DNA from: Caenibius tardaugens NBRC 16725
GTDB lineage: Bacteria > Pseudomonadota > Alphaproteobacteria > Sphingomonadales > Sphingomonadaceae
DNA length: 64,000 bases
Reading direction: 5' to 3'
NCBI RefSeq assembly: GCF_003860345.1
Contig: NZ_CP034179.1
Location: 2,898,001-2,962,000 of the forward strand
Numbering within the stretch: position 1 is the stretch's first letter; the number at the start of each line of letters is the position of its first letter. The notes below the pieces were generated by a model. That model was not told the origin of the DNA. It saw only the letters and a program-made list of their open reading frames with translations, and ran no database searches. Made by a program: the position numbers and the translations under genes. Below are positions 1 to 64,000 of the stretch, piece by piece.

Positions 1-2178
1 CAGAAGCGTGCGGAAAACATTCAGGATGTTCCGATCGCGATCTCGGCTGTGTCCGGTCAGTTCCTCGAATCGCGTGGCATCACCTCGATCGACAGCCTCG
101 GTTCGATCGCGCCGAACGTGAAGATCGAACGTGCACCGTCGAACAAGACGATTTCGCAGATCTCGATCCGTGGCTCGGTCACGATCAACCCCGCAATCAC
201 CTGGGAGCCGGCTGTCGGCCTGTATCTCGACGGCGTCTATATCGCGAAAGCACAGGGTTCGATCTTCGACGTTGCCGATCTGGAACGCGTCGAAATCCTG
301 CGCGGTCCGCAGGGCACGCTCTATGGCCGCAATGCGCTGGCCGGTGCGGTGAACCTCGTCACCAAGAAGCCTTCGGGTGAACTCGGCGGTTCGGCCGAAA
401 TCAGCTACGGCAACTTCGATGCGTGGAAGGCCAAGGCTGTCCTCGACCTGCCCGCCATGGGCCCGCTTTCGGTCAAGCTCTCGGGCCAGATCCAGAAGCG
501 CGACGGCTTTATCAAGCTGACCGACGATCCGTTCTGGGGTCCGGGTTCGTTCTCGTCCACGCCGCTGGAAGGCCGCACTAACGATCTCGACAGCAAGAGC
601 GGGATGGTTCAGGTTCGCTTCGAGCCGTCGGACACTGTCACGATCGACTATGCCTTCGATTATTCGAAGTTCGATCAACGCCCGGACTATGCGCAGCTCG
701 TGAATGGCGGTTATCCGCTGGCCCCGTACATCAACAAGAACCGTCAATCCAAGGCCAGCCTTGATGGATCGCCGCTCTACGAACGTTCGCGTTCCTATGG
801 TCATGCGCTGACCGCGGCTGTTGAAGTGGGCGAAGTGACGCTGAAGTCGATCACGTCCTATCGCAATCTGAAGTGGAACGACCGCCTCGACCTCGACGGT
901 TCGCCCTACGACATTGCCTACACCGGTCGTGACACGAAATTCCATTCGTTCAGCCAGGAACTGCAGGCCACCGGCACGGTTTGGGATGATCGCGTGAACT
1001 TCGTGGTCGGTGCCTTCTACTACAAGGAAAAGGCTGAAACCGAAGGTCCGCAGCGCTTCTTCGGTGCATTTGGTACACCGGTTCTGTACCAATCAGACTA
1101 TGGTTCGCACACCCGTGCCTGGGCGCTCTACGCACAGACCGACATCAAGATCACCGACCCGCTCAAGCTGACACTGGGCGCGCGGTACACTGAAGAAAAG
1201 AAGGATATCAGCCGTTACTACGCCGGGACACTCGTGAGCCCCACGATTGATCTCGATTACGGTGATGTGCCGGATGCGAAGTATAGCAACTTTAGCCCGG
1301 CCGCGACGCTATCCTATGAATTCAACCGCAATGTGAATGCCTATGCGCGCTTCGCCCGTGGCTTCAAGTCGGGTGGCTTCAACGGTGAAACCAGCGACTT
1401 CCGCACCGCCACGGCGGATTGCCCGAGCGGTGCTTTCGAACTGTGCGATCCCTATCGCCCGGAAAAGGTCGACAGCTACGAAATCGGCCTGAAGACCCGC
1501 CTGGCTGGCGGCAAGGTGATCTTCAACGTCGCTGCATTCTGGGACGAGCACAAGGACATTCAGTTGTCGGTGTTCACTGCCAACGGTGCGGCTTCATCGA
1601 TCGTCCGCAATGCGGCCAAGGCCCGTATCCGCGGCCTGGAAGTTGAAACCGTAATCCGTCCGGTGGATGCGCTGACGATCAACGCGTCGTTCGCTTATCT
1701 CGATGCGAAGTATAAGAGCTACATCGAAGCCATCGGTGGTGTGGATACGGACGTGTCGGGCAACCGCGCATTCCCGCACACGCCGAAGTACACGGCATCG
1801 ATCGGTGCTGATTGGCGCGTTGCCGAAGGCGATTGGGGCAAATTCAACATCAATGGCGATCTGAGCTACGTGTCGTCGTACTTCACGTATCCCTACGCAC
1901 TTGAGCCGCAGCGTGACCCGATCACGAAGGCACTGCTTGAACCCGATGCCTATGCAACGCGTTCGAAGGGCCGTACGATCGTCAACCTGCGCGCCAACGT
2001 GGCCGACATTCCGCTTTCGAGCGGTGTGAAGGGCGAAGTCTCGCTCTGGGTTCGTAACCTGACCAAGGAAGACAACCCCACGAACTTCATCGATTTCGGT
2101 GTCGCGTTCCAAAGCCTGACGGTTGGTTACTTCCCCGATCCGCGTACTTACGGGATCACCGCAGGGATCAAGTTCTAA
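1..2178 (+). CDS. TonB-dependent receptor, 5'-truncated by the window edge
   Basis: Outer-membrane, TonB-energised uptake channel. The reading frame is open from base 1 and already reads a plug-domain motif (RAENIQDVPIAISAVSG), so the true start, signal peptide and TonB box lie upstream; the first in-frame ATG at 49 is internal. The plug continues to a typical ERVEILRGPQGTLYGRNA segment near residues 95-115 of the visible part. It is followed by a long beta-barrel with alternating aromatic strands and a terminal GITAGIKF ending in Phe, the usual outer-membrane insertion signal. About 725 residues are visible, so roughly 40-60 are missing. Substrate is not readable from sequence; proximity to steroid genes suggests a hydrophobic ligand (inference). 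Strong terminator-like hairpins follow. Confidence 0.93.
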   Translation, partial: QKRAENIQDVPIAISAVSGQFLESRGITSIDSLGSIAPNVKIERAPSNKTISQISIRGSVTINPAITWEPAVGLYLDGVYIAKAQGSIFDVADLERVEILRGPQGTLYGRNALAGAVNLVTKKPSGELGGSAEISYGNFDAWKAKAVLDLPAMGPLSVKLSGQIQKRDGFIKLTDDPFWGPGSFSSTPLEGRTNDLDSKSGMVQVRFEPSDTVTIDYAFDYSKFDQRPDYAQLVNGGYPLAPYINKNRQSKASLDGSPLYERSRSYGHALTAAVEVGEVTLKSITSYRNLKWNDRLDLDGSPYDIAYTGRDTKFHSFSQELQATGTVWDDRVNFVVGAFYYKEKAETEGPQRFFGAFGTPVLYQSDYGSHTRAWALYAQTDIKITDPLKLTLGARYTEEKKDISRYYAGTLVSPTIDLDYGDVPDAKYSNFSPAATLSYEFNRNVNAYARFARGFKSGGFNGETSDFRTATADCPSGAFELCDPYRPEKVDSYEIGLKTRLAGGKVIFNVAAFWDEHKDIQLSVFTANGAASSIVRNAAKARIRGLEVETVIRPVDALTINASFAYLDAKYKSYIEAIGGVDTDVSGNRAFPHTPKYTASIGADWRVAEGDWGKFNINGDLSYVSSYFTYPYALEPQRDPITKALLEPDAYATRSKGRTIVNLRANVADIPLSSGVKGEVSLWVRNLTKEDNPTNFIDFGVAFQSLTVGYFPDPRTYGITAGIKF

Positions 2179-2190
2179 GAAACGGCAAGG

Positions 2191-2218
2191 CGGCGGGGTG
2201 GCAACATCCCGCCGTTTT
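2191..2218 (+). terminator. Intrinsic terminator after the TonB receptor
   Basis: A 10-bp stem (CGGCGGGGTG with CATCCCGCCG, one G-U pair) closed by a GCAA tetraloop is followed by TTTT. It starts 12 bases after the receptor stop codon. Confidence 0.85.
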
Positions 2219-2252
2219 CCTTGTCATCAGAGCCTGCCTTTCGGACAGGCAC

Positions 2253-2290
2253 AAAAAAGGCCCGGCTGCATTGTGCGGCCGGGCCTTTTT
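2253..2290. terminator. Bidirectional terminator between convergent genes
   Basis: An A-tract, the stem GGCCCGGC/GCCGGGCC and a T-tract form a symmetric hairpin that could stop transcription on both strands. It lies between the receptor (plus strand) and the convergent minus-strand gene ending at 2312. A further small hairpin (GCCTG/CAGGC) precedes it. Confidence 0.8.
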
Positions 2291-2311
2291 GCGTGGGTAG
2301 GTGAGAGGGCG

Positions 2312-2986
2312 TTACCCCAGTTCGACCACCGAAAGCACATGCTGGTCGTGCCCCGGGAAGACGTAATCGAGTTCGATCACCATGCTGTCCCCCAACTGGC
2401 CCGCCTTGAGCAGGTCGGTTTCGACGAAGGCCTGCACCCCGTTGCTGCCATAGGCATAACGTGTGACATCGCCGTAGATCGGGGAGGCGTCCAGCCGAGC
2501 ATCCACATCAGGATTACCCTGGCGTGCGCGATTGAGACCGATCTTGATCCGGCCCTTGAGATCGGGATCGTTTTCCGCCCGGTCTTTCAGATCGAGAATA
2601 ATGCGTTCCAGATCTTCCAGCGATTCCAACAGGAAGCCGAAATGGAAGCTTGCTTCAAAATCGCTGTCCATCATGGCGCGCATGCCTTTGACCGCGTCAT
2701 GTTCGTTCGCGGTGCCGACACCCAGGGCCTCGTGGATCGTTTCGATCAGCTTGAGCTGGGGTTCGGGCAGGGCCGAAAGATAGACAATGCCGTCGCCGCG
2801 CGAAAAGTGCGTATCATCGACCACGAAACGGTAGAAATTGCCGTTGGGGAACGGGATGACCTGCGTTTCGACCATGCCCAGAATTTGCAGCAGTTTGGCG
2901 GCTTTGGGGCCGTCTTCTGCCGCACCGTAATGCAGGGCAAGGTGGCCCATGGTGCGGACGTGGGGTTCCTTGGCGGCGGTAGCCAT
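2312..2986 (-). CDS. Unidentified conserved-looking protein, possible VOC-like fold
   Basis: I do not recognise this 224-residue protein with confidence. Its N-terminus (GHLALHYGAAEDGPKAAKLL followed by LGMVETQ) has the rhythm of a vicinal-oxygen-chelate/glyoxalase module, where an HxAL strand precedes a helix and an LGM turn. The rest, with an Asp/Glu-rich helical middle (residues about 110-150) and a YVFPGHDQH tail, does not extend that clearly. The ATG at 2986 is preferred over an upstream GTG at 2998 because AGAGG lies about 11 bases before it. No signal peptide or membrane segment is seen. A copy of the 16-bp operator-like motif sits 111 bases upstream (3097-3112), suggesting co-regulation with the Baeyer-Villiger/esterase genes. 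Confidence applies to the gene, not to a function. Confidence 0.75.
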   Translation of the reverse strand: MATAAKEPHVRTMGHLALHYGAAEDGPKAAKLLQILGMVETQVIPFPNGNFYRFVVDDTHFSRGDGIVYLSALPEPQLKLIETIHEALGVGTANEHDAVKGMRAMMDSDFEASFHFGFLLESLEDLERIILDLKDRAENDPDLKGRIKIGLNRARQGNPDVDARLDASPIYGDVTRYAYGSNGVQAFVETDLLKAGQLGDSMVIELDYVFPGHDQHVLSVVELG

Positions 2987-3096
2987 AATGCAATGCACCT
3001 CTCTATTGTTCCGTTACAAAACGGTGTCTTGTCTTCCTCCCTTACGCGGGCGGATAGTGCCTCCGACAATAACAGGCGGGACAGAGCCGGGCAATT

Positions 3097-3112
3097 TTGA
3101 GTGTTTGCTTAC
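3097..3112. promoter_or_regulatory. Operator-like motif, copy 1
   Basis: TTGAGT-GTTT-GCTTAC matches the window's recurrent GTGAGT-N4-RCTTAY motif. It lies upstream of the minus-strand gene 2312-2986 and downstream of 3146-3796. This is the most diverged left half-site of the five copies. Confidence 0.5.
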
Positions 3113-3145
3113 AAGTCCGATAGGGCTAGATTTGGCCCGATTGGG

Positions 3146-3796
3146 TTATCCCGAACCCTTGCCGTCGTTGGCCGCCATCCGGCGCTCCCGTTCGCGCGCG
3201 GCGTCACCGCTCAACCGCACGGCGATGGCTTTGCCTTTCACGCGGGGGCGGTCTGCCTCCATTTCGCGCAAGGGTTCGGTGGGGATCATGTCGGTCAACG
3301 CTTCGCGGGCCAGGCGCTGGTATTCCCCTGCGCCGTCGTTTTTCCAGGTAACCTGATGCGCCTCGAACGTGCGGACCACTTTGGCCGGATTGCCGACCAC
3401 AAGGCTGCGCGGCGGAATGACGACATCGGATTTGACCAGCGAGAGGGCCGCGACAAGGCATTCGTCCCCGATCTGGGCATTATCCAGAATAACCGCATTC
3501 ATGCCAATCAGCGCGTTTTCGCCAATTTCGCAGCCATGAATGATGGCGCCATGCGCGATGGTTGCCCCGCGCCGGATGATTGTGTCGCGCAATGAGGAGA
3601 CGTGGACCGTGGTGGAATCCTGTATGCTGGTATCCCCTTCCACGATGATACGCCCAAAATCGCCGCGCAGCGATGCACCCGGGGCGATGAAGCAGCCCGG
3701 CCCGACAATTACATCGCCGATCAGCGAGGCAAGTGGATGCACGTAGCTGGTCGGGTGAACGACAGGCACGATGCCCTGAAAGGCGTAGCATGACAT
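3146..3796 (-). CDS. Gamma-carbonic-anhydrase/PaaY-CaiE-like hexapeptide-repeat protein
   Basis: Left-handed beta-helix protein of 216 residues. From about residue 15 it has serial hexapeptide turns (HPLASLIGDVIVGPGC, ASLRGDFGRIIVEG, NALIGMNAVI) and the His residues in ATIAHGAIIHGC that bind metal in the gamma-carbonic-anhydrase family. PaaY and CaiE relatives are CoA-thioester hydrolases or accessory proteins in acyl-CoA pathways, so a housekeeping role towards stalled CoA thioesters is plausible here (inference). The ATG at 3796 is chosen because the family begins MxxYxFxG; an in-frame extension to 3844 would add a non-homologous stretch. It is divergent from the isomerase gene at 3976. Confidence 0.85.
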   Translation of the reverse strand: MSCYAFQGIVPVVHPTSYVHPLASLIGDVIVGPGCFIAPGASLRGDFGRIIVEGDTSIQDSTTVHVSSLRDTIIRRGATIAHGAIIHGCEIGENALIGMNAVILDNAQIGDECLVAALSLVKSDVVIPPRSLVVGNPAKVVRTFEAHQVTWKNDGAGEYQRLAREALTDMIPTEPLREMEADRPRVKGKAIAVRLSGDAARERERRMAANDGKGSG

Positions 3797-3975
3797 GGGG
3801 GCGTATTCTCCGTTCGGCGCGGGTAGAGCGCATGTGCAGGCCATCAGCCCTGCTGCATGATTTCAGAAATCCGATGCCCCTATTGGTTGCCAAGTGCAAG
3901 CATTGCTGCGGCAGTCACGATGCTTTCCATTGTGTTGTGGCCTGCAGGCAGGACTTGGGTTAGGGCCGGGGCACT

Positions 3976-4788
3976 ATGCTGTCACTTTCGCTTGATCATA
4001 TCACCGTGGTGGACACCACGCCTGTCCAGCTTGCCGAAGCCGCACATGCGGCCGGTTGTCGCGGTATCTGCCTGTTTATGCAGCCGATGGACGTTCTGCC
4101 GCATTTGCCGCAGTTCGACATCTACGAGGATCGTGCCGCGCGCAAGGCATTGGGGGAACGGCTGCGGGAACTGGATGTGGTTCTCGATCTTGCCTATCCC
4201 TTCACGCTGGCCGGGCGGACAGAGGTGGAGCATTTCAAGACCGCGATGGAATGCGCAGCAGAACTCGATGCGCAACTGCTGAACGCGCTGGTTTACGATC
4301 GCGATCCGGCCCGTCGGCAGGACAAGTTCGGTCAATTTTGCGATCTGGCGGCCAGCTTCGGCCTGCCTGTTGGGGTGGAATTCTATCCCCCGTCACAAGT
4401 GCGCTCGCTGGCCGATGCGCTCGAACTGGTGCAAGCGGTCAATCGGCCCGGACGGGTCGGGGTCAATGTCGACCTGTTGCATCTCATGCGTTCGGGCGGC
4501 ACGATCGCAGAACTCGCCGCGGCACCGGCGGATTTCATTCTCTACGGTCAGTTCTGCGACGGGGCGGAAAGCTGCCCGGAAGACCAGATCGATGTGGAAG
4601 CATCGTCGCATCGCCTGCTGGCGGGCGAGGGGGTGTTTGATATCGCGGGCTTCGCGCGAGCTTTGCCGGACAATTGCCCGGTCAGCGTAGAACTGCCGCG
4701 TAACGATGCGCTGGAAGCCGGTGTGCCCGTGGTAGAACGGGTGCGGCTGGCCGTGGACAGCGTGCGCAGGGCGATCGCCGCCGGTTGA
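3976..4788 (+). CDS. Sugar-phosphate isomerase/epimerase-family TIM barrel protein
   Basis: This 270-residue protein belongs to the xylose-isomerase-like/AP endonuclease 2 barrel family. Visible hallmarks are an N-terminal LSLDHITVVDTTPVQLAEAA strand-helix, acidic metal-ligand candidates at strand ends (GVEFYPPSQ, NVDLLHLMRSGG, SVELPR) and a conserved HLMRSGG turn. Members isomerise or epimerise sugar-like polyols, or act on ring-opened intermediates; the substrate cannot be told. It is a single gene, divergent from the hexapeptide protein and convergent with the aldo/keto reductase, with a strong shared terminator downstream. Confidence 0.8.
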   Translation: MLSLSLDHITVVDTTPVQLAEAAHAAGCRGICLFMQPMDVLPHLPQFDIYEDRAARKALGERLRELDVVLDLAYPFTLAGRTEVEHFKTAMECAAELDAQLLNALVYDRDPARRQDKFGQFCDLAASFGLPVGVEFYPPSQVRSLADALELVQAVNRPGRVGVNVDLLHLMRSGGTIAELAAAPADFILYGQFCDGAESCPEDQIDVEASSHRLLAGEGVFDIAGFARALPDNCPVSVELPRNDALEAGVPVVERVRLAVDSVRRAIAAG

Positions 4789-4813
4789 TAGACCGGGCAG
4801 GCGAGCACACGAA

Positions 4814-4847
4814 AAAGGCGGGAGCCGCAACACGCGGTCCCGCCTTT
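4814..4847. terminator. Bidirectional terminator
   Basis: The stem AAAGGCGGGA/TCCCGCCTTT, extended inward by CCGC/GCGG, lies between the convergent genes ending at 4788 (plus) and 4868 (minus). A run of five A's on the left and a T-rich right side suit both directions. Confidence 0.85.
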
Positions 4848-4867
4848 CGTTTCATGTGGTGGACGCC

Positions 4868-5836
4868 TCAGTCGGCGCGCAGTTGCGCCAGTTCTTCGGC
4901 AGTCAGCTTGAGATCGGCAGCTTTCACCGTTTCGGTGATCTGTTCGGGGCTGCTGGCGCCGAAAATCGGGATCGTCTGGTTCGGCTGCGACAGCAGGTAC
5001 GACAGCACGATTTCGTTGATCGACACGCCGTGCTTTTCAGCCAGTGTCTGCACGGCCTTGAACCGGGCTTCGTTGATTGGATTGGCGTAGCGCGCCTTCA
5101 GGCCATCCGGCACAGCGTCCGCGCCTTTGGCCAGCTTTGTGAAGTAACCGCCGCTCTGCGCGGAATAGGCGAGGATCGGCAGGCCCGATGCGTGCAGTTC
5201 CTCATACTGCCCTTCGTAGTAGTGAACATAGCCCTGCTGGGCTGCGGCTTCCGGTTCAGGTGCGGCAAGGCCCCAGAACGTTTCCGAGGCGGCGAAACCC
5301 TGTTTTCCGATCGACTGCGCGTAGGCATTGGCTTCCTTGATCCGCGCCGCAGACCAGTTGGATGCCCCGAAATAGCGGATGCGGCCGGCTTCCTGATGCT
5401 GGATCAGAGTGTCGATGATCGGCTGGACCGGTGCTTCGGGATTGTCGGCATGGAGCCAGTAAAGATCGATCGTATCGATGCCCAGGTGTTCGAGGCTTTC
5501 CCCGAGATCCTTGGTGATGTCTTCCGGGGTCACGCGATTGCGCCAGTCCCCGGCGCGCAAGTCCATGAAGGCACCCTTGGTGGCGATGACCAGGCCTTCG
5601 CGGCTGCGGGTCTTCAGCCACCCGCCGATCGCGCGTTCGCTGGCGCCCTTCGGCGCATCGGGTGCCCAATCACCGTAGGAACGGGCCGTATCGATGAAAT
5701 TGCCGCCCAGTTCGGCAAAGTGGTCGAGAATGGCGTTGGACTTTTCCTGATCCAGCATCCAGCCCAGCATATTGGTGCCGTAACACAGCGTGCTGACCGA
5801 GAGGTCGGTGTTGTTCAACGTCACTTTCGAAAGCAT
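4868..5836 (-). CDS. Aldo/keto reductase
   Basis: NAD(P)H-dependent carbonyl reductase of 322 residues with a (beta/alpha)8 barrel. The catalytic tetrad is visible: Asp and Tyr in FIDTARSYG, Lys in VIATKGAF, and His in LYWLHADNPE. The dinucleotide-binding end is read as IPIFGASSPEQITE. It is the last gene of the minus-strand steroid block, separated from the SRPBCC gene by 152 bases that hold a 9-bp inverted repeat. In steroid metabolism AKRs often reduce or oxidise 3- or 17-keto groups, but the substrate is inference. A good Shine-Dalgarno (GGAGATG) precedes the ATG. Confidence 0.9.
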   Translation of the reverse strand: MLSKVTLNNTDLSVSTLCYGTNMLGWMLDQEKSNAILDHFAELGGNFIDTARSYGDWAPDAPKGASERAIGGWLKTRSREGLVIATKGAFMDLRAGDWRNRVTPEDITKDLGESLEHLGIDTIDLYWLHADNPEAPVQPIIDTLIQHQEAGRIRYFGASNWSAARIKEANAYAQSIGKQGFAASETFWGLAAPEPEAAAQQGYVHYYEGQYEELHASGLPILAYSAQSGGYFTKLAKGADAVPDGLKARYANPINEARFKAVQTLAEKHGVSINEIVLSYLLSQPNQTIPIFGASSPEQITETVKAADLKLTAEELAQLRAD

Positions 5837-5932
5837 GTTTCATCTCCTGAATTTGGCAAGCCTGCCTGTTTGCGCGGGGCTTACGGCCCGGCACAAAAGG
5901 TCACAAGCGGGGGGCAAGGCTGGTGGGGAGAG

Positions 5933-5974
5933 GCAGGCGGAATATGGCGCGAATTGCTACCCTTGTCCGCCTGC
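5933..5974. repeat. Inverted repeat in an intra-operon gap
   Basis: GCAGGCGGA and TCCGCCTGC form a perfect 9-bp stem with a 24-base loop between the SRPBCC gene and the aldo/keto reductase gene. There is no T-tract, so mRNA processing or partial termination is as likely as full termination. Confidence 0.5.
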
Positions 5975-5988
5975 GTTCCCGTGTCAGA

Positions 5989-6516
5989 TCAGCTTTCTGC
6001 GGCGAAGAATTCTTCGGCGCGTGCCTTCAGGGCATAAGCACTGTCGTCAAATCCGCGTTTCACCCACGGCCCGGCAAAGTTGTACACGTGGATGCCGTTG
6101 TTGCCGAGGAAGGCATCCGTCGAATAATAGCGGCAGGAATTGGGCCCGGTGGGGGTGATCACCTGATCGCGCCGCGCGGGATAGGGCCATGCATCGGTGT
6201 GGTGCATTTCCCAGGAAACCATGCGTTCCTTTTCCACCGCGCACACGTATTCCAGATTGGGTACGATCGACCCGGGCGAGGCGTAGTTCATCAGCCGCAT
6301 TTCGACCGGTGAACCGATTTGCAGATCGGATACCGCCTTCACGCAGAACGGATTCCATTCGTTGTAGCGGGGCATATCGCACAGGATATCCCACACGATC
6401 CGGGCAGGGGCGTTGATCTCCACCGTGACGCTTTCGGTCACGGCATTGGGATCGAAACCGCTTACAGGGTCTTCGGCCAGCGTTTTGGCCTGTTTCATCC
6501 AGTCGAGCATTTCCAT
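5989..6516 (-). CDS. SRPBCC-fold (START/polyketide-cyclase-like) ligand-binding protein
   Basis: A 175-residue protein with the SRPBCC signature TVEINAPARIVWDILCDMPRYNEWNPF near residues 28-55, a mid-domain GSPVEMRL strand, a VSWEMH strand and a long C-terminal amphipathic helix (DDSAYALKARAEEFFAA). The fold provides a deep hydrophobic cavity for sterols, polyketides or fatty acyl groups. Placed between an SDR and an AKR in a steroid block, it may bind a hydrophobic intermediate (inference). The start at 6516 is chosen for GGGAG located 9 bases upstream; a longer reading frame overlaps the SDR. No signal peptide. Confidence 0.83.
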   Translation of the reverse strand: MEMLDWMKQAKTLAEDPVSGFDPNAVTESVTVEINAPARIVWDILCDMPRYNEWNPFCVKAVSDLQIGSPVEMRLMNYASPGSIVPNLEYVCAVEKERMVSWEMHHTDAWPYPARRDQVITPTGPNSCRYYSTDAFLGNNGIHVYNFAGPWVKRGFDDSAYALKARAEEFFAAES

Positions 6517-6530
6517 CGTTCGTATCTCCC

Positions 6531-7301
6531 TCAGGGTGCCATCCAGTCGCCACCGTTGACGTCGAGCGATGCGCCGGTCACTTCGCTCGCATAGTCGGAC
6601 AGCAAGAAGTAAATTGCTTTGGCGCAATCCGCGTCGCGGGGAATGTGCCCCACGGGGATTTCCGATGCACGCTGTTTTCGCAGCCGGCCGCCGGCATCGC
6701 CCATCGAAGCAAAGAAGGCGTCCAGTGATGCGCCGTCCATCCAGCCCATCAGCGCGGTGTTGACGCGGATGCCGGTGCCCGTCAGTTCACCGGCCAGTTG
6801 CCGGGACATCTGGTTAACCGCTGCCTTGGCCATGGCGTAGCCGCCTTCGCCCGGATTGCATTTGCGGGTGGCGATCGTGGATACGTTTACGATGGAGCCG
6901 GATGTCTGCCCGATCATCGCGGGGATGACCGCCTGGGCCATGCGCAGGCTGCCCAGCGCGTTTACGTTCATCACGCGCGTAACTTTGTCCAGATCCGCTT
7001 CGTGCAACGGTGTCCAGGGTGGGTGATAATAGGCCGAATTGACCAGCCCATCGATCCGCCCCCACTGGGCCAGTGTCTGTGCGGCAAGATTGCGGCACTG
7101 GTCCGTTTCCGAAACATCGCAGGGGACCGCAATGGCTTCACCGCCTGCGGCAACGATTTCGTCGCGCAGGGCGTGGATCGCATCGACCGAACGCGCGGAG
7201 ACGACCACTTTCGCCCCCTCGCGTGCCGCGCCCAGACACAGTGCCCGGCCCATGCCCGGGCCTGCGCCGGTAACAATAACAACCTTGCCTTCGAGTATCA
7301 T
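6531..7301 (-). CDS. Short-chain dehydrogenase/reductase
   Basis: Classical SDR of 256 residues. It shows the nucleotide-binding VTGAGPGMGRAL (residues about 10-21), catalytic Ser in VNVSTIA, and YAMAK with the catalytic Tyr and Lys. VVVSARS at the end of beta-2 suggests an Arg able to accept NADP(H). The usual NNAG is degenerate (LVNSAYY). It sits 25 bases downstream of kst4D and 14 bases before the SRPBCC gene, so it is in the same transcript. A hydroxysteroid dehydrogenase role is plausible, but position specificity cannot be read. Confidence 0.9.
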   Translation of the reverse strand: MILEGKVVIVTGAGPGMGRALCLGAAREGAKVVVSARSVDAIHALRDEIVAAGGEAIAVPCDVSETDQCRNLAAQTLAQWGRIDGLVNSAYYHPPWTPLHEADLDKVTRVMNVNALGSLRMAQAVIPAMIGQTSGSIVNVSTIATRKCNPGEGGYAMAKAAVNQMSRQLAGELTGTGIRVNTALMGWMDGASLDAFFASMGDAGGRLRKQRASEIPVGHIPRDADCAKAIYFLLSDYASEVTGASLDVNGGDWMAP

Positions 7302-7326
7302 CAGCCGTGCCCTGTCGCGCGCGCGA

Positions 7327-8787
7327 TCAGGCGCTGGCCGCCTTGCGCCCGGCCTGACGGCCGAAGAAGGTGCAATCCGCCAGGCTCATCCCCGAACTGT
7401 AACCGTGTCCCCATGCCGGAAGGCCGGATGTGCAACGGCCTGCGGCATAAAGGCCGGGAACTGGCGCGCCTGTGTGGTCGAGGACTTCGCCATCGGTGGA
7501 GGTCCGCAGTCCGCCCAGCGTGAAGAAGCTGAAATAGGAATGTTCGAAATTCAGTTCGAGCGCGACGAATGGCCCCTGATCCAGCGGGGTCAGGATCGGT
7601 TGCTGCTTGTGGAACAGCGGGTCTTTCCCTTCCGCGGCGTGCTTGTTGTAGAACGCCATGGTCTGGCTCAGCGTTCCCGCTGCCATTTCCAGCTCCTGTT
7701 CAACCTCTTCCCAGGTTTCCCCGGTACCGGCGATCGAAATCCCGGCCAGTTCCAGCGGTTGATCGAAGTGTGCCATGTCGAGCAGCAGGTAAACCCGGCG
7801 GCCAAGCTGGTCGAACGCAAAACGGCTGACGCGGCCGTGATAGCAATCCTCGTTGATGAAACGCTGCCCGGCCTCGTTGACGAAAACGCCGTAGGCCTGC
7901 GGTTCGGGGATCGTCCAGGGGCAGGTCGTGAAGAACTGTTCCATGTGCACGGCATCGCCACCCGCGCCAATGCCCAGTTCAATGCCCGATCCATCGTCCT
8001 TGTCGCCGATCGGGCTGTTGATCTTGAACGTCTCGGGGCAATAGCGGCGGCGCATGTCCTCGTTCATGACAAAGCCGCCAGTGGCGAGGACCACACCCTT
8101 ATTCGCCTTGATGAAGCGGTTTTCGTTGTCGATGCGCATCACCACGCCGCAGATGGTATCGCCATCGCGGATCAGGGCAACTGCGCGCGCATCGACGACG
8201 ATGTCGACACCCAGTTTGCGGGCACTGGCTTCGAGAATATCGACCAGCGGGCGACCGCCGCCCCAGCCCATATGCTGGATCACATGCCCGCGCGGGGCAG
8301 GCTTGGCAAGGGAACGGAACGGTTCCGCCTGTTCGCTGCCCGACCAGATCAGCGTGGAATCGTCCGTCGGCTCGATCACTTTGCCGGGCAGGTAATTGCC
8401 GCGATAGGGCACGCCTTGTGCCTTGAGCCATTCGTAATGGTTCAGCGATTCACGCGCATAGAGGTCGCACTTGGCCTCGTCGGCGCAAGGTCCACCAGCC
8501 GCCTTGAGATAGGCCGCAAAATCTTCCGTGCGGTCTTCAAAGCCAGCGGCGCGCTGGGCATCGGTGCCGCCATTGCCGCCGATGTAGATTTCCCCGCCGG
8601 AAAGGGCCGAAGCGCCGCCGCTGCCGGAATTGCGGTCGAACAGCATGACTTTGGCGCCAGCGGTGGCCGCTTCGATTGCTGCACAGGCGCCCGTTGCCCC
8701 GAAACCGATAACGGCGACATCGGTTTCATAATCCCACTTGGCCACTTCGGCGGCGGGATAGGGTTTGTGCAGGGAAATCTCAGTCAT
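7327..8787 (-). CDS. kst4D: 3-ketosteroid delta-4-(5-alpha)-dehydrogenase (Kst4D type)
   Basis: FAD-dependent dehydrogenase of 486 residues that would introduce the 4,5-double bond into 5-alpha-reduced 3-ketosteroids. The FAD-binding motif is VIGFGATGACAA (residues 27-38). The C-terminal signature GRCTSGLPAWGHGYSSGMS differs from delta-1 KstD enzymes, which end PGLYAAGNxxxSxMGxxYPGxGxTIG. Counting residues gives Tyr316, Tyr463 and Ser465, the same spacing as Tyr319, Tyr466 and Ser468 described for the Rhodococcus Kst4D structure, so the active site looks intact. It lies in the minus-strand block between the SnoaL-like gene and the SDR. An unrelated FAD-dependent fumarate-reductase-like role is possible but less likely. 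Confidence 0.85.
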   Translation of the reverse strand: MTEISLHKPYPAAEVAKWDYETDVAVIGFGATGACAAIEAATAGAKVMLFDRNSGSGGASALSGGEIYIGGNGGTDAQRAAGFEDRTEDFAAYLKAAGGPCADEAKCDLYARESLNHYEWLKAQGVPYRGNYLPGKVIEPTDDSTLIWSGSEQAEPFRSLAKPAPRGHVIQHMGWGGGRPLVDILEASARKLGVDIVVDARAVALIRDGDTICGVVMRIDNENRFIKANKGVVLATGGFVMNEDMRRRYCPETFKINSPIGDKDDGSGIELGIGAGGDAVHMEQFFTTCPWTIPEPQAYGVFVNEAGQRFINEDCYHGRVSRFAFDQLGRRVYLLLDMAHFDQPLELAGISIAGTGETWEEVEQELEMAAGTLSQTMAFYNKHAAEGKDPLFHKQQPILTPLDQGPFVALELNFEHSYFSFFTLGGLRTSTDGEVLDHTGAPVPGLYAAGRCTSGLPAWGHGYSSGMSLADCTFFGRQAGRKAASA

Positions 8788-8852
8788 GTAATCCTCTTGT
8801 GGTACCCCCGCAGGGAGGTTGCATCCGTGGTATCAGTGGTTGCGCGGGCTGA

Positions 8853-9266
8853 TCATGCCGCCGCTGGCGTCTGGCCACCGCACAGCACTTTGGTGATCAT
8901 TTCCGTGTCGCAATATTCCTTCCACGAGACGAGCTTGCCGTCACGCAGGATCGCAAGGAAATGGTACTGGTTGCGATATTCCTGGCCAGAAATGTGCATG
9001 CCGACTGAAGATGCTTCGACAGCGACGCGATCACCCTGTGCCGTGATGGCATGGATCGTGAACTGGATGCCCTGGGGGAAGGCTTCGAAAATCCGGCCGG
9101 CCGCCATGGTGATGGTGGGCTTGTCGAATGTTCCCGAAATCAGGGTGTTGCCCATCGTCGTCACGCTGCCGTCCTCGGCATAGGCATTGACGATCGCATC
9201 CACATCACCAGCGTTCATGGCCGCGATAAAGGCCTCGACCGCAGCGATATTCTGTTCGACGCTCAT
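8853..9266 (-). CDS. SnoaL-like/NTF2-fold small protein
   Basis: A 137-residue protein of the SnoaL/ketosteroid-isomerase-like cone fold. It starts with EQNIAAVEAFIAAMNAGDVDAIVNAYAEDGSV, the standard helix-turn-helix-strand opening, and ends with a WKEYCDTEMITKV strand. It lacks the Tyr/Asp/Asp triad of true ketosteroid isomerase, which is present elsewhere in this window at 30492. Candidate roles are a hydratase, isomerase or accessory binding protein; none can be chosen from sequence. The gene follows hsaF on the minus strand after a 12-bp perfect hairpin, so its expression may be uncoupled from the hsa genes. Confidence 0.8.
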   Translation of the reverse strand: MSVEQNIAAVEAFIAAMNAGDVDAIVNAYAEDGSVTTMGNTLISGTFDKPTITMAAGRIFEAFPQGIQFTIHAITAQGDRVAVEASSVGMHISGQEYRNQYHFLAILRDGKLVSWKEYCDTEMITKVLCGGQTPAAA

Positions 9267-9289
9267 TTCCGGTTCCTCCCCAATAAGAT

Positions 9290-9331
9290 GCCTGCAGGAT
9301 GCCGCCGTATTCGGTCAGTCATCCTGCAGGC
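9290..9331. repeat. 12-bp perfect inverted repeat between hsaF and the SnoaL-like gene
   Basis: GCCTGCAGGATG and CATCCTGCAGGC are exact reverse complements with an 18-base loop, in the 74-base gap of the minus-strand operon. A candidate hairpin for RNA processing, stabilisation of the hsa transcript, or partial termination. The bases after the stem on the minus strand (ATCTTATTGGGG) are not a classic U-tract. Confidence 0.65.
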
Positions 9332-9340
9332 GTTAAATGA

Positions 9341-10381
9341 TCAGTTTGCCTGTTCTTTGAGCATATCGAGAGCGACGTCGACGATCATGTCTTCCTGTCC
9401 GCCGACCATCTTGCGGCGGCCGAGTTCGACGAGGATCGCGCGGGTGTCGAGGCCGTAGGTTTCGGCTGCCTTCTCCGCATGGCGCAGGAAGCTCGAGTAG
9501 ACCCCGGCATAACCCAGCGCCAGCGTCTCGCGGTCCACCCGCACCGGGCGGTCCTGCAGCGGGCGGACAAGGTCTTCAGCCGCATCCATCAACGCCATGA
9601 CATCGCAGCCATGGTTCCAGCCCTTGCGATCCGCTGCCGCAATGAACACTTCCAGCGGTGCATTGCCAGCACCGGCACCCATGCCGGCAAGGCTGGCGTC
9701 GATACGCACCGCGCCTTCCTGCGCGGCCACCAGCGAGTTCGCCACGCCGAGGCTGAGGTTGTGGTGCGCGTGGATGCCGCGCTGCGTTTCCGGCTTCAGT
9801 ACCCGGTCATAGGCCTGAAGGCGATCACGCACCCCGTCCATGTCGAGCGCACCGCCGCTGTCCGTCACATAGACGCACTGCACGCCGTAGCTTTCCATCA
9901 GCAGCGCCTGCTGCGCCAGTGCTTCGGCATCGATCATGTGGCTCATCATCAGGAAGCCCGAGACATCCATACCCAGATCGCGCGCGATCCCGATATGCTG
10001 CTTCGATACGTCCGCTTCGGTGCAATGCGTTGCCACGCGCACCGAACGCACACCCAGATCATAGGCGCGCTTCAGTTCTTCCACCGTGCCCACACCGGGC
10101 AGGATCAGCGTGGTCAGAACGCTCTTTTCCAGAACTTCGGCCACCGCACCGATCCATTCCCAATCGATGTGCGCGCCAAAGCCGTAGTTGAAGCTGGCGC
10201 CCGAAAGCCCGTCGCCATGCGCCACCTCGATTGCGTCCACGCCTGCCTGATCAAGCGCCCTGGCAATCGCCTGCACGTGATCGATGCCATACATGTGGCG
10301 GATGGCGTGCATGCCATCGCGCAGCGTCACGTCCTGGATGTAAAGCTTGTCGCCTGCTTCGACGTTGAGTTTACCGGTCAT
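9341..10381 (-). CDS. hsaF: 4-hydroxy-2-oxovalerate/oxohexanoate aldolase (HsaF)
   Basis: Class II pyruvate aldolase of 346 residues that splits 4-hydroxy-2-oxoacids from the meta-cleavage pathway into pyruvate plus propanal or acetaldehyde. The metal-binding Asp is in VTLRDGMHA near the N-terminus and the paired metal His are in [11 protein letters not shown]; the C-terminal communication domain follows ([19 protein letters not shown]). HsaF/DmpG/BphI enzymes work in a channelling complex with the adjacent aldehyde dehydrogenase, here encoded immediately upstream (13-base gap). In a steroid locus the substrate would be 4-hydroxy-2-oxohexanoate derived from ring A (established for HsaF; assigned here by context). 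Confidence 0.95.
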
Positions 10382-10394
10382 TGTCTGGATCTCC

Positions 10395-11336
10395 TCAAGC
10401 GTTCGCCGCAGCAGCCAGACGGCGCTGTGCCAGCAGTTCGCCCGTGGCCTTGGCGGCCGCGGTCATGATGTCGAGATTGCCCGAATAGCTGGGCAGGTAA
10501 TCGCCTGCGCCTTCCACTTCGAGCATGATCATCGTCTTGATGCCGGTGAACTCGCCCATGCCGGGGATCTTCAGCTTGTTGTTGTCGCCAAAGCGTTCAA
10601 ACTGCACTTCCTGCTTCAGACGGTAGCCGGGGACGTACTTCTGCACTTCGGCCGCCATCTCCTTGACCGACTGGCGGATCGCTTCTTCGTCCGCGCCTTC
10701 CGACAGCGTGAAGACCGTATCGCGCATGATCATCGGCGGTTCGGCAGGGTTCAAAATGATGATCGCCTTGCCCTTGGTCGCGCCGCCGACCTTTTCGATG
10801 GCATTGGCCGTGGTGCGGGTGAACTCGTCGATATTGGCACGCGTGCCCGGCCCTGCCGAACGCGAGGACACCGAAGCGACGATTTCTGCGTAGTGGACCT
10901 TGGCCACGCGGCTGACGGCCGCGACCATCGGGATCGTCGCCTGCCCGCCGCAAGTCACCATGTTGACGTTGGGCGCATCGAGGTTCTCGGTCATGTTGAC
11001 CGGCGGAATGGTGAAGGGGCCAATCGCGGCAGGCGTCAGGTCGACCACCTGAATGCCATCGGCGCGCAGCGCCTCGTCATGAACCTTGTGGGCATAGGCG
11101 CTGGTCGCATCGAAGGCGATCCCGATTTCAGGATAGACCGACAGCTTCTTCAGCCCCTCGATCCCTTCATGCGTCGTCGCAATCCCGTGCGAACGCGCCA
11201 TCGCCAGACCTTCGCTCGCCTCGTCAATCCCAACAACCGCAACCAGTTCCATATTCTGCGGGTTCTTGATCATCTTCATCATCAAATCGGTGCCAATGTT
11301 GCCCGACCCGATAATCGCTGCCTTCACTCGTGACAT
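10395..11336 (-). CDS. hsaG: Acylating propanal/acetaldehyde dehydrogenase (HsaG)
   Basis: NAD- and CoA-dependent aldehyde dehydrogenase of 313 residues that turns the aldehyde from HsaF into propionyl-CoA or acetyl-CoA. The Rossmann motif [15 protein letters not shown] begins near residue 6, and the catalytic Cys is in [14 protein letters not shown]. The ATG at 11336 ([10 protein letters not shown]) matches the family start; six upstream in-frame codons are not needed. Length and motifs fit the DmpF/BphJ/HsaG family, which binds the aldolase and receives aldehyde by channelling. It lies between hsaE and hsaF on the minus strand. Confidence 0.95.
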
Positions 11337-11360
11337 CAGTGTTTCCTTACACAAACGGGC

Positions 11361-12164
11361 TTAGACAAACCGGGCGACGCAATTGCCAAGCGCGCGGCCG
11401 CCTTCGGCCGGGTTCTTGTCGCTCAGGATCATCTCGAAGGTATCGCCTTTCACCGCCGGGGCGAGGGGGACGAGCGAACCGGAAAGGATCACATCGCCCG
11501 CATTCAGCGTAACGCCATAGGCGCCCAGCGTGTTGGCCAGCCATGCGACGGCCTGCGCCGGATCGCCCTGAACCGCGTTGCCATACCCTTCGGACAGCGG
11601 TTCGCCGTTCTTGGTCACGGCGACATAAAGGCCGGGCAGATCGAATTCGCGCGGATCAAGCCGCGCGTCGCCGATTACATAGACCCCGCACGAGGCGTTG
11701 TCGGACACGGTATCAACAATGCTGATTTTCCAGTCGTTGATCCGGCTGTCGACGATTTCGAAGCAGGGGGCGATGCTTTCGGTCGCGGCCATCACGTCAG
11801 CGGCAGTGACGCCGGGGCCGTTCAGGCTGTCCTTCAGGATGAAGGCGATTTCCGCCTCTGCGCGCGGTGCGATCAACGCCTTGGCATCGACATCGATATC
11901 GCCTTCAACGAACATCCAGTCGGTCAGGAAACCGAAGTCGGGCTGGTGCACGCCCAGCATGTCCTGCACCGCCTTGGACGTAACGCCGATCTTCTTGCCG
12001 ACGACCTTCTCGCCGTCCTTTACCCGGCGGGCGAGGAAATCGAGGCTGATGGCATAGGCATCGTCAATCGTGAGATCGCTGTCGCGGTCGATCAGCGGGG
12101 TGACGGAGCGCCGGCCGCGGAGCGCTTCATAAAGTTCAAGGCCATAGGTTTCGGCTTTGCTCAT
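11361..12164 (-). CDS. hsaE: 2-hydroxypenta/hexa-2,4-dienoate hydratase (HsaE)
   Basis: Hydratase of 267 residues in the MhpD/fumarylacetoacetate-hydrolase-like family. It adds water to 2-hydroxyhexa-2,4-dienoate released by the C-C hydrolase. Visible family features are KKIGVTSKAVQDMLGV, the acidic metal-binding APRAEAEIAFIL, and the C-terminal DVILSGSLVP. It overlaps the stop of hsaD by four bases (ATGA) and precedes hsaG by about 24 bases, giving the pathway-ordered run hsaD-hsaE-hsaG-hsaF. The steroid substrate is assigned from context; the sequence alone would also fit a general aromatic meta-cleavage hydratase. Confidence 0.93.
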   Translation of the reverse strand: MSKAETYGLELYEALRGRRSVTPLIDRDSDLTIDDAYAISLDFLARRVKDGEKVVGKKIGVTSKAVQDMLGVHQPDFGFLTDWMFVEGDIDVDAKALIAPRAEAEIAFILKDSLNGPGVTAADVMAATESIAPCFEIVDSRINDWKISIVDTVSDNASCGVYVIGDARLDPREFDLPGLYVAVTKNGEPLSEGYGNAVQGDPAQAVAWLANTLGAYGVTLNAGDVILSGSLVPLAPAVKGDTFEMILSDKNPAEGGRALGNCVARFV

Positions 12165-12976
12165 GACAGGAAATCAATCGAATAGTTGTTGAACTCGGAT
12201 GCCCGTTCCACCTGCACCCAGTGGCCGCAACGCGCGAATGTGATTGCGCGGACGTCAGGGCAGGCTTCAAGGAACAGGCGGCTGTGCTCTTCCGGGCAGA
12301 ACTCGTCATTCAGGCCCCAGAATACGAAAATCGGATGCGCAATCTCGCCCAGTCGCGGCCCGAGGTTCGGGGTCTTCATCCGAACCAGCACATCCTTGGG
12401 CTGGGTGCTGGCCACGGCGAAGCGTTCGGCCACCAGTTGATCGGAGATCAGATGCGCGGAATCGGGGTGCATCAGGTTGCCGATCAGGCGGCGCTGTTCT
12501 TCGAGATTGAAATCCGGGCCGCCAAACCCGGAACGCATTTTTGCGATACCGGGCAGCGTGAAATAGCTGGCCTGTTCGGCGACCGCGCCGGGGGCCATCA
12601 TGATCAGTTTCTCGCTGAATTCCGGGTGATCCAGCGTCATCTGGATGGCGATTGCGCCGCCCAGTGAGTTGCCGACCAGCGACGCCTTGTCCACGCCGTG
12701 CTGACGCAGCGCATCGTAAAGCGTGTCTGTGAAGAGTGCGAGCGTGTAGTCGATGCCTTCGGGCTTCGACGATGCGCCGTAGCCGATAAGATCAGGCAGG
12801 ATGACACGGAAACCGGCATCGACGAAAGCGTCGATATTGCGCCGGAAATTGGAAGAGCCGGATGCCCCGGGGCCGCTGCCGTGGATGAATACCACGGCAG
12901 GGCCGGAACCGGCCTCCTTCAGGTGAATATCGTATCCACCGGCAACGGAATAGGTTGCCTCTTTGAGATCGGCCAT
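12161..12976 (-). CDS. hsaD: Meta-cleavage product C-C hydrolase (HsaD, 4,9-DSHA hydrolase)
   Basis: Alpha/beta-hydrolase of 271 residues with the family's FIHGSGPGASG oxyanion region (about residue 31), nucleophile Ser104 in VGNSLGGA, acid Asp in GLNDEFCP, and catalytic His in ARCGHWVQVE. HsaD hydrolyses the ring A extradiol-cleavage product (4,9-DSHA) to HIP (the C/D-ring propanoate) and 2-hydroxyhexa-2,4-dienoate. Its position between hsaA and hsaE and the presence of hsaC across the divergent promoter support this steroid assignment over biphenyl-type BphD. Length is usual for the family. Confidence 0.93.
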   Translation of the reverse strand: MADLKEATYSVAGGYDIHLKEAGSGPAVVFIHGSGPGASGSSNFRRNIDAFVDAGFRVILPDLIGYGASSKPEGIDYTLALFTDTLYDALRQHGVDKASLVGNSLGGAIAIQMTLDHPEFSEKLIMMAPGAVAEQASYFTLPGIAKMRSGFGGPDFNLEEQRRLIGNLMHPDSAHLISDQLVAERFAVASTQPKDVLVRMKTPNLGPRLGEIAHPIFVFWGLNDEFCPEEHSRLFLEACPDVRAITFARCGHWVQVERASEFNNYSIDFLS

Positions 12977-12987
12977 CGGGTCTTTCC

Positions 12988-14190
12988 TTAGAGGAAGGTG
13001 AAGCTAGGCGGTTCACCCAGAATGCCGCCGATGACATCGGCCGTGCGGTTGTTCGGATCGTTGGCAACGTGCGCGCGACCGGCGTGCAGGTCAAGCCAGG
13101 GCTGGATAACTTCGCTCGACATATAGATCGCGCGGCCACCCAGCAACTTGACCATGTCGTCCGCCAGATCGGCGAGACGCCGGACAACCGAAGCCGAATT
13201 GTAGGCGTAAAGCGTACGCTTCTCCATCGGGATCGGTTCACCACGTTCGGCATAGCTCATCAGATCGTCAAAGGTGAGGCGGAGCGTATTTTCCATCTCG
13301 GTGATCTGCGCATGGGCGCGGGCAATGGCTTCATGCAGGAACGGATCGGCCTTCGATGCCTTGCCGGTGTTGGTCGACACGCGATTCTGCATAATCGCGA
13401 TCGCACCGTTGACCACGGCACGGGCGCCACCGAACGCAGCAGTCGAAACGGAACGGGTGAAGACCTGCGCCCAGGGAAGAGTGTAGAGCGGGCCATTATT
13501 TTCCTTCTGCCCCGGATTGGTGCAGAGGAAACCATCCACCGAACGGTGGGTGCGATATTCGGGGACGAAGACATCGTCGACAATCACGTCATGGCTGCCG
13601 GTGCCCTGAAGGCCGAACACATGCCATGCGTCGCGATCGATAGTGTAATCGCTGCGCGGCAGCAGGAAAGCGCGCATGTCCGGCGGGCCGCCTTCTTCAG
13701 CGGGGGGGACCATCGCGCCGAGAATGACCCACTGGCAGTGGACCGAACCGGTTGAGAAGCCCCAGCGGCCGGACAGGCGGAAACCGCCTTCGACGCGGGT
13801 TACCTTGCCGACAGGCTGATAGCTGGAAGACGCCAGTATGGACGTGTCCTTGCCCCATACTTCTTCCTGTGCTTCGTTGTGGAACAGCGCGAGTTCATAA
13901 GGGTGGCAGCCGACGACGCCGTACATCCAGCCGGTCGACATGCAGCCTTCGGCCAGTGTCTTCTGGACGTCGTAGAACACGTTGGGGTTCATTTCGTAAC
14001 CGCCCCAGCGCTTCGGCTGGAGAATGCGAAAGAAGCCGGCTTCCTGCATTTCTGCAATTGTTTCAGTCGGCACATCGCGTTCCGCGACACATTTGCGGGC
14101 ACGTTCCTTAAGCACGGGAACCATCGCGCGGGCGCGCGCAACGAGTTCTTCATGTGTAGGAATGGTGGTGGACGGCACAGCAGAAGCCAT
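12988..14190 (-). CDS. hsaA: 3-HSA 4-hydroxylase, oxygenase component (HsaA)
   Basis: Flavin-dependent monooxygenase of 400 residues with the acyl-CoA dehydrogenase fold. HsaA hydroxylates 3-HSA at C4 to give the catechol 3,4-DHSA, using reduced flavin supplied by HsaB. Group-D hallmarks visible are GFFRILQPKRWGGYE near residue 52, GSVHCQWVILG in the middle, GLQGTGSHDVIVDDVFVPEYR, and a C-terminal DLHAGRAHVANDPNNRTADV. No hsaB-like flavin reductase gene is present in this window, so reductant must come from elsewhere. It is the first gene of the minus-strand block, reading away from the control region shared with the plus-strand SDR/hsaC transcript. Confidence 0.93.
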   Translation of the reverse strand: MASAVPSTTIPTHEELVARARAMVPVLKERARKCVAERDVPTETIAEMQEAGFFRILQPKRWGGYEMNPNVFYDVQKTLAEGCMSTGWMYGVVGCHPYELALFHNEAQEEVWGKDTSILASSSYQPVGKVTRVEGGFRLSGRWGFSTGSVHCQWVILGAMVPPAEEGGPPDMRAFLLPRSDYTIDRDAWHVFGLQGTGSHDVIVDDVFVPEYRTHRSVDGFLCTNPGQKENNGPLYTLPWAQVFTRSVSTAAFGGARAVVNGAIAIMQNRVSTNTGKASKADPFLHEAIARAHAQITEMENTLRLTFDDLMSYAERGEPIPMEKRTLYAYNSASVVRRLADLADDMVKLLGGRAIYMSSEVIQPWLDLHAGRAHVANDPNNRTADVIGGILGEPPSFTFL

Positions 14191-14385
14191 CTTTGTGTCT
14201 CTCCCAATATAGCTCGAATCAGACAGGGCTTAACGACGAAGCATTCGTAATTTTTTGTGCCATGTGATACGCAAATCGTCAATTGAAAAGCATGTTGGCT
14301 TTGGATATGGGTGTTTTCGAATCTGCTATATCCATACCTTATTTCATGTCGCAGAATGCGGCGTCAACATTAGGGAGAGAAGCTG
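14191..14385. promoter_or_regulatory. Divergent control region between the hsaA and SDR-hsaC transcripts
   Basis: These 195 bases drive two diverging steroid operons. Two symmetric elements are visible. One is a 13-bp palindrome, ACGAA-GCA-TTCGT (14236-14248), 46 bases upstream of hsaA. The other is a spaced inverted repeat, TGGATATGG (14302-14310) and CTATATCCA (14326-14334), 8 of 9 positions complementary, upstream of the plus-strand SDR. Both are operator candidates. I could not place convincing sigma-70 -35/-10 boxes. Confidence 0.6.
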
Positions 14386-15153
14386 TTGCCGGGCAAGATT
14401 GCCGTTGATCTCACAGGATGCGTTGCCATTGTAACGGGTGGTACCCGTGGCATCGGGCGCATCATCGCTGCAACCATGGCCCAGGCGGGGTGCAAGGTCG
14501 AAATTTGTGGCCGGAACGAGCCTGCCGATCTGCCTGAAGGCGTGTCCTTTCATGCAGCGGACATCCGCGATCCCGATCAGGCGAAGGCTTTCGTTGATGC
14601 TGTGGTGGAAAAGCATGGGCGGCTTGATTTCCTGATCAACAACGCGGGTGGCTCGCCAAATACCGAAGCGGCGACGGCAAGTCCGCGTTTCTTCGATGCG
14701 ATCATCAAGCTTAACCTCAGTTCCGCCATGTATCTGTCGCAGGCGGCCTATCCGGCCATGAAGGCGCAGGGCGGTGGCAGCATTGTCAACATTGCCAGCG
14801 TTTCGGGCATTCGTCCTTCGCCGGGCACTGCGGCCTATGGTGCGGCCAAGGCGGGTCTGCTCAATCTGACGCAAAGCCTTGCGGCCGAGTGGGGGCCTGA
14901 CAAAATCCGGGTCAATGCTATCATTCTGGGGTTGATGGCCACGGAAACGACCGAGGCGACCTATGGCGATGCCGAGGCGCAGGAAACGCTGGGCAAGGCC
15001 ATGCCGCTCCAGCGTATGGGGTCGGGCTCGGACGCCGCTGGTGCTGTTATGTGGCTGTGTTCTGACCTTGCCCAATGGGTCAGCGGTGCTCGTGTAAATG
15101 TCGATGGTGGCGGCGAACGTCCGTATTTCCTCGAATTGCTGAAAGGAGACTGA
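14386..15153 (+). CDS. Short-chain dehydrogenase/reductase, TTG start
   Basis: Classical SDR of 255 residues: VTGGTRGIGRII at about 18-29, LINNAGG, catalytic Ser in NIASVSG, and YGAAK. The only start that keeps the Rossmann strand is TTG at 14386, supported by AGGGAGAG a few bases upstream; the next ATG falls inside the cofactor motif. It ends four bases before hsaC and is the first gene of the plus-strand block, directly facing the divergent control region. A hydroxysteroid or secosteroid alcohol dehydrogenase role is plausible; specificity cannot be read. Confidence 0.88.
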   Translation: MPGKIAVDLTGCVAIVTGGTRGIGRIIAATMAQAGCKVEICGRNEPADLPEGVSFHAADIRDPDQAKAFVDAVVEKHGRLDFLINNAGGSPNTEAATASPRFFDAIIKLNLSSAMYLSQAAYPAMKAQGGGSIVNIASVSGIRPSPGTAAYGAAKAGLLNLTQSLAAEWGPDKIRVNAIILGLMATETTEATYGDAEAQETLGKAMPLQRMGSGSDAAGAVMWLCSDLAQWVSGARVNVDGGGERPYFLELLKGD

Positions 15154-15157
15154 CGTC

Positions 15158-16075
15158 ATGGGAGTAAAGGCGCTTGGATATGTGATCGTGGAATCCGCAA
15201 AAATGGCGGATTGGGATCACTTCATGACCGACGTGGTTGGCGTTATGCGCGGCGATGGCGCGCCGGATGGCGCGGCCTTTTATCGGGTCGATGATCGCCC
15301 GTTCCGTTTCTGGATTCGCCCCGGTGCCGATGAACGCTTCATCGCAGCCGGTTACGAAGTTGCGGATGTGGCGGCATTTGATGCGCTCAAGGCCGGAATT
15401 GCTGCTGCTGGCCGTCCTGTCGAGGACGGTTCGGCTGAAGACGCGAAAGTACGCGGCGTCACCGCATTCTTCCGCACATCCGATCCGGCTGGCAATGGCC
15501 TGGAATTCTTCTACGGCGATACGCGCGATAACGTCGCGTTTGTTTCGCCGATCGGTGTCGAAGGCTTCGTGACGGGCGACATGGGGATGGGGCATGCGGT
15601 GTTTGCTGCGCCGAACTATGATGAAACGCATGATTTCTATCGCAATGTCGTCGGTTTCCACGACACCGATATTCCGCGTTTCCATTTCAGCGATGACCCG
15701 AACGATCCGGGCATGGGCATGGCGTTCATGCATGCGGACAATGGCCGTCACCACTCGATTGCGATCGGCGAAATGCCGCAGCCGCCGTCGGGTTGTATTC
15801 ACCTGATGCTCGAAATGAAGAGCATTTCCGATGTGGGCAAGTGCCACGATCGTATGCGTGCGGCCAAGGTGCCGGAAAGCGCGACGCTGGGCCGCCACGT
15901 CAACGACCAGACCTTCGGTTTCTACATGCAGACGCCGGGCGGGTTTGACTTGGAGATCGGTACCGATCCTCTGGTGATCGAACCAGAGTCCTGGGAGCCC
16001 ACCGCTCACCTCCAACCGAGTGAGTGGGGGCATCTGTGGGCCTGGCAAAAGGCCATGGAGGAACAGCAGGGCTAA
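15158..16075 (+). CDS. hsaC: Extradiol dioxygenase (HsaC, 3,4-DHSA 4,5-dioxygenase)
   Basis: Type I extradiol (vicinal-oxygen-chelate) dioxygenase of 305 residues that opens the catecholic A ring of 3,4-DHSA. It has two tandem VOC modules, an inactive N-terminal one and a catalytic one from about residue 140. The Fe(II) triad is visible as His146 (GMGHAVF), His215 (GCIHLMLE) and Glu266 (FDLEIGTD), the positions expected for HsaC/BphC enzymes. A Shine-Dalgarno AAAGGAG precedes the ATG. Lying opposite hsaA and hsaD, steroid catechol is the likely substrate; biphenyl-type catechols are an alternative from sequence alone. Confidence 0.92.
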   Translation: MGVKALGYVIVESAKMADWDHFMTDVVGVMRGDGAPDGAAFYRVDDRPFRFWIRPGADERFIAAGYEVADVAAFDALKAGIAAAGRPVEDGSAEDAKVRGVTAFFRTSDPAGNGLEFFYGDTRDNVAFVSPIGVEGFVTGDMGMGHAVFAAPNYDETHDFYRNVVGFHDTDIPRFHFSDDPNDPGMGMAFMHADNGRHHSIAIGEMPQPPSGCIHLMLEMKSISDVGKCHDRMRAAKVPESATLGRHVNDQTFGFYMQTPGGFDLEIGTDPLVIEPESWEPTAHLQPSEWGHLWAWQKAMEEQQG

Positions 16076-16117
16076 GCCTCGCTGTTCGCAAGCTGATTTT
16101 CTGAAGAAGGTAAGCGA

Positions 16118-16996
16118 ATGTTAGACAAGCGGATGAGCGCGGCGGATATCGTCGCGCAGATAAAGGATGGCATGACCATCGGCATCGGCGGCTGGGGGCC
16201 GCGTCGCAAGCCCATGGGGCTTGTGCGCGAACTCCTCCGTTCGGATGTGAAGGACCTCACTGTTGTGGCCTACGGCGGCGCCGATGTCGGCATGCTGTGC
16301 GCGGCGGGCAAAGTGAAGAAGCTGATTTTCGCTTTCGTTTCGCTCGACGCCATTCCGCTGGAGCCCTGGTTCCGCAAGGCACGCGAAAATGCTGAAATCG
16401 AAGTTCTCGAACTCGACGAAGGCATGTTCCAGTGGGGCCTCAAGGCGGCGGCTTTCGGCCTGCCGTTCCTGCCCACCCGTATCGGTCTCGGCACCGATCT
16501 GGCTGAACTTGGCGGTCTCAAGACGGTCAAGTCGCCTTATGACGATGGCGAAACCCTGATCGCCATGCCGGCGCTGAAGCTGGACGTGGCCCTGCTCCAC
16601 GCCAATCGCAGCGACTGGCGTGGCAACATCCAACTGCTTGGCCCCGATTCATATTACGATGAATGGTTCGCCAAGGCAGCGGCCAAGACCTTCATTTCGT
16701 GTGAAGAACTGGTCGACAAGATCGAAGACCATTACGAAGCGGACGTGCACGCCAACGTGATCGAGCGCTGCTTCATCTCGGGCGTGGTGCACATGCAGTA
16801 TGGTGCGCACCCGACTTCCATGCCCCCGCACTATGGTTGGGACATGAAGGCGTTCAAGGCCTACGCCGCTGCGGCGAAGGATCCGGGCGACTGGGCGGCT
16901 GTGGCTGATCGTTTCGTGGGTGCGAGCGAAGAAGCCTATCTGGAAAGCATTGGCGGAAAGGAGGCGGTGGCGGGTCTTCCGTTGCCGATATTCTGA
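16118..16996 (+). CDS. ipdA: COCHEA-CoA hydrolase, alpha subunit (IpdA)
   Basis: CoA-transferase-fold alpha subunit of 292 residues, the length I recall for IpdA of Mycobacterium. The N-terminus AADIVAQIKDGMTIGIGGWG has the Gly-rich CoA-transferase loop. IpdAB is not a transferase: it hydrolyses the last steroid ring (C ring) of COCHEA-CoA. The assignment is strengthened by ipdB overlapping by one base, and by ipdC, echA20, ipdF and fadA6 homologues downstream. Catalytic acids cannot be verified without an alignment. It begins 42 bases after hsaC, joining ring A/B cleavage to C/D-ring genes in one transcript. Confidence 0.9.
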   Translation: MLDKRMSAADIVAQIKDGMTIGIGGWGPRRKPMGLVRELLRSDVKDLTVVAYGGADVGMLCAAGKVKKLIFAFVSLDAIPLEPWFRKARENAEIEVLELDEGMFQWGLKAAAFGLPFLPTRIGLGTDLAELGGLKTVKSPYDDGETLIAMPALKLDVALLHANRSDWRGNIQLLGPDSYYDEWFAKAAAKTFISCEELVDKIEDHYEADVHANVIERCFISGVVHMQYGAHPTSMPPHYGWDMKAFKAYAAAAKDPGDWAAVADRFVGASEEAYLESIGGKEAVAGLPLPIF

Positions 16997-17787
16997 TGAC
17001 TGACGTATCTTTGACTGAACTGTGCATCGTTGCATGCTCGGAAGCTTTCCGTAACAATGGTGAAATCCTTGCCAGCGGCGTTGGCCCCGTGCCGCGCCTG
17101 GCGGCTGGTCTTGCCAAGCTGACGCACGGCCCGGAACTGATGATGACCGATAGCGAAGCCTATCTGGTCGAACAGCCCGTGCCGATCGGTCCGCGTGGTT
17201 ATGACGATCGCAAGCGTTCGGGTTATCTGCCGTTCTCGCGCTTCTTCGACAGCGCGGTATGGACCGGCCGTCGTCACGCTATGGTGACGCCGACCCAGCT
17301 CGACCGTTTTGGCCAGATCAACCTGTCCTTCATGGGCGGTACCTACGACAAGCCGAAGACGCAGATGCTGGGTGTGCGCGGGTTCCCGGGCAACACGATC
17401 TACCACATCAACTCGTTCTTCTTCCCCGCACACAGCGCACGCGTGTTTGTGCCGGGCGAAGTCGATATGATTTCGGGTGTGGGTTACAATCCGGCCAAGC
17501 GCGTGGCGGGCGGCAACTACTCGGGCGTTGACCTGCGTGTCATCGTCACGAACCTTGCCGTGATGGATTTCGGTGGCAAGGACAACGCCATTCGCGTCGT
17601 CTCGTTGCACCCGGGTGTGACGTTCGAGGAAGTGCAGGAAGCCACCGGCTTCGAACTGGAGAAGGGCGATCTTGCAGAGACCCCGATGCCGACTGCAGAA
17701 CAGCTCGAAATCATCGCACAGCTTGATCCGCACAACATTCGTGCGACCGTGATCAAGGACAACCCGCCGGCGAAAAGGACTGCATGA
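16996..17787 (+). CDS. ipdB: COCHEA-CoA hydrolase, beta subunit (IpdB)
   Basis: CoA-transferase-fold beta subunit of 263 residues, partner of IpdA. Features include VACSEAFRNNGEILASGVGPVPRLAAGLAK at the N-terminus, MTDSEAYLV where transferases carry their beta-subunit acid, and FGQINLSFMGG followed by GVRGFPGNT. The gene overlaps ipdA (TGATG) and the DUF35 gene (ATGA), implying translational coupling and balanced subunits. Slightly longer than the actinobacterial protein I recall (about 250). Function is inferred from family and neighbours. Confidence 0.9.
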   Translation: MTDVSLTELCIVACSEAFRNNGEILASGVGPVPRLAAGLAKLTHGPELMMTDSEAYLVEQPVPIGPRGYDDRKRSGYLPFSRFFDSAVWTGRRHAMVTPTQLDRFGQINLSFMGGTYDKPKTQMLGVRGFPGNTIYHINSFFFPAHSARVFVPGEVDMISGVGYNPAKRVAGGNYSGVDLRVIVTNLAVMDFGGKDNAIRVVSLHPGVTFEEVQEATGFELEKGDLAETPMPTAEQLEIIAQLDPHNIRATVIKDNPPAKRTA

Positions 17788-18215
17788 TGCAAGCAGCGAA
17801 GCCCGTACTCGAGGGATTTTTCACGACCGGCGATAAACCGGCCCTTCTGGGGTCGCGCTGTGTCAAATGCGGCACGTTCTACTTCCCGGCTGTGGAAGGG
17901 TTCTGCCGTAATCCCGACTGTGACTGTTCGCAGTTTGAAGGCGTTGAGCTTTCACGAACGGGCAAGCTGTGGTCCTTTACCAATGCCTGCTACAAGCCGC
18001 CGGAGCCGTATATCGCGAAAGAGCCGTTCGAGCCTTACGCGATTGCGGCTGTCGAACTCGAAAAAGAGAAGATGATCGTCCTCGGCCAAGTGGTCGAGGG
18101 CGTCGGCGTCGAGCAGCTCAAGGCTGGTCTCGAAATGGAACTTGTCATCGAAACCATCCCCGATGCGGTGGAACCCGAAGGCAAGCTGACCTGGAAGTGG
18201 AAGCCCGTGGCATGA
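17784..18215 (+). CDS. DUF35 (zinc-ribbon plus OB-fold) protein, partner of the adjacent thiolase-fold enzyme
   Basis: A 143-residue protein with an N-terminal rubredoxin-like zinc ribbon, CVKCGTFYFP followed by FCRNPDCDC (Cys pairs near residues 31-34 and 50-56). An OB fold follows (ELSRTGKLWSFTNACYKPPEPY and EKMIVLGQVVEG). DUF35 proteins bind lipid-transfer-type thiolases and are needed for their activity; ChsH2-DUF35 with Ltp2 forms a steroid side-chain retro-aldolase. The four-base overlaps on both sides (ATGA) support a fixed stoichiometry with the next gene. Start could be either of two adjacent ATGs (17784 or 17787). Confidence 0.9.
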   Translation: MMQAAKPVLEGFFTTGDKPALLGSRCVKCGTFYFPAVEGFCRNPDCDCSQFEGVELSRTGKLWSFTNACYKPPEPYIAKEPFEPYAIAAVELEKEKMIVLGQVVEGVGVEQLKAGLEMELVIETIPDAVEPEGKLTWKWKPVA

Positions 18216-19393
18216 CGCAGGAAATCGCAATTATCGGCGCGGGTATGCACCCCTGGGGCAAATGGGGCCGCAAGTTCACCGAATATGGCGTCGAAGCCGC
18301 GCGCGAGGCACTGGCGGATGCCGGTATCGCTTGGACTGATGTAGACTTCGTTTCGGGTGCAGCCACGATGCGCTGCGGCTATCCCGGCTATGTTGCTGGC
18401 GCCACGTTCGCGCAGGCGCTCGGCTGGCAGGGCGCTGAAGTGAACACCAGCTATGCCGCCTGTGCATCGGGTTCGCAGGCACTGGCCGCTGCACGCGCCA
18501 AGATTCTGTCGGGTCAGGCCGAAGTTGCTCTGGTCATCGGTGCAGATACGACGCCGAAGGGCTTCCTCGCCCCGGCAAAGGGGGAACGCCCCGACGATCC
18601 CGATTGGGTCCGTTTCCGCGTTGGCATCACCAATCCCACCTATTTCGCGCTCTATGCGCGCCGCCGGATGGAAATCTACGGCGATACGCAGGAAGATTTC
18701 GCGCGGGTCAAAGTGAAGAACGCCGAACACGGCTTCACCAATCCCAAGGCGCGGTATCGCAAGCAGTTTACCATGGAAGACGTGGCGGCGTCCGCGATGG
18801 TCGCCGATCCGCTGCGGCTGATGGATATCTGCGCGACATCCGATGGCGGCGCGGCGCTGATCGTGTGCAGCCTGGATTATGCCCGCAAGATCGGCAAGGC
18901 GAACGCCCCGCGTGTTGCCGCGATTTCGACAGTGACGCCGACGTTTGCTTCGGCTGTGATCGAAATGCCCGATCTGGCGACGGATAGCGCAGTGGCGATG
19001 GATGCGCACAGTTTCCGCGCCGCTCTGCCGCGCAAGGCCTACGAAGAAGCCGGGATTGGCCCTGAAGACATTTCTGTTGCCGAAGTCTACGACCTTTCGA
19101 CCGCGCTCGAAATGGACTGGATGGAAGATCTCCAGCTTTGCGCGCGCGGTGATGCGGCGGGGCTGGTCCGTGACGGTGCGACGCGTATCGGCGGACGTAT
19201 CCCGATCAATCCCTCCGGTGGTCTGGCCTGCTTTGGCGAAGCGGTTCCGGCACAGGCGATCGCGCAGGTTTGCGAACTGACCTGGCAGCTGCGCGGCCAG
19301 TCGGGCGATCGACAGGTGCAGGGCGCGAAAGTTGGTATCACGGCAAACCAGGGCTTGTTCGGCCACGGATCGTCGGTGATTGTGAAGGCTTGA
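18212..19393 (+). CDS. Thiolase-fold lipid-transfer-type protein, probable Ltp2-like aldolase
   Basis: SCP2-thiolase-like protein of 393 residues, starting MTQEIAIIGAG at the ATG overlapping the DUF35 stop. The nucleophile-position Cys84 is kept (YAACASGSQA). The usual GHPxGA motif reads CFGEAVPAQAIAQ, and the C-terminal CxGGGxG reads NQGLFGHGSS, so it is probably not a normal thiolase. In Ltp2-type steroid aldolases thiolase residues are likewise lost and tyrosines do the chemistry; EVYDLSTALEMDW contains a Tyr in the expected region. Together with DUF35 it may split a beta-hydroxyacyl-CoA side chain or a ring-derived intermediate. Exact substrate unknown. Confidence 0.85.
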   Translation: MTQEIAIIGAGMHPWGKWGRKFTEYGVEAAREALADAGIAWTDVDFVSGAATMRCGYPGYVAGATFAQALGWQGAEVNTSYAACASGSQALAAARAKILSGQAEVALVIGADTTPKGFLAPAKGERPDDPDWVRFRVGITNPTYFALYARRRMEIYGDTQEDFARVKVKNAEHGFTNPKARYRKQFTMEDVAASAMVADPLRLMDICATSDGGAALIVCSLDYARKIGKANAPRVAAISTVTPTFASAVIEMPDLATDSAVAMDAHSFRAALPRKAYEEAGIGPEDISVAEVYDLSTALEMDWMEDLQLCARGDAAGLVRDGATRIGGRIPINPSGGLACFGEAVPAQAIAQVCELTWQLRGQSGDRQVQGAKVGITANQGLFGHGSSVIVKA

Positions 19394-19404
19394 TCGAGAA
19401 GACA

Positions 19405-19432
19405 GCCGCAGGGCATTCGAACGTCCTGCGGC
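19405..19432 (+). repeat. Hairpin just upstream of a crotonase ribosome binding site
   Basis: GCCGCAGG and CCTGCGGC form a perfect 8-bp stem in the 51-base gap after the thiolase-fold gene, ending two bases before the GGAG that serves the next ATG. No T-tract is present. May affect mRNA processing or translation of the downstream gene. Confidence 0.55.
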
Positions 19433-19444
19433 CTGGAGAAATTC

Positions 19445-20359
19445 ATGAACGAACTGGATCGCCTGGTCGAAACGCCCAAGGCTGATATCGTTTACGAAAC
19501 TGACGAGCCCGTCCGCTATGAAGTGGTCGGGCCGGTTGCGCATATCATCCTCAACCGCCCGCAGTTTAACAACGCGCAAAACAGCCAGATGACATATGCG
19601 CTGGATGCCGCGTTTCGCCGTGCCGTTGATGACGATGCGGTGCGTGCGATCGTGCTGCGTGGGGAAGGGAAACACTTTTCCGCCGGACACGATATCGGCA
19701 CGCCGGGCCGCGATGTGACCGCCAGTTGGGACCGGGTTGGCCTGTTCCCCGATCACACCAACAAGCCGGGTGTCGAATTCCTCTACACGCGTGAGCATGA
19801 GGTCTACCTCACCATGTGCCGCCGGTGGCGCGATGTGCCCAAGCCGACGATTGCCGCGGTGCAGGGGGCCTGCGTTGCAGGTGGGCTGATGCTGGCCTGG
19901 GTCTGCGATATCATCGTTGCGACCGATGATGCCTTTTTCCAGGACCCGGTGAACCGCATGGGGATTCCCGGCGTGGAATACTTTGCACACGGTTTCGAAC
20001 TGCCGCCGCGCATCGCCAAGGAATTTATCCTGCTGGGCGAACGTCTTCCGGCGGAACGGGCCTACAATTTCGGCATGGTCAATCGTCTGACCACGCGTGA
20101 AAACCTGCTGAACGATGTGCAGCAGTTGGGTGAGGAGCTGGCCAGCCGTCCGCGTCTCGGCAACTGGCTGACCAAGCAGGCGCTTAATCACGTCGAGGAA
20201 CTGCGGGGCAAGCGCAGCGCCACTGACGCTCATTTCCACATGCATCACTTCGCCCATGCGCAGAGCGACCTGCTCTCGTCGAACAGCCTCGGCGGCATGG
20301 ATGCGAAGTCGATGGCCGCAGCGAACAAGTCTGCCGCCAAGAATACGGATAGCGAATAA
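19445..20359 (+). CDS. Enoyl-CoA hydratase/isomerase (crotonase) family protein
   Basis: Crotonase-fold protein of 304 residues. Oxyanion-hole segments are KHFSAGHDIGTPG (about residue 78) and GACVAGGLMLAW (about 142); PVNRMGIPGVEYFAHGFELPP follows where active-site acids are variably kept. The long insertion after GHDI and the extended C-terminal tail (AANKSAAKNTDSE) make it longer than typical 260-residue hydratases. It would hydrate or isomerise an unsaturated acyl-CoA in C/D-ring catabolism. It ends at the base that starts ipdC (TAATG overlap). Specific step not assignable. Confidence 0.88.
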   Translation: MNELDRLVETPKADIVYETDEPVRYEVVGPVAHIILNRPQFNNAQNSQMTYALDAAFRRAVDDDAVRAIVLRGEGKHFSAGHDIGTPGRDVTASWDRVGLFPDHTNKPGVEFLYTREHEVYLTMCRRWRDVPKPTIAAVQGACVAGGLMLAWVCDIIVATDDAFFQDPVNRMGIPGVEYFAHGFELPPRIAKEFILLGERLPAERAYNFGMVNRLTTRENLLNDVQQLGEELASRPRLGNWLTKQALNHVEELRGKRSATDAHFHMHHFAHAQSDLLSSNSLGGMDAKSMAAANKSAAKNTDSE

Positions 20360-21429
20360 TGAACAACGCATTGAACACGATTTTGGTGGAACGTCTGGGC
20401 TGCCGCGTGCCGATCATCCAGACGGCGATGGGCTGGGTGGCGGAACCGAGCCTGGTGATCGGATCGTCCAATGCCGGTGCGTTCGGGTTTCTTGGCGCGG
20501 CGGTGATGACGCCGGATGAAGCGCGTGAGAAGCTGCTGCAGGTGCGCCGCGGCACGGACCGTCCGTTCGGGGTGAACTTCCATTCGTTCCAGCCCGGCGC
20601 GGACAAGATCGTCGACCTGATCATCGAAAACAAGGATCAGGTGCGTGCGGTCAGTTTCGGGCGTGGCCCGAACGCCAAGATGATCGGCCGCTTCCGCGAT
20701 GCGGGCATCCTGTGCATTCCGACCGTGGGTGCGGTGAAACACGCGCAGAAAATGGTCGAACTGGGTGTTGACATGGTCAGCGTGCAGGGCGGCGAAGGCG
20801 GTGGGCATACCGGTTCGGTGCCGACCACGGTGTTGTTGCCGCAAGTGCTTGATACCGTGCAGGTGCCGGTGATCGCCAGCGGGGGATTCGCCGACGGGCG
20901 CGGTCTGGCGGCGGCGCTGGCCTATGGCGCGGTGGGCATTGCCATGGGTACCCGTTTCCTGCTGACCAAGGAAAGCCCGGTTCCCGATACCACCAAGGGC
21001 GAATATCTGCGCGCCTCGACCGACGGGATCGTGCTGACCACCAAGCTCGACGGCATTCCGCAGCGCATGGTCCGTTCGAAACTGATGGATCGCATCGAAA
21101 AGTCCGGCAAGCTGGGCATGTGGGGCCGCGCGATCGAAGCCAGCCTTGCGATGAAGAAGCAGACCGGCGCATCGTGGATCGAACTGATCAAGTCGGCCAA
21201 GGGCATGACCTCGCATGGCGCCATGCCGCTGAAGCAGGCGATGATGGCCGCGACCATGCCGATGCTGATCCAGAAGGCTGTCGTGGACGGCGATATCGAG
21301 AACGGCGTCATGGCCACCGGCGTGGTGGGCGGACGCATCAATGAAATTCCGAGCTGCCAGGAACTGATCGACCGGATCGTGGCCGAGGCGGACGAACGTT
21401 TGCAGGCACTGTGCGCCGCTGGCGCGTGA
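20359..21429 (+). CDS. ipdC: Nitronate-monooxygenase-like flavoenzyme (IpdC)
   Basis: FMN-binding TIM-barrel protein of 356 residues in the 2-nitropropane dioxygenase family. Motifs: PIIQTAMGWVAEPSLVIGSSNAGAFGFLG at the N-terminus, GGEGGGHTGSVPT, and GGFADGRGLAAALAYGAVGIAMGTRF for phosphate binding. IpdC acts with IpdF and EchA20 to convert 5-OH HIC-CoA to COCHEA-CoA. Overlap with the preceding crotonase, the following echA20 and the nearby ipdF make this identification firm by context. True nitronate monooxygenases use a catalytic His; here the GGGHTG segment retains a His at a comparable place. Confidence 0.9.
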   Translation: MNNALNTILVERLGCRVPIIQTAMGWVAEPSLVIGSSNAGAFGFLGAAVMTPDEAREKLLQVRRGTDRPFGVNFHSFQPGADKIVDLIIENKDQVRAVSFGRGPNAKMIGRFRDAGILCIPTVGAVKHAQKMVELGVDMVSVQGGEGGGHTGSVPTTVLLPQVLDTVQVPVIASGGFADGRGLAAALAYGAVGIAMGTRFLLTKESPVPDTTKGEYLRASTDGIVLTTKLDGIPQRMVRSKLMDRIEKSGKLGMWGRAIEASLAMKKQTGASWIELIKSAKGMTSHGAMPLKQAMMAATMPMLIQKAVVDGDIENGVMATGVVGGRINEIPSCQELIDRIVAEADERLQALCAAGA

Positions 21430-21439
21430 GGAGATAGAG

Positions 21440-22189
21440 ATGCCGATTACAACGACCATCAAGGACCGCATCGCCGAAATCGTCTTCGACGTGCCGCCGG
21501 TCAATGCATTCGACAGCGCCACCTGGATGTCGATCCCCGGGATCATCAACGAGGCCGCCCGCAATCCGGACGTGAACGTCATCCTGATCCGTGCCGAAGG
21601 GCGCGGGTTCTGCGGTGGTGTGGACATCAAGGAAATGCAGGCGCACCCCGAACGGATCACGATCCTGAACCGTGGTAACTATCTGACGTTCAAAGCTATT
21701 CACGAAGCGGAAATTCCCGTTGTGGTCGCCGTGCACAAGTTTGTGATCGGCGGTGGCATTGGCATTTGCGGCGGGTCGGATACGATCATCGCGGCCGACG
21801 ATGCCTACTTCTCGCTGCCCGAAGTTGACCGCGGCGCGATGGGTGGGGCAAGCCACATGTCGCGTATGCTGCCGTTGCACAAAGTGCGCGCAGCCTTCTT
21901 CACTGGCGGCAACATTCCGGCGCAGGAAGCCTATCGTCTGGGCGCGGTTGAAAAGGTCGTGCCCCGTGCCGATCTCGAAACCGAAGCGCGCGAATTCTGC
22001 AAGGTGATCGCATCCAAGTCGCGCAAGGCGCTGGTCATCGCCAAGGAAGCGCTGAACGGTCTCGAAGCGCGCGACGTTGATCGCGGTTATCGTTGGGAAC
22101 AGGGCTTCACGCTCGAAATGTACATGCACGAAGACAGCCAGAAGGCGCGTGACGCTTTCGTGGAAACCGGCAAGGCAGCGTCGTTCTGA
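21440..22189 (+). CDS. echA20: Ring-opening crotonase (EchA20)
   Basis: Crotonase-fold protein of 249 residues that closely recalls EchA20 of Mycobacterium. Shared features I recognise: PPVNAFDS, LIRAEGRGFCGGVDIKEMQ, VIGGGIGICGGSD, SLPEVDRGAMGGASHMSR, and a C-terminal YRWEQGFTLEMYM. EchA20 hydrolytically opens steroid ring D of the IpdF/IpdC product to give COCHEA-CoA. The gene lies 11 bases after ipdC and overlaps the following acyl-CoA dehydrogenase by one base (TGATGG). Confidence 0.9.
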   Translation: MPITTTIKDRIAEIVFDVPPVNAFDSATWMSIPGIINEAARNPDVNVILIRAEGRGFCGGVDIKEMQAHPERITILNRGNYLTFKAIHEAEIPVVVAVHKFVIGGGIGICGGSDTIIAADDAYFSLPEVDRGAMGGASHMSRMLPLHKVRAAFFTGGNIPAQEAYRLGAVEKVVPRADLETEAREFCKVIASKSRKALVIAKEALNGLEARDVDRGYRWEQGFTLEMYMHEDSQKARDAFVETGKAASF

Positions 22190-23346
22190 TGGATCTTACC
22201 TACACTCCCGAACAGCAGGCATTCCGCGCGGAAGTGCGGGCCTGGCTCGAAGCGCATGTCCCGGCACAGCCGCTGGAACATTACGACGCCACGCGCGAAG
22301 GATTCGAAGCCCACCGCCAGTGGGAAGCGACGCTGAAGCAGGGCGATTGGGGCATGGTGACCTGGCCGAAGGAATATGGCGGCCGGGGCGTGGACCTGAT
22401 CCAGTGGCTGATTTTCGAGGAAGAATACTACCGCGCCGGGGCGCCCGGCCGCGTCAACCAGAACGGTATTTTCCTGCTGGGTCCGACGCTGATGGAATTC
22501 GGCACGCACGAACAGAAGGCCCGGTTCCTCCCCCCGATGGCCTCGGGTGAGGAAATCTGGGCCCAGGCATGGTCCGAACCGCAGGCCGGCAGCGATCTTG
22601 CCGGGGTGCGCGCCACGGCCGTGCGCGATGGTGACGAATATGTGCTGAACGGCCACAAGATCTGGTCGAGCCGCGCGGTCTTCGCGGACTGGGCTTTCGG
22701 CCTGTTCCGCGCACCGGGCACCGAACGCCACCATGGGATGAGCCTGATTTTCTTCCCGCTCAATGCGCCGGGCGTGACCGTGAATGCGATCAAGAAGATC
22801 AACGGCCATGTCGGTTTTGCAGAAATCTTCCTGGAAGACGTCCGCGTTCCCGCGTTCAATCGCCTCGGTGATGAAGGGCAGGGCTGGCATATCTGTATGG
22901 CGACAGCCGGTTTTGAACGCGGTCTGATGCTGCGTTCGCCCGCCCGCTATCAGGTCGCGGCGGCCCGGCTTGCCGAACTGTGGGAAGCCAACAGGGATAG
23001 CGCTGATCCGGCACTCGAAGCCGATGTCGTGCGCGCGTTCATGAATGCGGAAGCTTATGCTCTGAACATTTACCAGACGGCGTCGCGCCTGATGGCAGGG
23101 GCGAAAATCGGGCCGGAAGCATCGACCAACAAGATCTTCTGGTCGGAAATGGACATCCATCTGACGGAAACCGCACTGGGCATTCTTGGCCCGCAGGCGG
23201 AACTGACGCAGGAAGCGCCCGATGCGGCCTCCTACGACTGGATGGATGATTATATCTTCTCGCTCGCTGGCCCGATCTATGCGGGTTCGAACGAGATTCA
23301 GCGCAACATCATTGCCGAGCGTATGCTTGGCCTGCCGCGCAAGTAA
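22189..23346 (+). CDS. Acyl-CoA dehydrogenase, FadE30-like
   Basis: Acyl-CoA dehydrogenase of 385 residues with WAQAWSEPQAGSDLAG (FAD/substrate motif), VLNGHKIWSSRA and the C-terminal IYAGSNEIQRNIIAERMLG. The MCAD-type catalytic Glu (YEGT) is Ala here; a Glu in AGFERGLML sits where isovaleryl-CoA and long-chain dehydrogenases keep their base. Length and neighbourhood match FadE30, which dehydrogenates the propionyl side chain of HIP-CoA in the first C/D-ring beta-oxidation. The next gene encodes a shorter partner-like dehydrogenase, so a heteromeric enzyme is likely. Confidence 0.88.
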   Translation: MDLTYTPEQQAFRAEVRAWLEAHVPAQPLEHYDATREGFEAHRQWEATLKQGDWGMVTWPKEYGGRGVDLIQWLIFEEEYYRAGAPGRVNQNGIFLLGPTLMEFGTHEQKARFLPPMASGEEIWAQAWSEPQAGSDLAGVRATAVRDGDEYVLNGHKIWSSRAVFADWAFGLFRAPGTERHHGMSLIFFPLNAPGVTVNAIKKINGHVGFAEIFLEDVRVPAFNRLGDEGQGWHICMATAGFERGLMLRSPARYQVAAARLAELWEANRDSADPALEADVVRAFMNAEAYALNIYQTASRLMAGAKIGPEASTNKIFWSEMDIHLTETALGILGPQAELTQEAPDAASYDWMDDYIFSLAGPIYAGSNEIQRNIIAERMLGLPRK

Positions 23347-23357
23347 GGAGGGGCACC

Positions 23358-24389
23358 ATGGATTTTACCCTCAATGACGAACAGCGCATGTTTGCCGAAA
23401 CGGCGCAGACCCTGTTTGGCGACACCTGCACGCCCGATCACTGGCGCAAGCAGATGGAAAGTGGTGAAGCGCGCGACGATGCACGCTGGAACGCGATTGT
23501 CGAAACCGGCCTCACCCTGCTGCTTCTGCCGGAAGAAGCGGGTGGTCTCGGCCTGACCGAACTCGATTTCGCGCTGATCGCGGAAAAGGCGGGTTACGTG
23601 GCTCTGCCCGAACCGCTGGCGGAAAGCGCCGGTGTAGCGGCGCCTCTGCTGGCCGCGCTGGCACCCGATAGCGAAGTGCTGGCCGATCCTTCGGCTACCA
23701 TCGCCATCCAGCACCCGGCAAACCCCTATGTGCTCGACGCCGATCTGGCCGGTGCGATCATCCTGCACAAGGATGGCGAGGCCTATCTGGCGACCCCGGA
23801 TCAGGTCACGCTGACCCGCGAAGAGAGCATCGATCCTTTCCGCCGCCTGTTCAAAGTGGAATGGGACGTCGCCAATGCCACGCCGCTGGGCAAGGCAGAC
23901 TGGGATTTGGCACTGGATCGCGGCGCACTGTTCTGCGCGGCGCAGGGCCTCGGCTTGGCACAGCGTGCCGTCGATCTGGCGGTGGCCTATGCCCAGGAAC
24001 GCCAGCAGTTCGGCAAGCCGATCGGTTCCTATCAGGCGGTGAAGCATCACCTCGCTTCGGCGCAGGTGGCGATTGAGTTCGCCCGCCCGGTGGTTCTGGC
24101 CGCCGCAGCCGATATCGGGAAGCGTGACGTACAGGCCCGCGCCCGGATCAGCCATGCCAAGCTTGTTGCATTGGAAGCCGCGGAAAAGGCGGCCAAGGCG
24201 TCGATCCAGGTGCATGGCGCCATGGGCTACAGCTGGGAAGTGGACGTGCACCTCTTCCTCAAGCGTGCATTGGCCCTGAAACAATACTGGGGCAGCCCAG
24301 CATTCCATCGCGGCCGCATTGCGAACCGCATGTTCACTCAGCCGACTGGTCCAGACCAGACCTTTGCCCGTGAGACAGAAAATGCCTGA
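23358..24389 (+). CDS. Acyl-CoA dehydrogenase, short partner subunit
   Basis: Acyl-CoA dehydrogenase family protein of 343 residues, shorter than standard (about 380). It keeps GLTLLLLPEEAGGLGLTE, ERQQFGKPIGSYQAVKHHLA and QVHGAMGYSWEVDVHLFLKRA (FAD-interface motifs). The middle beta-domain lacks the usual ITExxAGSD substrate motif, being a divergent ANPYVLDADLAGAIILHKDG. Such subunits pair with a full-length dehydrogenase to form the alpha2beta2 enzymes typical of steroid catabolism. It follows the FadE30-like gene by 11 bases and overlaps fadA6 by eight. Confidence 0.87.
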   Translation: MDFTLNDEQRMFAETAQTLFGDTCTPDHWRKQMESGEARDDARWNAIVETGLTLLLLPEEAGGLGLTELDFALIAEKAGYVALPEPLAESAGVAAPLLAALAPDSEVLADPSATIAIQHPANPYVLDADLAGAIILHKDGEAYLATPDQVTLTREESIDPFRRLFKVEWDVANATPLGKADWDLALDRGALFCAAQGLGLAQRAVDLAVAYAQERQQFGKPIGSYQAVKHHLASAQVAIEFARPVVLAAAADIGKRDVQARARISHAKLVALEAAEKAAKASIQVHGAMGYSWEVDVHLFLKRALALKQYWGSPAFHRGRIANRMFTQPTGPDQTFARETENA

Positions 24390-25536
24390 AGCTTATATTG
24401 TCGACGCCGTCCGTTCGCCGATTGGCCGCAAGAAGGGCTCGCTTGCCCAGTTGCATCCGGCTGATCTCGCCGCGCATCCGATCAGCGCGCTGGTCGAGCG
24501 TACCGGCATCGATCCCAACCTCGTTGACGATGTGGTCTGGGGCTGCTGCGACACCCTTGGCGGTCAGGCCGGTGACATCGGTCGCACTGCGTGGCTGGTG
24601 GCGGGGATGCCTGAACACGTTCCGGGCGTGACGATCGACCGTCAGTGCGGTTCTTCGCAGCAGGCGCTGCATTTCGCCGCACAGGGCGTGATGAGCGGGA
24701 CGCAGGATCTGGTTGTCGCTGGCGGCAGCCAGGCGATGAACCGTATCCCGATTTCCTCGGCCATGATGGTCGGTCCGCAGTTCGGGTTTAACGATGGTCC
24801 GTTCATCGGCGCCAAGGGCTGGGATGCCCGTTATGGCACTGAAGAAATCAACCAGATCAAATCCGCCGAAATGATTGCCCAGAAGTGGGAAATCAGCCGT
24901 GAAGCGATGGAAGAGTTCGCTCTCGCTTCGCATCAGCGCGCGCAGGCCGCCACCGATAATGGCTGGTTCGCAAGCGAAATCGCCGCGCTCGAAGGGCTGG
25001 ACCGCGACGAAACCATTCGCCCGACGACCACGCTGGAAGGCCTTGCCGGTCTTAACCCGGTCAACGAAGGCGGCGTGATCACCGCCGGTGTTGCCAGCCA
25101 GAACTGCGACGGTTCTGCCGCACTGCTCGTGGCCAGCGAACAGGCTGTGAAGGACCACGGGCTCAAGCCGCGTGCCCGTATCCATCACCTGTCGGTCCGT
25201 GCTGATAACCCGATCTGGATGCTGACTGGCCCGATCCCGGCGACCCAGCATGCGCTCAAGAAAGCGGGTATGTCGATCAATGACATCGACCTGTTCGAAT
25301 GCAACGAAGCTTTCGCATCGGTGCCGCTGGCATGGATGAAGGAACTGGGCATTCCGCACGATAAGGTAAACATCTACGGCGGCGGCATCGCGCTGGGTCA
25401 TCCGATCGGTGCAACCGGCGCCCGTCTGATGACCACGCTGCTGAACGCGCTGGAACGCACGGGCGGCCGTTATGGCCTGCAGACGATGTGCGAAGGCGGC
25501 GGTCAGGCCAACGTCACGATCGTCGAACGCCTCTGA
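24382..25536 (+). CDS. fadA6: Acyl-CoA thiolase (FadA6)
   Basis: Thiolase of 384 residues with nucleophilic Cys89 (TIDRQCGSSQQA), the GHP His (IALGHPIGATGARL) and the second Cys in LQTMCEGGGQANV, so fully catalytic. It strongly recalls FadA6 of Mycobacterium (for example GGQAGDIGR, PISSAMMVGPQFGF, LTGPIPAT and the C-terminal RYGLQTMCEGGGxANVTIxERL). FadA6 acts on the beta-keto product formed after IpdAB ring opening to release MOODA-CoA. The ATG at 24382 overlaps the previous gene by eight bases; upstream in-frame codons lack homology. Confidence 0.93.
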   Translation: MPEAYIVDAVRSPIGRKKGSLAQLHPADLAAHPISALVERTGIDPNLVDDVVWGCCDTLGGQAGDIGRTAWLVAGMPEHVPGVTIDRQCGSSQQALHFAAQGVMSGTQDLVVAGGSQAMNRIPISSAMMVGPQFGFNDGPFIGAKGWDARYGTEEINQIKSAEMIAQKWEISREAMEEFALASHQRAQAATDNGWFASEIAALEGLDRDETIRPTTTLEGLAGLNPVNEGGVITAGVASQNCDGSAALLVASEQAVKDHGLKPRARIHHLSVRADNPIWMLTGPIPATQHALKKAGMSINDIDLFECNEAFASVPLAWMKELGIPHDKVNIYGGGIALGHPIGATGARLMTTLLNALERTGGRYGLQTMCEGGGQANVTIVERL

Positions 25537-25615
25537 GGCGATTGACGCGCTGCGCCTCATCCATTTGAGGCATGATTTTATTGCCAGCGCCGGTCCATCG
25601 GGACGGTGCTGGCAA
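25534..25615 (+). repeat. Two hairpins in the gap after fadA6
   Basis: Hairpin one is TGAGGCG (25534-25540) with CGCCTCA (25553-25559) and overlaps the fadA6 stop. Hairpin two is TTGCCAGCGCCG (25581-25592) with CGGTGCTGGCAA (25604-25615), 12 bp with one G-U pair. Neither has a U-tract. They fill the longest gap (101 bases) of an otherwise overlapping operon. Confidence 0.6.
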
Positions 25616-25637
25616 GTCAGTCTGGGAGTGGATCGGT

Positions 25638-26078
25638 ATGGGCGCAGCAACAAAGATCAGAAACCTGCTCTATCGCTATGCGGAATTGATGGACGCAGGC
25701 GATCTTGAAAATGTCGCGGCACTGTTTGCCAAGGCGAAGATCAAGACCGGCGGCGGGGTTCTGGAAGGGGCGGCGCCGATGCTCGCCCTGTGGCAGGCCA
25801 ATGTGCGGATTTATCCGTGCGGCACGCCCCGGACCAAACATGTCATCACCAATGCCATCGTTGATGTTGACAAGAAGGCCGGGACGGCGACATGCCGTTC
25901 TTACTACACAGTATTTCAAGCCACGCCGGATCTGCCGCTGCAGGCGGTCTGTGCGGGGCGCTATCATGACGTCTTCGTCCGTGAAAAAGGCGAATGGCGT
26001 TTTTCCGAGCGGGATTATTCCATGCTCGATCTGGCAGGGGATCTCAGCCAGCATCTGCTGATCCCGGTCTCTGCCTGA
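25638..26078 (+). CDS. SnoaL-like protein
   Basis: NTF2/SnoaL-like protein of 146 residues: KIRNLLYRYAELMDAGDLENVAALFA is the family's opening, followed by TKHVITNAIVDVD and a C-terminal WRFSERDY strand. Ring-hydroxylating-dioxygenase small subunits and SnoaL-type enzymes share this fold; no large dioxygenase subunit is nearby. Start at 25638 is chosen because GGGAG lies upstream and the next 22 codons upstream lack homology. A hydratase, lyase or accessory binding role in ring degradation is possible; none is asserted. Confidence 0.82.
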   Translation: MGAATKIRNLLYRYAELMDAGDLENVAALFAKAKIKTGGGVLEGAAPMLALWQANVRIYPCGTPRTKHVITNAIVDVDKKAGTATCRSYYTVFQATPDLPLQAVCAGRYHDVFVREKGEWRFSERDYSMLDLAGDLSQHLLIPVSA

Positions 26079-26104
26079 TCCTCAGGTCTTGAAGGAGTAA
26101 CGAA

Positions 26105-27010
26105 GTGGGTATTTGCGAAGGACGCGTAGCAATCGTGACCGGGGCCGGAAACGGTCTGGGTAAGGCTTATGCGCTGGGTTTGGCAGCAGAAGGCTGCAAG
26201 ATTGTGGTCAACGATCTCGGGGTCGGCACCCATGGCGAGGAAGGCCTGACCAAGGGCGCCGCCGAACAGGTGGTTGATGAAATTCGCGCCATGGGCGGCG
26301 AAGCTGTCGCCAACACGGATGACGTGGCCGACTGGGATGCGGGCAAGCGCATGGTCGAAGCGGCGCTCGACAATTTCGGTGCGCTGCATGCGGTGGTCAA
26401 CAATGCGGGGTTCGTGCGCGATCGCATGTTCTTTACCTGCAGCCCTGAAGAATGGGATGCGGTGATCCGCGTGCACCTGCGCGGCCATTTTTGCACCAGC
26501 CGCCATGCGGCGGAATATTGGCGCGCCCAATCCAAGGCCGGCAATCCGGTCGACGGCCGTATCATCAACACCACCAGCGGTGCGGGCCTGCAGGGTTCTG
26601 TCGGTCAGTCGGCCTATTCCACGGCGAAGGGTGGCATCGCGTCGTTGACGCTGGTTCAAGCCGTTGAACTGGCCCGTCTGGGTATTACCGCCAATGCGCT
26701 GGCCCCCAATGCCCGCACGCGCATGACCGATACCGGCGCGTTCGACATGGACGTCGCGGACGGTGCATTTGACGAATTCGCTCCTGAAAACATGGCGCCG
26801 CTGGTGGCCTATCTCGTTTCCGAACGGTCGAAGGGTGTGACTGGCCAGGTGTTCGAGCTGAAAGGCGGCAATATCTTCCTGTCGCAAGGCTGGACTGACA
26901 GCCCGTCGTACAACAAGGGTGCCCGTTTCGAGGCGGCTGAACTGGATCCGATCGTCCGTCGCCTGCTTGAGGAACGGGAACCTGCCAAGCCCGTTTACGG
27001 AGCCGGCTGA
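26105..27010 (+). CDS. Short-chain dehydrogenase, hydroxyacyl-CoA/17-beta-HSD4-like
   Basis: SDR of 301 residues, longer than classical (250). GTG start at 26105 preceded by AAGGAG. It has VTGAGNGLGKAYALGLAAEG, VVNDLGVG (Asp selecting NAD), VNNAGFVRDRMFF, TTSGAGLQGS and YSTAKGG, the pattern of peroxisomal multifunctional-enzyme-type 3-hydroxyacyl-CoA dehydrogenases such as Hsd4A. It probably oxidises a CoA-linked hydroxy intermediate in C/D-ring or side-chain beta-oxidation. It ends four bases before the next acyl-CoA dehydrogenase. Confidence 0.88.
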   Translation: MGICEGRVAIVTGAGNGLGKAYALGLAAEGCKIVVNDLGVGTHGEEGLTKGAAEQVVDEIRAMGGEAVANTDDVADWDAGKRMVEAALDNFGALHAVVNNAGFVRDRMFFTCSPEEWDAVIRVHLRGHFCTSRHAAEYWRAQSKAGNPVDGRIINTTSGAGLQGSVGQSAYSTAKGGIASLTLVQAVELARLGITANALAPNARTRMTDTGAFDMDVADGAFDEFAPENMAPLVAYLVSERSKGVTGQVFELKGGNIFLSQGWTDSPSYNKGARFEAAELDPIVRRLLEEREPAKPVYGAG

Positions 27011-27013
27011 GCC

Positions 27014-28069
27014 ATGGAGTTCGCCTTCACCGACGAACAGGTCATGATCGCAGAGACGGTCCAGGCCTTCTTCAAGGACAATGCCACCAGCGAACGTACC
27101 CGCGCCGCCATGAAGGCGGACGGGATCGATCGGGAACTGTGGGCATCGTTCTGCACCGAACTCGGCCTTGCCGGTGTCGGCCTGCCGGAAGACTTCGGTG
27201 GGGCCGGGCTTGGCATGGTTGAATTTGCCATCATCGCCGAAGCGGCGGGCGCGCAGGTCGCTGCCCTGCCGCTGCTTGGCCTTGCCACCGCCGCGCAAGC
27301 GATCGCTGCTGGCGGGAGCGAGGAACAGAAGGCGGAATGGCTGCCCAAGCTGGTCAGCGGTGAAGCCATCGCCGCTGCGCAGAGTATCTATGGCCTGAGC
27401 GTTTCGGGCAACACGTTGACCGGGGATGTGCAGTTCGTGCCACACGGCGCGTCGGCTGACGTCTTTGTGCTGATCAATGCCGATGGGGCGTGGATCGTGC
27501 GCAAGGATGCACCGGGCGTTTCGGTCACCACGCATACCACGATGGACCAGACGCGTCCGCTTGCCACGGTTTCGCTCGCAGGTGTGGCGGCAGAGCCTCT
27601 GGCCGATGCTGGCGCCGCGCGCGATGCCTTGCATAACGGGGCATGGATTTGTCTTTCGGCAGAAGCACTGGGCGGCGCGCAGGAAGCGTTGAACCGCACG
27701 GTCGCCTATTCGCTGGAACGCGTTCAGTTTGGCCGTCAGATCGGTTCGTATCAGGCGTACAAGCATCGTCTGGCGGATATGCTGGTCGATATCGAACAGG
27801 CCCGCTCCGCAGTCTATTGGGCGGCCTGTGCGGTGGACGAAGGTTCGGACGAGGCACGCCTTGCCGTGCATTCGGCCAAGAGTTTCTGCGCCGATACCTA
27901 CTTCATGTGCGCCGGGAACATGATCCAGCTTCACGGCGGGATCGGGTTTACCTGGGAACATGACGCGCATCTGTTCTTCAAGCGCGCCCGCTCGATCCTG
28001 AGCATGTATGGCAATGGCGATTGGCACCGCGAACAGGTTGCCGCCCTGATTATGGGAGAGGCAGCATGA
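27014..28069 (+). CDS. Acyl-CoA dehydrogenase, short partner subunit (second pair)
   Basis: Acyl-CoA dehydrogenase family protein of 351 residues. It has GLAGVGLPEDFGGAGLGMVE, ERVQFGRQIGSYQAYKHRLADM and QLHGGIGFTWEHDAHLFFKRARS, but no ITExxAGSD-type middle motif (SIYGLSVSGNTLTGDVQFVP instead). It overlaps the following full-length dehydrogenase by four bases (ATGA), so the two are likely subunits of one alpha2beta2 enzyme, comparable to FadE31-FadE32 of the HIP pathway (inference). Confidence 0.88.
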   Translation: MEFAFTDEQVMIAETVQAFFKDNATSERTRAAMKADGIDRELWASFCTELGLAGVGLPEDFGGAGLGMVEFAIIAEAAGAQVAALPLLGLATAAQAIAAGGSEEQKAEWLPKLVSGEAIAAAQSIYGLSVSGNTLTGDVQFVPHGASADVFVLINADGAWIVRKDAPGVSVTTHTTMDQTRPLATVSLAGVAAEPLADAGAARDALHNGAWICLSAEALGGAQEALNRTVAYSLERVQFGRQIGSYQAYKHRLADMLVDIEQARSAVYWAACAVDEGSDEARLAVHSAKSFCADTYFMCAGNMIQLHGGIGFTWEHDAHLFFKRARSILSMYGNGDWHREQVAALIMGEAA

Positions 28070-29244
28070 AGCTCGGCTTTTCGCAGGCGGAAGAACAATT
28101 TCGCGCCGAATGCGCTGCCTGGTTGCAAAGCCAGCTAAACGGCGATTTTGCTGACATCAAGGGCCTGCCCGGGATGAACAGCATGATCGAACGCCGCAAG
28201 GACTGGGAACAGCGTCTGGCGGAAAACCGCTGGTCGGTGATCGGCTGGCCGGAAGAATGGGGTGGCCGTAACGCCACGATCGCGCAGCAGGTAATCTTCG
28301 CGGAAGAATATGCCCGCGCGGGTGGCCCGAACCGCGCCAACCACATCGGTGTGGAATTGGCTGGCCCGACGATCCTCGCTTTCGGCACGGAAGAGCAGAA
28401 GGCAAAGTTCCTGCCCGGTATCGCCAATGGCACGCAGATCTGGTGTCAGGGCTATTCCGAACCCAATGCTGGCTCGGACCTTGCCAATGTGCGGACCAAG
28501 GCCCGTCTCGAAGGCGATGAATGGGTGGTCAATGGCCAGAAGGTCTGGACCAGCCTGGCCCACTATTCGGACTGGATCTTCGTCGTTGCCCGCAGCGAGG
28601 AAGGCTCGAAGGGGCCGAAGGGCCTGACTTTCCTGATGATGGATATGCATCAGCCCGGGGTCGAGGTGCGCCCGATCGAACAGATCAATGGCGACGCCGA
28701 ATTCAACGAGACCTTCTTCGAAGATGCGCGCTGCCCGGCAGACAGCCTGATCGGTACCCCCGGTGATGGCTGGCGCGTGGCGATGGGCCTTCTGGCCTTC
28801 GAACGCGGCGTGTCGACGCTGGGGCAGCAGATGGGCTTCCGCAACGAACTGGACGCGATCATTGCCGCCGCCAAGACCAATGGTCTCGACAAGGATGCCG
28901 TGATCCGTCAACGCATTGCCAAGGCTGAGATCGGCCTGCGCCTGATGCGGTATGGCGCACTGCGGATGCTATCGCATGCGGATTCCGCCCAGATTGATGG
29001 CGCGGCACTGACGTACAAGATCCAGTGGGCCACATGGCGCCGTGATCTTGGCGAACTGGCCATGGATGTTCTCGGTCAGGCCGGTGAAATCGCGGAAGGC
29101 GACGCTTACGAGTGGAGCGCGCTGCCCAACATGTTCCTGTTTGGCCGTTCGGACACGATCTACGGCGGTACCAACCAGATTCAACGCAACATTATCGCAG
29201 AGCGCGGGCTGGGCCTGCCTCGCGAACCAAGAGGTGACAAATGA
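28066..29244 (+). CDS. Acyl-CoA dehydrogenase, full-length subunit (second pair)
   Basis: Acyl-CoA dehydrogenase of 392 residues with WCQGYSEPNAGSDLANVRT, VVNGQKVWTSLAHYSDW and IYGGTNQIQRNIIAERGLG. The MCAD-type Glu is Gly (YGGT), while a Glu in LAFERGVSTLG occupies the IVD/LCAD-type catalytic position. The ATG at 28066 overlaps the preceding subunit; an upstream in-frame start at 28021 lies inside that gene. Overlaps ipdF by four bases. The likely role is dehydrogenation of a late C/D-ring intermediate such as MOODA-CoA, as FadE32 does (inference). Confidence 0.9.
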   Translation: MKLGFSQAEEQFRAECAAWLQSQLNGDFADIKGLPGMNSMIERRKDWEQRLAENRWSVIGWPEEWGGRNATIAQQVIFAEEYARAGGPNRANHIGVELAGPTILAFGTEEQKAKFLPGIANGTQIWCQGYSEPNAGSDLANVRTKARLEGDEWVVNGQKVWTSLAHYSDWIFVVARSEEGSKGPKGLTFLMMDMHQPGVEVRPIEQINGDAEFNETFFEDARCPADSLIGTPGDGWRVAMGLLAFERGVSTLGQQMGFRNELDAIIAAAKTNGLDKDAVIRQRIAKAEIGLRLMRYGALRMLSHADSAQIDGAALTYKIQWATWRRDLGELAMDVLGQAGEIAEGDAYEWSALPNMFLFGRSDTIYGGTNQIQRNIIAERGLGLPREPRGDK

Positions 29245-30023
29245 GCCTGATTCCCGTTTATCCTGAACCCCGCGATCTGCTGAAGGGCAAGACTGTCGTC
29301 ATCACCGCCGCTGCCGGCACGGGCATCGGTTTCGCCGCTGCCAAGCGCGCGGCCGAAGAAGGCGCGAAGCTGCTGATCAGCGATTTCCACGAACGCCGTC
29401 TGGGCGAAGCGGCCGACCGCATCGCCGATGAAGTGGGCGTGGAACGTCCGGCCACGTTCGTCTGTGATGTAACCAACGAAGACAACGTGCAGGGTCTGCG
29501 CGATGCCTCGCTGGCTGCGCTGGGCAAGGTTGACGTGCTGATCAACAACGCCGGTCTCGGCGGTGAAGTCGACGTGGTCGACATGACCGACGACCAATGG
29601 AGCCGCGTCCTTGATGTGACGCTGACCAGCCTGTTCCGCATGACCCGTGCCTTCCTGCCGACGATGTATGCGGCGAAATCGGGCGCCATGGTCAACAACG
29701 CGTCGGTGCTCGGCTGGCGTGCGCAGAAGGGGCAGTCGCACTATGCCGCAGCCAAGGCGGGCGTGATGGCCTTCACGCGCTGTTCGGCCATCGAAGCGGC
29801 GGAATATGGCGTGCGTATCAACGCCGTCTCGCCCTCGCTCGCGATGCACCCGTTCCTTGCCAAAGTGACGACGCAGGAAGCACTCGACAAGCTGGTGGAA
29901 CGCGAAGCGTTCGGCCGTCCGGCGGAAGTGTGGGAAATCGCCAATGTCATGATGTTCCTCGCCAGCGATCTGGCATCGTACATGACCGGTGAAATCGTTT
30001 CGGTTTCCAGCCAGAGGGCCTGA
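29241..30023 (+). CDS. ipdF: 5-OH HIC-CoA dehydrogenase (IpdF)
   Basis: SDR of 260 residues closely recalling IpdF. Diagnostic stretches are VVITAAAGTGIGFAAAKRA (unusual TAAAGTGIG in place of TGxxxGIG), ISDFHERRLGEAAD, MTDDQWSRVLDVTLTSLFR, NNASVLGWRAQKGQSHYAAA and CSAIEAAEYGVRINAVSPS. Catalytic Ser, Tyr and Lys are present. IpdF oxidises the 5-hydroxyl of 5-OH HIC-CoA before IpdC and EchA20 act. Overlaps the upstream dehydrogenase (ATGA) and ends three bases before the MaoC gene. Confidence 0.93.
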   Translation: MSLIPVYPEPRDLLKGKTVVITAAAGTGIGFAAAKRAAEEGAKLLISDFHERRLGEAADRIADEVGVERPATFVCDVTNEDNVQGLRDASLAALGKVDVLINNAGLGGEVDVVDMTDDQWSRVLDVTLTSLFRMTRAFLPTMYAAKSGAMVNNASVLGWRAQKGQSHYAAAKAGVMAFTRCSAIEAAEYGVRINAVSPSLAMHPFLAKVTTQEALDKLVEREAFGRPAEVWEIANVMMFLASDLASYMTGEIVSVSSQRA

Positions 30024-30026
30024 TCC

Positions 30027-30488
30027 ATGGCAGTGATTTTCAACAACCCGCGCGATCTGCTCGGCAAGGAAGGCACCACGCTGGAACCCAGCGCGTGGCT
30101 GACGGTCGAACAGGACCGCATCGATGCCTTTGCCGATTGCACCGGCGATCATCAGTGGATCCATGTCGATCCGGTGAAGGCCAAGGACGGGCCGTTTGGC
30201 GCGACCATCGCCCACGGTTATCTGACGCTCAGCCTCGTCAACATGTTCATGCCGCAGATGATCGATGTGCGCGGTTTTACTGCGGGCGTGAACGTCGGCA
30301 TGGACAAGACCCGCTTCCTCAATCCGGTGGTTGTCGGTTCGCGCGTGCGCGGCACTGGCGAAATCGTGTCGGTCGAAGAAGTGAAGGGCGGCGCGATCCA
30401 GGCCGTCATTCGCGTGACGGTGGAAATCGAAGGCAAGGATCGTCCGGCCTGTGTGGTCGACACGATCAACCGCTATTTCCCCGAGTAG
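30027..30488 (+). CDS. MaoC-family (R)-specific enoyl-CoA hydratase
   Basis: Hot-dog-fold hydratase of 153 residues with the hydratase-2 motif FADCTGDHQWIHVDPVKAK, where the Asp and His are catalytic, followed by GPFGATIAHGYLTLSL and VVDTINRYFPE. It would hydrate trans-enoyl-CoA intermediates formed by the neighbouring acyl-CoA dehydrogenases, giving an (R)-hydroxyacyl-CoA suitable for the Hsd4A-like SDR. Single-domain length is normal for PhaJ/MaoC-like proteins. It lies directly between ipdF and the ketosteroid isomerase. Confidence 0.9.
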   Translation: MAVIFNNPRDLLGKEGTTLEPSAWLTVEQDRIDAFADCTGDHQWIHVDPVKAKDGPFGATIAHGYLTLSLVNMFMPQMIDVRGFTAGVNVGMDKTRFLNPVVVGSRVRGTGEIVSVEEVKGGAIQAVIRVTVEIEGKDRPACVVDTINRYFPE

Positions 30489-30491
30489 GGA

Positions 30492-31016
30492 ATGACAGTC
30501 TTGAAAACGGCGCTGGTCGGCATGACGTGTCTGGCAGGCGCCGTTTTCAGCGGTCTGCCCGGCTATGCGGCAGACATGGGTAACAGAGACACAGAACGGG
30601 CAGGCGGCGATGCCGTGTCTGCCCCGCAACGGAGTAGGACAATGCCCGATCCAGCCAAGATGGTTGCAGCCGTCGAAGAATACATTGCGGCTTTCGATGC
30701 CGCCAGCCCCGATCGGGTGGCCGCGCTTTATGCCGTCGATGCCACTGTCGAAGATCCGATCGGCACCCCCAAACATGTCGGGCGCGACGCGGTTCGCGCC
30801 TTTTATGCGGAATCGATGAAGACGGGCGCCAAGCTCAAGCTGGAAGGTCCGGTCCGCGTGGTCGAAGACTATGCGGTGTTCCCCTTCTCGGTTAACCTCC
30901 ATTTTGAAGGCACCGACAAGCGGATCGACGTGATCGACACGTTCCGTTTCAACGATGCCAATGAAGTTATCGAAATGCGGGCCTACTGGGGCCCGTCGAA
31001 CATGCACGGCTTTTAA
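30492..31016 (+). CDS. ksi: Ketosteroid delta-5 isomerase (KSI), with possible signal-peptide extension
   Basis: Isomerises 3-oxo-delta-5-steroids to delta-4. The catalytic triad is complete and in register with the Comamonas enzyme: Tyr64 (VEEYIAAF), Asp88 (TVEDPIG) and Asp149 (VIDTFRF) match Tyr14, Asp38 and Asp99 with a constant offset of 50. The reading frame has two plausible starts. ATG 30492 adds about 50 residues whose first 26 look like a Sec signal peptide ([19 protein letters not shown] then YAAD). ATG 30642 has a better Shine-Dalgarno (GGAG seven bases upstream) and gives a classic 124-residue cytoplasmic KSI. Both, or only one, may be used. Confidence 0.92.
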
Positions 31017-31030
31017 TCAGGGAATTGCAA

Positions 31031-32233
31031 ATGCGCGAAGCAGCTATCGTCTCCACCGCCCGGACCGCCGTCGGCAAGGCCTATCGCGGTGCATTCAACG
31101 ACACCGAAGCGCCGCTGATGGCGGCACATGTCGTCAACGCGGCCATTGAACGTGCGGGCATCGACCCGGCACGCATCGACGATGTCTATATGGGCTGCGC
31201 CAACCAGTGGAACACGCAGAGCTACAACCTCGGCCGTCTGGCGGTGCACGGTTCGGTTCTGCCAGATTCGACCGCAGGTTTCACGATGGACCGCAAGTGT
31301 TCGTCGGGTCTCAATGCCATTGCTTTCGCGGCACGTGGCATCGTGGCCAATGAAATCGACGTGGCGCTGGCCTGCGGCACGGAAAACGTCTCGCTCACGA
31401 TCAACAAGCATGCGCCGCAGTGGCGCAACCGCTCGGAATTCGTGAAGGCGCACGATCCCTATGCCTACATGGTCATGATCGAAACCGCTGAAGTGGTGGC
31501 AGAACGCTACAACGTCAGCCGTGAGGCGCAGGATCGTTTCGCGGCACAGAGCCAGCAGCGCGCGGCGGCTGCGCAGGCTGCGGGTCTGTTCAACGATGAA
31601 ATCGTTCCGATCAACGTGACGAAGGCGCTGTTCGACAAGGAAGGCAACGAAACCGGCAAGGAAGACATCACGCTGACGCAGGATGAAGGTATCCGCGCTG
31701 GCACGACGTACGAAAAGCTGTCGGAACTGAAGCCCGTCTTCAAGAACGGTCAGGTCATTCAGGAAGGCAAGTTCGTTACCGCCGGTAACGCCAGCCAGCT
31801 GTCCGACGGTGCCTCGGCACAGGTCATCATGGACCTCGCCACCGCGCAGAAGGAAAATCTGCCGGTTCTCGGTGTCTATCGCGGTTTCCAGGTGGCTGGT
31901 TGCGGTGCGGACGAAATGGGCATTGGCCCGGTCTTCGCTATTCCGAAGCTGCTTGAACGCAATGGCCTGAAGATCGACGATATCGGTCTGTGGGAAATCA
32001 ACGAAGCGTTCGCTTCGCAGGCCGTGTACTGTCAGCAGAAGCTCGGCATCGATCCGGACAAGCTGAACGTGAATGGCGGCGGTATTGCCATCGGCCACCC
32101 GTTCGGCATGACCGGCAGCCGTCTGGTCGGCCATGCGCTGATCGAAGGCAAGCGCCGCGGCGTGAAGTACGTCGTCGTGTCGATGTGCGTTGCTGGCGGC
32201 ATGGGCGCTGCAGGGCTGTTCGAAGTCGCCTGA
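31031..32233 (+). CDS. Acyl-CoA thiolase (FadA5/acetyl-CoA acetyltransferase-like)
   Basis: Thiolase of 400 residues with catalytic Cys90 ([14 protein letters not shown]), GHP His ([16 protein letters not shown]) and C-terminal Cys ([16 protein letters not shown]). All catalytic elements are present, so it should perform CoA-dependent beta-keto cleavage. The segment [21 protein letters not shown] is typical of this class. It may process the side chain or a late C/D-ring beta-keto thioester; the paralogue at 24382 is the better FadA6 candidate. ATG at 31031 has AGGGA eight bases upstream; an in-frame TTG at 31025 is less likely. Confidence 0.92.
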
Positions 32234-32235
32234 CA

Positions 32236-33771
32236 ATGGCCGAAACGTTGCCGCAGACCATTCCGCATGCGGCAGCGCTCGCTGCCCGGCGCTGGGGCGA
32301 TGCCCCGGCGCTGGTTGAAAACGGTGAAGCGTGGAGCTTCAACCAGCTTTGGGGCCAATGCCGTGCTGCGGCATCGGCCCTTTTGCTACGCGGCGTCCGG
32401 GAAGGGGACCGCGTGGCGATCTGGGCACCCAACAGCCGTGAATGGGTGGTGGCCGCGATTGGCCTGATGATTTGCGGGGCAACGCTGATCCCGCTCAACA
32501 CGCGCTTCAAGGGGCACGAGGCAGGCGATATCCTGCGCCGCACCCGTTCCCGCCTGCTGTTTACGGTCGACAGCTTTCTGGGGCACGATTACCGCGCGCT
32601 CCTCGCAGGGGAAGACCTGCCCGACCTCGCGGAAATCGTGTTGCTCGACACCGGCTTTGCCGATTTCGTTGCCACGGGGCATGGCGCGGATGATCCGGCG
32701 GTCGACGCGGCGTTTGATGCGCTGCATCCCGATATCGTATCCGACATGATATTTACCTCGGGCACCACCGGGCTTCCCAAGGGGGTGATGATGACCTATG
32801 GCCGGGTCATCCCCCAGATCGCGATGTGGATCGCCAATACCGGCCTCGCACGTGGCGAACGCTATCTCATCGTTAATCCGTTCTTTCACAGTTTCGGGTT
32901 CAAGGTGGGCTGGGTGGCCTGCCTGATCACCGGAGCGGTGATGTACCCGATGGCGCAGTTCGATGTGGGGCAGGTGATCCGCCATATCGAAAAGGACAGG
33001 ATCACCTTCTTCCCCGGTCCGCCGACGATTTTTCAGACCTTGCTGGCCGAACGGGAAAAGCACCCGTTTGACAGTTCTTCCCTGCGTGGCGGGACCAGCG
33101 GGTCCACGTCCGTGCCCGCCGTCCTGATCGATCGCATCCGCAACGAACTGGGGATGAAAGATCTCACCACGGCATACGGGATGAGCGAATATACCGTCAT
33201 CACCAGCTGTGTGCCGGGCGATCCGGCGGAGATTATCGCGAACACCGTGGGGTGCGCGCTGCCGGGTAATGAGGTGATTATCGCTGGGCCTGAGGGGCAG
33301 GAATTGCCACGCGGGCAAAGCGGTGAAATTCGCGTGCGCGGCCCGGCTATGATGGTCGGTTATCTGGATGATCCCGTGGCCACGGCCGAGGCGATCGATG
33401 CCGACGGCTGGCTGCATACCGGCGATGTGGGATCGATGGACGAGGCGGGCTATATCCGCATCACCGGCCGGTTGAAGGACATGTATATTTCCGGCGGGTT
33501 TAACGTCTACCCGGCCGAAGTCGAAAGCCTGCTTTCGCGCCATCCGGCGTTGTCGATGGTGGCGGTGATCGGGGTGGCGGACGAACGGCTGGGGGAAGTG
33601 GGCAAGGCGTTTGTCGTGCTGCGTCCCGATACCGAGGTGAACGAACAGGATATTATCGGCTGGTCACGCGACAACATGGCCAATTACAAAGTGCCGCGCA
33701 GCGTGGTGTTCGTCGACGATCTGCCGCGCAATGCCGCAGGCAAGGTGCTGAAACACGAATTGCAGGGCTAG
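32236..33771 (+). CDS. fadD3: Acyl-CoA synthetase (FadD3-like, probable HIP-CoA ligase)
   Basis: ATP-dependent acyl-CoA ligase of 511 residues in the ANL superfamily. The P-loop FTSGTTGLPKG is at 173-183; adenine-binding AYGMSEYTVIT, the hinge GDVGSMDEAGYIRITGRLKDMY and the C-terminal catalytic Lys in PRNAAGKVLKHEL follow. In HIP-pathway operons FadD3 activates HIP, the product of HsaD, to HIP-CoA; no other acyl-CoA ligase occurs in this window, supporting that role. It starts three bases after the thiolase and is the last gene of the plus-strand block, convergent with the MFS gene. Confidence 0.85.
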   Translation: MAETLPQTIPHAAALAARRWGDAPALVENGEAWSFNQLWGQCRAAASALLLRGVREGDRVAIWAPNSREWVVAAIGLMICGATLIPLNTRFKGHEAGDILRRTRSRLLFTVDSFLGHDYRALLAGEDLPDLAEIVLLDTGFADFVATGHGADDPAVDAAFDALHPDIVSDMIFTSGTTGLPKGVMMTYGRVIPQIAMWIANTGLARGERYLIVNPFFHSFGFKVGWVACLITGAVMYPMAQFDVGQVIRHIEKDRITFFPGPPTIFQTLLAEREKHPFDSSSLRGGTSGSTSVPAVLIDRIRNELGMKDLTTAYGMSEYTVITSCVPGDPAEIIANTVGCALPGNEVIIAGPEGQELPRGQSGEIRVRGPAMMVGYLDDPVATAEAIDADGWLHTGDVGSMDEAGYIRITGRLKDMYISGGFNVYPAEVESLLSRHPALSMVAVIGVADERLGEVGKAFVVLRPDTEVNEQDIIGWSRDNMANYKVPRSVVFVDDLPRNAAGKVLKHELQG

Positions 33772-33826
33772 GTGCCCACGCGTCTCGTCGCATGCAGAAA
33801 CCGGTGCGGGACCGGCGCATGGCGGG

Positions 33827-35173
33827 TCATTGCTGCGCCATCACCGCCGCCTGTTTTTCGGCCAGCTTGCCATAGGGTTTCAGACCCCAGAGCGCGAACA
33901 GGCCCGCCGAACCGCACCCGATTGCGGTGACAACCGCCAGTGCCATGGCAAGGTTGGTATCGCCGAACACGTACTTGTTCGTCAAAGGCGCCGCAACCGA
34001 CCCCACTGACAGCCCGATGAAACTGTTGATCATAAGATAGATCGCGGAATTGGTGCCGCGCATGGTCACCGGTGAGGCCAGCTGCACGGCGGCGATGGAG
34101 CAGCCGAAGAAGTTGTAGAACAGAAAGATCGACGGCAGCAGCAGGAGCGTGAACAGGGTCAAGTTCGGCATCAGCGGGGTGAGCGTGGCGGGAATAACCA
34201 CAGCCGCGCCGACCCACGCCACCACGCGCTGGTTGGAATCGAAATAGCCCTTTTTGGTGAGCCGGTCGGCCAGTGAACCCCCACAGATCAGCCCGAGGCT
34301 GCCCATAATCGCATAGGCGAGGCCGATAAGGGTGCCGGCCTGACCTGCGTCGAGGCCGAAGTCGCGCTGCAGCAGCGTGGGATACCATCCGGCCAGACTA
34401 TAGCCGAAAATCCCGAACATCCCGGCGGACAGGTAGATGCCAAGATAGGTCCGCTTGTTGGTCCAGATATAACGGAACACCTCGCGCAAGGGCACGCTGT
34501 GTTTGCCGGTATCCTTGTTGGCGGGTGGGCGGGGCGGTTCTTTTGTCGCCAGGACCATCAGCGCCAGGATCAGTCCAGGCGCTGCAACGACCAGAAACGC
34601 AGTTTGCCAGGCGCGCAGTTCACCGAACACGGGCAAATGCACATTGCCGCTGCTGGCGATAAGCTGGACGACCGCCCCACCGATGATCAGTGCGATCCCG
34701 GTGCCCCCGGTCACTCCCAGATTGTAGATCGCCATGGTGCGTCCCAGCTTTTCGCGCGGGAAGGCGCTGCTGAGGAAGGAATGGGCAGCAGGTGACAGGG
34801 CCGCTTCGCCCACGCCAACGCCGATGCGGGCAACGAACAGCGTGGCAAAGCTGCGGGCAAGGCCGCACAGGGCGGTGGCCAGGCTCCAGAAAATCACCCC
34901 GGCGGCAATGATTTTCCGGCGCGAGACGCGATCCGCCAACATGCCGAACGGCAGGCCCATCACAGCGTAGAGAACGGCAAAGGCAAACCCTTGCAACAGC
35001 CCGATCTGGACATCGTTGATGCCAAGGTCCGCCTTGATCGGATCGACCATCAGCGCCAGAATCTGTCTGTCGACGAAGGACAGCACATAGGCGAGCAGGA
35101 AAACGATCAAGGCATAATTGGCCTGGCGCGATGTCAATGGCTGCGCCGCAGGGTTTGCATCAGGTTCTGTCAT
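33827..35173 (-). CDS. Major facilitator superfamily transporter (Spinster/anion-symporter-like)
   Basis: A 448-residue, 12-helix inner-membrane carrier. Recognisable elements: YALIVFLLAYVLSFVDRQIL (first helix with the Asp-Arg typical of Spinster-like MFS), loop 2-3 GMLADRVSRRKI, VGEAALSPAAHSFL in helix 4, and a repeat in the C-half (GGSLADRLTKKGYFDS). Sphingomonad genomes often place this subfamily beside TonB receptors in catabolic loci. Here it lies just downstream of a TonB receptor gene on the same strand, so the two may move one substrate across both membranes (inference). Substrate unknown; a steroid or acidic intermediate is plausible. Confidence 0.9.
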   Translation of the reverse strand: MTEPDANPAAQPLTSRQANYALIVFLLAYVLSFVDRQILALMVDPIKADLGINDVQIGLLQGFAFAVLYAVMGLPFGMLADRVSRRKIIAAGVIFWSLATALCGLARSFATLFVARIGVGVGEAALSPAAHSFLSSAFPREKLGRTMAIYNLGVTGGTGIALIIGGAVVQLIASSGNVHLPVFGELRAWQTAFLVVAAPGLILALMVLATKEPPRPPANKDTGKHSVPLREVFRYIWTNKRTYLGIYLSAGMFGIFGYSLAGWYPTLLQRDFGLDAGQAGTLIGLAYAIMGSLGLICGGSLADRLTKKGYFDSNQRVVAWVGAAVVIPATLTPLMPNLTLFTLLLLPSIFLFYNFFGCSIAAVQLASPVTMRGTNSAIYLMINSFIGLSVGSVAAPLTNKYVFGDTNLAMALAVVTAIGCGSAGLFALWGLKPYGKLAEKQAAVMAQQ

Positions 35174-35256
35174 AAATCATCCTATCCCGGATTGCCTGCT
35201 TAGGATGACTTTGACCCGCTTGGGAATATCCAAGTCCGCGAAAAATGGGGAAGGTT

Positions 35257-35284
35257 CCCCTGCCAGTCTGATAGCTGGCAGGGG
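35257..35284 (-). terminator. Hairpin after the minus-strand TonB receptor gene
   Basis: CCCCTGCCAG and CTGGCAGGGG make a perfect 10-bp stem with an 8-base loop, starting 9 bases beyond the receptor stop. The T-rich stretch on the minus strand comes several bases later, so efficiency is uncertain; read-through into the MFS gene is possible. Confidence 0.6.
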
Positions 35285-35292
35285 GTTGGCTT

Positions 35293-37962
35293 TCACAGTT
35301 TCTGATTTAGCCCGACGTAGACCACACGGCCGCGCGGATCGTGGATCATCGGATCGAACCCCAGGAAAAGCTGGGCAACCGGTGGATCCTTGTCGAACAC
35401 GTTGATGGCGCCCACCGACAGGGTTGTGCCGCCCAGGCCCAACAGGCCATCGAGCGTGACGCTGTACTGGACGTCATAGGTGTTGTGCGATTTGATACGC
35501 GGGTTGGTGATGCCCGCACGGTCGTTTCTGTAGCCGCTGATATAGTGGCCCAACACGTTCAGGCTGTGCGCGCCGGAAGACCAGTACACGCCATATTCCA
35601 CGCGATCCTGCGGCATGGATCGGCCGAGGTTGTTGAAATTGACGCTCCCCACACCATCGATCACGGCCCCGCCGGCGACAGTGCGGATATCGTACTTCAC
35701 CACATGGGCCCAATCGGCGCGGGCTTCGATGCGCCCAATTCCGGTTTCGAACCATATCCGCGCGCCCGCATCGAAACCTTCGACTTCGACGGAGGAGGCA
35801 TTGATAAAGTTCAGGTCCACCATCTGCAGGTTGCCATTGATTTCGCGGTGGACGCGTTGCTGCGCCGGGGTGTTGGTCAGCCCGGCCAGATCATCAAGAT
35901 GTGCCTGATTGATGAAGGGTTGCGGATTTTCCTTCACGATCAGATCTTTGTACTTGAAGTTATAATAGTCGAAATTGAGTTCGACATTGCGCACGGGGGT
36001 GAAGGTCAGCCCCAGGTTCCAGTTGGTGGAGCGTTCCGGATCAAGATTGCGATTGCCGAAGGTTCGCGTGTTGACGAACACGAAGGCGGCCGATTTGGGA
36101 TCGGTCACACCCGGTTGCGCGGACTGTACCGCGAACTGTTGATACACGCCCGGCGCACGGAATGCCTTGCCCCAGCTGGCGCGCAGGGTGAGCATCTCAA
36201 ACGGATAGGCAAGCAGGGAAATCTTGGGCGTGAAGCGGCCGAAGCTGCCCTTGTATTTTTCATAACGCCCGGAGAAATTCGCTTCGGCGATGGTGCCGAG
36301 CGGCACTTTCAGTTCGCCGAACACCGAATAGGTTTCCTGCGATCCGGAAAAGTCCGGGGCCTGACCGAGCGTGATGAGTTCACCAGCGTTGATGAGATCG
36401 CCCCAATTGTGGCGGAAGGTGCTGCGCCGATATTGCACGCCCACAGCGGCCTGAACCGGCTTGTCACCCAACTGGAACAGATCGCCCGAGACGACGCCGT
36501 CGACAGTGAACAGCGAGGCCTTGCCGTGCATGTCGGAATAGCCAATCAGGCTTTTGACCAGTTCAGGGCTGTTGGCGGTGCCCGTGCCGAGATAGGCAGA
36601 CCCGAACGGGTTGAAGTAATGGCAATTGCCCACGCCAGGAGTGCCGGTGGCCGGGTTGCAGCCTGATCCGCCCAGGCCGTTCAGCGCGTTGATGAACGCG
36701 GACTTGATCGTGTCAGGCTTGTTGTACAGCGCGGTCTGCTGGCTGTAGGTTGCGTTGACCGACCAGTTCCAGCTTTTCGCGAGTTCGCCGTCGAGCCCGC
36801 CAGCAATCCGGAATGTTTCATAGTTGTTATGCGTGATCGACGGGCCATAGGACCCGTTCAGCATGCGCCCGCGGAAGTAGACATCTTCGCCGAACGGATT
36901 GTCGGGGTGGGATGCGGGCACAATGGGCGATACCGCGAGGATCGGGAAGGACGGCGACGATGTGTTCGTGTTCTTTGTTTTCGCGTAGGCCGCTTCAAGG
37001 TTGAAGTTGATCGCATCGCCCAGCGTGGTGTTATAACTGGCGAAGACCTGTATCCGCTGTTCCTTCGGGATCAGGTCGTAATAGCCTGAAAAATCGAAAC
37101 GGCAGAATGCGTCGGCGGGCGAGTTCTTGTAGCTATCGGGGAACGCGCCATTGGTGCAATCGGGATCGGGCCGGTAATTCTTGATGCTCGGCAGGTAGTA
37201 GGAGCCGGGCATGCCGTAGCTCGACACCGAATGCCACGCGGGGCGACCGAAGGTGGATGCGGTGGAGAATTTGCGCTTGTACGATTCCAGACGCGTGCTT
37301 TTGTAGTAGGACGCAGCAATCACCAGATCGCCGCCCGCCACTTCGAAGCCGGCAATGCCGTCCACGTTGATCTGCCGGGCGCCATCTATGAAATTGACTC
37401 GTGCGGATAACTCGGGACGCTCCACCCGTTTGCGGGTGATGAAGTTCACCACGCCTGCGACCGCATCAGACCCATAAGTGGCCGCAGCGCCGTCCTTGAC
37501 GACTTCCAGCCGTTGCACGGCGATCAGCGGCACCATCGAATTGATGTCGACAAAGGTGCTGCCATCGTTGTTGGCCACAGCGGACAGCGTGTGGCGACGG
37601 TTATTGAGCAGGACCAGGGTCGAACCAAGCCCGAGATTGCGCAGGTTGAACTGGGCCGTGCCGGATGTGAGCGGCTGGCCCAACTGGTCGGTTCCCGCTT
37701 CCGAGCCCGAGTTGGATGGCAGGGTGTTCACCAGTTCGGCGGCATTGGTCAGCGCCCGCGCCGCGATGTCTTCCCCGCTGACCACGGCAAGGGGCGAAGG
37801 GCTCGATGTCTGGCGGATCAGCGTGCCGGTGACGACGATTTCGCGATTGTCATTCGTGGTGGTCCCATCCTGCGCCAGCGCGGGTTGTGCCAGACTGACA
37901 AGGCCACATGCGGCGGATGCAAACAGGGCATTTTTCAATATTCGCGAATTGGCAAGCATCAT
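35293..37962 (-). CDS. TonB-dependent receptor (889 residues)
   Basis: Complete outer-membrane receptor. The N-terminus holds a Sec signal peptide (hydrophobic NALFASAACGLVSLAQP, cleavage after ALA), then the TonB-box-like REIVVTGTLI. The plug domain contains LNLGL-type segments, VQRLEVVKDGAAATYGSDAVAGVV near residue 160, and NFITRKR. The barrel ends GRVVYVGLNQKL, lacking the canonical terminal Phe. The plug is of the Oar/CirA-like subclass with LVLLNNRRH. Two adjacent ATGs (37962, 37959) are possible starts. Upstream is a 312-base gap. Steroid uptake is suggested only by location. Confidence 0.92.
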   Translation of the reverse strand: MMLANSRILKNALFASAACGLVSLAQPALAQDGTTTNDNREIVVTGTLIRQTSSPSPLAVVSGEDIAARALTNAAELVNTLPSNSGSEAGTDQLGQPLTSGTAQFNLRNLGLGSTLVLLNNRRHTLSAVANNDGSTFVDINSMVPLIAVQRLEVVKDGAAATYGSDAVAGVVNFITRKRVERPELSARVNFIDGARQINVDGIAGFEVAGGDLVIAASYYKSTRLESYKRKFSTASTFGRPAWHSVSSYGMPGSYYLPSIKNYRPDPDCTNGAFPDSYKNSPADAFCRFDFSGYYDLIPKEQRIQVFASYNTTLGDAINFNLEAAYAKTKNTNTSSPSFPILAVSPIVPASHPDNPFGEDVYFRGRMLNGSYGPSITHNNYETFRIAGGLDGELAKSWNWSVNATYSQQTALYNKPDTIKSAFINALNGLGGSGCNPATGTPGVGNCHYFNPFGSAYLGTGTANSPELVKSLIGYSDMHGKASLFTVDGVVSGDLFQLGDKPVQAAVGVQYRRSTFRHNWGDLINAGELITLGQAPDFSGSQETYSVFGELKVPLGTIAEANFSGRYEKYKGSFGRFTPKISLLAYPFEMLTLRASWGKAFRAPGVYQQFAVQSAQPGVTDPKSAAFVFVNTRTFGNRNLDPERSTNWNLGLTFTPVRNVELNFDYYNFKYKDLIVKENPQPFINQAHLDDLAGLTNTPAQQRVHREINGNLQMVDLNFINASSVEVEGFDAGARIWFETGIGRIEARADWAHVVKYDIRTVAGGAVIDGVGSVNFNNLGRSMPQDRVEYGVYWSSGAHSLNVLGHYISGYRNDRAGITNPRIKSHNTYDVQYSVTLDGLLGLGGTTLSVGAINVFDKDPPVAQLFLGFDPMIHDPRGRVVYVGLNQKL

Positions 37963-38274
37963 ACATCTCCCCTTTGTCGCCTCTTTGGGCGTTTCAATGA
38001 AGGGGCGGCATGCGCGATGTTCGCGAACGTCCTGCTATGACGACGGCGCCAAATATAGGCCGTTCTCTTCCTCCCCCACACCGGTATGTGCTAAAGCAAA
38101 CTGGGTTGAGGTCAAGGCGCAGGTCTCTGTGGTTACTTGCATTTATGTGGCCACCGAAGACAATCCGTTTCCAATGGCGATCAATATTTGCTTGCCTTCC
38201 TCTTTGTACTGAACAGGACTTCGGGGCGATTGCCGTTGCCGCCGTCACCGTTCGCGACGGCGGCCCCGATGCTG
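37963..38274. other. Intergenic region, 312 bases
   Basis: Lies between the TonB receptor start and the esterase end, both on the minus strand, so it should hold the receptor promoter. It contains a 10-bp palindrome GTTCGCGAAC (38019-38028), 57 bases upstream of the receptor ATG, and a 9-bp hairpin GCCGCCGTC/GACGGCGGC (38238-38264) just past the esterase stop with no U-tract. No credible gene is seen. Confidence 0.5.
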
Positions 38275-39270
38275 TCAGGAAAACAGGTGCTTCTCGAAGT
38301 AGCGCGCCATGATGTGGATCGCTTCGCGGGATTCAGGCATGTTCACGCTGTACCAGAAAGCATGCGCCATCGCTTCGAAGACGTAGAGTTCGGCATCGCG
38401 CCCGGCCTTGCGCAGTGCGAGATGGAACATCGCGGCGGAGCTCAGCACCGCATCGCGGGTGCCGGTTACCAGCAGTGTGGGCGGGAAGTCCGAAAGATCG
38501 CCCTTGATCGGGGCAACCAGCGGATCATTGGGATCGGCGTCGCCCAGAAACGCCGCGCGTTCGCTGGAGGGATCGTTCATCGGTGCGCCGACATGGCCAT
38601 AGAAACCGGCGAGTGTCAGGTAATGGAACGTGTCGCCCAGTTCCGCGAAATCGCCGCCCGCGGTGAATACTCCGCAGCAGCAGGGCAGGGGCAGCCCTTC
38701 CTGCTTGAAGCGCATGATCGCCATCGCGGTAAGGAAGCCGCCAGCCGATGTGCCGAACAGCGCAATGTCGTTGGCGGCATGGTATTCCAGCACGGTGCGA
38801 TACACCGCGACGATATCGTCCACGGCGGCGGGATAGGGGTGTTCCGGGGCGAGCCGGTAATCCACCGCAATCACTTCGCATTGTGTTTCATTGGCGATCG
38901 GGATCGCTTCGCCGAGCGAGCCGGAGCCGAGCACGAAGCCGCCCCCGTGAAGGTTGATCAGGACCTTGGTCTTGTTGGCTTCCGGCGCATCGATCGGCTT
39001 CACCCGGTGGCAGCGTACCCCCGCGATCTGCACTTCCTCGATATCGACGGGATAGGCCTGCTGGGCCTGCTGGTTGAGCATTTCGAACGCCGGGGCCAGG
39101 GCATCGCGCATTTTCCACATCGGCAGGGGGGCGGCATCTTCAGGCTGCCCCTGATTGGGGTCGAAGCTGAGATAGGCGCGCGCTTCGGGGCTGACGGTAT
39201 CGGGCAGGGGCAAACGCACCTTGCCCAGTTCGACGACGCCATCGGTGACCTTGTAGCTGCCCATTTTCAT
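38275..39270 (-). CDS. Alpha/beta hydrolase, HSL-type esterase
   Basis: Hormone-sensitive-lipase-family esterase of 331 residues. HGGGFVLGSG supplies the oxyanion hole, GTSAGGFL the nucleophilic Ser, TGTRDAVLS the Asp and EAMAHAFWY the His, so the triad is complete. VDYRLAPEHPYPAAVDD is the family's conserved block. It would hydrolyse small or lactone-like esters such as Baeyer-Villiger products (inference from context). A copy of the 16-bp operator-like motif lies about 100 bases upstream (39369-39384). Start at 39270 has GGAG four bases upstream; ATG 39264 is equally possible. Confidence 0.9.
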   Translation of the reverse strand: MKMGSYKVTDGVVELGKVRLPLPDTVSPEARAYLSFDPNQGQPEDAAPLPMWKMRDALAPAFEMLNQQAQQAYPVDIEEVQIAGVRCHRVKPIDAPEANKTKVLINLHGGGFVLGSGSLGEAIPIANETQCEVIAVDYRLAPEHPYPAAVDDIVAVYRTVLEYHAANDIALFGTSAGGFLTAMAIMRFKQEGLPLPCCCGVFTAGGDFAELGDTFHYLTLAGFYGHVGAPMNDPSSERAAFLGDADPNDPLVAPIKGDLSDFPPTLLVTGTRDAVLSSAAMFHLALRKAGRDAELYVFEAMAHAFWYSVNMPESREAIHIMARYFEKHLFS

Positions 39271-39368
39271 CCTGCTCCGTAGTATTTCTGATCGAGACGG
39301 ATACGGTTGCATTCGCCAACCGACCGTACCGTCAGAAACATCGGCGGAGCAGGAGAGTCAATGTTCTT

Positions 39369-39384
39369 GTAAGCAAATACTGAC
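39369..39384. promoter_or_regulatory. Operator-like motif, copy 2
   Basis: GTAAGC-AAAT-ACTGAC; read on the minus strand it is GTCAGT-ATTT-GCTTAC, matching the GTGAGT-N4-RCTTAY consensus. It sits about 100 bases upstream of the minus-strand esterase ATG and 23 bases beyond the stop of the Coq4-like gene. Confidence 0.6.
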
Positions 39385-39406
39385 TAGAGTTCGGATCGTA
39401 CATCCA

Positions 39407-40315
39407 TCAGATGATTTCATACCCTTCGCCGAAGATGCGCGAGGCCGCCCGGCTGTCATTCGGGCCTTTCCACCCGCGCACGCCCAGGGCATCGCGGGCT
39501 TCGGCGGGTGAAAGGTGCCAGATATCTTCCAGTTTCGCGGTGAACAGCAGATCGGATTGCTGGCCCACTTCGTAACCGTGGTTGAGGTTGTGCCACATCA
39601 TCGGCCAGGCTTCCGGATAGTTCAGGATGCAGCGCATGAACCAGGGGAAAATCACCATGGTATTCGTGGCCAGCAACTGCCCGGCCAGTTCGGGGCTGAT
39701 ATGCGCGAACATGTTGCCGGTGCGCAGGCCGGTGGGGAAGATCTCCGCGATGACATCGAAGCCGACTTCACCCAGCAGGTGATCGAGATCGTGCGTTTGC
39801 CCCGTGCGCAGCGTGAAATAGTCGAAATCGCTTTCAGGCGCCCAATCGGGGTTTTCCATGCGCTGATGCAGGAGTTCGGGTGAGAGGCCCAGTGCATCCA
39901 TATGGTCGTAGAGCAGCCGCCCGACAGAGCCGGCGGGATTGCGCGCCAGATCGTCCATCGAGAAAGTGGAGATGAAGCGCTCCTCGAACCATGCATCCAG
40001 CGCCGGGTTGATTGCGCGTTCAGCCTTGATCAGCGCATCGATGCGTTCGTTATCACGGGCATCGTCCAGTCCGTTGACCATTGATGCCATGCCGAACAGT
40101 AGCGGATAATCATGTCCGTTGCGCCGGAGGCTTTCGGTCGCCACCCATTCGCGCACACGCGGTTCATTGAGCCAGTTCGACGAACTGACGAGTACACTGC
40201 TGTCGGTGTGGATCAGCTTGCGGTTGTTCATGTAGCTCACGGCATTGCCGGATGTGACTTCGGAATCGTTATCGGCTGCCGGTGGCGCGGAAGCCTGTTC
40301 TGCGGTCGGGTTCAT
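39407..40315 (-). CDS. Coq4-family protein
   Basis: A 302-residue protein with the diagnostic Coq4 metal motif HDxxHx11E: His175-Asp-Leu-Asp-His179 and Glu191 (THDLDHLLGEVGFDVIAE). Coq4 acts in ubiquinone biosynthesis, where it removes the ring carboxyl and hydroxylates the same carbon, and its hydrophobic channel binds prenyl lipids. Here the gene overlaps a Gfo/Idh/MocA oxidoreductase by four bases and is not near other coq genes, so a specialised role on a hydrophobic catabolic substrate is possible. The N-terminal 25 residues are low-complexity (Ala/Pro/Ser/Asp). Confidence 0.82.
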   Translation of the reverse strand: MNPTAEQASAPPAADNDSEVTSGNAVSYMNNRKLIHTDSSVLVSSSNWLNEPRVREWVATESLRRNGHDYPLLFGMASMVNGLDDARDNERIDALIKAERAINPALDAWFEERFISTFSMDDLARNPAGSVGRLLYDHMDALGLSPELLHQRMENPDWAPESDFDYFTLRTGQTHDLDHLLGEVGFDVIAEIFPTGLRTGNMFAHISPELAGQLLATNTMVIFPWFMRCILNYPEAWPMMWHNLNHGYEVGQQSDLLFTAKLEDIWHLSPAEARDALGVRGWKGPNDSRAASRIFGEGYEII

Positions 40316-41496
40316 GGTCTATCCTTCTCGTTATGAGCCGCGCCCTGTTGCGCGCTGGCGATCAATGTCTGGTCGATCTCGGCGGCGAGGCGCTGGATTG
40401 CCACGCCGTGTGCGAAATCGGGAAAGGGTTGCGTGCCGTCATGAATGGCGCGGGCCAGATCTTCATAAAGATTGCCGATCGAAACCAGCGCATCGCGCGA
40501 TGCGTCCACCCCGGGATAGGCCGAATAGCGCAGCGGTGCGCGCGGAATGGCAGTGCAATCGAGCGCTTCGGGCAGGGGCAGGGGCTGCACCGGTTGTCCG
40601 AGCTGTGCCCCGGATAGGGTGAGCGCTTCCATCGCGGGCATATCGGGCGCGGTCGAATCGAGACGGAGCGTTCCACCGCTGCCGCCGATCCGCCAGTGCG
40701 ATTCCATACCCGCAAACGACATGCTGCCGAGATCGAGGCTGAACAGTGCGCCATTGGCCAATTTGCCATGGATCAGGATATGATCGGGCGCATCGCGCGT
40801 GCAGGGCGTTCCGGTTTCGTCGAACGGCGGGAGATGGATTGCCGAACGTGCCGTCCAGCCCACAATCGGGGCGAAATGGCTGCTGATCGCACCCAGCAGG
40901 TGGCCCCCGTAGATCGACAGAAGATGGGTGCCATGGGCGCGCGTCGCCATGGTCTGCGTGATCGAACCCGGCACACGCACGTGCAGGTTGATATCCTGCA
41001 TCGTGCCGATGAAGCCATCCTGCACCAGCGATGCGGCATGGCGGAGGGCGGGGGCACCATTGAGGTGCAGCCCGATCATGGCCTTCACCCCGCGATCTGC
41101 GGCGATCTGCGCCAGTTCTTCCGCTTGCTCGAGAGTGATCGCCAGCGGCCATTCGCAATAGACATGCTTCCCGGCGAGCAGGGCGGAACGGGCGATCGCG
41201 TAATGGTGCGGGGCCAGAACGCAAACCGCGACAAGATCGACATCGGGATGCGCAGCCAGTTGCGCGGGATCGGTAAAGGCATGGCGCGCGCCGAACAGGC
41301 TGGCGGCCTTTTCTGCGGTATCCTGCCGCGTGGTGCACACGGCAGTCAGTTCGAAGTCGGGCAGATAATCGATAACGCGGCGATGCACGCCCGATCCCCA
41401 GCCGCGATCAGGATTGGCGCCGACAATGCCGACACGCACTGGTGAGGTTGAAGCGCGGGGCTGCGCGCCGGACGAAGGGGCAAGTTGTTGATCCAT
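40312..41496 (-). CDS. Gfo/Idh/MocA-family oxidoreductase
   Basis: NAD(P)-dependent dehydrogenase of 394 residues with an N-terminal Rossmann domain. RVGIVGANPDRGWGS is at about 21-35, a VDLVAVCVLAPHHYAIARSALLAGKHVYCEWPLA block follows with CEWPLA in place of the usual CEKPLA, and a C-terminal alpha/beta domain includes GTHLLSIYGGHLLGAI. The Lys of the EKP motif is thus Trp, which may alter or abolish redox chemistry. The start at 41496 (MDQQLAPSSG) is preferred to upstream codons. Translationally coupled to the Coq4-like gene and divergent from the AraC regulator. Confidence 0.87.
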   Translation of the reverse strand: MDQQLAPSSGAQPRASTSPVRVGIVGANPDRGWGSGVHRRVIDYLPDFELTAVCTTRQDTAEKAASLFGARHAFTDPAQLAAHPDVDLVAVCVLAPHHYAIARSALLAGKHVYCEWPLAITLEQAEELAQIAADRGVKAMIGLHLNGAPALRHAASLVQDGFIGTMQDINLHVRVPGSITQTMATRAHGTHLLSIYGGHLLGAISSHFAPIVGWTARSAIHLPPFDETGTPCTRDAPDHILIHGKLANGALFSLDLGSMSFAGMESHWRIGGSGGTLRLDSTAPDMPAMEALTLSGAQLGQPVQPLPLPEALDCTAIPRAPLRYSAYPGVDASRDALVSIGNLYEDLARAIHDGTQPFPDFAHGVAIQRLAAEIDQTLIASAQQGAAHNEKDRP

Positions 41497-41639
41497 CGCG
41501 CGGCAGTATATAAGATTTTCAGGTATGGTGCATGGCCGGTGCGTTAGGCTCGCCACCACCAGTTAGGGAGAGATGCCACGGCTGCGTATGACAGCGGCGC
41601 GTGCGCAACCCGCCCGTGGAAAGGGTATGCGTGGTGGAA

Positions 41640-42443
41640 ATGAACCTTCCGGGATTGAACGTGACGATCGAGGATGCGCGGTTCGGGCGCGAGATGGAAT
41701 TAGCACCGGCGCGCCACGATGTGGTGGCATTCAACCTGTCGCGCACGCCGGTCGATATTCACGCCTGCTATATTTCACGGCGCGCGCGCAGCCCGTACCG
41801 CCGGTTCGGGTCTGTCAGCTATGTCCCCGCGGGGATCGGATTGCACATGTTCGGCAAGGAAGCGGGGGCATCCATGCTGATGTGCCGGTTCGAACAGCAC
41901 GGGCAGAACGGAACCTTCGCCAATGCCGGGCCATCTGATGTCGCGCGGCTGGAAAAATGCACCGATATCCGCAATCGCGACATCGTGCGGGCACTGGAAC
42001 GCATCGCGGAGGAAACGTTGAACCCCGGTCTCGGTAGCGAGACCTTGATCGCCGGTATTGCTGCCACGCTGGCTGTCGATCTGCTTCGGCTGGCGCAAGG
42101 GGATGAAGACGGATTGTCGGCGAACGAACAGTTACGCAGATTGGAAGCCTATTGTGCGCAGAACATCGCAGGTCGGCCCAGTTTGACGGAGGCGGCCGAT
42201 CTGTGCGGGGTGACGGCGCGGCAATTGGCCCTCGCGTTGAAGCAGGCGAGTGGTCTGGGGTTCAGCCAGTTCGTGGCGGGCATGCGGCTGCGCCAAGCGC
42301 GCCAGATGCTGCGGGAAACCGGCTTGCCGATCAAGGAAATATCCTATCGTTGCGGGTTCAGCCATGTCAGCAGTTTTACCAGCGCCTTCCGCGAAGCTGA
42401 AGGGCGAACCCCCCATCGTTATCGGTTGAACAGCCAGCATTGA
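41640..42443 (+). CDS. AraC-family transcriptional regulator
   Basis: DNA-binding regulator of about 267 residues. The C-terminal 100 residues carry two helix-turn-helices: LTEAADLCGVTARQLALALKQ and IKEISYRCGFSHVSSFTSAFR, followed by the AraC/XylS end EAEGRTPHRYR. The N-terminal cupin-like half (LSRTPVDIHACY, GSVSYVPAG) would bind an inducer. Start is uncertain: ATG 41640 or an upstream GTG at 41601. It is divergent from the Gfo/Idh-Coq4 pair and is the obvious candidate to control it. Confidence 0.9.
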   Translation: MNLPGLNVTIEDARFGREMELAPARHDVVAFNLSRTPVDIHACYISRRARSPYRRFGSVSYVPAGIGLHMFGKEAGASMLMCRFEQHGQNGTFANAGPSDVARLEKCTDIRNRDIVRALERIAEETLNPGLGSETLIAGIAATLAVDLLRLAQGDEDGLSANEQLRRLEAYCAQNIAGRPSLTEAADLCGVTARQLALALKQASGLGFSQFVAGMRLRQARQMLRETGLPIKEISYRCGFSHVSSFTSAFREAEGRTPHRYRLNSQH

Positions 42444-42490
42444 CAGTGCTGATCCGCCCGCCTGCCGCGGGGTCGCCAATGCACTGGCAC

Positions 42491-42520
42491 AAAAAAAGGG
42501 CGAAGAGTTCCCCCTCCGCC
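42491..42520 (-). terminator. Terminator for the minus-strand OYE gene
   Basis: On the minus strand the sequence reads GGGCGGAG, a short GA-rich loop, CTCTTCGCCC and then seven T's. The stem has a two-base bulge. It lies about 105 bases past the reductase stop, between convergent genes. Confidence 0.7.
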
Positions 42521-42623
42521 CCAACAGGGTAAATTGTTCGCCGGTCCGCCCGCAGGCCTGACCGTCACGCGCAGTGGTAGACGCGATTGGTTGTTGTTTG
42601 CAAGTAATAGATTGTAACAGCCA

Positions 42624-44741
42624 TCAGATGGCGGCCACGGCTTCTGCCGCGCCGCGCATCGCCCCTTCGATGTAGCCCACGCCATTGGCATCGCCCACGG
42701 TTTCCACTGTGAAGCCTTCGGCGCGCAGCAGTTCCGCCAGCGCCAGATTGCCTTCGGCACCCCGTGCCACGATCACATTGTCGGCGGGTACGGTCTGCGC
42801 CTGTCCCGCTGCATCGACGAAGCGGACAGCGTCCTTGTCGATGGTGATATCCGCCGCACCGGCCTGCAGCGACACCCCATGTTCCGCCAGTTCGGCAAGA
42901 ATGCGCATGCGGCGCACAAGGAGAAGGCCCTTGCCCAGACGCGGGGCCTCATCCACCACCGTGACCGTCCGCCCCCGTTCATGCAGGAATTCGGCCAGTT
43001 CGATACCGACCAGTTCGCCGCCGATAATCACGATGTTCTGGCCCAGCGGCATCCACGCATGCGTGGCCTTGCGCACCACGTCGAGATTGGCGGTCACACC
43101 CGTGGCGGCGCCGATTTTGGTTGCCATCCGGGTGAGCAGGCCGGTCTTGCGCTTCAGTTCGCTGGAGCTTTCGCCCAGCATCATGTTGCGCATGTCATCG
43201 CCGGAGAACACATGTGGCAAATCGTTGCCCGGGATCGGTGGCATGCCGCGAATGGCGCCCGTGGCAACAATAACCTTGTCCACGCCCAATTGGCGCAGCA
43301 GTTCCGGGGTTGCTTCGGTGGAAAGGCGCACGTCGATGCTGGCTTCCGCCACTTCGGCGCGGAGCCAGTTCAGCAGGCGTTCGTTGGGTTCGTAAGCGAG
43401 CGAGGCGAAGCGCAGCGTGCCGCCCAGACGGTCGCTCTTTTCGATCAGCGTGACCTTGTTGCCAAGGGCTGCCAGCCTGCGGGCCGATTCCATGCCGCCG
43501 GGGCCGCCGCCGATAACGGCAATATGCTGGTTGCCCGCAGGTTTGGGCTTTTGTTGATATTCGTACCCCAGTTCGGGATTGACCGCGCAACGGGCGTGAT
43601 CGCTCATGTAGATCGCGCTGATGCAGGTGTAGCAATAGATGCAAGGGCGCACCTTTTCGGGATTACCCGCAGCCAGTTTGTTCGGCAGGTGCGGATCAGC
43701 CAACAGTTTGCGCCCCATGGCGATGAAATCGACTTCGCCTTTGCCAATTGCGCGATCGCCCACATCGGGTTCGACGCGGCCAGAACCGAGCACCGGGATC
43801 GATACCGCCGCCTTCACTTTTGCCGTCGCGGGCAGGTTCCAGGCATCCACATGTGGTGTGTGCGATTCCGAATGCAGTTTGCCGTCCCCGGTATCGTGAT
43901 AGGTGGTCATGGTCAGGGCATCGACACCGGCTGCCTCCAGCATCTTTGCCGATTGCTGCGCGTCTTCCACGGTGATGCCGCCGGGTTTGCCGACTTCACG
44001 CGAATCCAGCTTTACCCATACCGGATAGTCCGGGCCGACTTCTGCACGGACGGCGCCGACCACTTCCAGCACCAACCGCATGCGGTTTTCCAACGATCCG
44101 CCATAGGCATCGGTGCGGGTGTTGGTCAGGGGCGATATGAAAGAGGACAGCAAATAGCCGTGCCCGCTGTGGATTTCGACGCCATCGAACCCGGCCTGCT
44201 TTGCGCGGCGGGCGCCAGCGGCGAATTGCTGGACGACCAGATCGATATCGGCCTGTTCCATTACCTTGATCTCAGGCGGTGTCATGCCGGCGAGACCGGC
44301 CAGTTCTTCCATCAGGAAGTAGTCGGTGAAGTTGCCTTTCGATGCAGGGGGAATGGCCGGTGCCCAGAGGGGGTGGCCCCAGCGCGCGGCGGCATAGCCA
44401 GCGACCAGCCCGCCGTGGTGGAGCTGCGCGGCGATTTTTGCGCCATGGGCATGCACGCGTTCTGTCAATTTCGTGAGGTTGGGGATGAAGCGGTCGTCTG
44501 AAATGGCTGTCTGCTGCCACGCCACGCAACCCACGGGCCATGCCACGCTGGCCACCCCGGAAATAATCAGCCCGACGCCGCCTTTGGCCTGTTCTTCGTG
44601 ATAGGCGATCAGCCGTTCACCCACGGTCCCATCGTCTTCGGACAGGCTGACCCCCATTGCGGTCACCGCGATGCGGTTGCGCAATTCCATGGTGCCTATC
44701 CGGCCGGGCGAGAGGAGGTGAGGGAAACGGTTCGAGGTCAT
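42624..44741 (-). CDS. Old Yellow Enzyme/2,4-dienoyl-CoA-reductase-type FMN/FAD/4Fe-4S oxidoreductase
   Basis: A 705-residue enoate reductase. An N-terminal OYE barrel (residues 1-350) has FDGVEIHSGHGYLLSSF and TDAYGGSLENR. A 4Fe-4S site is formed by Cys367, Cys370, Cys373 and Cys385. FAD and NAD domains follow, with IAVIGGGPGGMESA near 410 and IVIIGGELVGIELAEFL. This architecture is shared by 2,4-dienoyl-CoA reductase, and by BaiCD and BaiH, which reduce 3-oxo-delta-4 or -delta-6 bile acids. A role on unsaturated 3-ketosteroids is therefore plausible (inference). Divergent from a TetR gene with a palindrome over that gene's start codon. Confidence 0.9.
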   Translation of the reverse strand: MTSNRFPHLLSPGRIGTMELRNRIAVTAMGVSLSEDDGTVGERLIAYHEEQAKGGVGLIISGVASVAWPVGCVAWQQTAISDDRFIPNLTKLTERVHAHGAKIAAQLHHGGLVAGYAAARWGHPLWAPAIPPASKGNFTDYFLMEELAGLAGMTPPEIKVMEQADIDLVVQQFAAGARRAKQAGFDGVEIHSGHGYLLSSFISPLTNTRTDAYGGSLENRMRLVLEVVGAVRAEVGPDYPVWVKLDSREVGKPGGITVEDAQQSAKMLEAAGVDALTMTTYHDTGDGKLHSESHTPHVDAWNLPATAKVKAAVSIPVLGSGRVEPDVGDRAIGKGEVDFIAMGRKLLADPHLPNKLAAGNPEKVRPCIYCYTCISAIYMSDHARCAVNPELGYEYQQKPKPAGNQHIAVIGGGPGGMESARRLAALGNKVTLIEKSDRLGGTLRFASLAYEPNERLLNWLRAEVAEASIDVRLSTEATPELLRQLGVDKVIVATGAIRGMPPIPGNDLPHVFSGDDMRNMMLGESSSELKRKTGLLTRMATKIGAATGVTANLDVVRKATHAWMPLGQNIVIIGGELVGIELAEFLHERGRTVTVVDEAPRLGKGLLLVRRMRILAELAEHGVSLQAGAADITIDKDAVRFVDAAGQAQTVPADNVIVARGAEGNLALAELLRAEGFTVETVGDANGVGYIEGAMRGAAEAVAAI

Positions 44742-44824
44742 GGTTCAGGCTCCGCATTATGATTATCGTTTGGCCGGGGCAGGCCACCTGCATCAAGGCT
44801 TGCCGCCGGTGTAGTTGTCTGACT

Positions 44825-44837
44825 ATACAGTTTGTAT
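44825..44837. promoter_or_regulatory. Palindromic operator candidate for the OYE/TetR pair
   Basis: ATACA-GTT-TGTAT is a perfect 5-bp inverted repeat with a 3-base spacer that overlaps the ATG (44836) of the TetR gene and lies 84 bases upstream of the divergent OYE start. Position suits autorepression and control of the reductase. Confidence 0.6.
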
Positions 44838-45504
44838 GGCCGACGCAATCGCTATGGAAGATGCCGATGGCATGCCGCCCAACGCCAGGGGCAACGCCTT
44901 GCAAATGGCCCAGCGCGAGGCCACGCGCGATCGTCTGGTGGAAGGGGCGGTGCGCGTCTTCACGCGCAAGGGGTATGCCGCCTGTGTCGTGGCTGATGTG
45001 CTCAAGGAGGCGCATGTCAGCCGGGCATCGTTCTATGCCCATTTCGCGTCGATGCAGGCCCTTGTTGCCGAGATAGCCGATCGCTTCGCGCCCGTCTGGC
45101 AACCGCATTATCGCGAACTGGCGAATCTGCCTGGCAAAACGCTGGAACAACTGACCGGCTGGTGCGCGCGTATGGTGCGCTTTTACCGCGAGAACGAAGC
45201 GGTTTGCGTCATCCTTGCGCAGGCGTCGCTGCTGGATCAGGAAATTTACGGCAAAACCTCTGGCTATCAGGATGTCCTGGCCGACATGATCGCCGACAGC
45301 GAGCCGGGGCTGGCCCATCTGCGGTACGATCCCGACGCGCGGTTACGTATTGGGCTGGTGCTTAGCCAGCTCGACCGCGCATGCTATTATCTGGGGGTGC
45401 GCAATTGGGAGGGCGATCCGCAAGTGGGGATCGCGACCATGGCCGCGCAGCTCCATCATTTTCTTCATGGCGAATTGCGACGCGGCGGCGCAGCGGCCGG
45501 TTAG
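44836..45504 (+). CDS. TetR-family regulator (OYE-linked)
   Basis: A 222-residue repressor-type protein. The N-terminal helix-turn-helix is read in RDRLVEGAVRVFTRKGYAACVVADVLKEAHVSRASFYAHF (residues about 32-70), a standard TetR domain. The C-terminal half (QLTGWCARMVRFYRENEAVCVILAQ) forms the ligand-binding helical domain. ATG 44836 is taken as start; an in-frame TTG at 44815 is possible. It faces the OYE-type reductase gene across 94 bases and presumably represses it until a substrate or product binds. Confidence 0.9.
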   Translation: MADAIAMEDADGMPPNARGNALQMAQREATRDRLVEGAVRVFTRKGYAACVVADVLKEAHVSRASFYAHFASMQALVAEIADRFAPVWQPHYRELANLPGKTLEQLTGWCARMVRFYRENEAVCVILAQASLLDQEIYGKTSGYQDVLADMIADSEPGLAHLRYDPDARLRIGLVLSQLDRACYYLGVRNWEGDPQVGIATMAAQLHHFLHGELRRGGAAAG

Positions 45505-45635
45505 GTCGCACTTTCGCAGCCTGCACGGCAAGCGGCATAAGGTGCCAAGGCGGACACAAAAGCGGCCATCACCTTGCACCGCCCCAAGCCGCAAGTTAGC
45601 CATCACCTCATATATTGCATGGAGGAGATCCCGGG

Positions 45636-46406
45636 ATGAGTGAGCGGCTGGAAGGCAAGTGCGTTATCGTTATCGGCGCAGGCACCGGCATTGGTGCGGC
45701 CACGGTCAGACGGCTTGCCAAGGAAGGCGCACGCGTGTGCGTGGCGGACATCAATGGGGATGCCGCGGCGGCTGTTGCCGACGGTGTGCGTGCAGTCGGT
45801 GGCGATGCCATTTCCGTGGCGGTCGATATCACCGATCAGGCGGCTGTGGATGCGGCTGTGAAAACCGCGGTGGATCATTTTGGCAGGCTGGATGGCGCGC
45901 ATATCAACGCGGCGGACTTGCGCGTAATCTTTCAGGACAGCGATGCGCTCGACGTCGATCTGGAGGTGTTCGATCGCACGATCGACGTGAACCTGCGCGG
46001 GCATCTGCGTTGCACCAAGGCGGTCCTGCCGCATCTCCTGGCCAGTGGCGGGGGTGCGATCGTCTACACCAGTTCGGCAGCCGGGCATGAGGGTGAGCCG
46101 ACCCGCCCTTCCTATGCCGCGTCGAAAAGCGGGCTGAACGCACTGATGCGCCACGTCGCCCGGCGTTGGGGCAAGGAAGGGCTTACCGCCAATGCCGTTG
46201 CCCCCGGTTTCGTCCTGACACCGGAAATGATCGCGGGCGGGCAGGTCCCCCCTGATTTCGTCGAACAGTGCCTCCGGGGTGTCAGCAGCACCCGGCTGGG
46301 CAGCGTGGATGATATCGCGGCTATGGTGGCCCTGCTGCTGTCCGAAGACGGCCGCTGGATCAACGGGCAGGTCATGCACGTCAATGGCGGCGCGCTGATG
46401 CGTTGA
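45636..46406 (+). CDS. Short-chain dehydrogenase/reductase
   Basis: Classical SDR of 256 residues: IVIGAGTGIGAATVRRLAKEG near residue 11, VCVADING (Asp at the end of beta-2, favouring NAD), HINAADLRV in place of NNAG, TSSAAGHEGEPTRPSYAASK with catalytic Ser, Tyr and Lys, and a C-terminal GQVMHVNGGALMR. ATG at 45636 follows GGAGGAG. It lies between the TetR regulator and the FAD monooxygenase on the same strand, so a keto/alcohol conversion linked to the monooxygenase is plausible. Confidence 0.9.
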   Translation: MSERLEGKCVIVIGAGTGIGAATVRRLAKEGARVCVADINGDAAAAVADGVRAVGGDAISVAVDITDQAAVDAAVKTAVDHFGRLDGAHINAADLRVIFQDSDALDVDLEVFDRTIDVNLRGHLRCTKAVLPHLLASGGGAIVYTSSAAGHEGEPTRPSYAASKSGLNALMRHVARRWGKEGLTANAVAPGFVLTPEMIAGGQVPPDFVEQCLRGVSSTRLGSVDDIAAMVALLLSEDGRWINGQVMHVNGGALMR

Positions 46407-46437
46407 TCGGGGCGGGACAGGAATTTCATTTCGCTCC

Positions 46438-46447
46438 GTTACGTAAC
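46438..46447. promoter_or_regulatory. 10-bp palindrome upstream of the FAD monooxygenase
   Basis: GTTACGTAAC is a perfect palindrome 77 bases upstream of the monooxygenase start, in a 117-base gap. It is an operator candidate only; a 10-bp palindrome can occur by chance. Confidence 0.3.
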
Positions 46448-46523
46448 CCTATCGGGTGATGTGGGCAGGCGCAGACTGTGCGACTGCCCACCATCAGAAC
46501 AGTAACGGGAACGAGGTTTGGAT

Positions 46524-48002
46524 ATGTCCTCTGTGAATAACGGGTCAGAACGCAAGTTGCGCTATGCGGTGATCGGGGCCGGCATGGCCGGTGTGCTCGC
46601 GGCCATCAGGCTGAAGCAGCGTGGCGAAGACTTCACCGTCTATGAAAAAGCGGCGCGTCTGGGCGGCACATGGCGTGAAAACCGCTATCCGGGCCTGACG
46701 TGCGACGTGCCTGCCCATGCCTACACCTACAGCTTCGAACCCTATCCGGAGTGGAGGGCGTTCTATGCCGATGGCGGTGAAATCCAGACCTATTTCGAGA
46801 AGACGGCAGAAAAGTACGGCGTGACGCCGCATATCCGTTTCAACAGCGAAGTCGTTTCTACCGCGTGGGACGATGAACGGCAGGTCTGGAAGCTGGGCTT
46901 GATTGGCGGTGAACAGGTCGAGGTCGACGTCGTGATCGCGGCATCGGGCGTGCTGCACCATGTTAATGTGCCGGATATTCCCGGTCTCGACACCTTTGAA
47001 GGCCATGCGTTCCATACCGCCCGTTGGGATGATGACGCCCGGATCGATGGCGCGAAGGTGGGTCTGGTCGGTTGTGGTTCCACCGGTATCCAGATTGTCA
47101 CGGCACTGGCCGACAAGGTGGAGAAGCTGGTCCACTTCCAGCGTTCGCCGCAGTGGATCATGCCGGTCGAACAGTTTGCCTATTCGGATGCAGACCGCGA
47201 AGCCTTCCGCAATGACCCTGCGCTGATGGATGCGATCCGCTTCAGCGATGAATATATCGGCAATGTCCGCCGCTTCACTGACGGTATCACCGACTTCAAC
47301 AGCCCCGAGATCAAGGCGGTGCAGGATCTGTGCGAACAGTATCTCAATGCCAAGATCACCGATCCGGAACTGCGGGCGAAGCTGACGCCGAATTATCAGG
47401 CGGCGTGCAAGCGGCTGGTCTATTCCTGGTGCTATTACGATGAAGTGCAGAAGCCTTCGGTCTATGTCGAAACGGGCGGTATCGAACGGGTCGAACCGAA
47501 AGGCGTGCGGATGAAGGACGGCACGTTCCACGAACTCGACACGCTGATCCTTGCAACGGGTTTCAAGGCGGATCGCTTTATCCGTCCGACCACGGTGCTG
47601 GGCGAAGGCGGCCGTTCGCTGGACGATGCCTGGGCCACGCGCCCGACGGCCTATTATGCCGTGACAATCCCGGAATTCCCCAATTTCTTCATGCTCAACG
47701 GGCCAACCGGGCCAGTGGGCAACTTCTCGCTTATCGATATTGCTGAACGCCAGTGGGACTATATCGAGCAGTTGCTCGACCTGATCCGCAAGGGTGAGGC
47801 GAAGGCTGTCGCGCCGAGCGCGGCCGCACACGAAGATTACGAGGAACGGCGTATCGCCGCAGCCAAGAAGACGATTTTCGGTTCGGGTTGTTCGAGCTGG
47901 TACCTCGATGCCACGGGCGTTCCGGCAAGCTGGCCGTGGAGCTACGACGCCTTTGCCGAAGCCATGGCAGCGCCGAAGATGGCCGATTACGTCATCAGCT
48001 AG
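46524..48002 (+). CDS. Flavin-containing Baeyer-Villiger-type monooxygenase
   Basis: FAD/NADPH monooxygenase of 492 residues. First dinucleotide motif GAGMAG at 18-23; GGTWRENRYPGLTCDVPAHAY follows. The type I Baeyer-Villiger fingerprint FxGxxxHTxxW is matched by FEGHAFHTARWD at 158-169, and the NADPH motif is VGLVGCGSTGIQ. It lacks the N-terminal extension of its paralogue at 56851. It would insert oxygen next to a ketone, giving an ester or lactone. ATG 46524 has AGG eight bases upstream. A strong terminator follows. Confidence 0.9.
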   Translation: MSSVNNGSERKLRYAVIGAGMAGVLAAIRLKQRGEDFTVYEKAARLGGTWRENRYPGLTCDVPAHAYTYSFEPYPEWRAFYADGGEIQTYFEKTAEKYGVTPHIRFNSEVVSTAWDDERQVWKLGLIGGEQVEVDVVIAASGVLHHVNVPDIPGLDTFEGHAFHTARWDDDARIDGAKVGLVGCGSTGIQIVTALADKVEKLVHFQRSPQWIMPVEQFAYSDADREAFRNDPALMDAIRFSDEYIGNVRRFTDGITDFNSPEIKAVQDLCEQYLNAKITDPELRAKLTPNYQAACKRLVYSWCYYDEVQKPSVYVETGGIERVEPKGVRMKDGTFHELDTLILATGFKADRFIRPTTVLGEGGRSLDDAWATRPTAYYAVTIPEFPNFFMLNGPTGPVGNFSLIDIAERQWDYIEQLLDLIRKGEAKAVAPSAAAHEDYEERRIAAAKKTIFGSGCSSWYLDATGVPASWPWSYDAFAEAMAAPKMADYVIS

Positions 48003-48030
48003 GCACGGTTGTCTGATATCTGTTGGAGAA

Positions 48031-48057
48031 GGGCGGGCCCGCAGGCTCGCCCTTTTT
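48031..48057. terminator. Terminator between the monooxygenase and TetR genes
   Basis: GGGCGGGCC and GGCTCGCCC form a 9-bp stem (one G-U pair) with a CGCA loop, followed by TTTTT. It sits between the convergent stops at 48002 and 48057. Confidence 0.85.
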
Positions 48058-48710
48058 CATGCGTCGATATAGCGCGCGATGACGTCGTCGGTCAGCCCGA
48101 TGCCCCGGCAACAGAACCATAGGGCATCCATCGCCAAATCCTCGTTATCGGAATCGTAAGGCCGCGACGCGGGGGCCAGGGCGCGGATCGCGCTGATCAT
48201 GGTGCCCACATGTTCGATGAACATCGCGGTGTTGGCGACGCTCAGCGGCTTTCCGGTAATTTCGCCGCTTTCGCGCGCATTTTTGTGCGCTTCACCCACT
48301 TTTTTCGCGTTGAGACGCTGGGAACGGCGATAGATCAGACTGGCATAGTTTCCATCACCGGCAAGGCTGGCCAGTGTCATGCGAAAACGTTGTTCCTGGT
48401 CTTCTTCCGCTTCCGCGATGACAGTACGGAAATAGGTCTTGAGCGTGCGGATCAGGCCTGCCGCATTCGTTTCCTGCAGGCCGAGCAATTGATAATGATC
48501 GTCCTGTTCCTTGAAGACCTGACGCATGACCGCGCGATAGAGCGCGAGCTTCGAAGGGAAATGGCGATAGACGAGCGCTTCCGAGACATTTGCTTCACGC
48601 GCGATCTGCAGCGTCTTTGCGCCTTCATATCCGTATTGCGAGAACACGCGCCGCGCCGCCGCGAGGATCAGCGTGCGGCGTTCCGGGCCAGATATGCGCT
48701 TTCGTGTCAT
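48057..48710 (-). CDS. TetR-family regulator, candidate master of the GTGAGT-N4-RCTTAY regulon
   Basis: A 217-residue TetR protein. The DNA-binding domain is ERRTLILAAARRVFSQYGYEGAKTLQIAREANVSEALVYRHFPSK (about residues 10-55). The C-terminal ligand domain ends CRGIGLTDDVIARYIDA. A perfect 16-bp palindrome, ATAAGT-GCTT-ACTTAT, overlaps its start codon (48709-48724), implying autorepression. Four related sites occur upstream of an esterase, a monooxygenase/TonB-receptor pair, an oxidoreductase/esterase-SDR pair and an unidentified gene. I infer that this regulator controls them; the ligand is unknown. Confidence 0.92.
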   Translation of the reverse strand: MTRKRISGPERRTLILAAARRVFSQYGYEGAKTLQIAREANVSEALVYRHFPSKLALYRAVMRQVFKEQDDHYQLLGLQETNAAGLIRTLKTYFRTVIAEAEEDQEQRFRMTLASLAGDGNYASLIYRRSQRLNAKKVGEAHKNARESGEITGKPLSVANTAMFIEHVGTMISAIRALAPASRPYDSDNEDLAMDALWFCCRGIGLTDDVIARYIDA

Positions 48711-48724
48711 AAGTGCTTACTTAT
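48709..48724. promoter_or_regulatory. Operator-like motif, copy 3 (perfect palindrome, TetR autoregulation)
   Basis: ATAAGT-GCTT-ACTTAT is the only perfectly symmetric copy of the motif family and overlaps the ATG (48708-48710) of the minus-strand TetR gene by two bases. Confidence 0.75.
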
Positions 48725-48845
48725 GAACAAATGAGGTCGTGTCAATTTTCTTTCCCCGAAGCATGCACGTATTTCCGGGAAAAATCGGGGGTGTGCGCGG
48801 CGAAGTCAGTGCGCTGGATATCCGGTGCAACTTACTTTCTATCGA

Positions 48846-49934
48846 TCATGCCCCTGTCGATGCGAGAATGCTGACCAATTGTGATTGGCGGCGTGCACCG
48901 GTTTTGGCAAAAATTGCGCGAAGCTGGGTTTTCGCGGTGTTGTGGGTGATCCCCAGTTTCTGCGCGGCCTCCACCAGGGACAGCCCCTGCGTAAGTGTGA
49001 CCGCCAGCCGCGCTTCCGCCATGGTCAGGCCAAACAGTTCGCGGACAGTTTGCGGCTGCAACTGCGTTTCTTCGCCGGGAAGCGCGAGAAACAGCGCCAG
49101 AGCCCCGGTGCCCGAATGGATGGCGGGCAGGTTCATCGCGCGGGCTGAGGCGATCAGATCGCCGCGATCCGCCCGTTCGATGCGAAACCGGGTGACTTTG
49201 GCCTGTGCCTGCGGGCTGGCCAGCAGGTCGGCAATGATCTTGCGCGGTTCGGCATTGTCGAACGCCAGCGTGTCACCCGCGCGGCGCACGCCTTCACCTT
49301 CATCAAGGAAGCGTTCGGCCAGCGCATTGCTGGAAACGATGCGATTGTTGCGGTCGAGGACGAGCAGCGCCAGACCAAGCCCTTCTGTCGCGCTTTCGAA
49401 CACACCATGTTCTGCGCCCGCCAGTTGCAGCTTCTCGAACAGGCCGACGGCAATCCGCAAATGCGGTACCAACGCTTGCAAGGCGTTACGGTCCGAGGCG
49501 GTGAAATCGGGCAGGGACTTGTCGCGCGAGACACGGAAACGGGCTTCGAACTGGCTGGCGAAGCGCATGTCCACGGCCAGCACCTGTTCGCCGCCCGCCA
49601 CGTCGAGATAGTCGCGATAGGCGGCGTATTCTTCCATCGCCATCTGGCTGATGAATTCCGTGAACGAGGTGACCTTACCATCGGGCAGATCCTTGAACGG
49701 ATCGACGGCGAAAAAGGATTCGAGATAGCGGGCCTGAAACACCGGGTCGGCGCCGGGGGTCACGTACGTGCCCGGGATATGTGTACCCGGGGCCGTGATG
49801 ATCAGCGTGGAAAAGGTGGAATCGAGCCAGGTGGCCAGTGCCTTGAGAAAGGCTTCCCATGGCCGTTCGCCAGTAAGGTCGCCGTAAAGGCGAACAAGCA
49901 ATTCAGAGAATTGGGGATCGACACGCTGGTCCAT
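48846..49934 (-). CDS. LuxR-type regulator with PAS-like sensor (TeiR-reminiscent)
   Basis: A 362-residue regulator. The C-terminal LuxR helix-turn-helix is FGLTMAEARLAVTLTQGLSLVEAAQKLGITHNTAKTQLRAIFAKTGARRQSQLVSIL. A PAS-like stretch precedes it (GLALLVLDRNNRIVSSNALAERFLDEGEGV, residues about 190-220), and the N-terminus (RLYGDLTGERPWEAFLKAL) is typical of this soluble family. TeiR, a testosterone-inducible activator of Comamonas, has the same layout, so this could activate the steroid operons (inference). ATG 49934 is chosen over an in-frame TTG two codons upstream; no strong Shine-Dalgarno is seen. Downstream of the luciferase-family gene on the same strand. Confidence 0.88.
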   Translation of the reverse strand: MDQRVDPQFSELLVRLYGDLTGERPWEAFLKALATWLDSTFSTLIITAPGTHIPGTYVTPGADPVFQARYLESFFAVDPFKDLPDGKVTSFTEFISQMAMEEYAAYRDYLDVAGGEQVLAVDMRFASQFEARFRVSRDKSLPDFTASDRNALQALVPHLRIAVGLFEKLQLAGAEHGVFESATEGLGLALLVLDRNNRIVSSNALAERFLDEGEGVRRAGDTLAFDNAEPRKIIADLLASPQAQAKVTRFRIERADRGDLIASARAMNLPAIHSGTGALALFLALPGEETQLQPQTVRELFGLTMAEARLAVTLTQGLSLVEAAQKLGITHNTAKTQLRAIFAKTGARRQSQLVSILASTGA

Positions 49935-49963
49935 CCCCAACCCATAGACATAAATCAGGGCAT

Positions 49964-51124
49964 TCAGCCAGCCACAGTTTCAACCTGCTTCGCAGCGGCC
50001 TGATTGCGGAAGTGCGGAATGACCTTCTCGCCGATGTTGCGGATCGTTTCCATGATCACGTCGTGCGGAATACCGCCCATCTGGAACATGAACAGGATTT
50101 CGTCGGCACCGGCATCGATCAGGCGCTGCACATAACGGATGCAGTCGTCCGGCGTGCCGTAGGCGTCCTGTGCGATGTTGTAGTTCGACAAGTGTTCGTC
50201 ACCCACCGGAATGGCTTCTTCCGACAGGTAAGCAATGGTCTGCTGCTTTTCCTTGTCGAGGATCGCCGCCTGTTCGTCGCCCGAAAGGTTTTCGTCGATC
50301 GTCGGCTTGGGGCCGCCCTGATACCAGTAGGCGATCGATTCAGCGAAGAAGCGCTGGCCGCGCAGGCCGATCTTGCGGGCCTTTTCGCGGTCGTCGAGCA
50401 CGGTCGCAGCGCAAAGCGCGGCAAGGTGTTCGGTCGGGCGGAAGCCGACCTGATCTTCGGGCTTACGATTGCGATAGGCTTCGCGATAGATCGCGTTCTT
50501 CTTGGCGATTTCTTCGGGGCCCGAGAAACCGAGAACCAGCGCGCCAATGCCGCGTTCGCCAGCGGCGACCAGCGTGTGCTCGCGGGTGCAGGCCATGTAC
50601 ATCGGCGGATGCGGATCCTGATAGGGGCTGGGGTGGATCGGGCGCTTCGGGATCTTCACATACGTGCCGTCATGCTCGATCTCGTCCTGCACCATGATCT
50701 TGGGGATCAGGTACATGCTTTCGTCGATCATCGGCTGCAGTTCTTCGAGGTTGTAGCCGAAGGTGCCGGCTTCCTGCTGCGTGCCGCCTTTGCCGACGCC
50801 GAAGTGCAAACGGCCCTTCGACAGGATGTCGAGCGTGGCAATGCGTTCTGCAACTTTCACCGGATGGTTCATGGCCGGCGGCAGGCAGACCACGCCGTGG
50901 CCGACGTGAATGCGGCTGGTTGCGCCGGCGATGAAAGCCAGCACGGTTTCCGGGGCCGACATGTGCGCATACTGGGTCAGCGCGGTGTGTTCGACGCACC
51001 AGATGCAGTCGAAGCCCATTTCTTCGGCATATTTCGCCTGGTCGACGATCTGATGGAAAACAGCCTGTTCATTTTCGCGCGAGGTATCGACCATCTGCGC
51101 TTCATAAATGATGGAAAACTTCAT
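49964..51124 (-). CDS. Luciferase-like (LLM-class) flavin-dependent monooxygenase
   Basis: A 386-residue TIM-barrel flavoenzyme. Bacterial-luciferase hallmarks: MGFDCIWCVEHTALTQYAH near residue 38, TSRIHVGHGVVCLPPAMNHPVKVAERIATLDILSKGRLHFGVGKGG, and the C-terminal GTPDDCIRYVQRLIDAGADEILF. These enzymes use reduced flavin to oxygenate aldehydes, ketones or alkanes; some are type II Baeyer-Villiger monooxygenases. The start at 51124 is supported by GGGAGAG upstream. No flavin reductase gene is adjacent. Likely co-transcribed with the LuxR-type regulator 29 bases downstream. Confidence 0.9.
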   Translation of the reverse strand: MKFSIIYEAQMVDTSRENEQAVFHQIVDQAKYAEEMGFDCIWCVEHTALTQYAHMSAPETVLAFIAGATSRIHVGHGVVCLPPAMNHPVKVAERIATLDILSKGRLHFGVGKGGTQQEAGTFGYNLEELQPMIDESMYLIPKIMVQDEIEHDGTYVKIPKRPIHPSPYQDPHPPMYMACTREHTLVAAGERGIGALVLGFSGPEEIAKKNAIYREAYRNRKPEDQVGFRPTEHLAALCAATVLDDREKARKIGLRGQRFFAESIAYWYQGGPKPTIDENLSGDEQAAILDKEKQQTIAYLSEEAIPVGDEHLSNYNIAQDAYGTPDDCIRYVQRLIDAGADEILFMFQMGGIPHDVIMETIRNIGEKVIPHFRNQAAAKQVETVAG

Positions 51125-51269
51125 TCGCTTCTCTCCCGAGCTCAAAGGCCTGAAACTGGACGCGGATGTTATTCCTCTGCCACCCCCGCACATCACCCAA
51201 ATGGGTTAAGCGCGGAGGCGGCGGAAAATTTTCACCGTTTGGCGGAAAATCGACAGTTTTCAGCCATTA

Positions 51270-52265
51270 TCACCCCTGTGTATCGAGCGCGGCATCGACT
51301 TCGAGGAGAATTTTTCCGCGAACATGGCCGTCCTGCACTCGCCGGTGGGCTTCGCTCGCCTGATCCAGTGGGAGAATCGTGTATTCGGGTGTCCTGATGC
51401 CGCCATCGGCGAGCGCTTCCACCAGTGCGCGCAATTGCCGGGGCTGGTTGGGGAAAGTCGACACGGTCGGGATCACCGTCACGCCCGCGGCCTCGGCTTT
51501 CGCCGGATCGATCGTGCGTTCTTCGGGGATCAGCGTGCCGATCGGTGCCACGATCCCGCCGCGCCGCATTACATCGACCACATCGACGAAAGTGCCCTGA
51601 CCGACAGTGTCGACCACCACGTCCACCCCTTCGGGCGCCCAGTCGCGGATTTGCGCATAGACATCGCCTTCGCGGTAATTGATGGCCCGTTCCGCACCCA
51701 GCGATGCGACATAGGCAGAGTTGTTCGGGCTGCATGTCGCGGCCACACGTGCGCCCGCCAGTCGCGCGATCTGGATTGCGAAACTGCCCGTGCCCCCTGC
51801 GCCGCCGTTGACGATCACCGTCTTGCCAGTGGCCGCCTGACCCACGTCGATGGTCGCTTCCCAGGCGGTCATGCCCGCAGTCGGCAAGGTGGCGGCATCG
51901 CGCAGGCTGACATGATCGGGCAGCCGGACCACCCGTTCCGCTGCGGCGCGGACATATTCGGCGTAGGAACCGCGTTCGCCCATGCCCTGGTTGCCCGGTG
52001 TCACCACCCGGTCGCCCACGGCCAGCCCTTCCACCCCTTCGCCCACTTCGGCGACGATTCCTGCTGCGTCAAAACCCACGACGAACGGGAATTCGTAATC
52101 GAAATAGCGGGACAGCCAGCCTTCGCGCGCTTTCCAGTCTGCCGGGTTCACACTGGCATAGGCCACCTGCACCACGACATTGCCGGGGGTCGCCGCCGGG
52201 CGTGCGATTTCGTCCATGTGCATGACTTCGGGGCCGCCAAATGCGTCCAGAACCATTGCTCTCAC
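51270..52265 (-). CDS. Zinc-free MDR oxidoreductase (quinone oxidoreductase-like), GTG start
   Basis: Medium-chain NADPH oxidoreductase of 331 residues. VLDAFGGPEVMHMDEIARPA at the N-terminus, VGFDAAGIVAEVGEGVEGLAVGDRV, and the Rossmann motif VIVNGGAGGTGSFAIQIARLAG with no zinc-binding Cys set indicate a quinone-oxidoreductase or enoyl-reductase type. The start is a GTG (52265): AGGAG lies 10 bases before it, whereas the next ATG (52256) is too far from any Shine-Dalgarno. The reverse frame stays open far upstream, but that extension is antisense to other genes. An operator-like motif lies 53 bases upstream. Confidence 0.9.
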   Translation of the reverse strand: MRAMVLDAFGGPEVMHMDEIARPAATPGNVVVQVAYASVNPADWKAREGWLSRYFDYEFPFVVGFDAAGIVAEVGEGVEGLAVGDRVVTPGNQGMGERGSYAEYVRAAAERVVRLPDHVSLRDAATLPTAGMTAWEATIDVGQAATGKTVIVNGGAGGTGSFAIQIARLAGARVAATCSPNNSAYVASLGAERAINYREGDVYAQIRDWAPEGVDVVVDTVGQGTFVDVVDVMRRGGIVAPIGTLIPEERTIDPAKAEAAGVTVIPTVSTFPNQPRQLRALVEALADGGIRTPEYTILPLDQASEAHRRVQDGHVRGKILLEVDAALDTQG

Positions 52266-52317
52266 TGTCTGATCACTCCTCTTCCTCGTTGACCATGGGT
52301 CTACGGGGGCTATCAAA

Positions 52318-52333
52318 GTGAGTAAACGCTTAT
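52318..52333. promoter_or_regulatory. Operator-like motif, copy 4
   Basis: GTGAGT-AAAC-GCTTAT sits in the 195-base divergent region between the MDR oxidoreductase (start 52265, minus) and the esterase-SDR-SDR operon (start 52461, plus), so one site could control both. Confidence 0.65.
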
Positions 52334-52460
52334 TAAGAGTTGCTGCGAGGCGGGCTTGGCTATAATTGCGTTCCAAATTGTCATGGAAGTGTGCGCCGCG
52401 ATTCATCGGGCGTGCCCTGTGCCGGACAAACACAAAACGACGGAATGAGGAGACCGAAGG

Positions 52461-53396
52461 ATGCCGATTGACCCGCAGATTGAGGCGATGCTTGCCAATG
52501 CGCCGCCGTGGCCCGGGGTGCGTGCCATTCCGCTGGATATGCTGCGTCAATCGGTGCGGGACAGTTCGGTGGCCATTCCTCCGGCACAGGACGCAGTGGT
52601 CGCCGATGTGGAAGATCGCACGATTACAGGGCCGGGCGGGGATCTTGCCCTGCGACTTTACACGCCGCAGGGTGACGGGCCGTTCCCGGTCACGCTGTAC
52701 ATGCACGGTGGCGGGTTCGTGGTGGGCGATCTCGATACGCAAGACATGATTGCCCGCGCGCTCTGTGCATGGGGCGAAACGCTGGTGGTGTCGGTCGACT
52801 ATCGCCTTGCGCCGGAACACCCGTTCCCTGCCGCGCCGGACGATTGCTGGGCCGCGTTGCAGTGGGCCGCAGCTCATGCGGCGGACCTGGGCGGCGATGC
52901 CACGCGCCTGTCCGTGGCGGGCGACAGCGCCGGGGGCAATCTCGCCGCGTCTGTCGCGCTGCGGGCACGGGATGCGGGAGGGCCTGCCTTGCGCGCACTC
53001 GTGAACATCTACGGGTCGTGCAACTATCCTTCGGACGATACGCCATCTTCGCGCGAATTTGCCGATGGCCCCATTCTTCAGCGTGATGATGTCGACTGGT
53101 TCTGGGAACAGTTCCTCTCCGATCCGTCGCAGCAGGACGATCCGCTGGCATCCCCTTCGCGGGCGGCCAGCCATGCTGGCTTGCCGCCGACGTTCGTGGG
53201 AACCGCCGAATGCGATCCGTCGCGCGATGATGCCGAAAACTTTGCCGCCAAAGTGGCCGGGGCGGGCGTGGAAGTGCAGCAGAAACGCTATCCCGGCATG
53301 GTTCACGGCTTCGCGTCGTGGGTCGGGTTTCTGCCCGGCGCGCGCGACGTCCTGCAGGACGCGGCGGCATTTCTGAAAACACACAACGCCGCGTGA
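52461..53396 (+). CDS. Alpha/beta hydrolase, HSL-type esterase
   Basis: HSL-family esterase of 311 residues with a complete triad: oxyanion HGGGFVVGD (about residue 77), nucleophile Ser in VAGDSAGGNLAAS, Asp in TAECDPSRDDA and His in GMVHGFASW. VDYRLAPEHPFPAAPDD is the conserved block shared with the esterase at 38275. It heads a three-gene operon with two SDRs and lies opposite the MDR oxidoreductase, a set suited to hydrolysing a Baeyer-Villiger ester and oxidising the alcohol released (inference). Confidence 0.92.
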   Translation: MPIDPQIEAMLANAPPWPGVRAIPLDMLRQSVRDSSVAIPPAQDAVVADVEDRTITGPGGDLALRLYTPQGDGPFPVTLYMHGGGFVVGDLDTQDMIARALCAWGETLVVSVDYRLAPEHPFPAAPDDCWAALQWAAAHAADLGGDATRLSVAGDSAGGNLAASVALRARDAGGPALRALVNIYGSCNYPSDDTPSSREFADGPILQRDDVDWFWEQFLSDPSQQDDPLASPSRAASHAGLPPTFVGTAECDPSRDDAENFAAKVAGAGVEVQQKRYPGMVHGFASWVGFLPGARDVLQDAAAFLKTHNAA

Positions 53397-53432
53397 ACGG
53401 CGGCGATTGACAGCAAGAGAGGAGAAGGGTGC

Positions 53433-54377
53433 ATGAGCACGCTCAATTTTGATGGAAAAGTTGCGATTGTCACCGGTGCCGGTGGCGGTCTGGGCAAGGA
53501 ATACGCCAGCCTTCTGGCTGCACGCGGGGCGAAAGTTCTGGTGAACGATCTGGGGGGCAACTTCACCGGGGAAGGGGCGGACACCGACTATGCCGCCGCC
53601 GCTGCGGAGGAGATCCGTTCCAAGGGAGGCATCGCCGAAGCGAATACGCAGAGCGTGGCGACATCGGCCAGTGCGAAGGCGATCGTGGCCGATGCCATGC
53701 AACGCTGGGGCCGGGTGGATATCCTCGTCAACAATGCCGGGATCGTCAGCGGCGGCGGGCCGCTGGAAACGCTGACCGACGACCAGTGGGACAAGGACAT
53801 TTCCGTCGCCGCCAGCGGCACCTTCTATCTGTGTCGCGAAGTCTGGTCGCAGATGAAGGCCAACGATTATGGCCGGATCGTCAACGTCTGTTCGGGGTCG
53901 TGGTTCGGCATGGGATCGGGCGTGCCCTATCCCGCGGCCAAGGGCGCGGTCTGGGCAATCACCCGCTGCCTCGGGTCGGCCAGCGCGGCCAATGGCTGGA
54001 ACATTCGCACCAATTGTATCATGCCGATTGCCGGAAGCCGGATGACCGAGCTGATGGGCCCGGAAATCAACGCGTTGATGCACCGTGATTTTCCGCCGCG
54101 TTCGGTCGCCCCGGTGGTGGCCATGCTCGCCCATGAAGACGCGCCCTGCAATGGCGAAATGTTCACGGTCGGCGGCGGCGGCTATGCGCGCGTGTTTGCC
54201 GGTGTGACAGCCGGATACCGCGCCACTGACAAGGATTGGACGATCGAGGATGCCATGGCCAATTTCGACCAGGCCTTCAGCACCGACCAGTTCGAAATCC
54301 CGAAAGATTCGATGGACGATGCCGGGATGTACACGTCCGATGTGCCGTGGCCGTTGTTCCGCCAGTTTATCGCCTGA
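53433..54377 (+). CDS. Short-chain dehydrogenase, hydroxyacyl-CoA/17-beta-HSD4-like
   Basis: SDR of 314 residues with a long C-terminal tail. VTGAGGGLGKEYASLLAARG at about 13-32, VLVNDLGGNFTGEGADTDYA with an insertion typical of the multifunctional-enzyme type, LVNNAGIVSGGG, VCSGSWFGMGSGVPYPAAKG (Ser, Tyr and Lys present). The paralogue at 26105 shares the VNDLG signature. NAD preference is suggested by the Asp at the end of beta-2. It follows the esterase by 36 bases and precedes the next SDR by 15. Confidence 0.88.
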   Translation: MSTLNFDGKVAIVTGAGGGLGKEYASLLAARGAKVLVNDLGGNFTGEGADTDYAAAAAEEIRSKGGIAEANTQSVATSASAKAIVADAMQRWGRVDILVNNAGIVSGGGPLETLTDDQWDKDISVAASGTFYLCREVWSQMKANDYGRIVNVCSGSWFGMGSGVPYPAAKGAVWAITRCLGSASAANGWNIRTNCIMPIAGSRMTELMGPEINALMHRDFPPRSVAPVVAMLAHEDAPCNGEMFTVGGGGYARVFAGVTAGYRATDKDWTIEDAMANFDQAFSTDQFEIPKDSMDDAGMYTSDVPWPLFRQFIA

Positions 54378-54392
54378 TCGACAAGGAAAAGC

Positions 54393-55211
54393 ATGATGGG
54401 AAGAGTAGAAGGCAAGGTCGCCATCGTGACCGGTGCTGGCCGTGAAGGCAATATCGGGGTGGCCGTGTGCCGCGCCCTGTTGCGCGAAGGGGCAAAGGCC
54501 GTGATCGGCACCGATATGCGGGCGGATCAGGCGCAGGCGATCAGCGATAGTGTGGCCGCAGACGGCCATGCCGGGGCGTTCCGGCTGGTGCAGCAGGATG
54601 TGACCAGCGAGGCAGACTGGCAACGGGTGATCGGCGATACGGTGGCGCAGTTCGGCCAGCTGGACGTGCTGGTCAACAATGCGGGGCTGTCGATCCATGG
54701 CGGTGTGCTGAACACATCGCTGGAAGATCTGCGCACGGTCATGGCGGTCAATCACGATGCGCTGTTCCTGGGCATCAAATATGCCACACCGCATCTCGCA
54801 TCGGCGGTGGAGCGGTTTGAAGGCGGTGGATCGATCATCAACAATCTGTCGATGGCGTCGTACATGCCCAATGCGAACAATATCGGTTATCACGTGTCGA
54901 AATCGGCGGGTCGGATGCTGACGATCTGCGCCGCGCAGGAACTGGGCAGCAAGCGCATCCGGGTGAACTCGATCCATCCGGGGATGACCATGACCCCGAT
55001 CCTGCGCGAAGGGTTCGAGGACTATGTCCGGCAGGGCTTGTGGGAATCGACCGAGGCGGCGGAAGCCGCGCTGGCCGCCATGGGGCCGCTGGGTATTTCC
55101 AGCCAGCCGGAGGACACCGCGCATGCCTTTGTCTATCTGGCATCGGATGAATCCCGCTTCATGACTGGGGCGTCGATCTATCACGACGGGGCGATCGGCC
55201 TGCGTTATTGA
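54393..55211 (+). CDS. Short-chain dehydrogenase, hydroxysteroid-type
   Basis: SDR of 272 residues: GRVEGKVAIVTGAGREGNIGVAV at the N-terminus, with a TGAGREGNIG variant of the cofactor loop. DMRADQAQAI, VLVNNAGLSIHGG, NNLSMASYMPNANNIGYHVSK (catalytic Ser, Tyr and Lys) and FMTGASIYHDGAIGLRY follow. The family includes 3-alpha(20-beta)- and other hydroxysteroid dehydrogenases, but cyclohexanol-type substrates are also common. Two adjacent ATGs (54393, 54396) may start it. Last gene of the esterase operon. Confidence 0.9.
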   Translation: MMGRVEGKVAIVTGAGREGNIGVAVCRALLREGAKAVIGTDMRADQAQAISDSVAADGHAGAFRLVQQDVTSEADWQRVIGDTVAQFGQLDVLVNNAGLSIHGGVLNTSLEDLRTVMAVNHDALFLGIKYATPHLASAVERFEGGGSIINNLSMASYMPNANNIGYHVSKSAGRMLTICAAQELGSKRIRVNSIHPGMTMTPILREGFEDYVRQGLWESTEAAEAALAAMGPLGISSQPEDTAHAFVYLASDESRFMTGASIYHDGAIGLRY

Positions 55212-55777
55212 TGCGATGCCATGGCGTGGCGGGGTGCTGATGGCACCGCGCCGCGCCCGTCCGGGGTGACACAGAACGGCCCGATAACGCGCGCATGGCC
55301 AGCGGCATATGCGCGGCCTGCGGGCGCGCGCGCCAGTATCGCGGCCGGGGGAAGCCCTTGGACCGGTGGGGGATTTCGATCCAGCCTTTGTCCGGCACGG
55401 TTGGGCTGATGGTCGAGGGTGCCGGTGCAGCATGTGTAACCTTCCGGGACGGTACCATGCTACCACTTGGCCGCGTCTGACCCCATGGGGTGGCGCAAGG
55501 GTTGAAAATGACGCTTTTTTGCGGTCCATCGCATAGCTTAAGGCAGGTTTTGCCGCTGTAGGAAAGCGTGGCGGCGCGGCCTGCGCAGGCGTGATCGGGC
55601 GACATTTACGCATGGCGGGGCGTTCGTCCCGCCAGAAGCACGGGCCGTTTTGCTCTTTGCGGCCATACCGTGAATGCTAAGCTGCCATTCAGATTTCGCG
55701 GGGCAGGTCACCGCGATGATGCGTTAACCCCCGCATGACCGCTCCGGTCGTGATGCAGCCAGCGGAAGCGATCGTTT
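55212..55777. other. Intergenic region, 566 bases
   Basis: The longest gene-free stretch. Short open frames are present, including a 61-codon one (55295-55480) with a single CAAC pair, but none has a Shine-Dalgarno plus recognisable protein features. No terminator with a clear U-tract was found after the SDR gene; the promoter of the TonB-like gene is presumably in the A/T-richer part near 55660-55780. Confidence 0.5.
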
Positions 55778-56698
55778 TTGTACACCCCTGATTATTCCTC
55801 CTTCAATCGTTCGCCAGATGGCGGGCGGGGAATGTTCGGGCGCCGTGTGATCGGGATCACGCTATCGGTCCTGATTCAGGGGCTGTTCCTTCTTCTGATG
55901 CTCAGTCTTGGGCAGGTGCAGGCGGTGCTGCCGGACAAAGTGCCTGCCCTGTCGACATTCACGGCCAGCGCCGAACAGGAAGAACAGCAGAAGCAGGAAG
56001 AGCAGGTAGAGAAGAAGGAACCGGAAAAGCAGGAGGAGGCGGAGAAGGAGAAAGAGCCTGAACCCGAGCCGGAGCCTGAACCGGAACCCGAGCCGCAACC
56101 GAAGCAGCCCGAAACGAAACCGTCGCCCAGTCCACAACCGAAACCGCGCCCGGCGCAGCCCACGCCCGCCCCGCGCCCCGATCCCGAGCCGAAACCATCG
56201 CTGGCCAGTATCCTGCAACTGACGCCCGAACAGGCACCCGCTGCGGACAGTTCGGGCGCACTGGCCGGGCCACCCGCGCCTGCCGCAGCGGCTGCCCCTG
56301 CGGCGCCTGCCACGGGCGCCGGGGCGGGTGATGGGCAGGCGGTGGGGGCGGCCAATGCGGGTGGTCCGCCCGATACGCCGCGTACGGGCAGCGTCGCGCC
56401 CAACGGTCAGCCGCTTTATGCCGCATCGTGGTACCGCCAGCCGACGCAGGCGGAATGGTTGCGGTATCTGGCGCCGGCAAAAGGGCAGGGGTCAGCGGTG
56501 ATCGCGTGCCGCACGCGGCCGCAGTACCGCGTCGACAAGTGCGTTGTGGTGAGCGAGACCCCCGGCGGGACCAATATCGGCCGGGCGGCGGTGTCCGCAT
56601 CATCCCATTTTCTCGTGCGGCCCCCATCGCTGCAGGGCAAGCCGGTGATCGGCAAATGGGTCCGTATTCGCATCGATTACGCCGCCCGGCCGCAATAG
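55778..56698 (+). CDS. TonB-like periplasm-spanning protein with Glu/Lys/Pro-rich linker
   Basis: A 306-residue protein with the layout of an energy transducer. It has an N-terminal membrane anchor (GITLSVLIQGLFLLLMLSLG, about residues 27-46), an acidic/basic stretch, a (Glu-Pro)n run near residues 95-108, and a Pro/Lys-rich then Ala/Gly-rich linker that could span the periplasm. The small C-terminal domain from about 205 (LYAASWYRQPTQAEWLRYL to YAARPQ) does not show the classic TonB YP motif, so it may be a divergent TonB or another envelope linker. TTG 55778 or ATG 55832 may be the start. Confidence 0.75.
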   Translation: MYTPDYSSFNRSPDGGRGMFGRRVIGITLSVLIQGLFLLLMLSLGQVQAVLPDKVPALSTFTASAEQEEQQKQEEQVEKKEPEKQEEAEKEKEPEPEPEPEPEPEPQPKQPETKPSPSPQPKPRPAQPTPAPRPDPEPKPSLASILQLTPEQAPAADSSGALAGPPAPAAAAAPAAPATGAGAGDGQAVGAANAGGPPDTPRTGSVAPNGQPLYAASWYRQPTQAEWLRYLAPAKGQGSAVIACRTRPQYRVDKCVVVSETPGGTNIGRAAVSASSHFLVRPPSLQGKPVIGKWVRIRIDYAARPQ

Positions 56699-56771
56699 GC
56701 GGTTGGTCGGAAACGCATCGGCACCGGAACGCCCGAGGCAAAACGGGCGGATGCCATCAGGCCAGAATCGA

Positions 56772-56807
56772 AAACGGCCGCTCCGGTGATGCGGGGAACG
56801 GCCGTTT
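56772..56807. terminator. Bidirectional hairpin terminator
   Basis: AAACGGCCG and CGGCCGTTT form a 9-bp perfect stem with an 18-base loop, between the convergent genes ending at 56698 (plus) and 56851 (minus). The A- and T-rich stem ends give short U-tracts in both directions. Confidence 0.7.
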
Positions 56808-56850
56808 CCTTTGGTGAGGAGGGCGCACACCGTGCACCCCGCCCACATGC

Positions 56851-58782
56851 CTATTTGTGCAGGTCGTAGCTGCCTTCCGCCGGGCGGCGGGTTTCGGTGA
56901 AGAAATCCACCAGACGCCACGGCCATGACAGGAATACGCGGCCCTTGGAATTGTTGTAGTAACTGTTGGCGCCGGGATGGGTCCAGATCATCTCGGGCAT
57001 CCGTTCCTCGACCTTGCGGTTCCAGGCGTCATAGGCGTCCTGTTTTACTTCGAAGGCCTTGGCATCGGCTTCCACGATCCGGTCGAGTGCTTCGATAATC
57101 CAGTTCACCTGACATTCGGAAATCATGTTCTGGCCGGCGGCGTGGTTGGGGGCGCTGTTGGGGCCGACCGTGTGGAAGTAGTTGGGATAGCCCGGAATGC
57201 ACATGCCCATATAGGACCGGGCATCGTCTTCACCCCATTCTTCACCCAGATCGCGGCCGCCGACGCCCTTGATCGTCAGATTGCCGATCATTTTTGCGAC
57301 GTTGAACCCGGTGGCGCAGACGATGATGTCGCATTCGTAGAAAGTGCCGTCCTTACCTTCCACGCCATTGGGCAGGATGCGTGCGATACCGCCCGTTTCC
57401 AGATGCACATTGTCGCGCGCCAGCGCGTCGAGCCAGCCATTGTCGAGGATGATGCGCTTGGAGAAAATCGGGAAATCCGGGGTGAGCTTCTCGATGATGT
57501 CCGGGCGATCGGCCATGCGTGCATGGAGATGGGACAGCGCATATTGCCGGATGCCTTCGTTGGCGGCGGAAACGGCCAGACTGTTGCCTTCCCATTCCGG
57601 ATCTTTCAGCACGTTGCTGAACAGCCCGTCGGCCGCATTCCAGTACACGCGGAAGCGGAACCATTCGAGATAGGTGGGGATGTGGGTCAGGGCCCACTTC
57701 ATCCCTTCGCTCACATCATCGGCGATTTCGGGATTGGACAGCACCCAATGCTTCGTACGTTGATAGACGTTCAGGCTGGCGACTTTGGGGGCGATCGCGC
57801 CCACCAGCTGCGCGGAGCTGGCGCCTGTGCCGATCACGGCCACGCGTTTGCCGGTTACATCGAGATCGGCCGGCCAGTTGGCGGTGTGCACCACCGGGCC
57901 ATCGAAATCGTTGAGGCCGGGAATATCGGGCCAGCGGAAACGATTGACCGGACCGTGGCCGTTGATCACCGCATTGGCCACGATATCTTCATGCGAACCA
58001 TCGGGGTTGCGCACGGTCACAGTCCAGGTGCCGGACTTGTCGTCATAGACCAGCGTTTCGACCGCCGTGCCGAAGCGCATGTTTTCACGCAGCTTATACT
58101 TGTCGGCGACCGCCAGCATGTAGCGCTGCATATCGGCACCCTGCGGGTGATAATGCGTCCAGTCCGGCCAGATTTCCCAGCTGAAGCTGTAGAAGTGGCT
58201 GGGCGTGTCGACACCGACGCCGGGGTAGCGGTTTTCATACCAGGTGCCGCCGACATCGCTGTTCTTTTCGATCACGACATAGTCGTAACCGGCTTCGCGC
58301 AGTTTGGTGGCAGCGGCCATGCCGGTGAGCCCGGCGCCGATGACGAGAACCTTGAAATTCGCGGGCGGCTTGCGGCGACCTTCCACTTGCGAACGATCGA
58401 TCCACGGGCGGAAACCGCACTGGTCGAATACGGCGTCGATGAATTCGTCTTCCACCGCTTCGCCCACGGTCACCGACATGATGCGCTGGATCAGGGCATC
58501 GGAAGGTGCATCCTTGTGCAGGCCTTCGCCGGTGGTCAGCAGATGCCGCATCTTGCCGCGCAGTTCTTCGGCCAGATCATCGGGGATGACTGTGATTTCG
58601 CCGGAAAACGCAGGCTTGATGTGCGGTGCAAAGCGATCCAGCAGCGCGAAATCGCGTGACAGATGCGCATAGGCGGCGAGCAATGTCTGCACATTGGCTT
58701 CTGCCAGCGCCCGGGACAGTTCGGCACTGTCGGGCAAAGGCAGGGAATCCATGGCGCGCGCAAGCTTTTCGTTAGTGGACAT
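56851..58782 (-). CDS. Type I Baeyer-Villiger monooxygenase, HAPMO/large type
   Basis: A 643-residue FAD/NADPH monooxygenase with a 140-residue N-terminal extension like 4-hydroxyacetophenone monooxygenase. First Rossmann motif GAGLTG at 149-154, GGTWYENRYPGVGVDTPSHFY, the Baeyer-Villiger fingerprint FDGPVVHTANWP at 293-304, and the NADPH motif GTGASS at 318-323. It would convert a ketone to an ester or lactone. ATG 58782 has GGGAG upstream. Divergent from a TonB receptor gene, with operator-like copy 5 30 bases upstream of the ATG, linking uptake and oxygenation. Confidence 0.93.
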   Translation of the reverse strand: MSTNEKLARAMDSLPLPDSAELSRALAEANVQTLLAAYAHLSRDFALLDRFAPHIKPAFSGEITVIPDDLAEELRGKMRHLLTTGEGLHKDAPSDALIQRIMSVTVGEAVEDEFIDAVFDQCGFRPWIDRSQVEGRRKPPANFKVLVIGAGLTGMAAATKLREAGYDYVVIEKNSDVGGTWYENRYPGVGVDTPSHFYSFSWEIWPDWTHYHPQGADMQRYMLAVADKYKLRENMRFGTAVETLVYDDKSGTWTVTVRNPDGSHEDIVANAVINGHGPVNRFRWPDIPGLNDFDGPVVHTANWPADLDVTGKRVAVIGTGASSAQLVGAIAPKVASLNVYQRTKHWVLSNPEIADDVSEGMKWALTHIPTYLEWFRFRVYWNAADGLFSNVLKDPEWEGNSLAVSAANEGIRQYALSHLHARMADRPDIIEKLTPDFPIFSKRIILDNGWLDALARDNVHLETGGIARILPNGVEGKDGTFYECDIIVCATGFNVAKMIGNLTIKGVGGRDLGEEWGEDDARSYMGMCIPGYPNYFHTVGPNSAPNHAAGQNMISECQVNWIIEALDRIVEADAKAFEVKQDAYDAWNRKVEERMPEMIWTHPGANSYYNNSKGRVFLSWPWRLVDFFTETRRPAEGSYDLHK

Positions 58783-58811
58783 CACGTCTCCCGAATCTGT
58801 CCGTTGTAATT

Positions 58812-58827
58812 GTGAGTATTCACTTAC
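58812..58827. promoter_or_regulatory. Operator-like motif, copy 5
   Basis: GTGAGT-ATTC-ACTTAC, five of six half-site positions symmetric, lies 30 bases upstream of the Baeyer-Villiger monooxygenase ATG and about 205 bases upstream of the divergent TonB receptor. Confidence 0.7.
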
Positions 58828-58973
58828 ATTGATTGGCGCGGGTTTCAAGCGGTGATTTCGATCCCGGCCGCATGCATGTGATGCGCCGGTGCAACACAAT
58901 GAAACGCCCTGGTGTGAAAAATGCCGGAGGACGTGCGTGTGGCATTGACCGGGCCGATCCGTCTTTATATTTC

Positions 58974-58987
58974 GAACGTAAGCGTTC
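58974..58987. promoter_or_regulatory. Palindrome upstream of the TonB receptor
   Basis: GAACG-TAAG-CGTTC is a perfect 5-bp inverted repeat with a 4-base spacer, 45 bases upstream of the receptor ATG. It differs in sequence from the GTGAGT motif and could be bound by another regulator. Confidence 0.4.
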
Positions 58988-59031
58988 TAATAAACGCAAT
59001 GAAAAAATCGACTGACAGGAGAGGAATCTTG

Positions 59032-61464
59032 ATGGCAAACAATGTCCTTTTGCGTGCGTGGCTGTTGTGCGGCAGCGCATCGGTGCTCGCCATGCCCAAC
59101 ATTGGTCATGCTCAGGCGGAGAGCGGTGCCAGCCAGACCAGCGAGATTATCGTGACGGCCACCCGCCGCGCGGAATCGCTGCAGGACGTGCCGATGACGG
59201 TCAACGTGGCGACCGGCGAACAGATGGCAAAGCTGAATATCCTCGATGTTTCCGGCATTCAGCAGCTGGCGCCAGGCCTTGAACTGACCAATACAACCGG
59301 TCGCAACAACGCAACCACGCTGCGCGGGGTGTCGTTCGACCCGGATCAGGGTACCGGCCCGTCGGTGCGCGTCTATTTCAACGAAGCCCCGGTCGATGCG
59401 CAAACGGTTTACACCGCCCTGTATGATATTCAGCAGATCGAAGTGCTGCGCGGGCCGCAGGGCTTGCTGCGCGGGCTTTCGGCACCGGCCGGATCGATCA
59501 CGATTACCAGCCGCCGCCCGAGCTTCGATGCGGTCGAGGGCAATATTCAGGGCACCGCCACGCTGCGCGATGGCTATAACCTGCAAGGCGGCGTCTCCGT
59601 GCCACTGTCGGACAAGCTGGCATTTCGCGTTGCCGGGCTGATCGATGGCAATCGTCTCAACCATGTGCGCAATGTCAATCGCGATGACCAGTATTCGCGC
59701 AGCCGCACGGAAAGCGTGCGCGCCACGCTCGGCTTCCGGCCCAGCGACAATTTCACCGCTTACCTCAGCTACCAGTATCTCCATGCGAAGAACCGCCAGT
59801 ATTGGCAGGCGATCGGTGAGGGCGGGCATCCGGGGTATATCGCGGGTTGCGTTTTTGATGCTGCGGCTTGCGGCGGCAATCTTCTGGTCCCCGACACCAG
59901 CGTATCCTCGGGCCCGCCGCTGGACGTGCGGGATCGCCGTTCGGTGACCGAAGGCTTGTTCCAGCGCGACAACAAGAGCCACCTCGTCAATCTCAATCTC
60001 GACTGGGATCTGGGCGCGGTCACGCTTTCGGCGGTTGGGGCCTATCAGCATTCCACGCTGACCAGCCACTACGACCTCGATTACGGCAATGCCGTGCCCG
60101 ATTATATCGGCGCGTCTTATGTCAAAACGCCTTACAAGGTGTGGACGGGCGAACTGCGTCTGACGTCCAACAATACCGAAGGTTTCGGATGGGGCGTGGG
60201 CGCGTTCTATACCAAGCAGACCGGCACCACGCTCTTCAACCAGCGGAACGACAATTTCCTGTTCCCGGTATCGATCGGCAGCATGGCGCAAACAGGCCTG
60301 GGTGTTCCGCCCTATTTGCCGATCAGCACGTCGGTGACCGTTCCCGTGGATACGGATACGCTCTCCTTCAGTGGCAACCTGCGGTACGCGGCGGGGCCGT
60401 TCAAGATCGAAGGCGGACTGCGCTATTCGATCATGAAATCGACCCAGACAACGCAAATGGGCCTGACCATGGGGCCCAATTTCCTCGCGCCCGGCTTTGC
60501 AACACAGATTGTCATTCCGCCTTACGAGATTGTCCCGCCGCATCTGCAAAAGCACAAGAGCAAGCCGCTCACCGGCGGGATCAACGTTACCTATGAAATC
60601 AGCCCTGCGGCCACGGTCTATGCGGCCTATGGCCGGGCCTTCCGCCAGGGCAGCACGGGTGTTTCCACCCCTGCGGGCATTACCGACGATCTGATTGCCA
60701 CGAAGAACGAGAAGACCGATTCCTACGAAATCGGGCTGAAAGGCACGTTCGGGGAGCGTCGCTGGAACTATTCCGTTTCGGCCTATTACCAGAAGATCCA
60801 GAACTTCCTCAGCCGCTTTAACGATATCTATTGGGAATCGGCCGGTGACAGCCGCCATCAGGGCATTTTCCAGTTCAACTATAATGGCGATGCCGAAGTC
60901 AAAGGGATCGAGGCGGAGCTGAGCGGCCGGGTCACCAACGACTGGGATCTCGCGGTCAACGCCTCCTATGCCCATGCGCGCTACAAAAAGGCGATGCTGC
61001 CATGCAACGACTTTGACGGTTCGGGCGTCCCCAATCAGAACGGTCCATCGACAGTGCAGGGCACCGGCAATGTGAGCTATTGCGCGTCCAACGGACGACT
61101 GGCCGAAGTGCCGGACTTCTCGATGTCGGCAAACACCGAACTGCGTTTCCCGATGGGCAATGTGGTGCCGTTCGTGCGCGGCCTGGTCAGCTACCGTCCG
61201 GGCTTCACCTCGCAGAAGGTCGATTACAAGTATCGCAGCCAGACCTTGGTCAATCTCTATGCCGGTGTGCGTAGCGGGGAAACCGGTTGGGAAGTCGCGT
61301 TGTTCGTCAAGAACGTGCTCAATCAGCAGCGGATATCGAACATCGGACTGGGCAATTTCGTTCAGGCGACGTCGGGGCCGTTGGGCGACTACAATTCCGG
61401 CTATCGCCTCGTCACGGTAACCAACCCGCGTGAGGCAGGGATTACCGCCAGCTACAAATTCTGA
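59032..61464 (+). CDS. TonB-dependent receptor (810 residues)
   Basis: Complete receptor. ATG 59032 is preceded by GGAGAGG; earlier in-frame ATGs lack this. The signal peptide (LLRAWLLCGSASVLAMPN, cleavage after GHA) is followed by the TonB box EIIVTATRR. The plug then reads ESLQDVPMTVNVATGEQM, TLRGVSFDPDQG and IEVLRGPQGLLRGLSAPAG (GLLRG where most have GTLYG). The barrel ends EAGITASYKF with terminal Phe. Divergent from the Baeyer-Villiger monooxygenase, so the ligand is probably that enzyme's substrate or a precursor (inference). A very strong terminator follows. Confidence 0.93.
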   Translation: MANNVLLRAWLLCGSASVLAMPNIGHAQAESGASQTSEIIVTATRRAESLQDVPMTVNVATGEQMAKLNILDVSGIQQLAPGLELTNTTGRNNATTLRGVSFDPDQGTGPSVRVYFNEAPVDAQTVYTALYDIQQIEVLRGPQGLLRGLSAPAGSITITSRRPSFDAVEGNIQGTATLRDGYNLQGGVSVPLSDKLAFRVAGLIDGNRLNHVRNVNRDDQYSRSRTESVRATLGFRPSDNFTAYLSYQYLHAKNRQYWQAIGEGGHPGYIAGCVFDAAACGGNLLVPDTSVSSGPPLDVRDRRSVTEGLFQRDNKSHLVNLNLDWDLGAVTLSAVGAYQHSTLTSHYDLDYGNAVPDYIGASYVKTPYKVWTGELRLTSNNTEGFGWGVGAFYTKQTGTTLFNQRNDNFLFPVSIGSMAQTGLGVPPYLPISTSVTVPVDTDTLSFSGNLRYAAGPFKIEGGLRYSIMKSTQTTQMGLTMGPNFLAPGFATQIVIPPYEIVPPHLQKHKSKPLTGGINVTYEISPAATVYAAYGRAFRQGSTGVSTPAGITDDLIATKNEKTDSYEIGLKGTFGERRWNYSVSAYYQKIQNFLSRFNDIYWESAGDSRHQGIFQFNYNGDAEVKGIEAELSGRVTNDWDLAVNASYAHARYKKAMLPCNDFDGSGVPNQNGPSTVQGTGNVSYCASNGRLAEVPDFSMSANTELRFPMGNVVPFVRGLVSYRPGFTSQKVDYKYRSQTLVNLYAGVRSGETGWEVALFVKNVLNQQRISNIGLGNFVQATSGPLGDYNSGYRLVTVTNPREAGITASYKF

Positions 61465-61516
61465 TCCTGACGGAAGGAAAACTCTCCATCCCTCCGCGGA
61501 TCCGGGTAAACTGCAT

Positions 61517-61549
61517 GCCGCCGTACGCAACGTACGGCGGCGTTTTTTT
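61517..61549 (+). terminator. Strong intrinsic terminator
   Basis: GCCGCCGTACG and CGTACGGCGGC pair perfectly over 11 bp with a 3-base loop (CAA), followed by G and seven T's. It ends the TonB receptor transcript 52 bases after the stop. Confidence 0.93.
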
Positions 61550-61563
61550 GGGCGGGGGCGATA

Positions 61564-62988
61564 ATGGACAAAAAGGTGATTTTCCTCACCGGCGCGACGG
61601 GCAACATGGGTGGGGCCACGCTGCACGAACTGATGCAGCGCACGGACCGCTTCCATGTGCGGGCGCTGGTCCGGCCTGAGGAGAAGGGGCACCCGATCCT
61701 GCGCCGTTATGCGGGGAATCCCGCGTTCGAGGTGATCTGGGGCGATCTCACCGTCTACGGCGATGTTCTGAAAGGCGTCACCGGCGCGGATCAGGTGCTG
61801 CATATCGGGGGCATGGTTTCGCCTTTCGCCGATCGCTATCCCGAATTGACCATGCAGGTGAATGTGGGCGGCGCCCGCAATATCGTGGATGCGATCAGGG
61901 CGCAGGCGGAACCGGACAGGATCGCGCTGGTCTATATCGGTACGGTGGCGCAGACGGGGGATCGCAATGCGCCGATCCATTGGGGCCGCACGGGCGATCC
62001 GATCAAGATCAGTGCCTTCGATCACTATGCGGTCAGCAAGACCATGGCCGAAGCGATCGTGGCGGAATCCGGCCTCGCGCGTTGGGTCTCGCTGCGCCAG
62101 ACGGGCATGTTGCATACCAATATGTGGAAGATTCACGATCCGATCGTGTTCCACAATCCCTGGAACGGCGTGTTCGAATGGATCACTGTGGGGGATTCGG
62201 GGCGACTGGCCGCGAACCTCTGCGAAGACACGGTGCCGGACGCGGTGTGGCGCGGCTTCTACAATATCGGCGGTGGCGAGAGGATGCGCACGACCACGCA
62301 TGAATTCGCCGCAGGCGCGGCGCGGGCATTGGGGGCGAAGGATTTTCGCGACATGCAATTGCCCCACTGGTCGGCCACCCGCAACTTCCACGGGCAATGG
62401 TACAGCGATTCCGACCGGCTGGAGGCACTGGTCCCCTATCGCCGCGAAACGCTGGACGATTTCTTCACCGCACTGTCGCGTTCGGTACCGTTCTATGTGA
62501 AGCTGGGCGCGCGGTTTGCCGGAAAGGCGGGGCGCCAGCGGATGCAGAAGCTGGCCGAAGGGCCGGGCGGCACACTGAACTGGATCGCCAGCAATGACGA
62601 GGCGCATATCCGTCCGTTCTTCGGTTCGCGGGCGGCGTGGGAAGCCCTGCCGCGAACCTGGGATGCCTTCCCGCTGGAGCAGCCGTCACGCGATCCGTCC
62701 TACCTCGATCATGGCTACGATACGGCACAGCACGAAGATCACTGGACACGGGCGGACCTCGGGGCCGCAGCCGCGTTTCGCGGTGCGCAGATTCTCAGCG
62801 ACGGGGAAATCGCGGCGGGCGAACAGGCGCACTGGCGCTGCGGCGCCGGGCATGAATTTGCGATGACCCCGCGCCTGATGTTGCGGGGCGGGCACTGGTG
62901 CCCCACCTGCATGGTCGACCCATCGACATACGATGCGGCGGCGAAGGCCAATCCGTTCTTCGCCCAAGTCTGGCAAAACGGACACTGA
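61564..62988 (+). CDS. Extended SDR/NAD-epimerase-like protein fused to a C-terminal zinc-ribbon
   Basis: A 474-residue protein. The N-terminal Rossmann domain reads KVIFLTGATGNMGGATLHEL (residues 4-23), with HYAVSKTMAE giving the extended-SDR YxxxK near 160 and QVNVGGARNIVDAI before it. After about residue 300 the sequence leaves the usual epimerase fold. It ends with HWRCGAGHEFAMTPRL and GGHWCPTC (Cys426, His430, Cys446, Cys449), a treble-clef/zinc-ribbon pattern. I know no standard epimerase with this tail. It may act as a 3-beta-HSD-like dehydrogenase with a protein-, nucleic-acid- or lipid-contacting domain. Function unknown. Confidence 0.85.
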   Translation: MDKKVIFLTGATGNMGGATLHELMQRTDRFHVRALVRPEEKGHPILRRYAGNPAFEVIWGDLTVYGDVLKGVTGADQVLHIGGMVSPFADRYPELTMQVNVGGARNIVDAIRAQAEPDRIALVYIGTVAQTGDRNAPIHWGRTGDPIKISAFDHYAVSKTMAEAIVAESGLARWVSLRQTGMLHTNMWKIHDPIVFHNPWNGVFEWITVGDSGRLAANLCEDTVPDAVWRGFYNIGGGERMRTTTHEFAAGAARALGAKDFRDMQLPHWSATRNFHGQWYSDSDRLEALVPYRRETLDDFFTALSRSVPFYVKLGARFAGKAGRQRMQKLAEGPGGTLNWIASNDEAHIRPFFGSRAAWEALPRTWDAFPLEQPSRDPSYLDHGYDTAQHEDHWTRADLGAAAAFRGAQILSDGEIAAGEQAHWRCGAGHEFAMTPRLMLRGGHWCPTCMVDPSTYDAAAKANPFFAQVWQNGH

Positions 62989-63001
62989 CGGTGCCCGGCA
63001 C

Positions 63002-63021
63002 GGCCCGCCCCGTGGCGGGCC
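63002..63021. repeat. GC-rich hairpin between convergent genes
   Basis: GGCCCGCC and GGCGGGCC form an 8-bp perfect stem with a 4-base loop between stops at 62988 and 63041. No U-tract, so termination is doubtful. Confidence 0.4.
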
Positions 63022-63040
63022 CGTGTGCATTCACCCGGCC

Positions 63041-64000
63041 CTAGAGGCTGTCCGCGATAATCCCGGCCGCCATCAGACGCGCGATTTCCGCTTCGTCCAG
63101 CCCCAGTGCCTCGCCCAGCACGGCGGCGGTATCTTCGCCGCAGCGGGGCGGGGCCTTGCGATAGGTGGCCGGGGTGCGCGACAGTTTGCCGGGAAACCCG
63201 ATCACTTTGACCGGCGTGCCGTCGGACCGCTGCATATCGTGTACCAGCCCGCGATGGGCGATCTGGGGATCGGCGAGAATTTCCGGGATTTCGTTGACTT
63301 TGCCGCCGGGCAGTTTCGCCTTTTCCATCGCCGTGATGAGATCGGCCGATTGCCATGCGGCGATGGTTTCCTGCATCGCCGGGATCAGCACGCCGCGATG
63401 GGTGCTGCGCCCGCCATTGGAGGCAAAGCGTGGGTCCCCTGCCAGATCGTCGCGACCGATCAGCGCGCAGAACGCGCGGAACTGGCGATCGTTGCCCAGC
63501 GCCACCAGCACATCGCCATCGGCACAAGAAAAGTCCTGATAGGGCACGGTGTTGGGATGGGCATTGCCCAGCCGGCGCGGGATCATGCCGCCGTTGAGGT
63601 AATTCGACGCCTGATTGACCAGCAGCGCAACCTGCCCGTCCAGCAGCGCGCAATCGATGTACTGGCCTTCGCCTGTGGCATTGCGGTGGTTCAACGCGGC
63701 GAGGATCGAAATCGTGGCATAGAGCCCGGTAACCAGATCGCTGATCGGCACGCCGACCTTGGTCGGCCCGCCGCCCGGTTCCCCGTCGGGATGGCCGGTC
63801 ACGCTCATCAGTCCGCTCATCCCCTGAATCAGGAAATCGTAGCCCCCGCGATCCTTGTAGGGGCCATCCTGACCGAACCCGGTGATCGAACAATAGATGA
63901 CATCGGGGCAGATCGCGCGCAGCGAGTCATAATCCAGCCCGTATTTGACCAGCCCGCCCACGCGGAAGTTTTCCAGCACGATATCGGCCTGTGCTGCCAG
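63041..64000 (-). CDS. CaiB/BaiF-family CoA-transferase, 5'-truncated by the window edge
   Basis: Class III CoA-transferase; 319 C-terminal residues are visible and the frame runs off the end of the window. It reads LAAQADIVLENFRVGGLVKYGLDY at the truncated N-side, then the family's YCSITGFGQDGPYKDRGGYDFLIQGMSGLMSVTG, YIDCALLDGQVALL and VALGNDRQFRAFC. The catalytic Asp expected about residue 169 of the full protein fits the CALLDGQ segment. It would transfer CoA between an acyl-CoA and a free acid (for example BaiF with bile acids). About 70-80 N-terminal residues are missing. Confidence 0.92.
   Translation of the reverse strand: MAAQADIVLENFRVGGLVKYGLDYDSLRAICPDVIYCSITGFGQDGPYKDRGGYDFLIQGMSGLMSVTGHPDGEPGGGPTKVGVPISDLVTGLYATISILAALNHRNATGEGQYIDCALLDGQVALLVNQASNYLNGGMIPRRLGNAHPNTVPYQDFSCADGDVLVALGNDRQFRAFCALIGRDDLAGDPRFASNGGRSTHRGVLIPAMQETIAAWQSADLITAMEKAKLPGGKVNEIPEILADPQIAHRGLVHDMQRSDGTPVKVIGFPGKLSRTPATYRKAPPRCGEDTAAVLGEALGLDEAEIARLMAAGIIADSL

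Follow-up and report, generated by a model that had tools for sequence, protein, structure and literature searches.

Recurrent palindromic sites point to a TetR regulon interleaved with the progesterone degradation genes of Caenibius tardaugens

Five dispersed palindromic 16-mers in the stretch of Caenibius tardaugens NBRC 16725 DNA analysed here (64,000 nucleotides, hereafter the window) are probably the operators of an autoregulated TetR repressor, EGO55_13850, that would silence a set of uptake, Baeyer-Villiger monooxygenase (BVMO), esterase and dehydrogenase genes. Computation gave the sites and showed them to be conserved at orthologous promoters and to co-occur with a regulator whose recognition helix is conserved, and from these sequence data we infer DNA binding, repression and a ligand of EGO55_13850. 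A dimer of the regulator would sit on GTRAGT-N4-ACTYAC in the target promoters or over the start codon and, while bound, would keep its targets off, its own gene included, until a pathway ligand (a ketone, ester or alcohol) released it. The predicted targets are BVMO2 and a TonB receptor gene divergent from it, MDR and the esterase-2/SDR/SDR unit on its other side, likewise divergent, esterase-1 and the gene at 2312. Between them, these would account for uptake and Baeyer-Villiger oxygenation as well as for the hydrolysis of esters and the oxidation of alcohols.

The 16-mers that a preliminary description had placed at 3097, 39369, 48709, 52318 and 58812 are all found there, although its pattern, GTGAGT-N4-RCTTAY, fits only two of them exactly, the other three requiring one, one and two changes. 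The site at 48709-48724 (ATAAGTGCTTACTTAT) lies over the start codon of the TetR gene (48057-48710, minus strand), where its matrix score and position suggest autoregulation; described earlier as a perfect palindrome, it is one in its arms (ATAAGT and ACTTAT) but not in its centre. A second putative operator (58812-58827, GTGAGTATTCACTTAC) separates the gene of BVMO2, a 643-aa type I Baeyer-Villiger-type monooxygenase with an N-terminal extension (56851-58782, minus strand, delimited by homologue alignment), from that of a TonB-dependent receptor (58921-61464, plus strand, putative start); its centre stands 37 bp before the BVMO2 start and it is conserved at BVMO2 homologues. The automatic gene caller had set this site inside an open reading frame by way of a TTG start at 58899; homologues align from 58782. 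The putative operator at 52318-52333 (GTGAGTAAACGCTTAT), backed by homologue promoters, is located between the divergent genes of an MDR (zinc-type) oxidoreductase, EGO55_13865 (51270-52265, minus strand, likely ATG at 52256), and of the hormone-sensitive-lipase-like esterase-2 (52461-53396, plus strand; Abhydrolase_3, and 340 bits to NCBIfam LipP1 against a cut-off of 350), with two SDR dehydrogenase genes further along the plus strand (53433-54377 and 54393-55211). Upstream of esterase-1, likewise hormone-sensitive-lipase-like (38275-39270, minus strand), the putative operator at 39369-39384 (GTAAGCAAATACTGAC) carries its motif on the minus strand, and the one at 3097-3112 (TTGAGTGTTTGCTTAC), recognised by its matrix score, precedes the 2312 gene (2312-2986, minus strand) by about 120 bp. 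The product of this gene, previously listed as unidentified, now has a VOC/glyoxalase-like predicted fold (model pLDDT 88, weak fold matches); a Pfam search extended to E 5 assigned it to no family. Given the conserved gene starts, each of the five sites is either intergenic or overlaps a start codon, in agreement with their initial placement. A sigma-70 scan of 48500-59100 gave 2 matches where 2.6 were expected and was of no help.

That the sites are chance matches thrown up by long sequence would accord with the behaviour of the loose pattern, which is not enriched genome-wide and only marginally so in the window. We searched the genome (4,358,096 bp) using patterns with mismatches and then scored the matches with a matrix. 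RTRAGT-N4-RCTTAY occurs exactly in three places, all in the window and within 10.1 kb; with at most one change it occurs in 29 places, five of them in the window, and the reversed control is commoner (40/39 strand matches vs 17/17). Six of the 26 places examined among these 29 score at least 15, namely the five window sites and one at 539999, and of the 20 weaker ones 9 fall between genes and 11 within predicted coding sequence. A further mismatch search returned at least 106 forward and at least 106 reverse matches, and none of 15 picked by hand among the matches listed exceeded 16.0. Within the window, allowing up to two changes gives 11 matches against 5.1 expected, a number reached by 2 of 100 shuffles and hence marginal. 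The five sites have leave-one-out matrix scores of 16.3-20.5, and the further window matches to the matrix are at 11335 (16.3) and then 38180 (11.1). The former overlies the start of an hsaG-like gene, so that the earlier remark, by which no copy occurs in the hsa/ipd operons, is nearly, but not entirely, right; being absent in both homologues scanned, it was rejected as an operator. The 38180 match lies upstream of another TonB receptor gene.

The reading as chance, to which we give next to no credence, is already contradicted by recurrence at orthologous promoters in sequences outside matrix building. The matrix was built from the five window sites only and tested on 198 regions upstream of genes in 17 other genomes or plasmids, where it found 31 matches at ≥12 and 14 at ≥18 (counts in which a single site between divergent genes may appear twice); 60 permuted symmetric matrices run on the same regions averaged 2.55 and 0.03, with maxima of 22 and 1. 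The single permuted matrix with 22 matches at ≥12 was counted against the regulon reading. In these other genomes or plasmids, a site stands upstream of BVMO2 homologues in 8/8 cases, of MDR in 5/7, of TetR in 9/19, of esterase-2 in 3/7 and of esterase-1 in 1/5, and within 250 bp of TonB-receptor starts in neither of two homologues, which speaks against the regulon reading. Promoters fetched later carried it in 6/6 sphingomonad BVMO2 genes, 0/2 Rhodococcus controls and 0/8 LLM/BVMO1 genes. Among BVMO2 homologues of at least 58% identity, 10/11 have the site, the window's own included, with centres at -26 to -39; homologues lacking it, likewise a point against, are a second copy in G189 (62%), one in G371 (57%) and 12 of the 13 at ≤54%. 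The pattern search also detected strong sites before further BVMO homologues in G272 (52%), G319 (36%), G371 (61%, part) and the C. tardaugens genome itself (33%). The esterase-1 site recurs in the same intergenic place in G061, and likewise in G133 but without esterase-1. The 2312-gene site has an equal position in G189 and G118 and is weaker (10.5) in G133; its absence in G061 was counted against the regulon reading. Judged from these promoter comparisons, the five sites are real, chance being excluded by their recurrence outside the matrix set, which is seen at BVMO2, MDR/esterase-2 and the TetR start and more thinly at esterase-1 and the 2312 gene.

EGO55_13850 belongs to the TetR family, with a TetR_N helix-turn-helix (PF00440, residues 15-61) at 61.8 bits against a cut-off of 24 and an all-helical modelled fold (pLDDT 84) for which Foldseek returned RutR, HapR, NicR2 and others, with E from 9.6e-6. 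It has the palindrome at its own and at its target promoters, as an autoregulated repressor should. The recognition helix and helix-turn-helix are nearly invariant among TetR homologues of 41-84% overall identity. Orthologues of the regulator occur in 12 genomes and those of BVMO2 in 11, ten of them shared (Fisher 3e-17, a test based on two draws, of 397 and 394, that are nearly equal, with 3 candidates scored per genome in the BVMO2 search). The recurrent sites, this co-occurrence and the near-invariant recognition helix thus lend support to the TetR regulon, with named targets, that had been put forward at the outset.

The sites could also be true operators of another TetR-type protein, EGO55_13850 binding some or none of them, which we consider unlikely. 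Second TetR paralogues do adjoin BVMO2 in three Novosphingobium plasmids (pNL2, ES2-1 and THN1), and the draft genome G189 (340 contigs) has sites at two BVMO promoters and no TetR detected at E 1e-8 (24/24 candidates scored). Yet C. tardaugens lacks a close second copy, its next-best match being 37% identical over residues 8-77 (70/70 candidates scored), and the site at the TetR start recurs, scoring ≥12, in seven other records (G061, G318, G118, G295, pNL2, ES2-1 and THN1).

No account of the operator GTRAGT-N4-ACTYAC turned up in the literature searched, which covered few subscription journals. KstR, the TetR regulator of cholesterol catabolism, shares family and domain with EGO55_13850, but the match is weak, its 27.3 bits falling far below the NCBIfam equivalog cut-off of 280, so that the protein does not qualify as KstR. 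In mycobacteria, the TetR-type repressor EthR is paired with the Baeyer-Villiger monooxygenase EthA, as one gene pair, unlike the dispersed operons considered here. In the same strain, according to PMC8700777, EdcR (EGO55_13520) is a TetR repressor of oestrogen degradation with predicted palindromic operators that overlap promoters and are conserved in A. estronivorus. The likeness as a TetR repressor of a steroid pathway with palindromic operators is evident, but the EdcR operator, TnnCnnTACnAnTnGTAnnGnnA, differs by eye from GTRAGT-N4-ACTYAC and the gene is a different one; EGO55_13850 is therefore not EdcR.

The locus itself is part of the progesterone degradation cluster (pdc) of C. tardaugens reported in 2025 (PMC12239570), which includes EGO55_13850; the gene order BVMO-TetR-LuxR-LLM and the distance of 12.8 kb from the SD cluster agree, and EGO55_ tags were given to window genes by gene order. 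In that study, whose text uses neither "operator" nor "palindrome", TetR is proposed, from its family and from expression, as a possible repressor of pdc. Direct repression of the two flanking monooxygenases, with the dispersed sites secondary, strikes us as quite improbable. The TetR gene does lie between BVMO1 (EGO55_13845, 46524-48002, plus strand), a progesterone monooxygenase, and the luciferase-like progesterone monooxygenase LLM (EGO55_13860, 49964-51124, minus strand, likely start 51124), and in G118 a TetR-type site stands 93 bp before LLM. However, this was the only one of three LLM homologues with a site, and none was found upstream of BVMO1, in the window or in 4/4 homologues, nor in the eight LLM/BVMO1 promoters of the later set. 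On progesterone, the same source gives BVMO1 as up 139-fold and LLM as up 32-fold, whereas the TetR transcript was unchanged and that of the operator-bearing MDR gene stayed below 30 TPM, also unchanged. These values come from a comparison that yielded 36 differential genes and in which testosterone served as the control; a ligand present in both cultures would therefore escape it.

BVMO1 and LLM have another palindrome in common, AACCC-N4-GGGTKATG, present at 46445-46463 on the plus strand (AACCCTATCGGGTGATGTG, centre about 72 bp before BVMO1) and at 51189-51207 on the minus strand (AACCCATTTGGGTGATGTG, centre some 76 bp ahead of the likely start of LLM). It scored above background in 8/8 later promoters, three of them weak. 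Since both genes lack the TetR operator and have this other palindrome in common, EGO55_13850 is probably not their direct repressor, and the LuxR-type regulator EGO55_13855 (48846-49940, minus strand) is the better candidate. The uptake-oxygenate-hydrolyse-oxidise set of the preliminary description is supported, but as a regulon distinct from the progesterone-inducible monooxygenases flanking its regulator: the operator marks genes other than the two induced ones. On balance we favour two interleaved regulons with unrelated palindromes, a TetR module of uptake, BVMO2 and esterases that progesterone would not switch on and a LuxR one in which EGO55_13855 would drive BVMO1 and LLM through AACCC-N4-GGGTKATG. 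The TetR protein may then sense some ketone or ester on which sphingomonads from several genera draw; a further steroid is one possibility.

The regulator left open in 2025 (PMC12239570) thereby gains a putative operator and target list, together with the prediction that it lacks direct control of the progesterone monooxygenases, which bear another palindrome. The strain, for which gene deletions and gfp reporters have already been reported, lends itself to testing the two predictions. The regulon further suggests an uncharacterised BVMO-esterase pathway, and the two promoter and regulator pairs are possible biosensor parts to try.

Elsewhere in the genome, second-motif matches at 2810816, 2054432 and 3061215 fell inside predicted open reading frames and were set aside. 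At another progesterone-induced cluster, in 20 kb round a Dabb gene taken, by family and rough position, for EGO55_04230, no second-motif match exceeded 13.0; the same stretch holds TetR-type matches of 14.5, 12.6 and 12.9, all in places other than upstream of its gene set.

The preliminary description had placed five dispersed 16-mers in the window as putative operators of a TetR-type regulator (48057-48710, -), and all five (starting at 3097, 39369, 48709, 52318 and 58812) were confirmed at these coordinates. We find the TetR regulon reading well supported on comparative sequence grounds, both by the retention of the operator (GTRAGT-N4-ACTYAC) at homologous promoters and by the co-occurrence of the regulator with the Baeyer-Villiger monooxygenase BVMO2 (56851-58782, -). 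Exact matches to RTRAGT-N4-RCTTAY were found at three places in the 4.36-Mb genome, all inside the window and within a span of 10.1 kb, and at 29 places, five of them in the window, when one change was allowed; this genome-wide count alone is circular because the pattern was derived from the window itself, and at loose settings the pattern was rarer in the genome than a reversed control. Of the 26 places checked among these 29, six score at least 15, namely the five window sites and 539999, and the 20 weaker ones divide into 9 intergenic and 11 coding. The sole strong site found in this genome outside the window (G000:C1:539999-540014; L130 4000-4015) lies ~50 bp upstream of a BVMO-type gene whose product is 33% identical to BVMO2 and which may be regulated by its distant TetR-like neighbour (27% identity).

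To follow the operator into relatives, we scored the 250 bp upstream of homologues of window genes (198 regions, 17 other genomes or plasmids) with a symmetric weight matrix derived solely from the five sites in the window. Scores of at least 12 were reached by 31 regions and of at least 18 by 14, compared with means of 2.55 and 0.03 (maxima 22 and 1) for 60 permuted symmetric matrices; these counts refer to regions, so that a site shared by two divergent genes may be included twice. The operator preceded BVMO2 (8/8), the MDR oxidoreductase gene (51270-52265, -; 5/7), tetR (9/19), esterase-2 (52461-53396, +; 3/7), esterase-1 (38275-39270, -; 1/5) and LLM (49964-51124, -; 1/3). It was also seen upstream of the epimerase-like gene (2/3) and twice upstream of steroid-cluster gene homologues, the former sites being shared with BVMO2 or MDR genes transcribed divergently, and the latter likewise lying opposite such a gene. 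No operator was detected in the 250 bp upstream of homologues of BVMO1 (46524-48002, +; 0/4), the LuxR-type gene (48846-49940, -; 0/3), OYE (0/5), the SDR at 45615 (0/10) or the TonB receptor at 58921 (0/2); in the family genome G318, two sites lie between the TonB receptor and BVMO2. A matrix match of 16.3 at 11335-11350, over the start of an hsaG-like gene, is missing from 2/2 homologues and is probably due to chance. A weaker match (11.1) occurs at 38180-38195, upstream of a TonB receptor gene (35293-37962).

Among 25 BVMO2 homologues from family genomes, chosen from only three scored candidates per genome, the operator preceded 10 of the 11 with at least 58% identity (the window's own counted), 0/1 at 57% and 1/13 at 54% or below. 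Relative to the gene start its centre lay at -26 to -39, and the second G318 site at -149. Pattern matches preceded further BVMO homologues in G272 (52%), G319 (36%) and G371 (61% over a part). When plasmid promoters were fetched later, the operator was present at 6/6 sphingomonad BVMO2 genes (all at least 16.2), 0/2 Rhodococcus BVMO2 genes and 0/8 LLM/BVMO1 promoters. As background, 2.2% of 3000 random 365-bp stretches drawn from TetR neighbourhoods, true sites included, reached 12.

TetR orthologues (E 1e-25) were found in 12/397 family genomes and BVMO2 at 57% identity or more in 11/394, the two co-occurring in 10 genomes (Fisher 3e-17, from an approximate table). The strict GTRAGT-N4-ACTYAC pattern was present in 9/12 TetR genomes versus 11/382 others, the latter counted by hand, and the helix-turn-helix SEALVYRHF is nearly invariant in 16 TetR homologues 41-84% identical to that of the window. 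Eight records have a site scoring at least 12 over, or a few bases from, the TetR start: C. tardaugens, G061, G118, G318, G295 and the three Novosphingobium plasmid records pNL2, ES2-1 and THN1. Since TTGAC stands ahead of the start-codon site in 8/10 TetR starts compared, the TetR message is probably nearly leaderless, and a TetR dimer bound there would lie across the place where the -10 region is expected. G189, from the same genus, has no TetR orthologue at E 1e-8, yet retains operator sites ahead of the 2312 gene and in two BVMO promoters (contigs C62, C7 and C319; L141, L142 and L144), which speaks against the assignment to this TetR. So does the arrangement in pNL2, ES2-1 and THN1, in which BVMO2 adjoins a second TetR paralogue; no close second TetR copy was found in the C. 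tardaugens genome. Each of these plasmids (pNL2, L080; ES2-1 p1, L186; pTHN, L188) carries two paralogous TetR genes, one beside BVMO2 and the other elsewhere with its own start-codon site, and a duplication of the circuit is possible.

The 2312-2986 (-) protein is present in 13/387 family genomes searched, and its gene has an operator at equal distance in G189 and G118 (2/16 other homologues at 12 or more); the site in G133 is weaker (10.5), and G061 lacks one. The protein has no Pfam match; weak matches, none at E 0.001, hint at a predicted VOC/glyoxalase-like fold.

The operator targets would form a chemical series: uptake (TonB receptor), conversion of ketone to ester (BVMO2, with phenylacetone monooxygenase and steroid monooxygenase as nearest solved structures), ester hydrolysis (both esterases, hormone-sensitive-lipase-like, with NCBIfam scores just under cut-offs) and dehydrogenation (SDR and MDR enzymes), together with the 2312 protein of VOC-like predicted fold. 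The genes at 46518-51196 match the gene order of the progesterone degradation cluster (pdc) as laid out in PMC12239570, which places it 12.8 kb from the steroid cluster; BVMO1 is therefore EGO55_13845, the TetR gene EGO55_13850, the LuxR-type gene EGO55_13855, LLM EGO55_13860 and the MDR oxidoreductase EGO55_13865. In the progesterone versus testosterone cultures reported there, BVMO1 rose 139-fold and LLM 32-fold, and the MDR (<30 TPM) and TetR genes were unchanged, so progesterone seems, judged from these two genes, not to turn the TetR regulon on. The regulon is separate from the progesterone-inducible genes surrounding its regulator gene, a point that the preliminary description missed, and it offers a testable correction to the suggestion on pdc regulation put forward in PMC12239570.

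BVMO1 and LLM have in common a second palindrome, AACCC-N4-GGGTGATGTG, at 46445-46463 (+) and 51189-51207 (-), with centres ~72 bp (BVMO1) and ~76 bp (LLM) ahead of the gene start (that of LLM, 51124, inferred from homologues). AMCCC-N4-GGGTKATGYG occurs exactly at three places in the genome, two being these copies. Upstream of BVMO1, the palindrome recurs in G061, G133, G118 and pNL2; upstream of LLM, it recurs in G061, G133, G189 and G118. Scored with a matrix built on both window copies, 8/8 later-fetched LLM/BVMO1 promoters reached 11.5-19.0, five of them exceeding the 99th percentile of background (14.1; 95th, 10.2), and all 8 BVMO2 promoters stayed at or below 9.1. In pNL2, ES2-1, S. herbicidovorans and TomTYG65, the gene next to LLM encodes a regulator of LuxR or helix-turn-helix type; the LuxR-type EGO55_13855 is the natural candidate regulator at this palindrome. 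The G118 LLM promoter carries both the second palindrome and a TetR-type operator at -93 (L052 2595-2610), and thus the two circuits may touch in some species.
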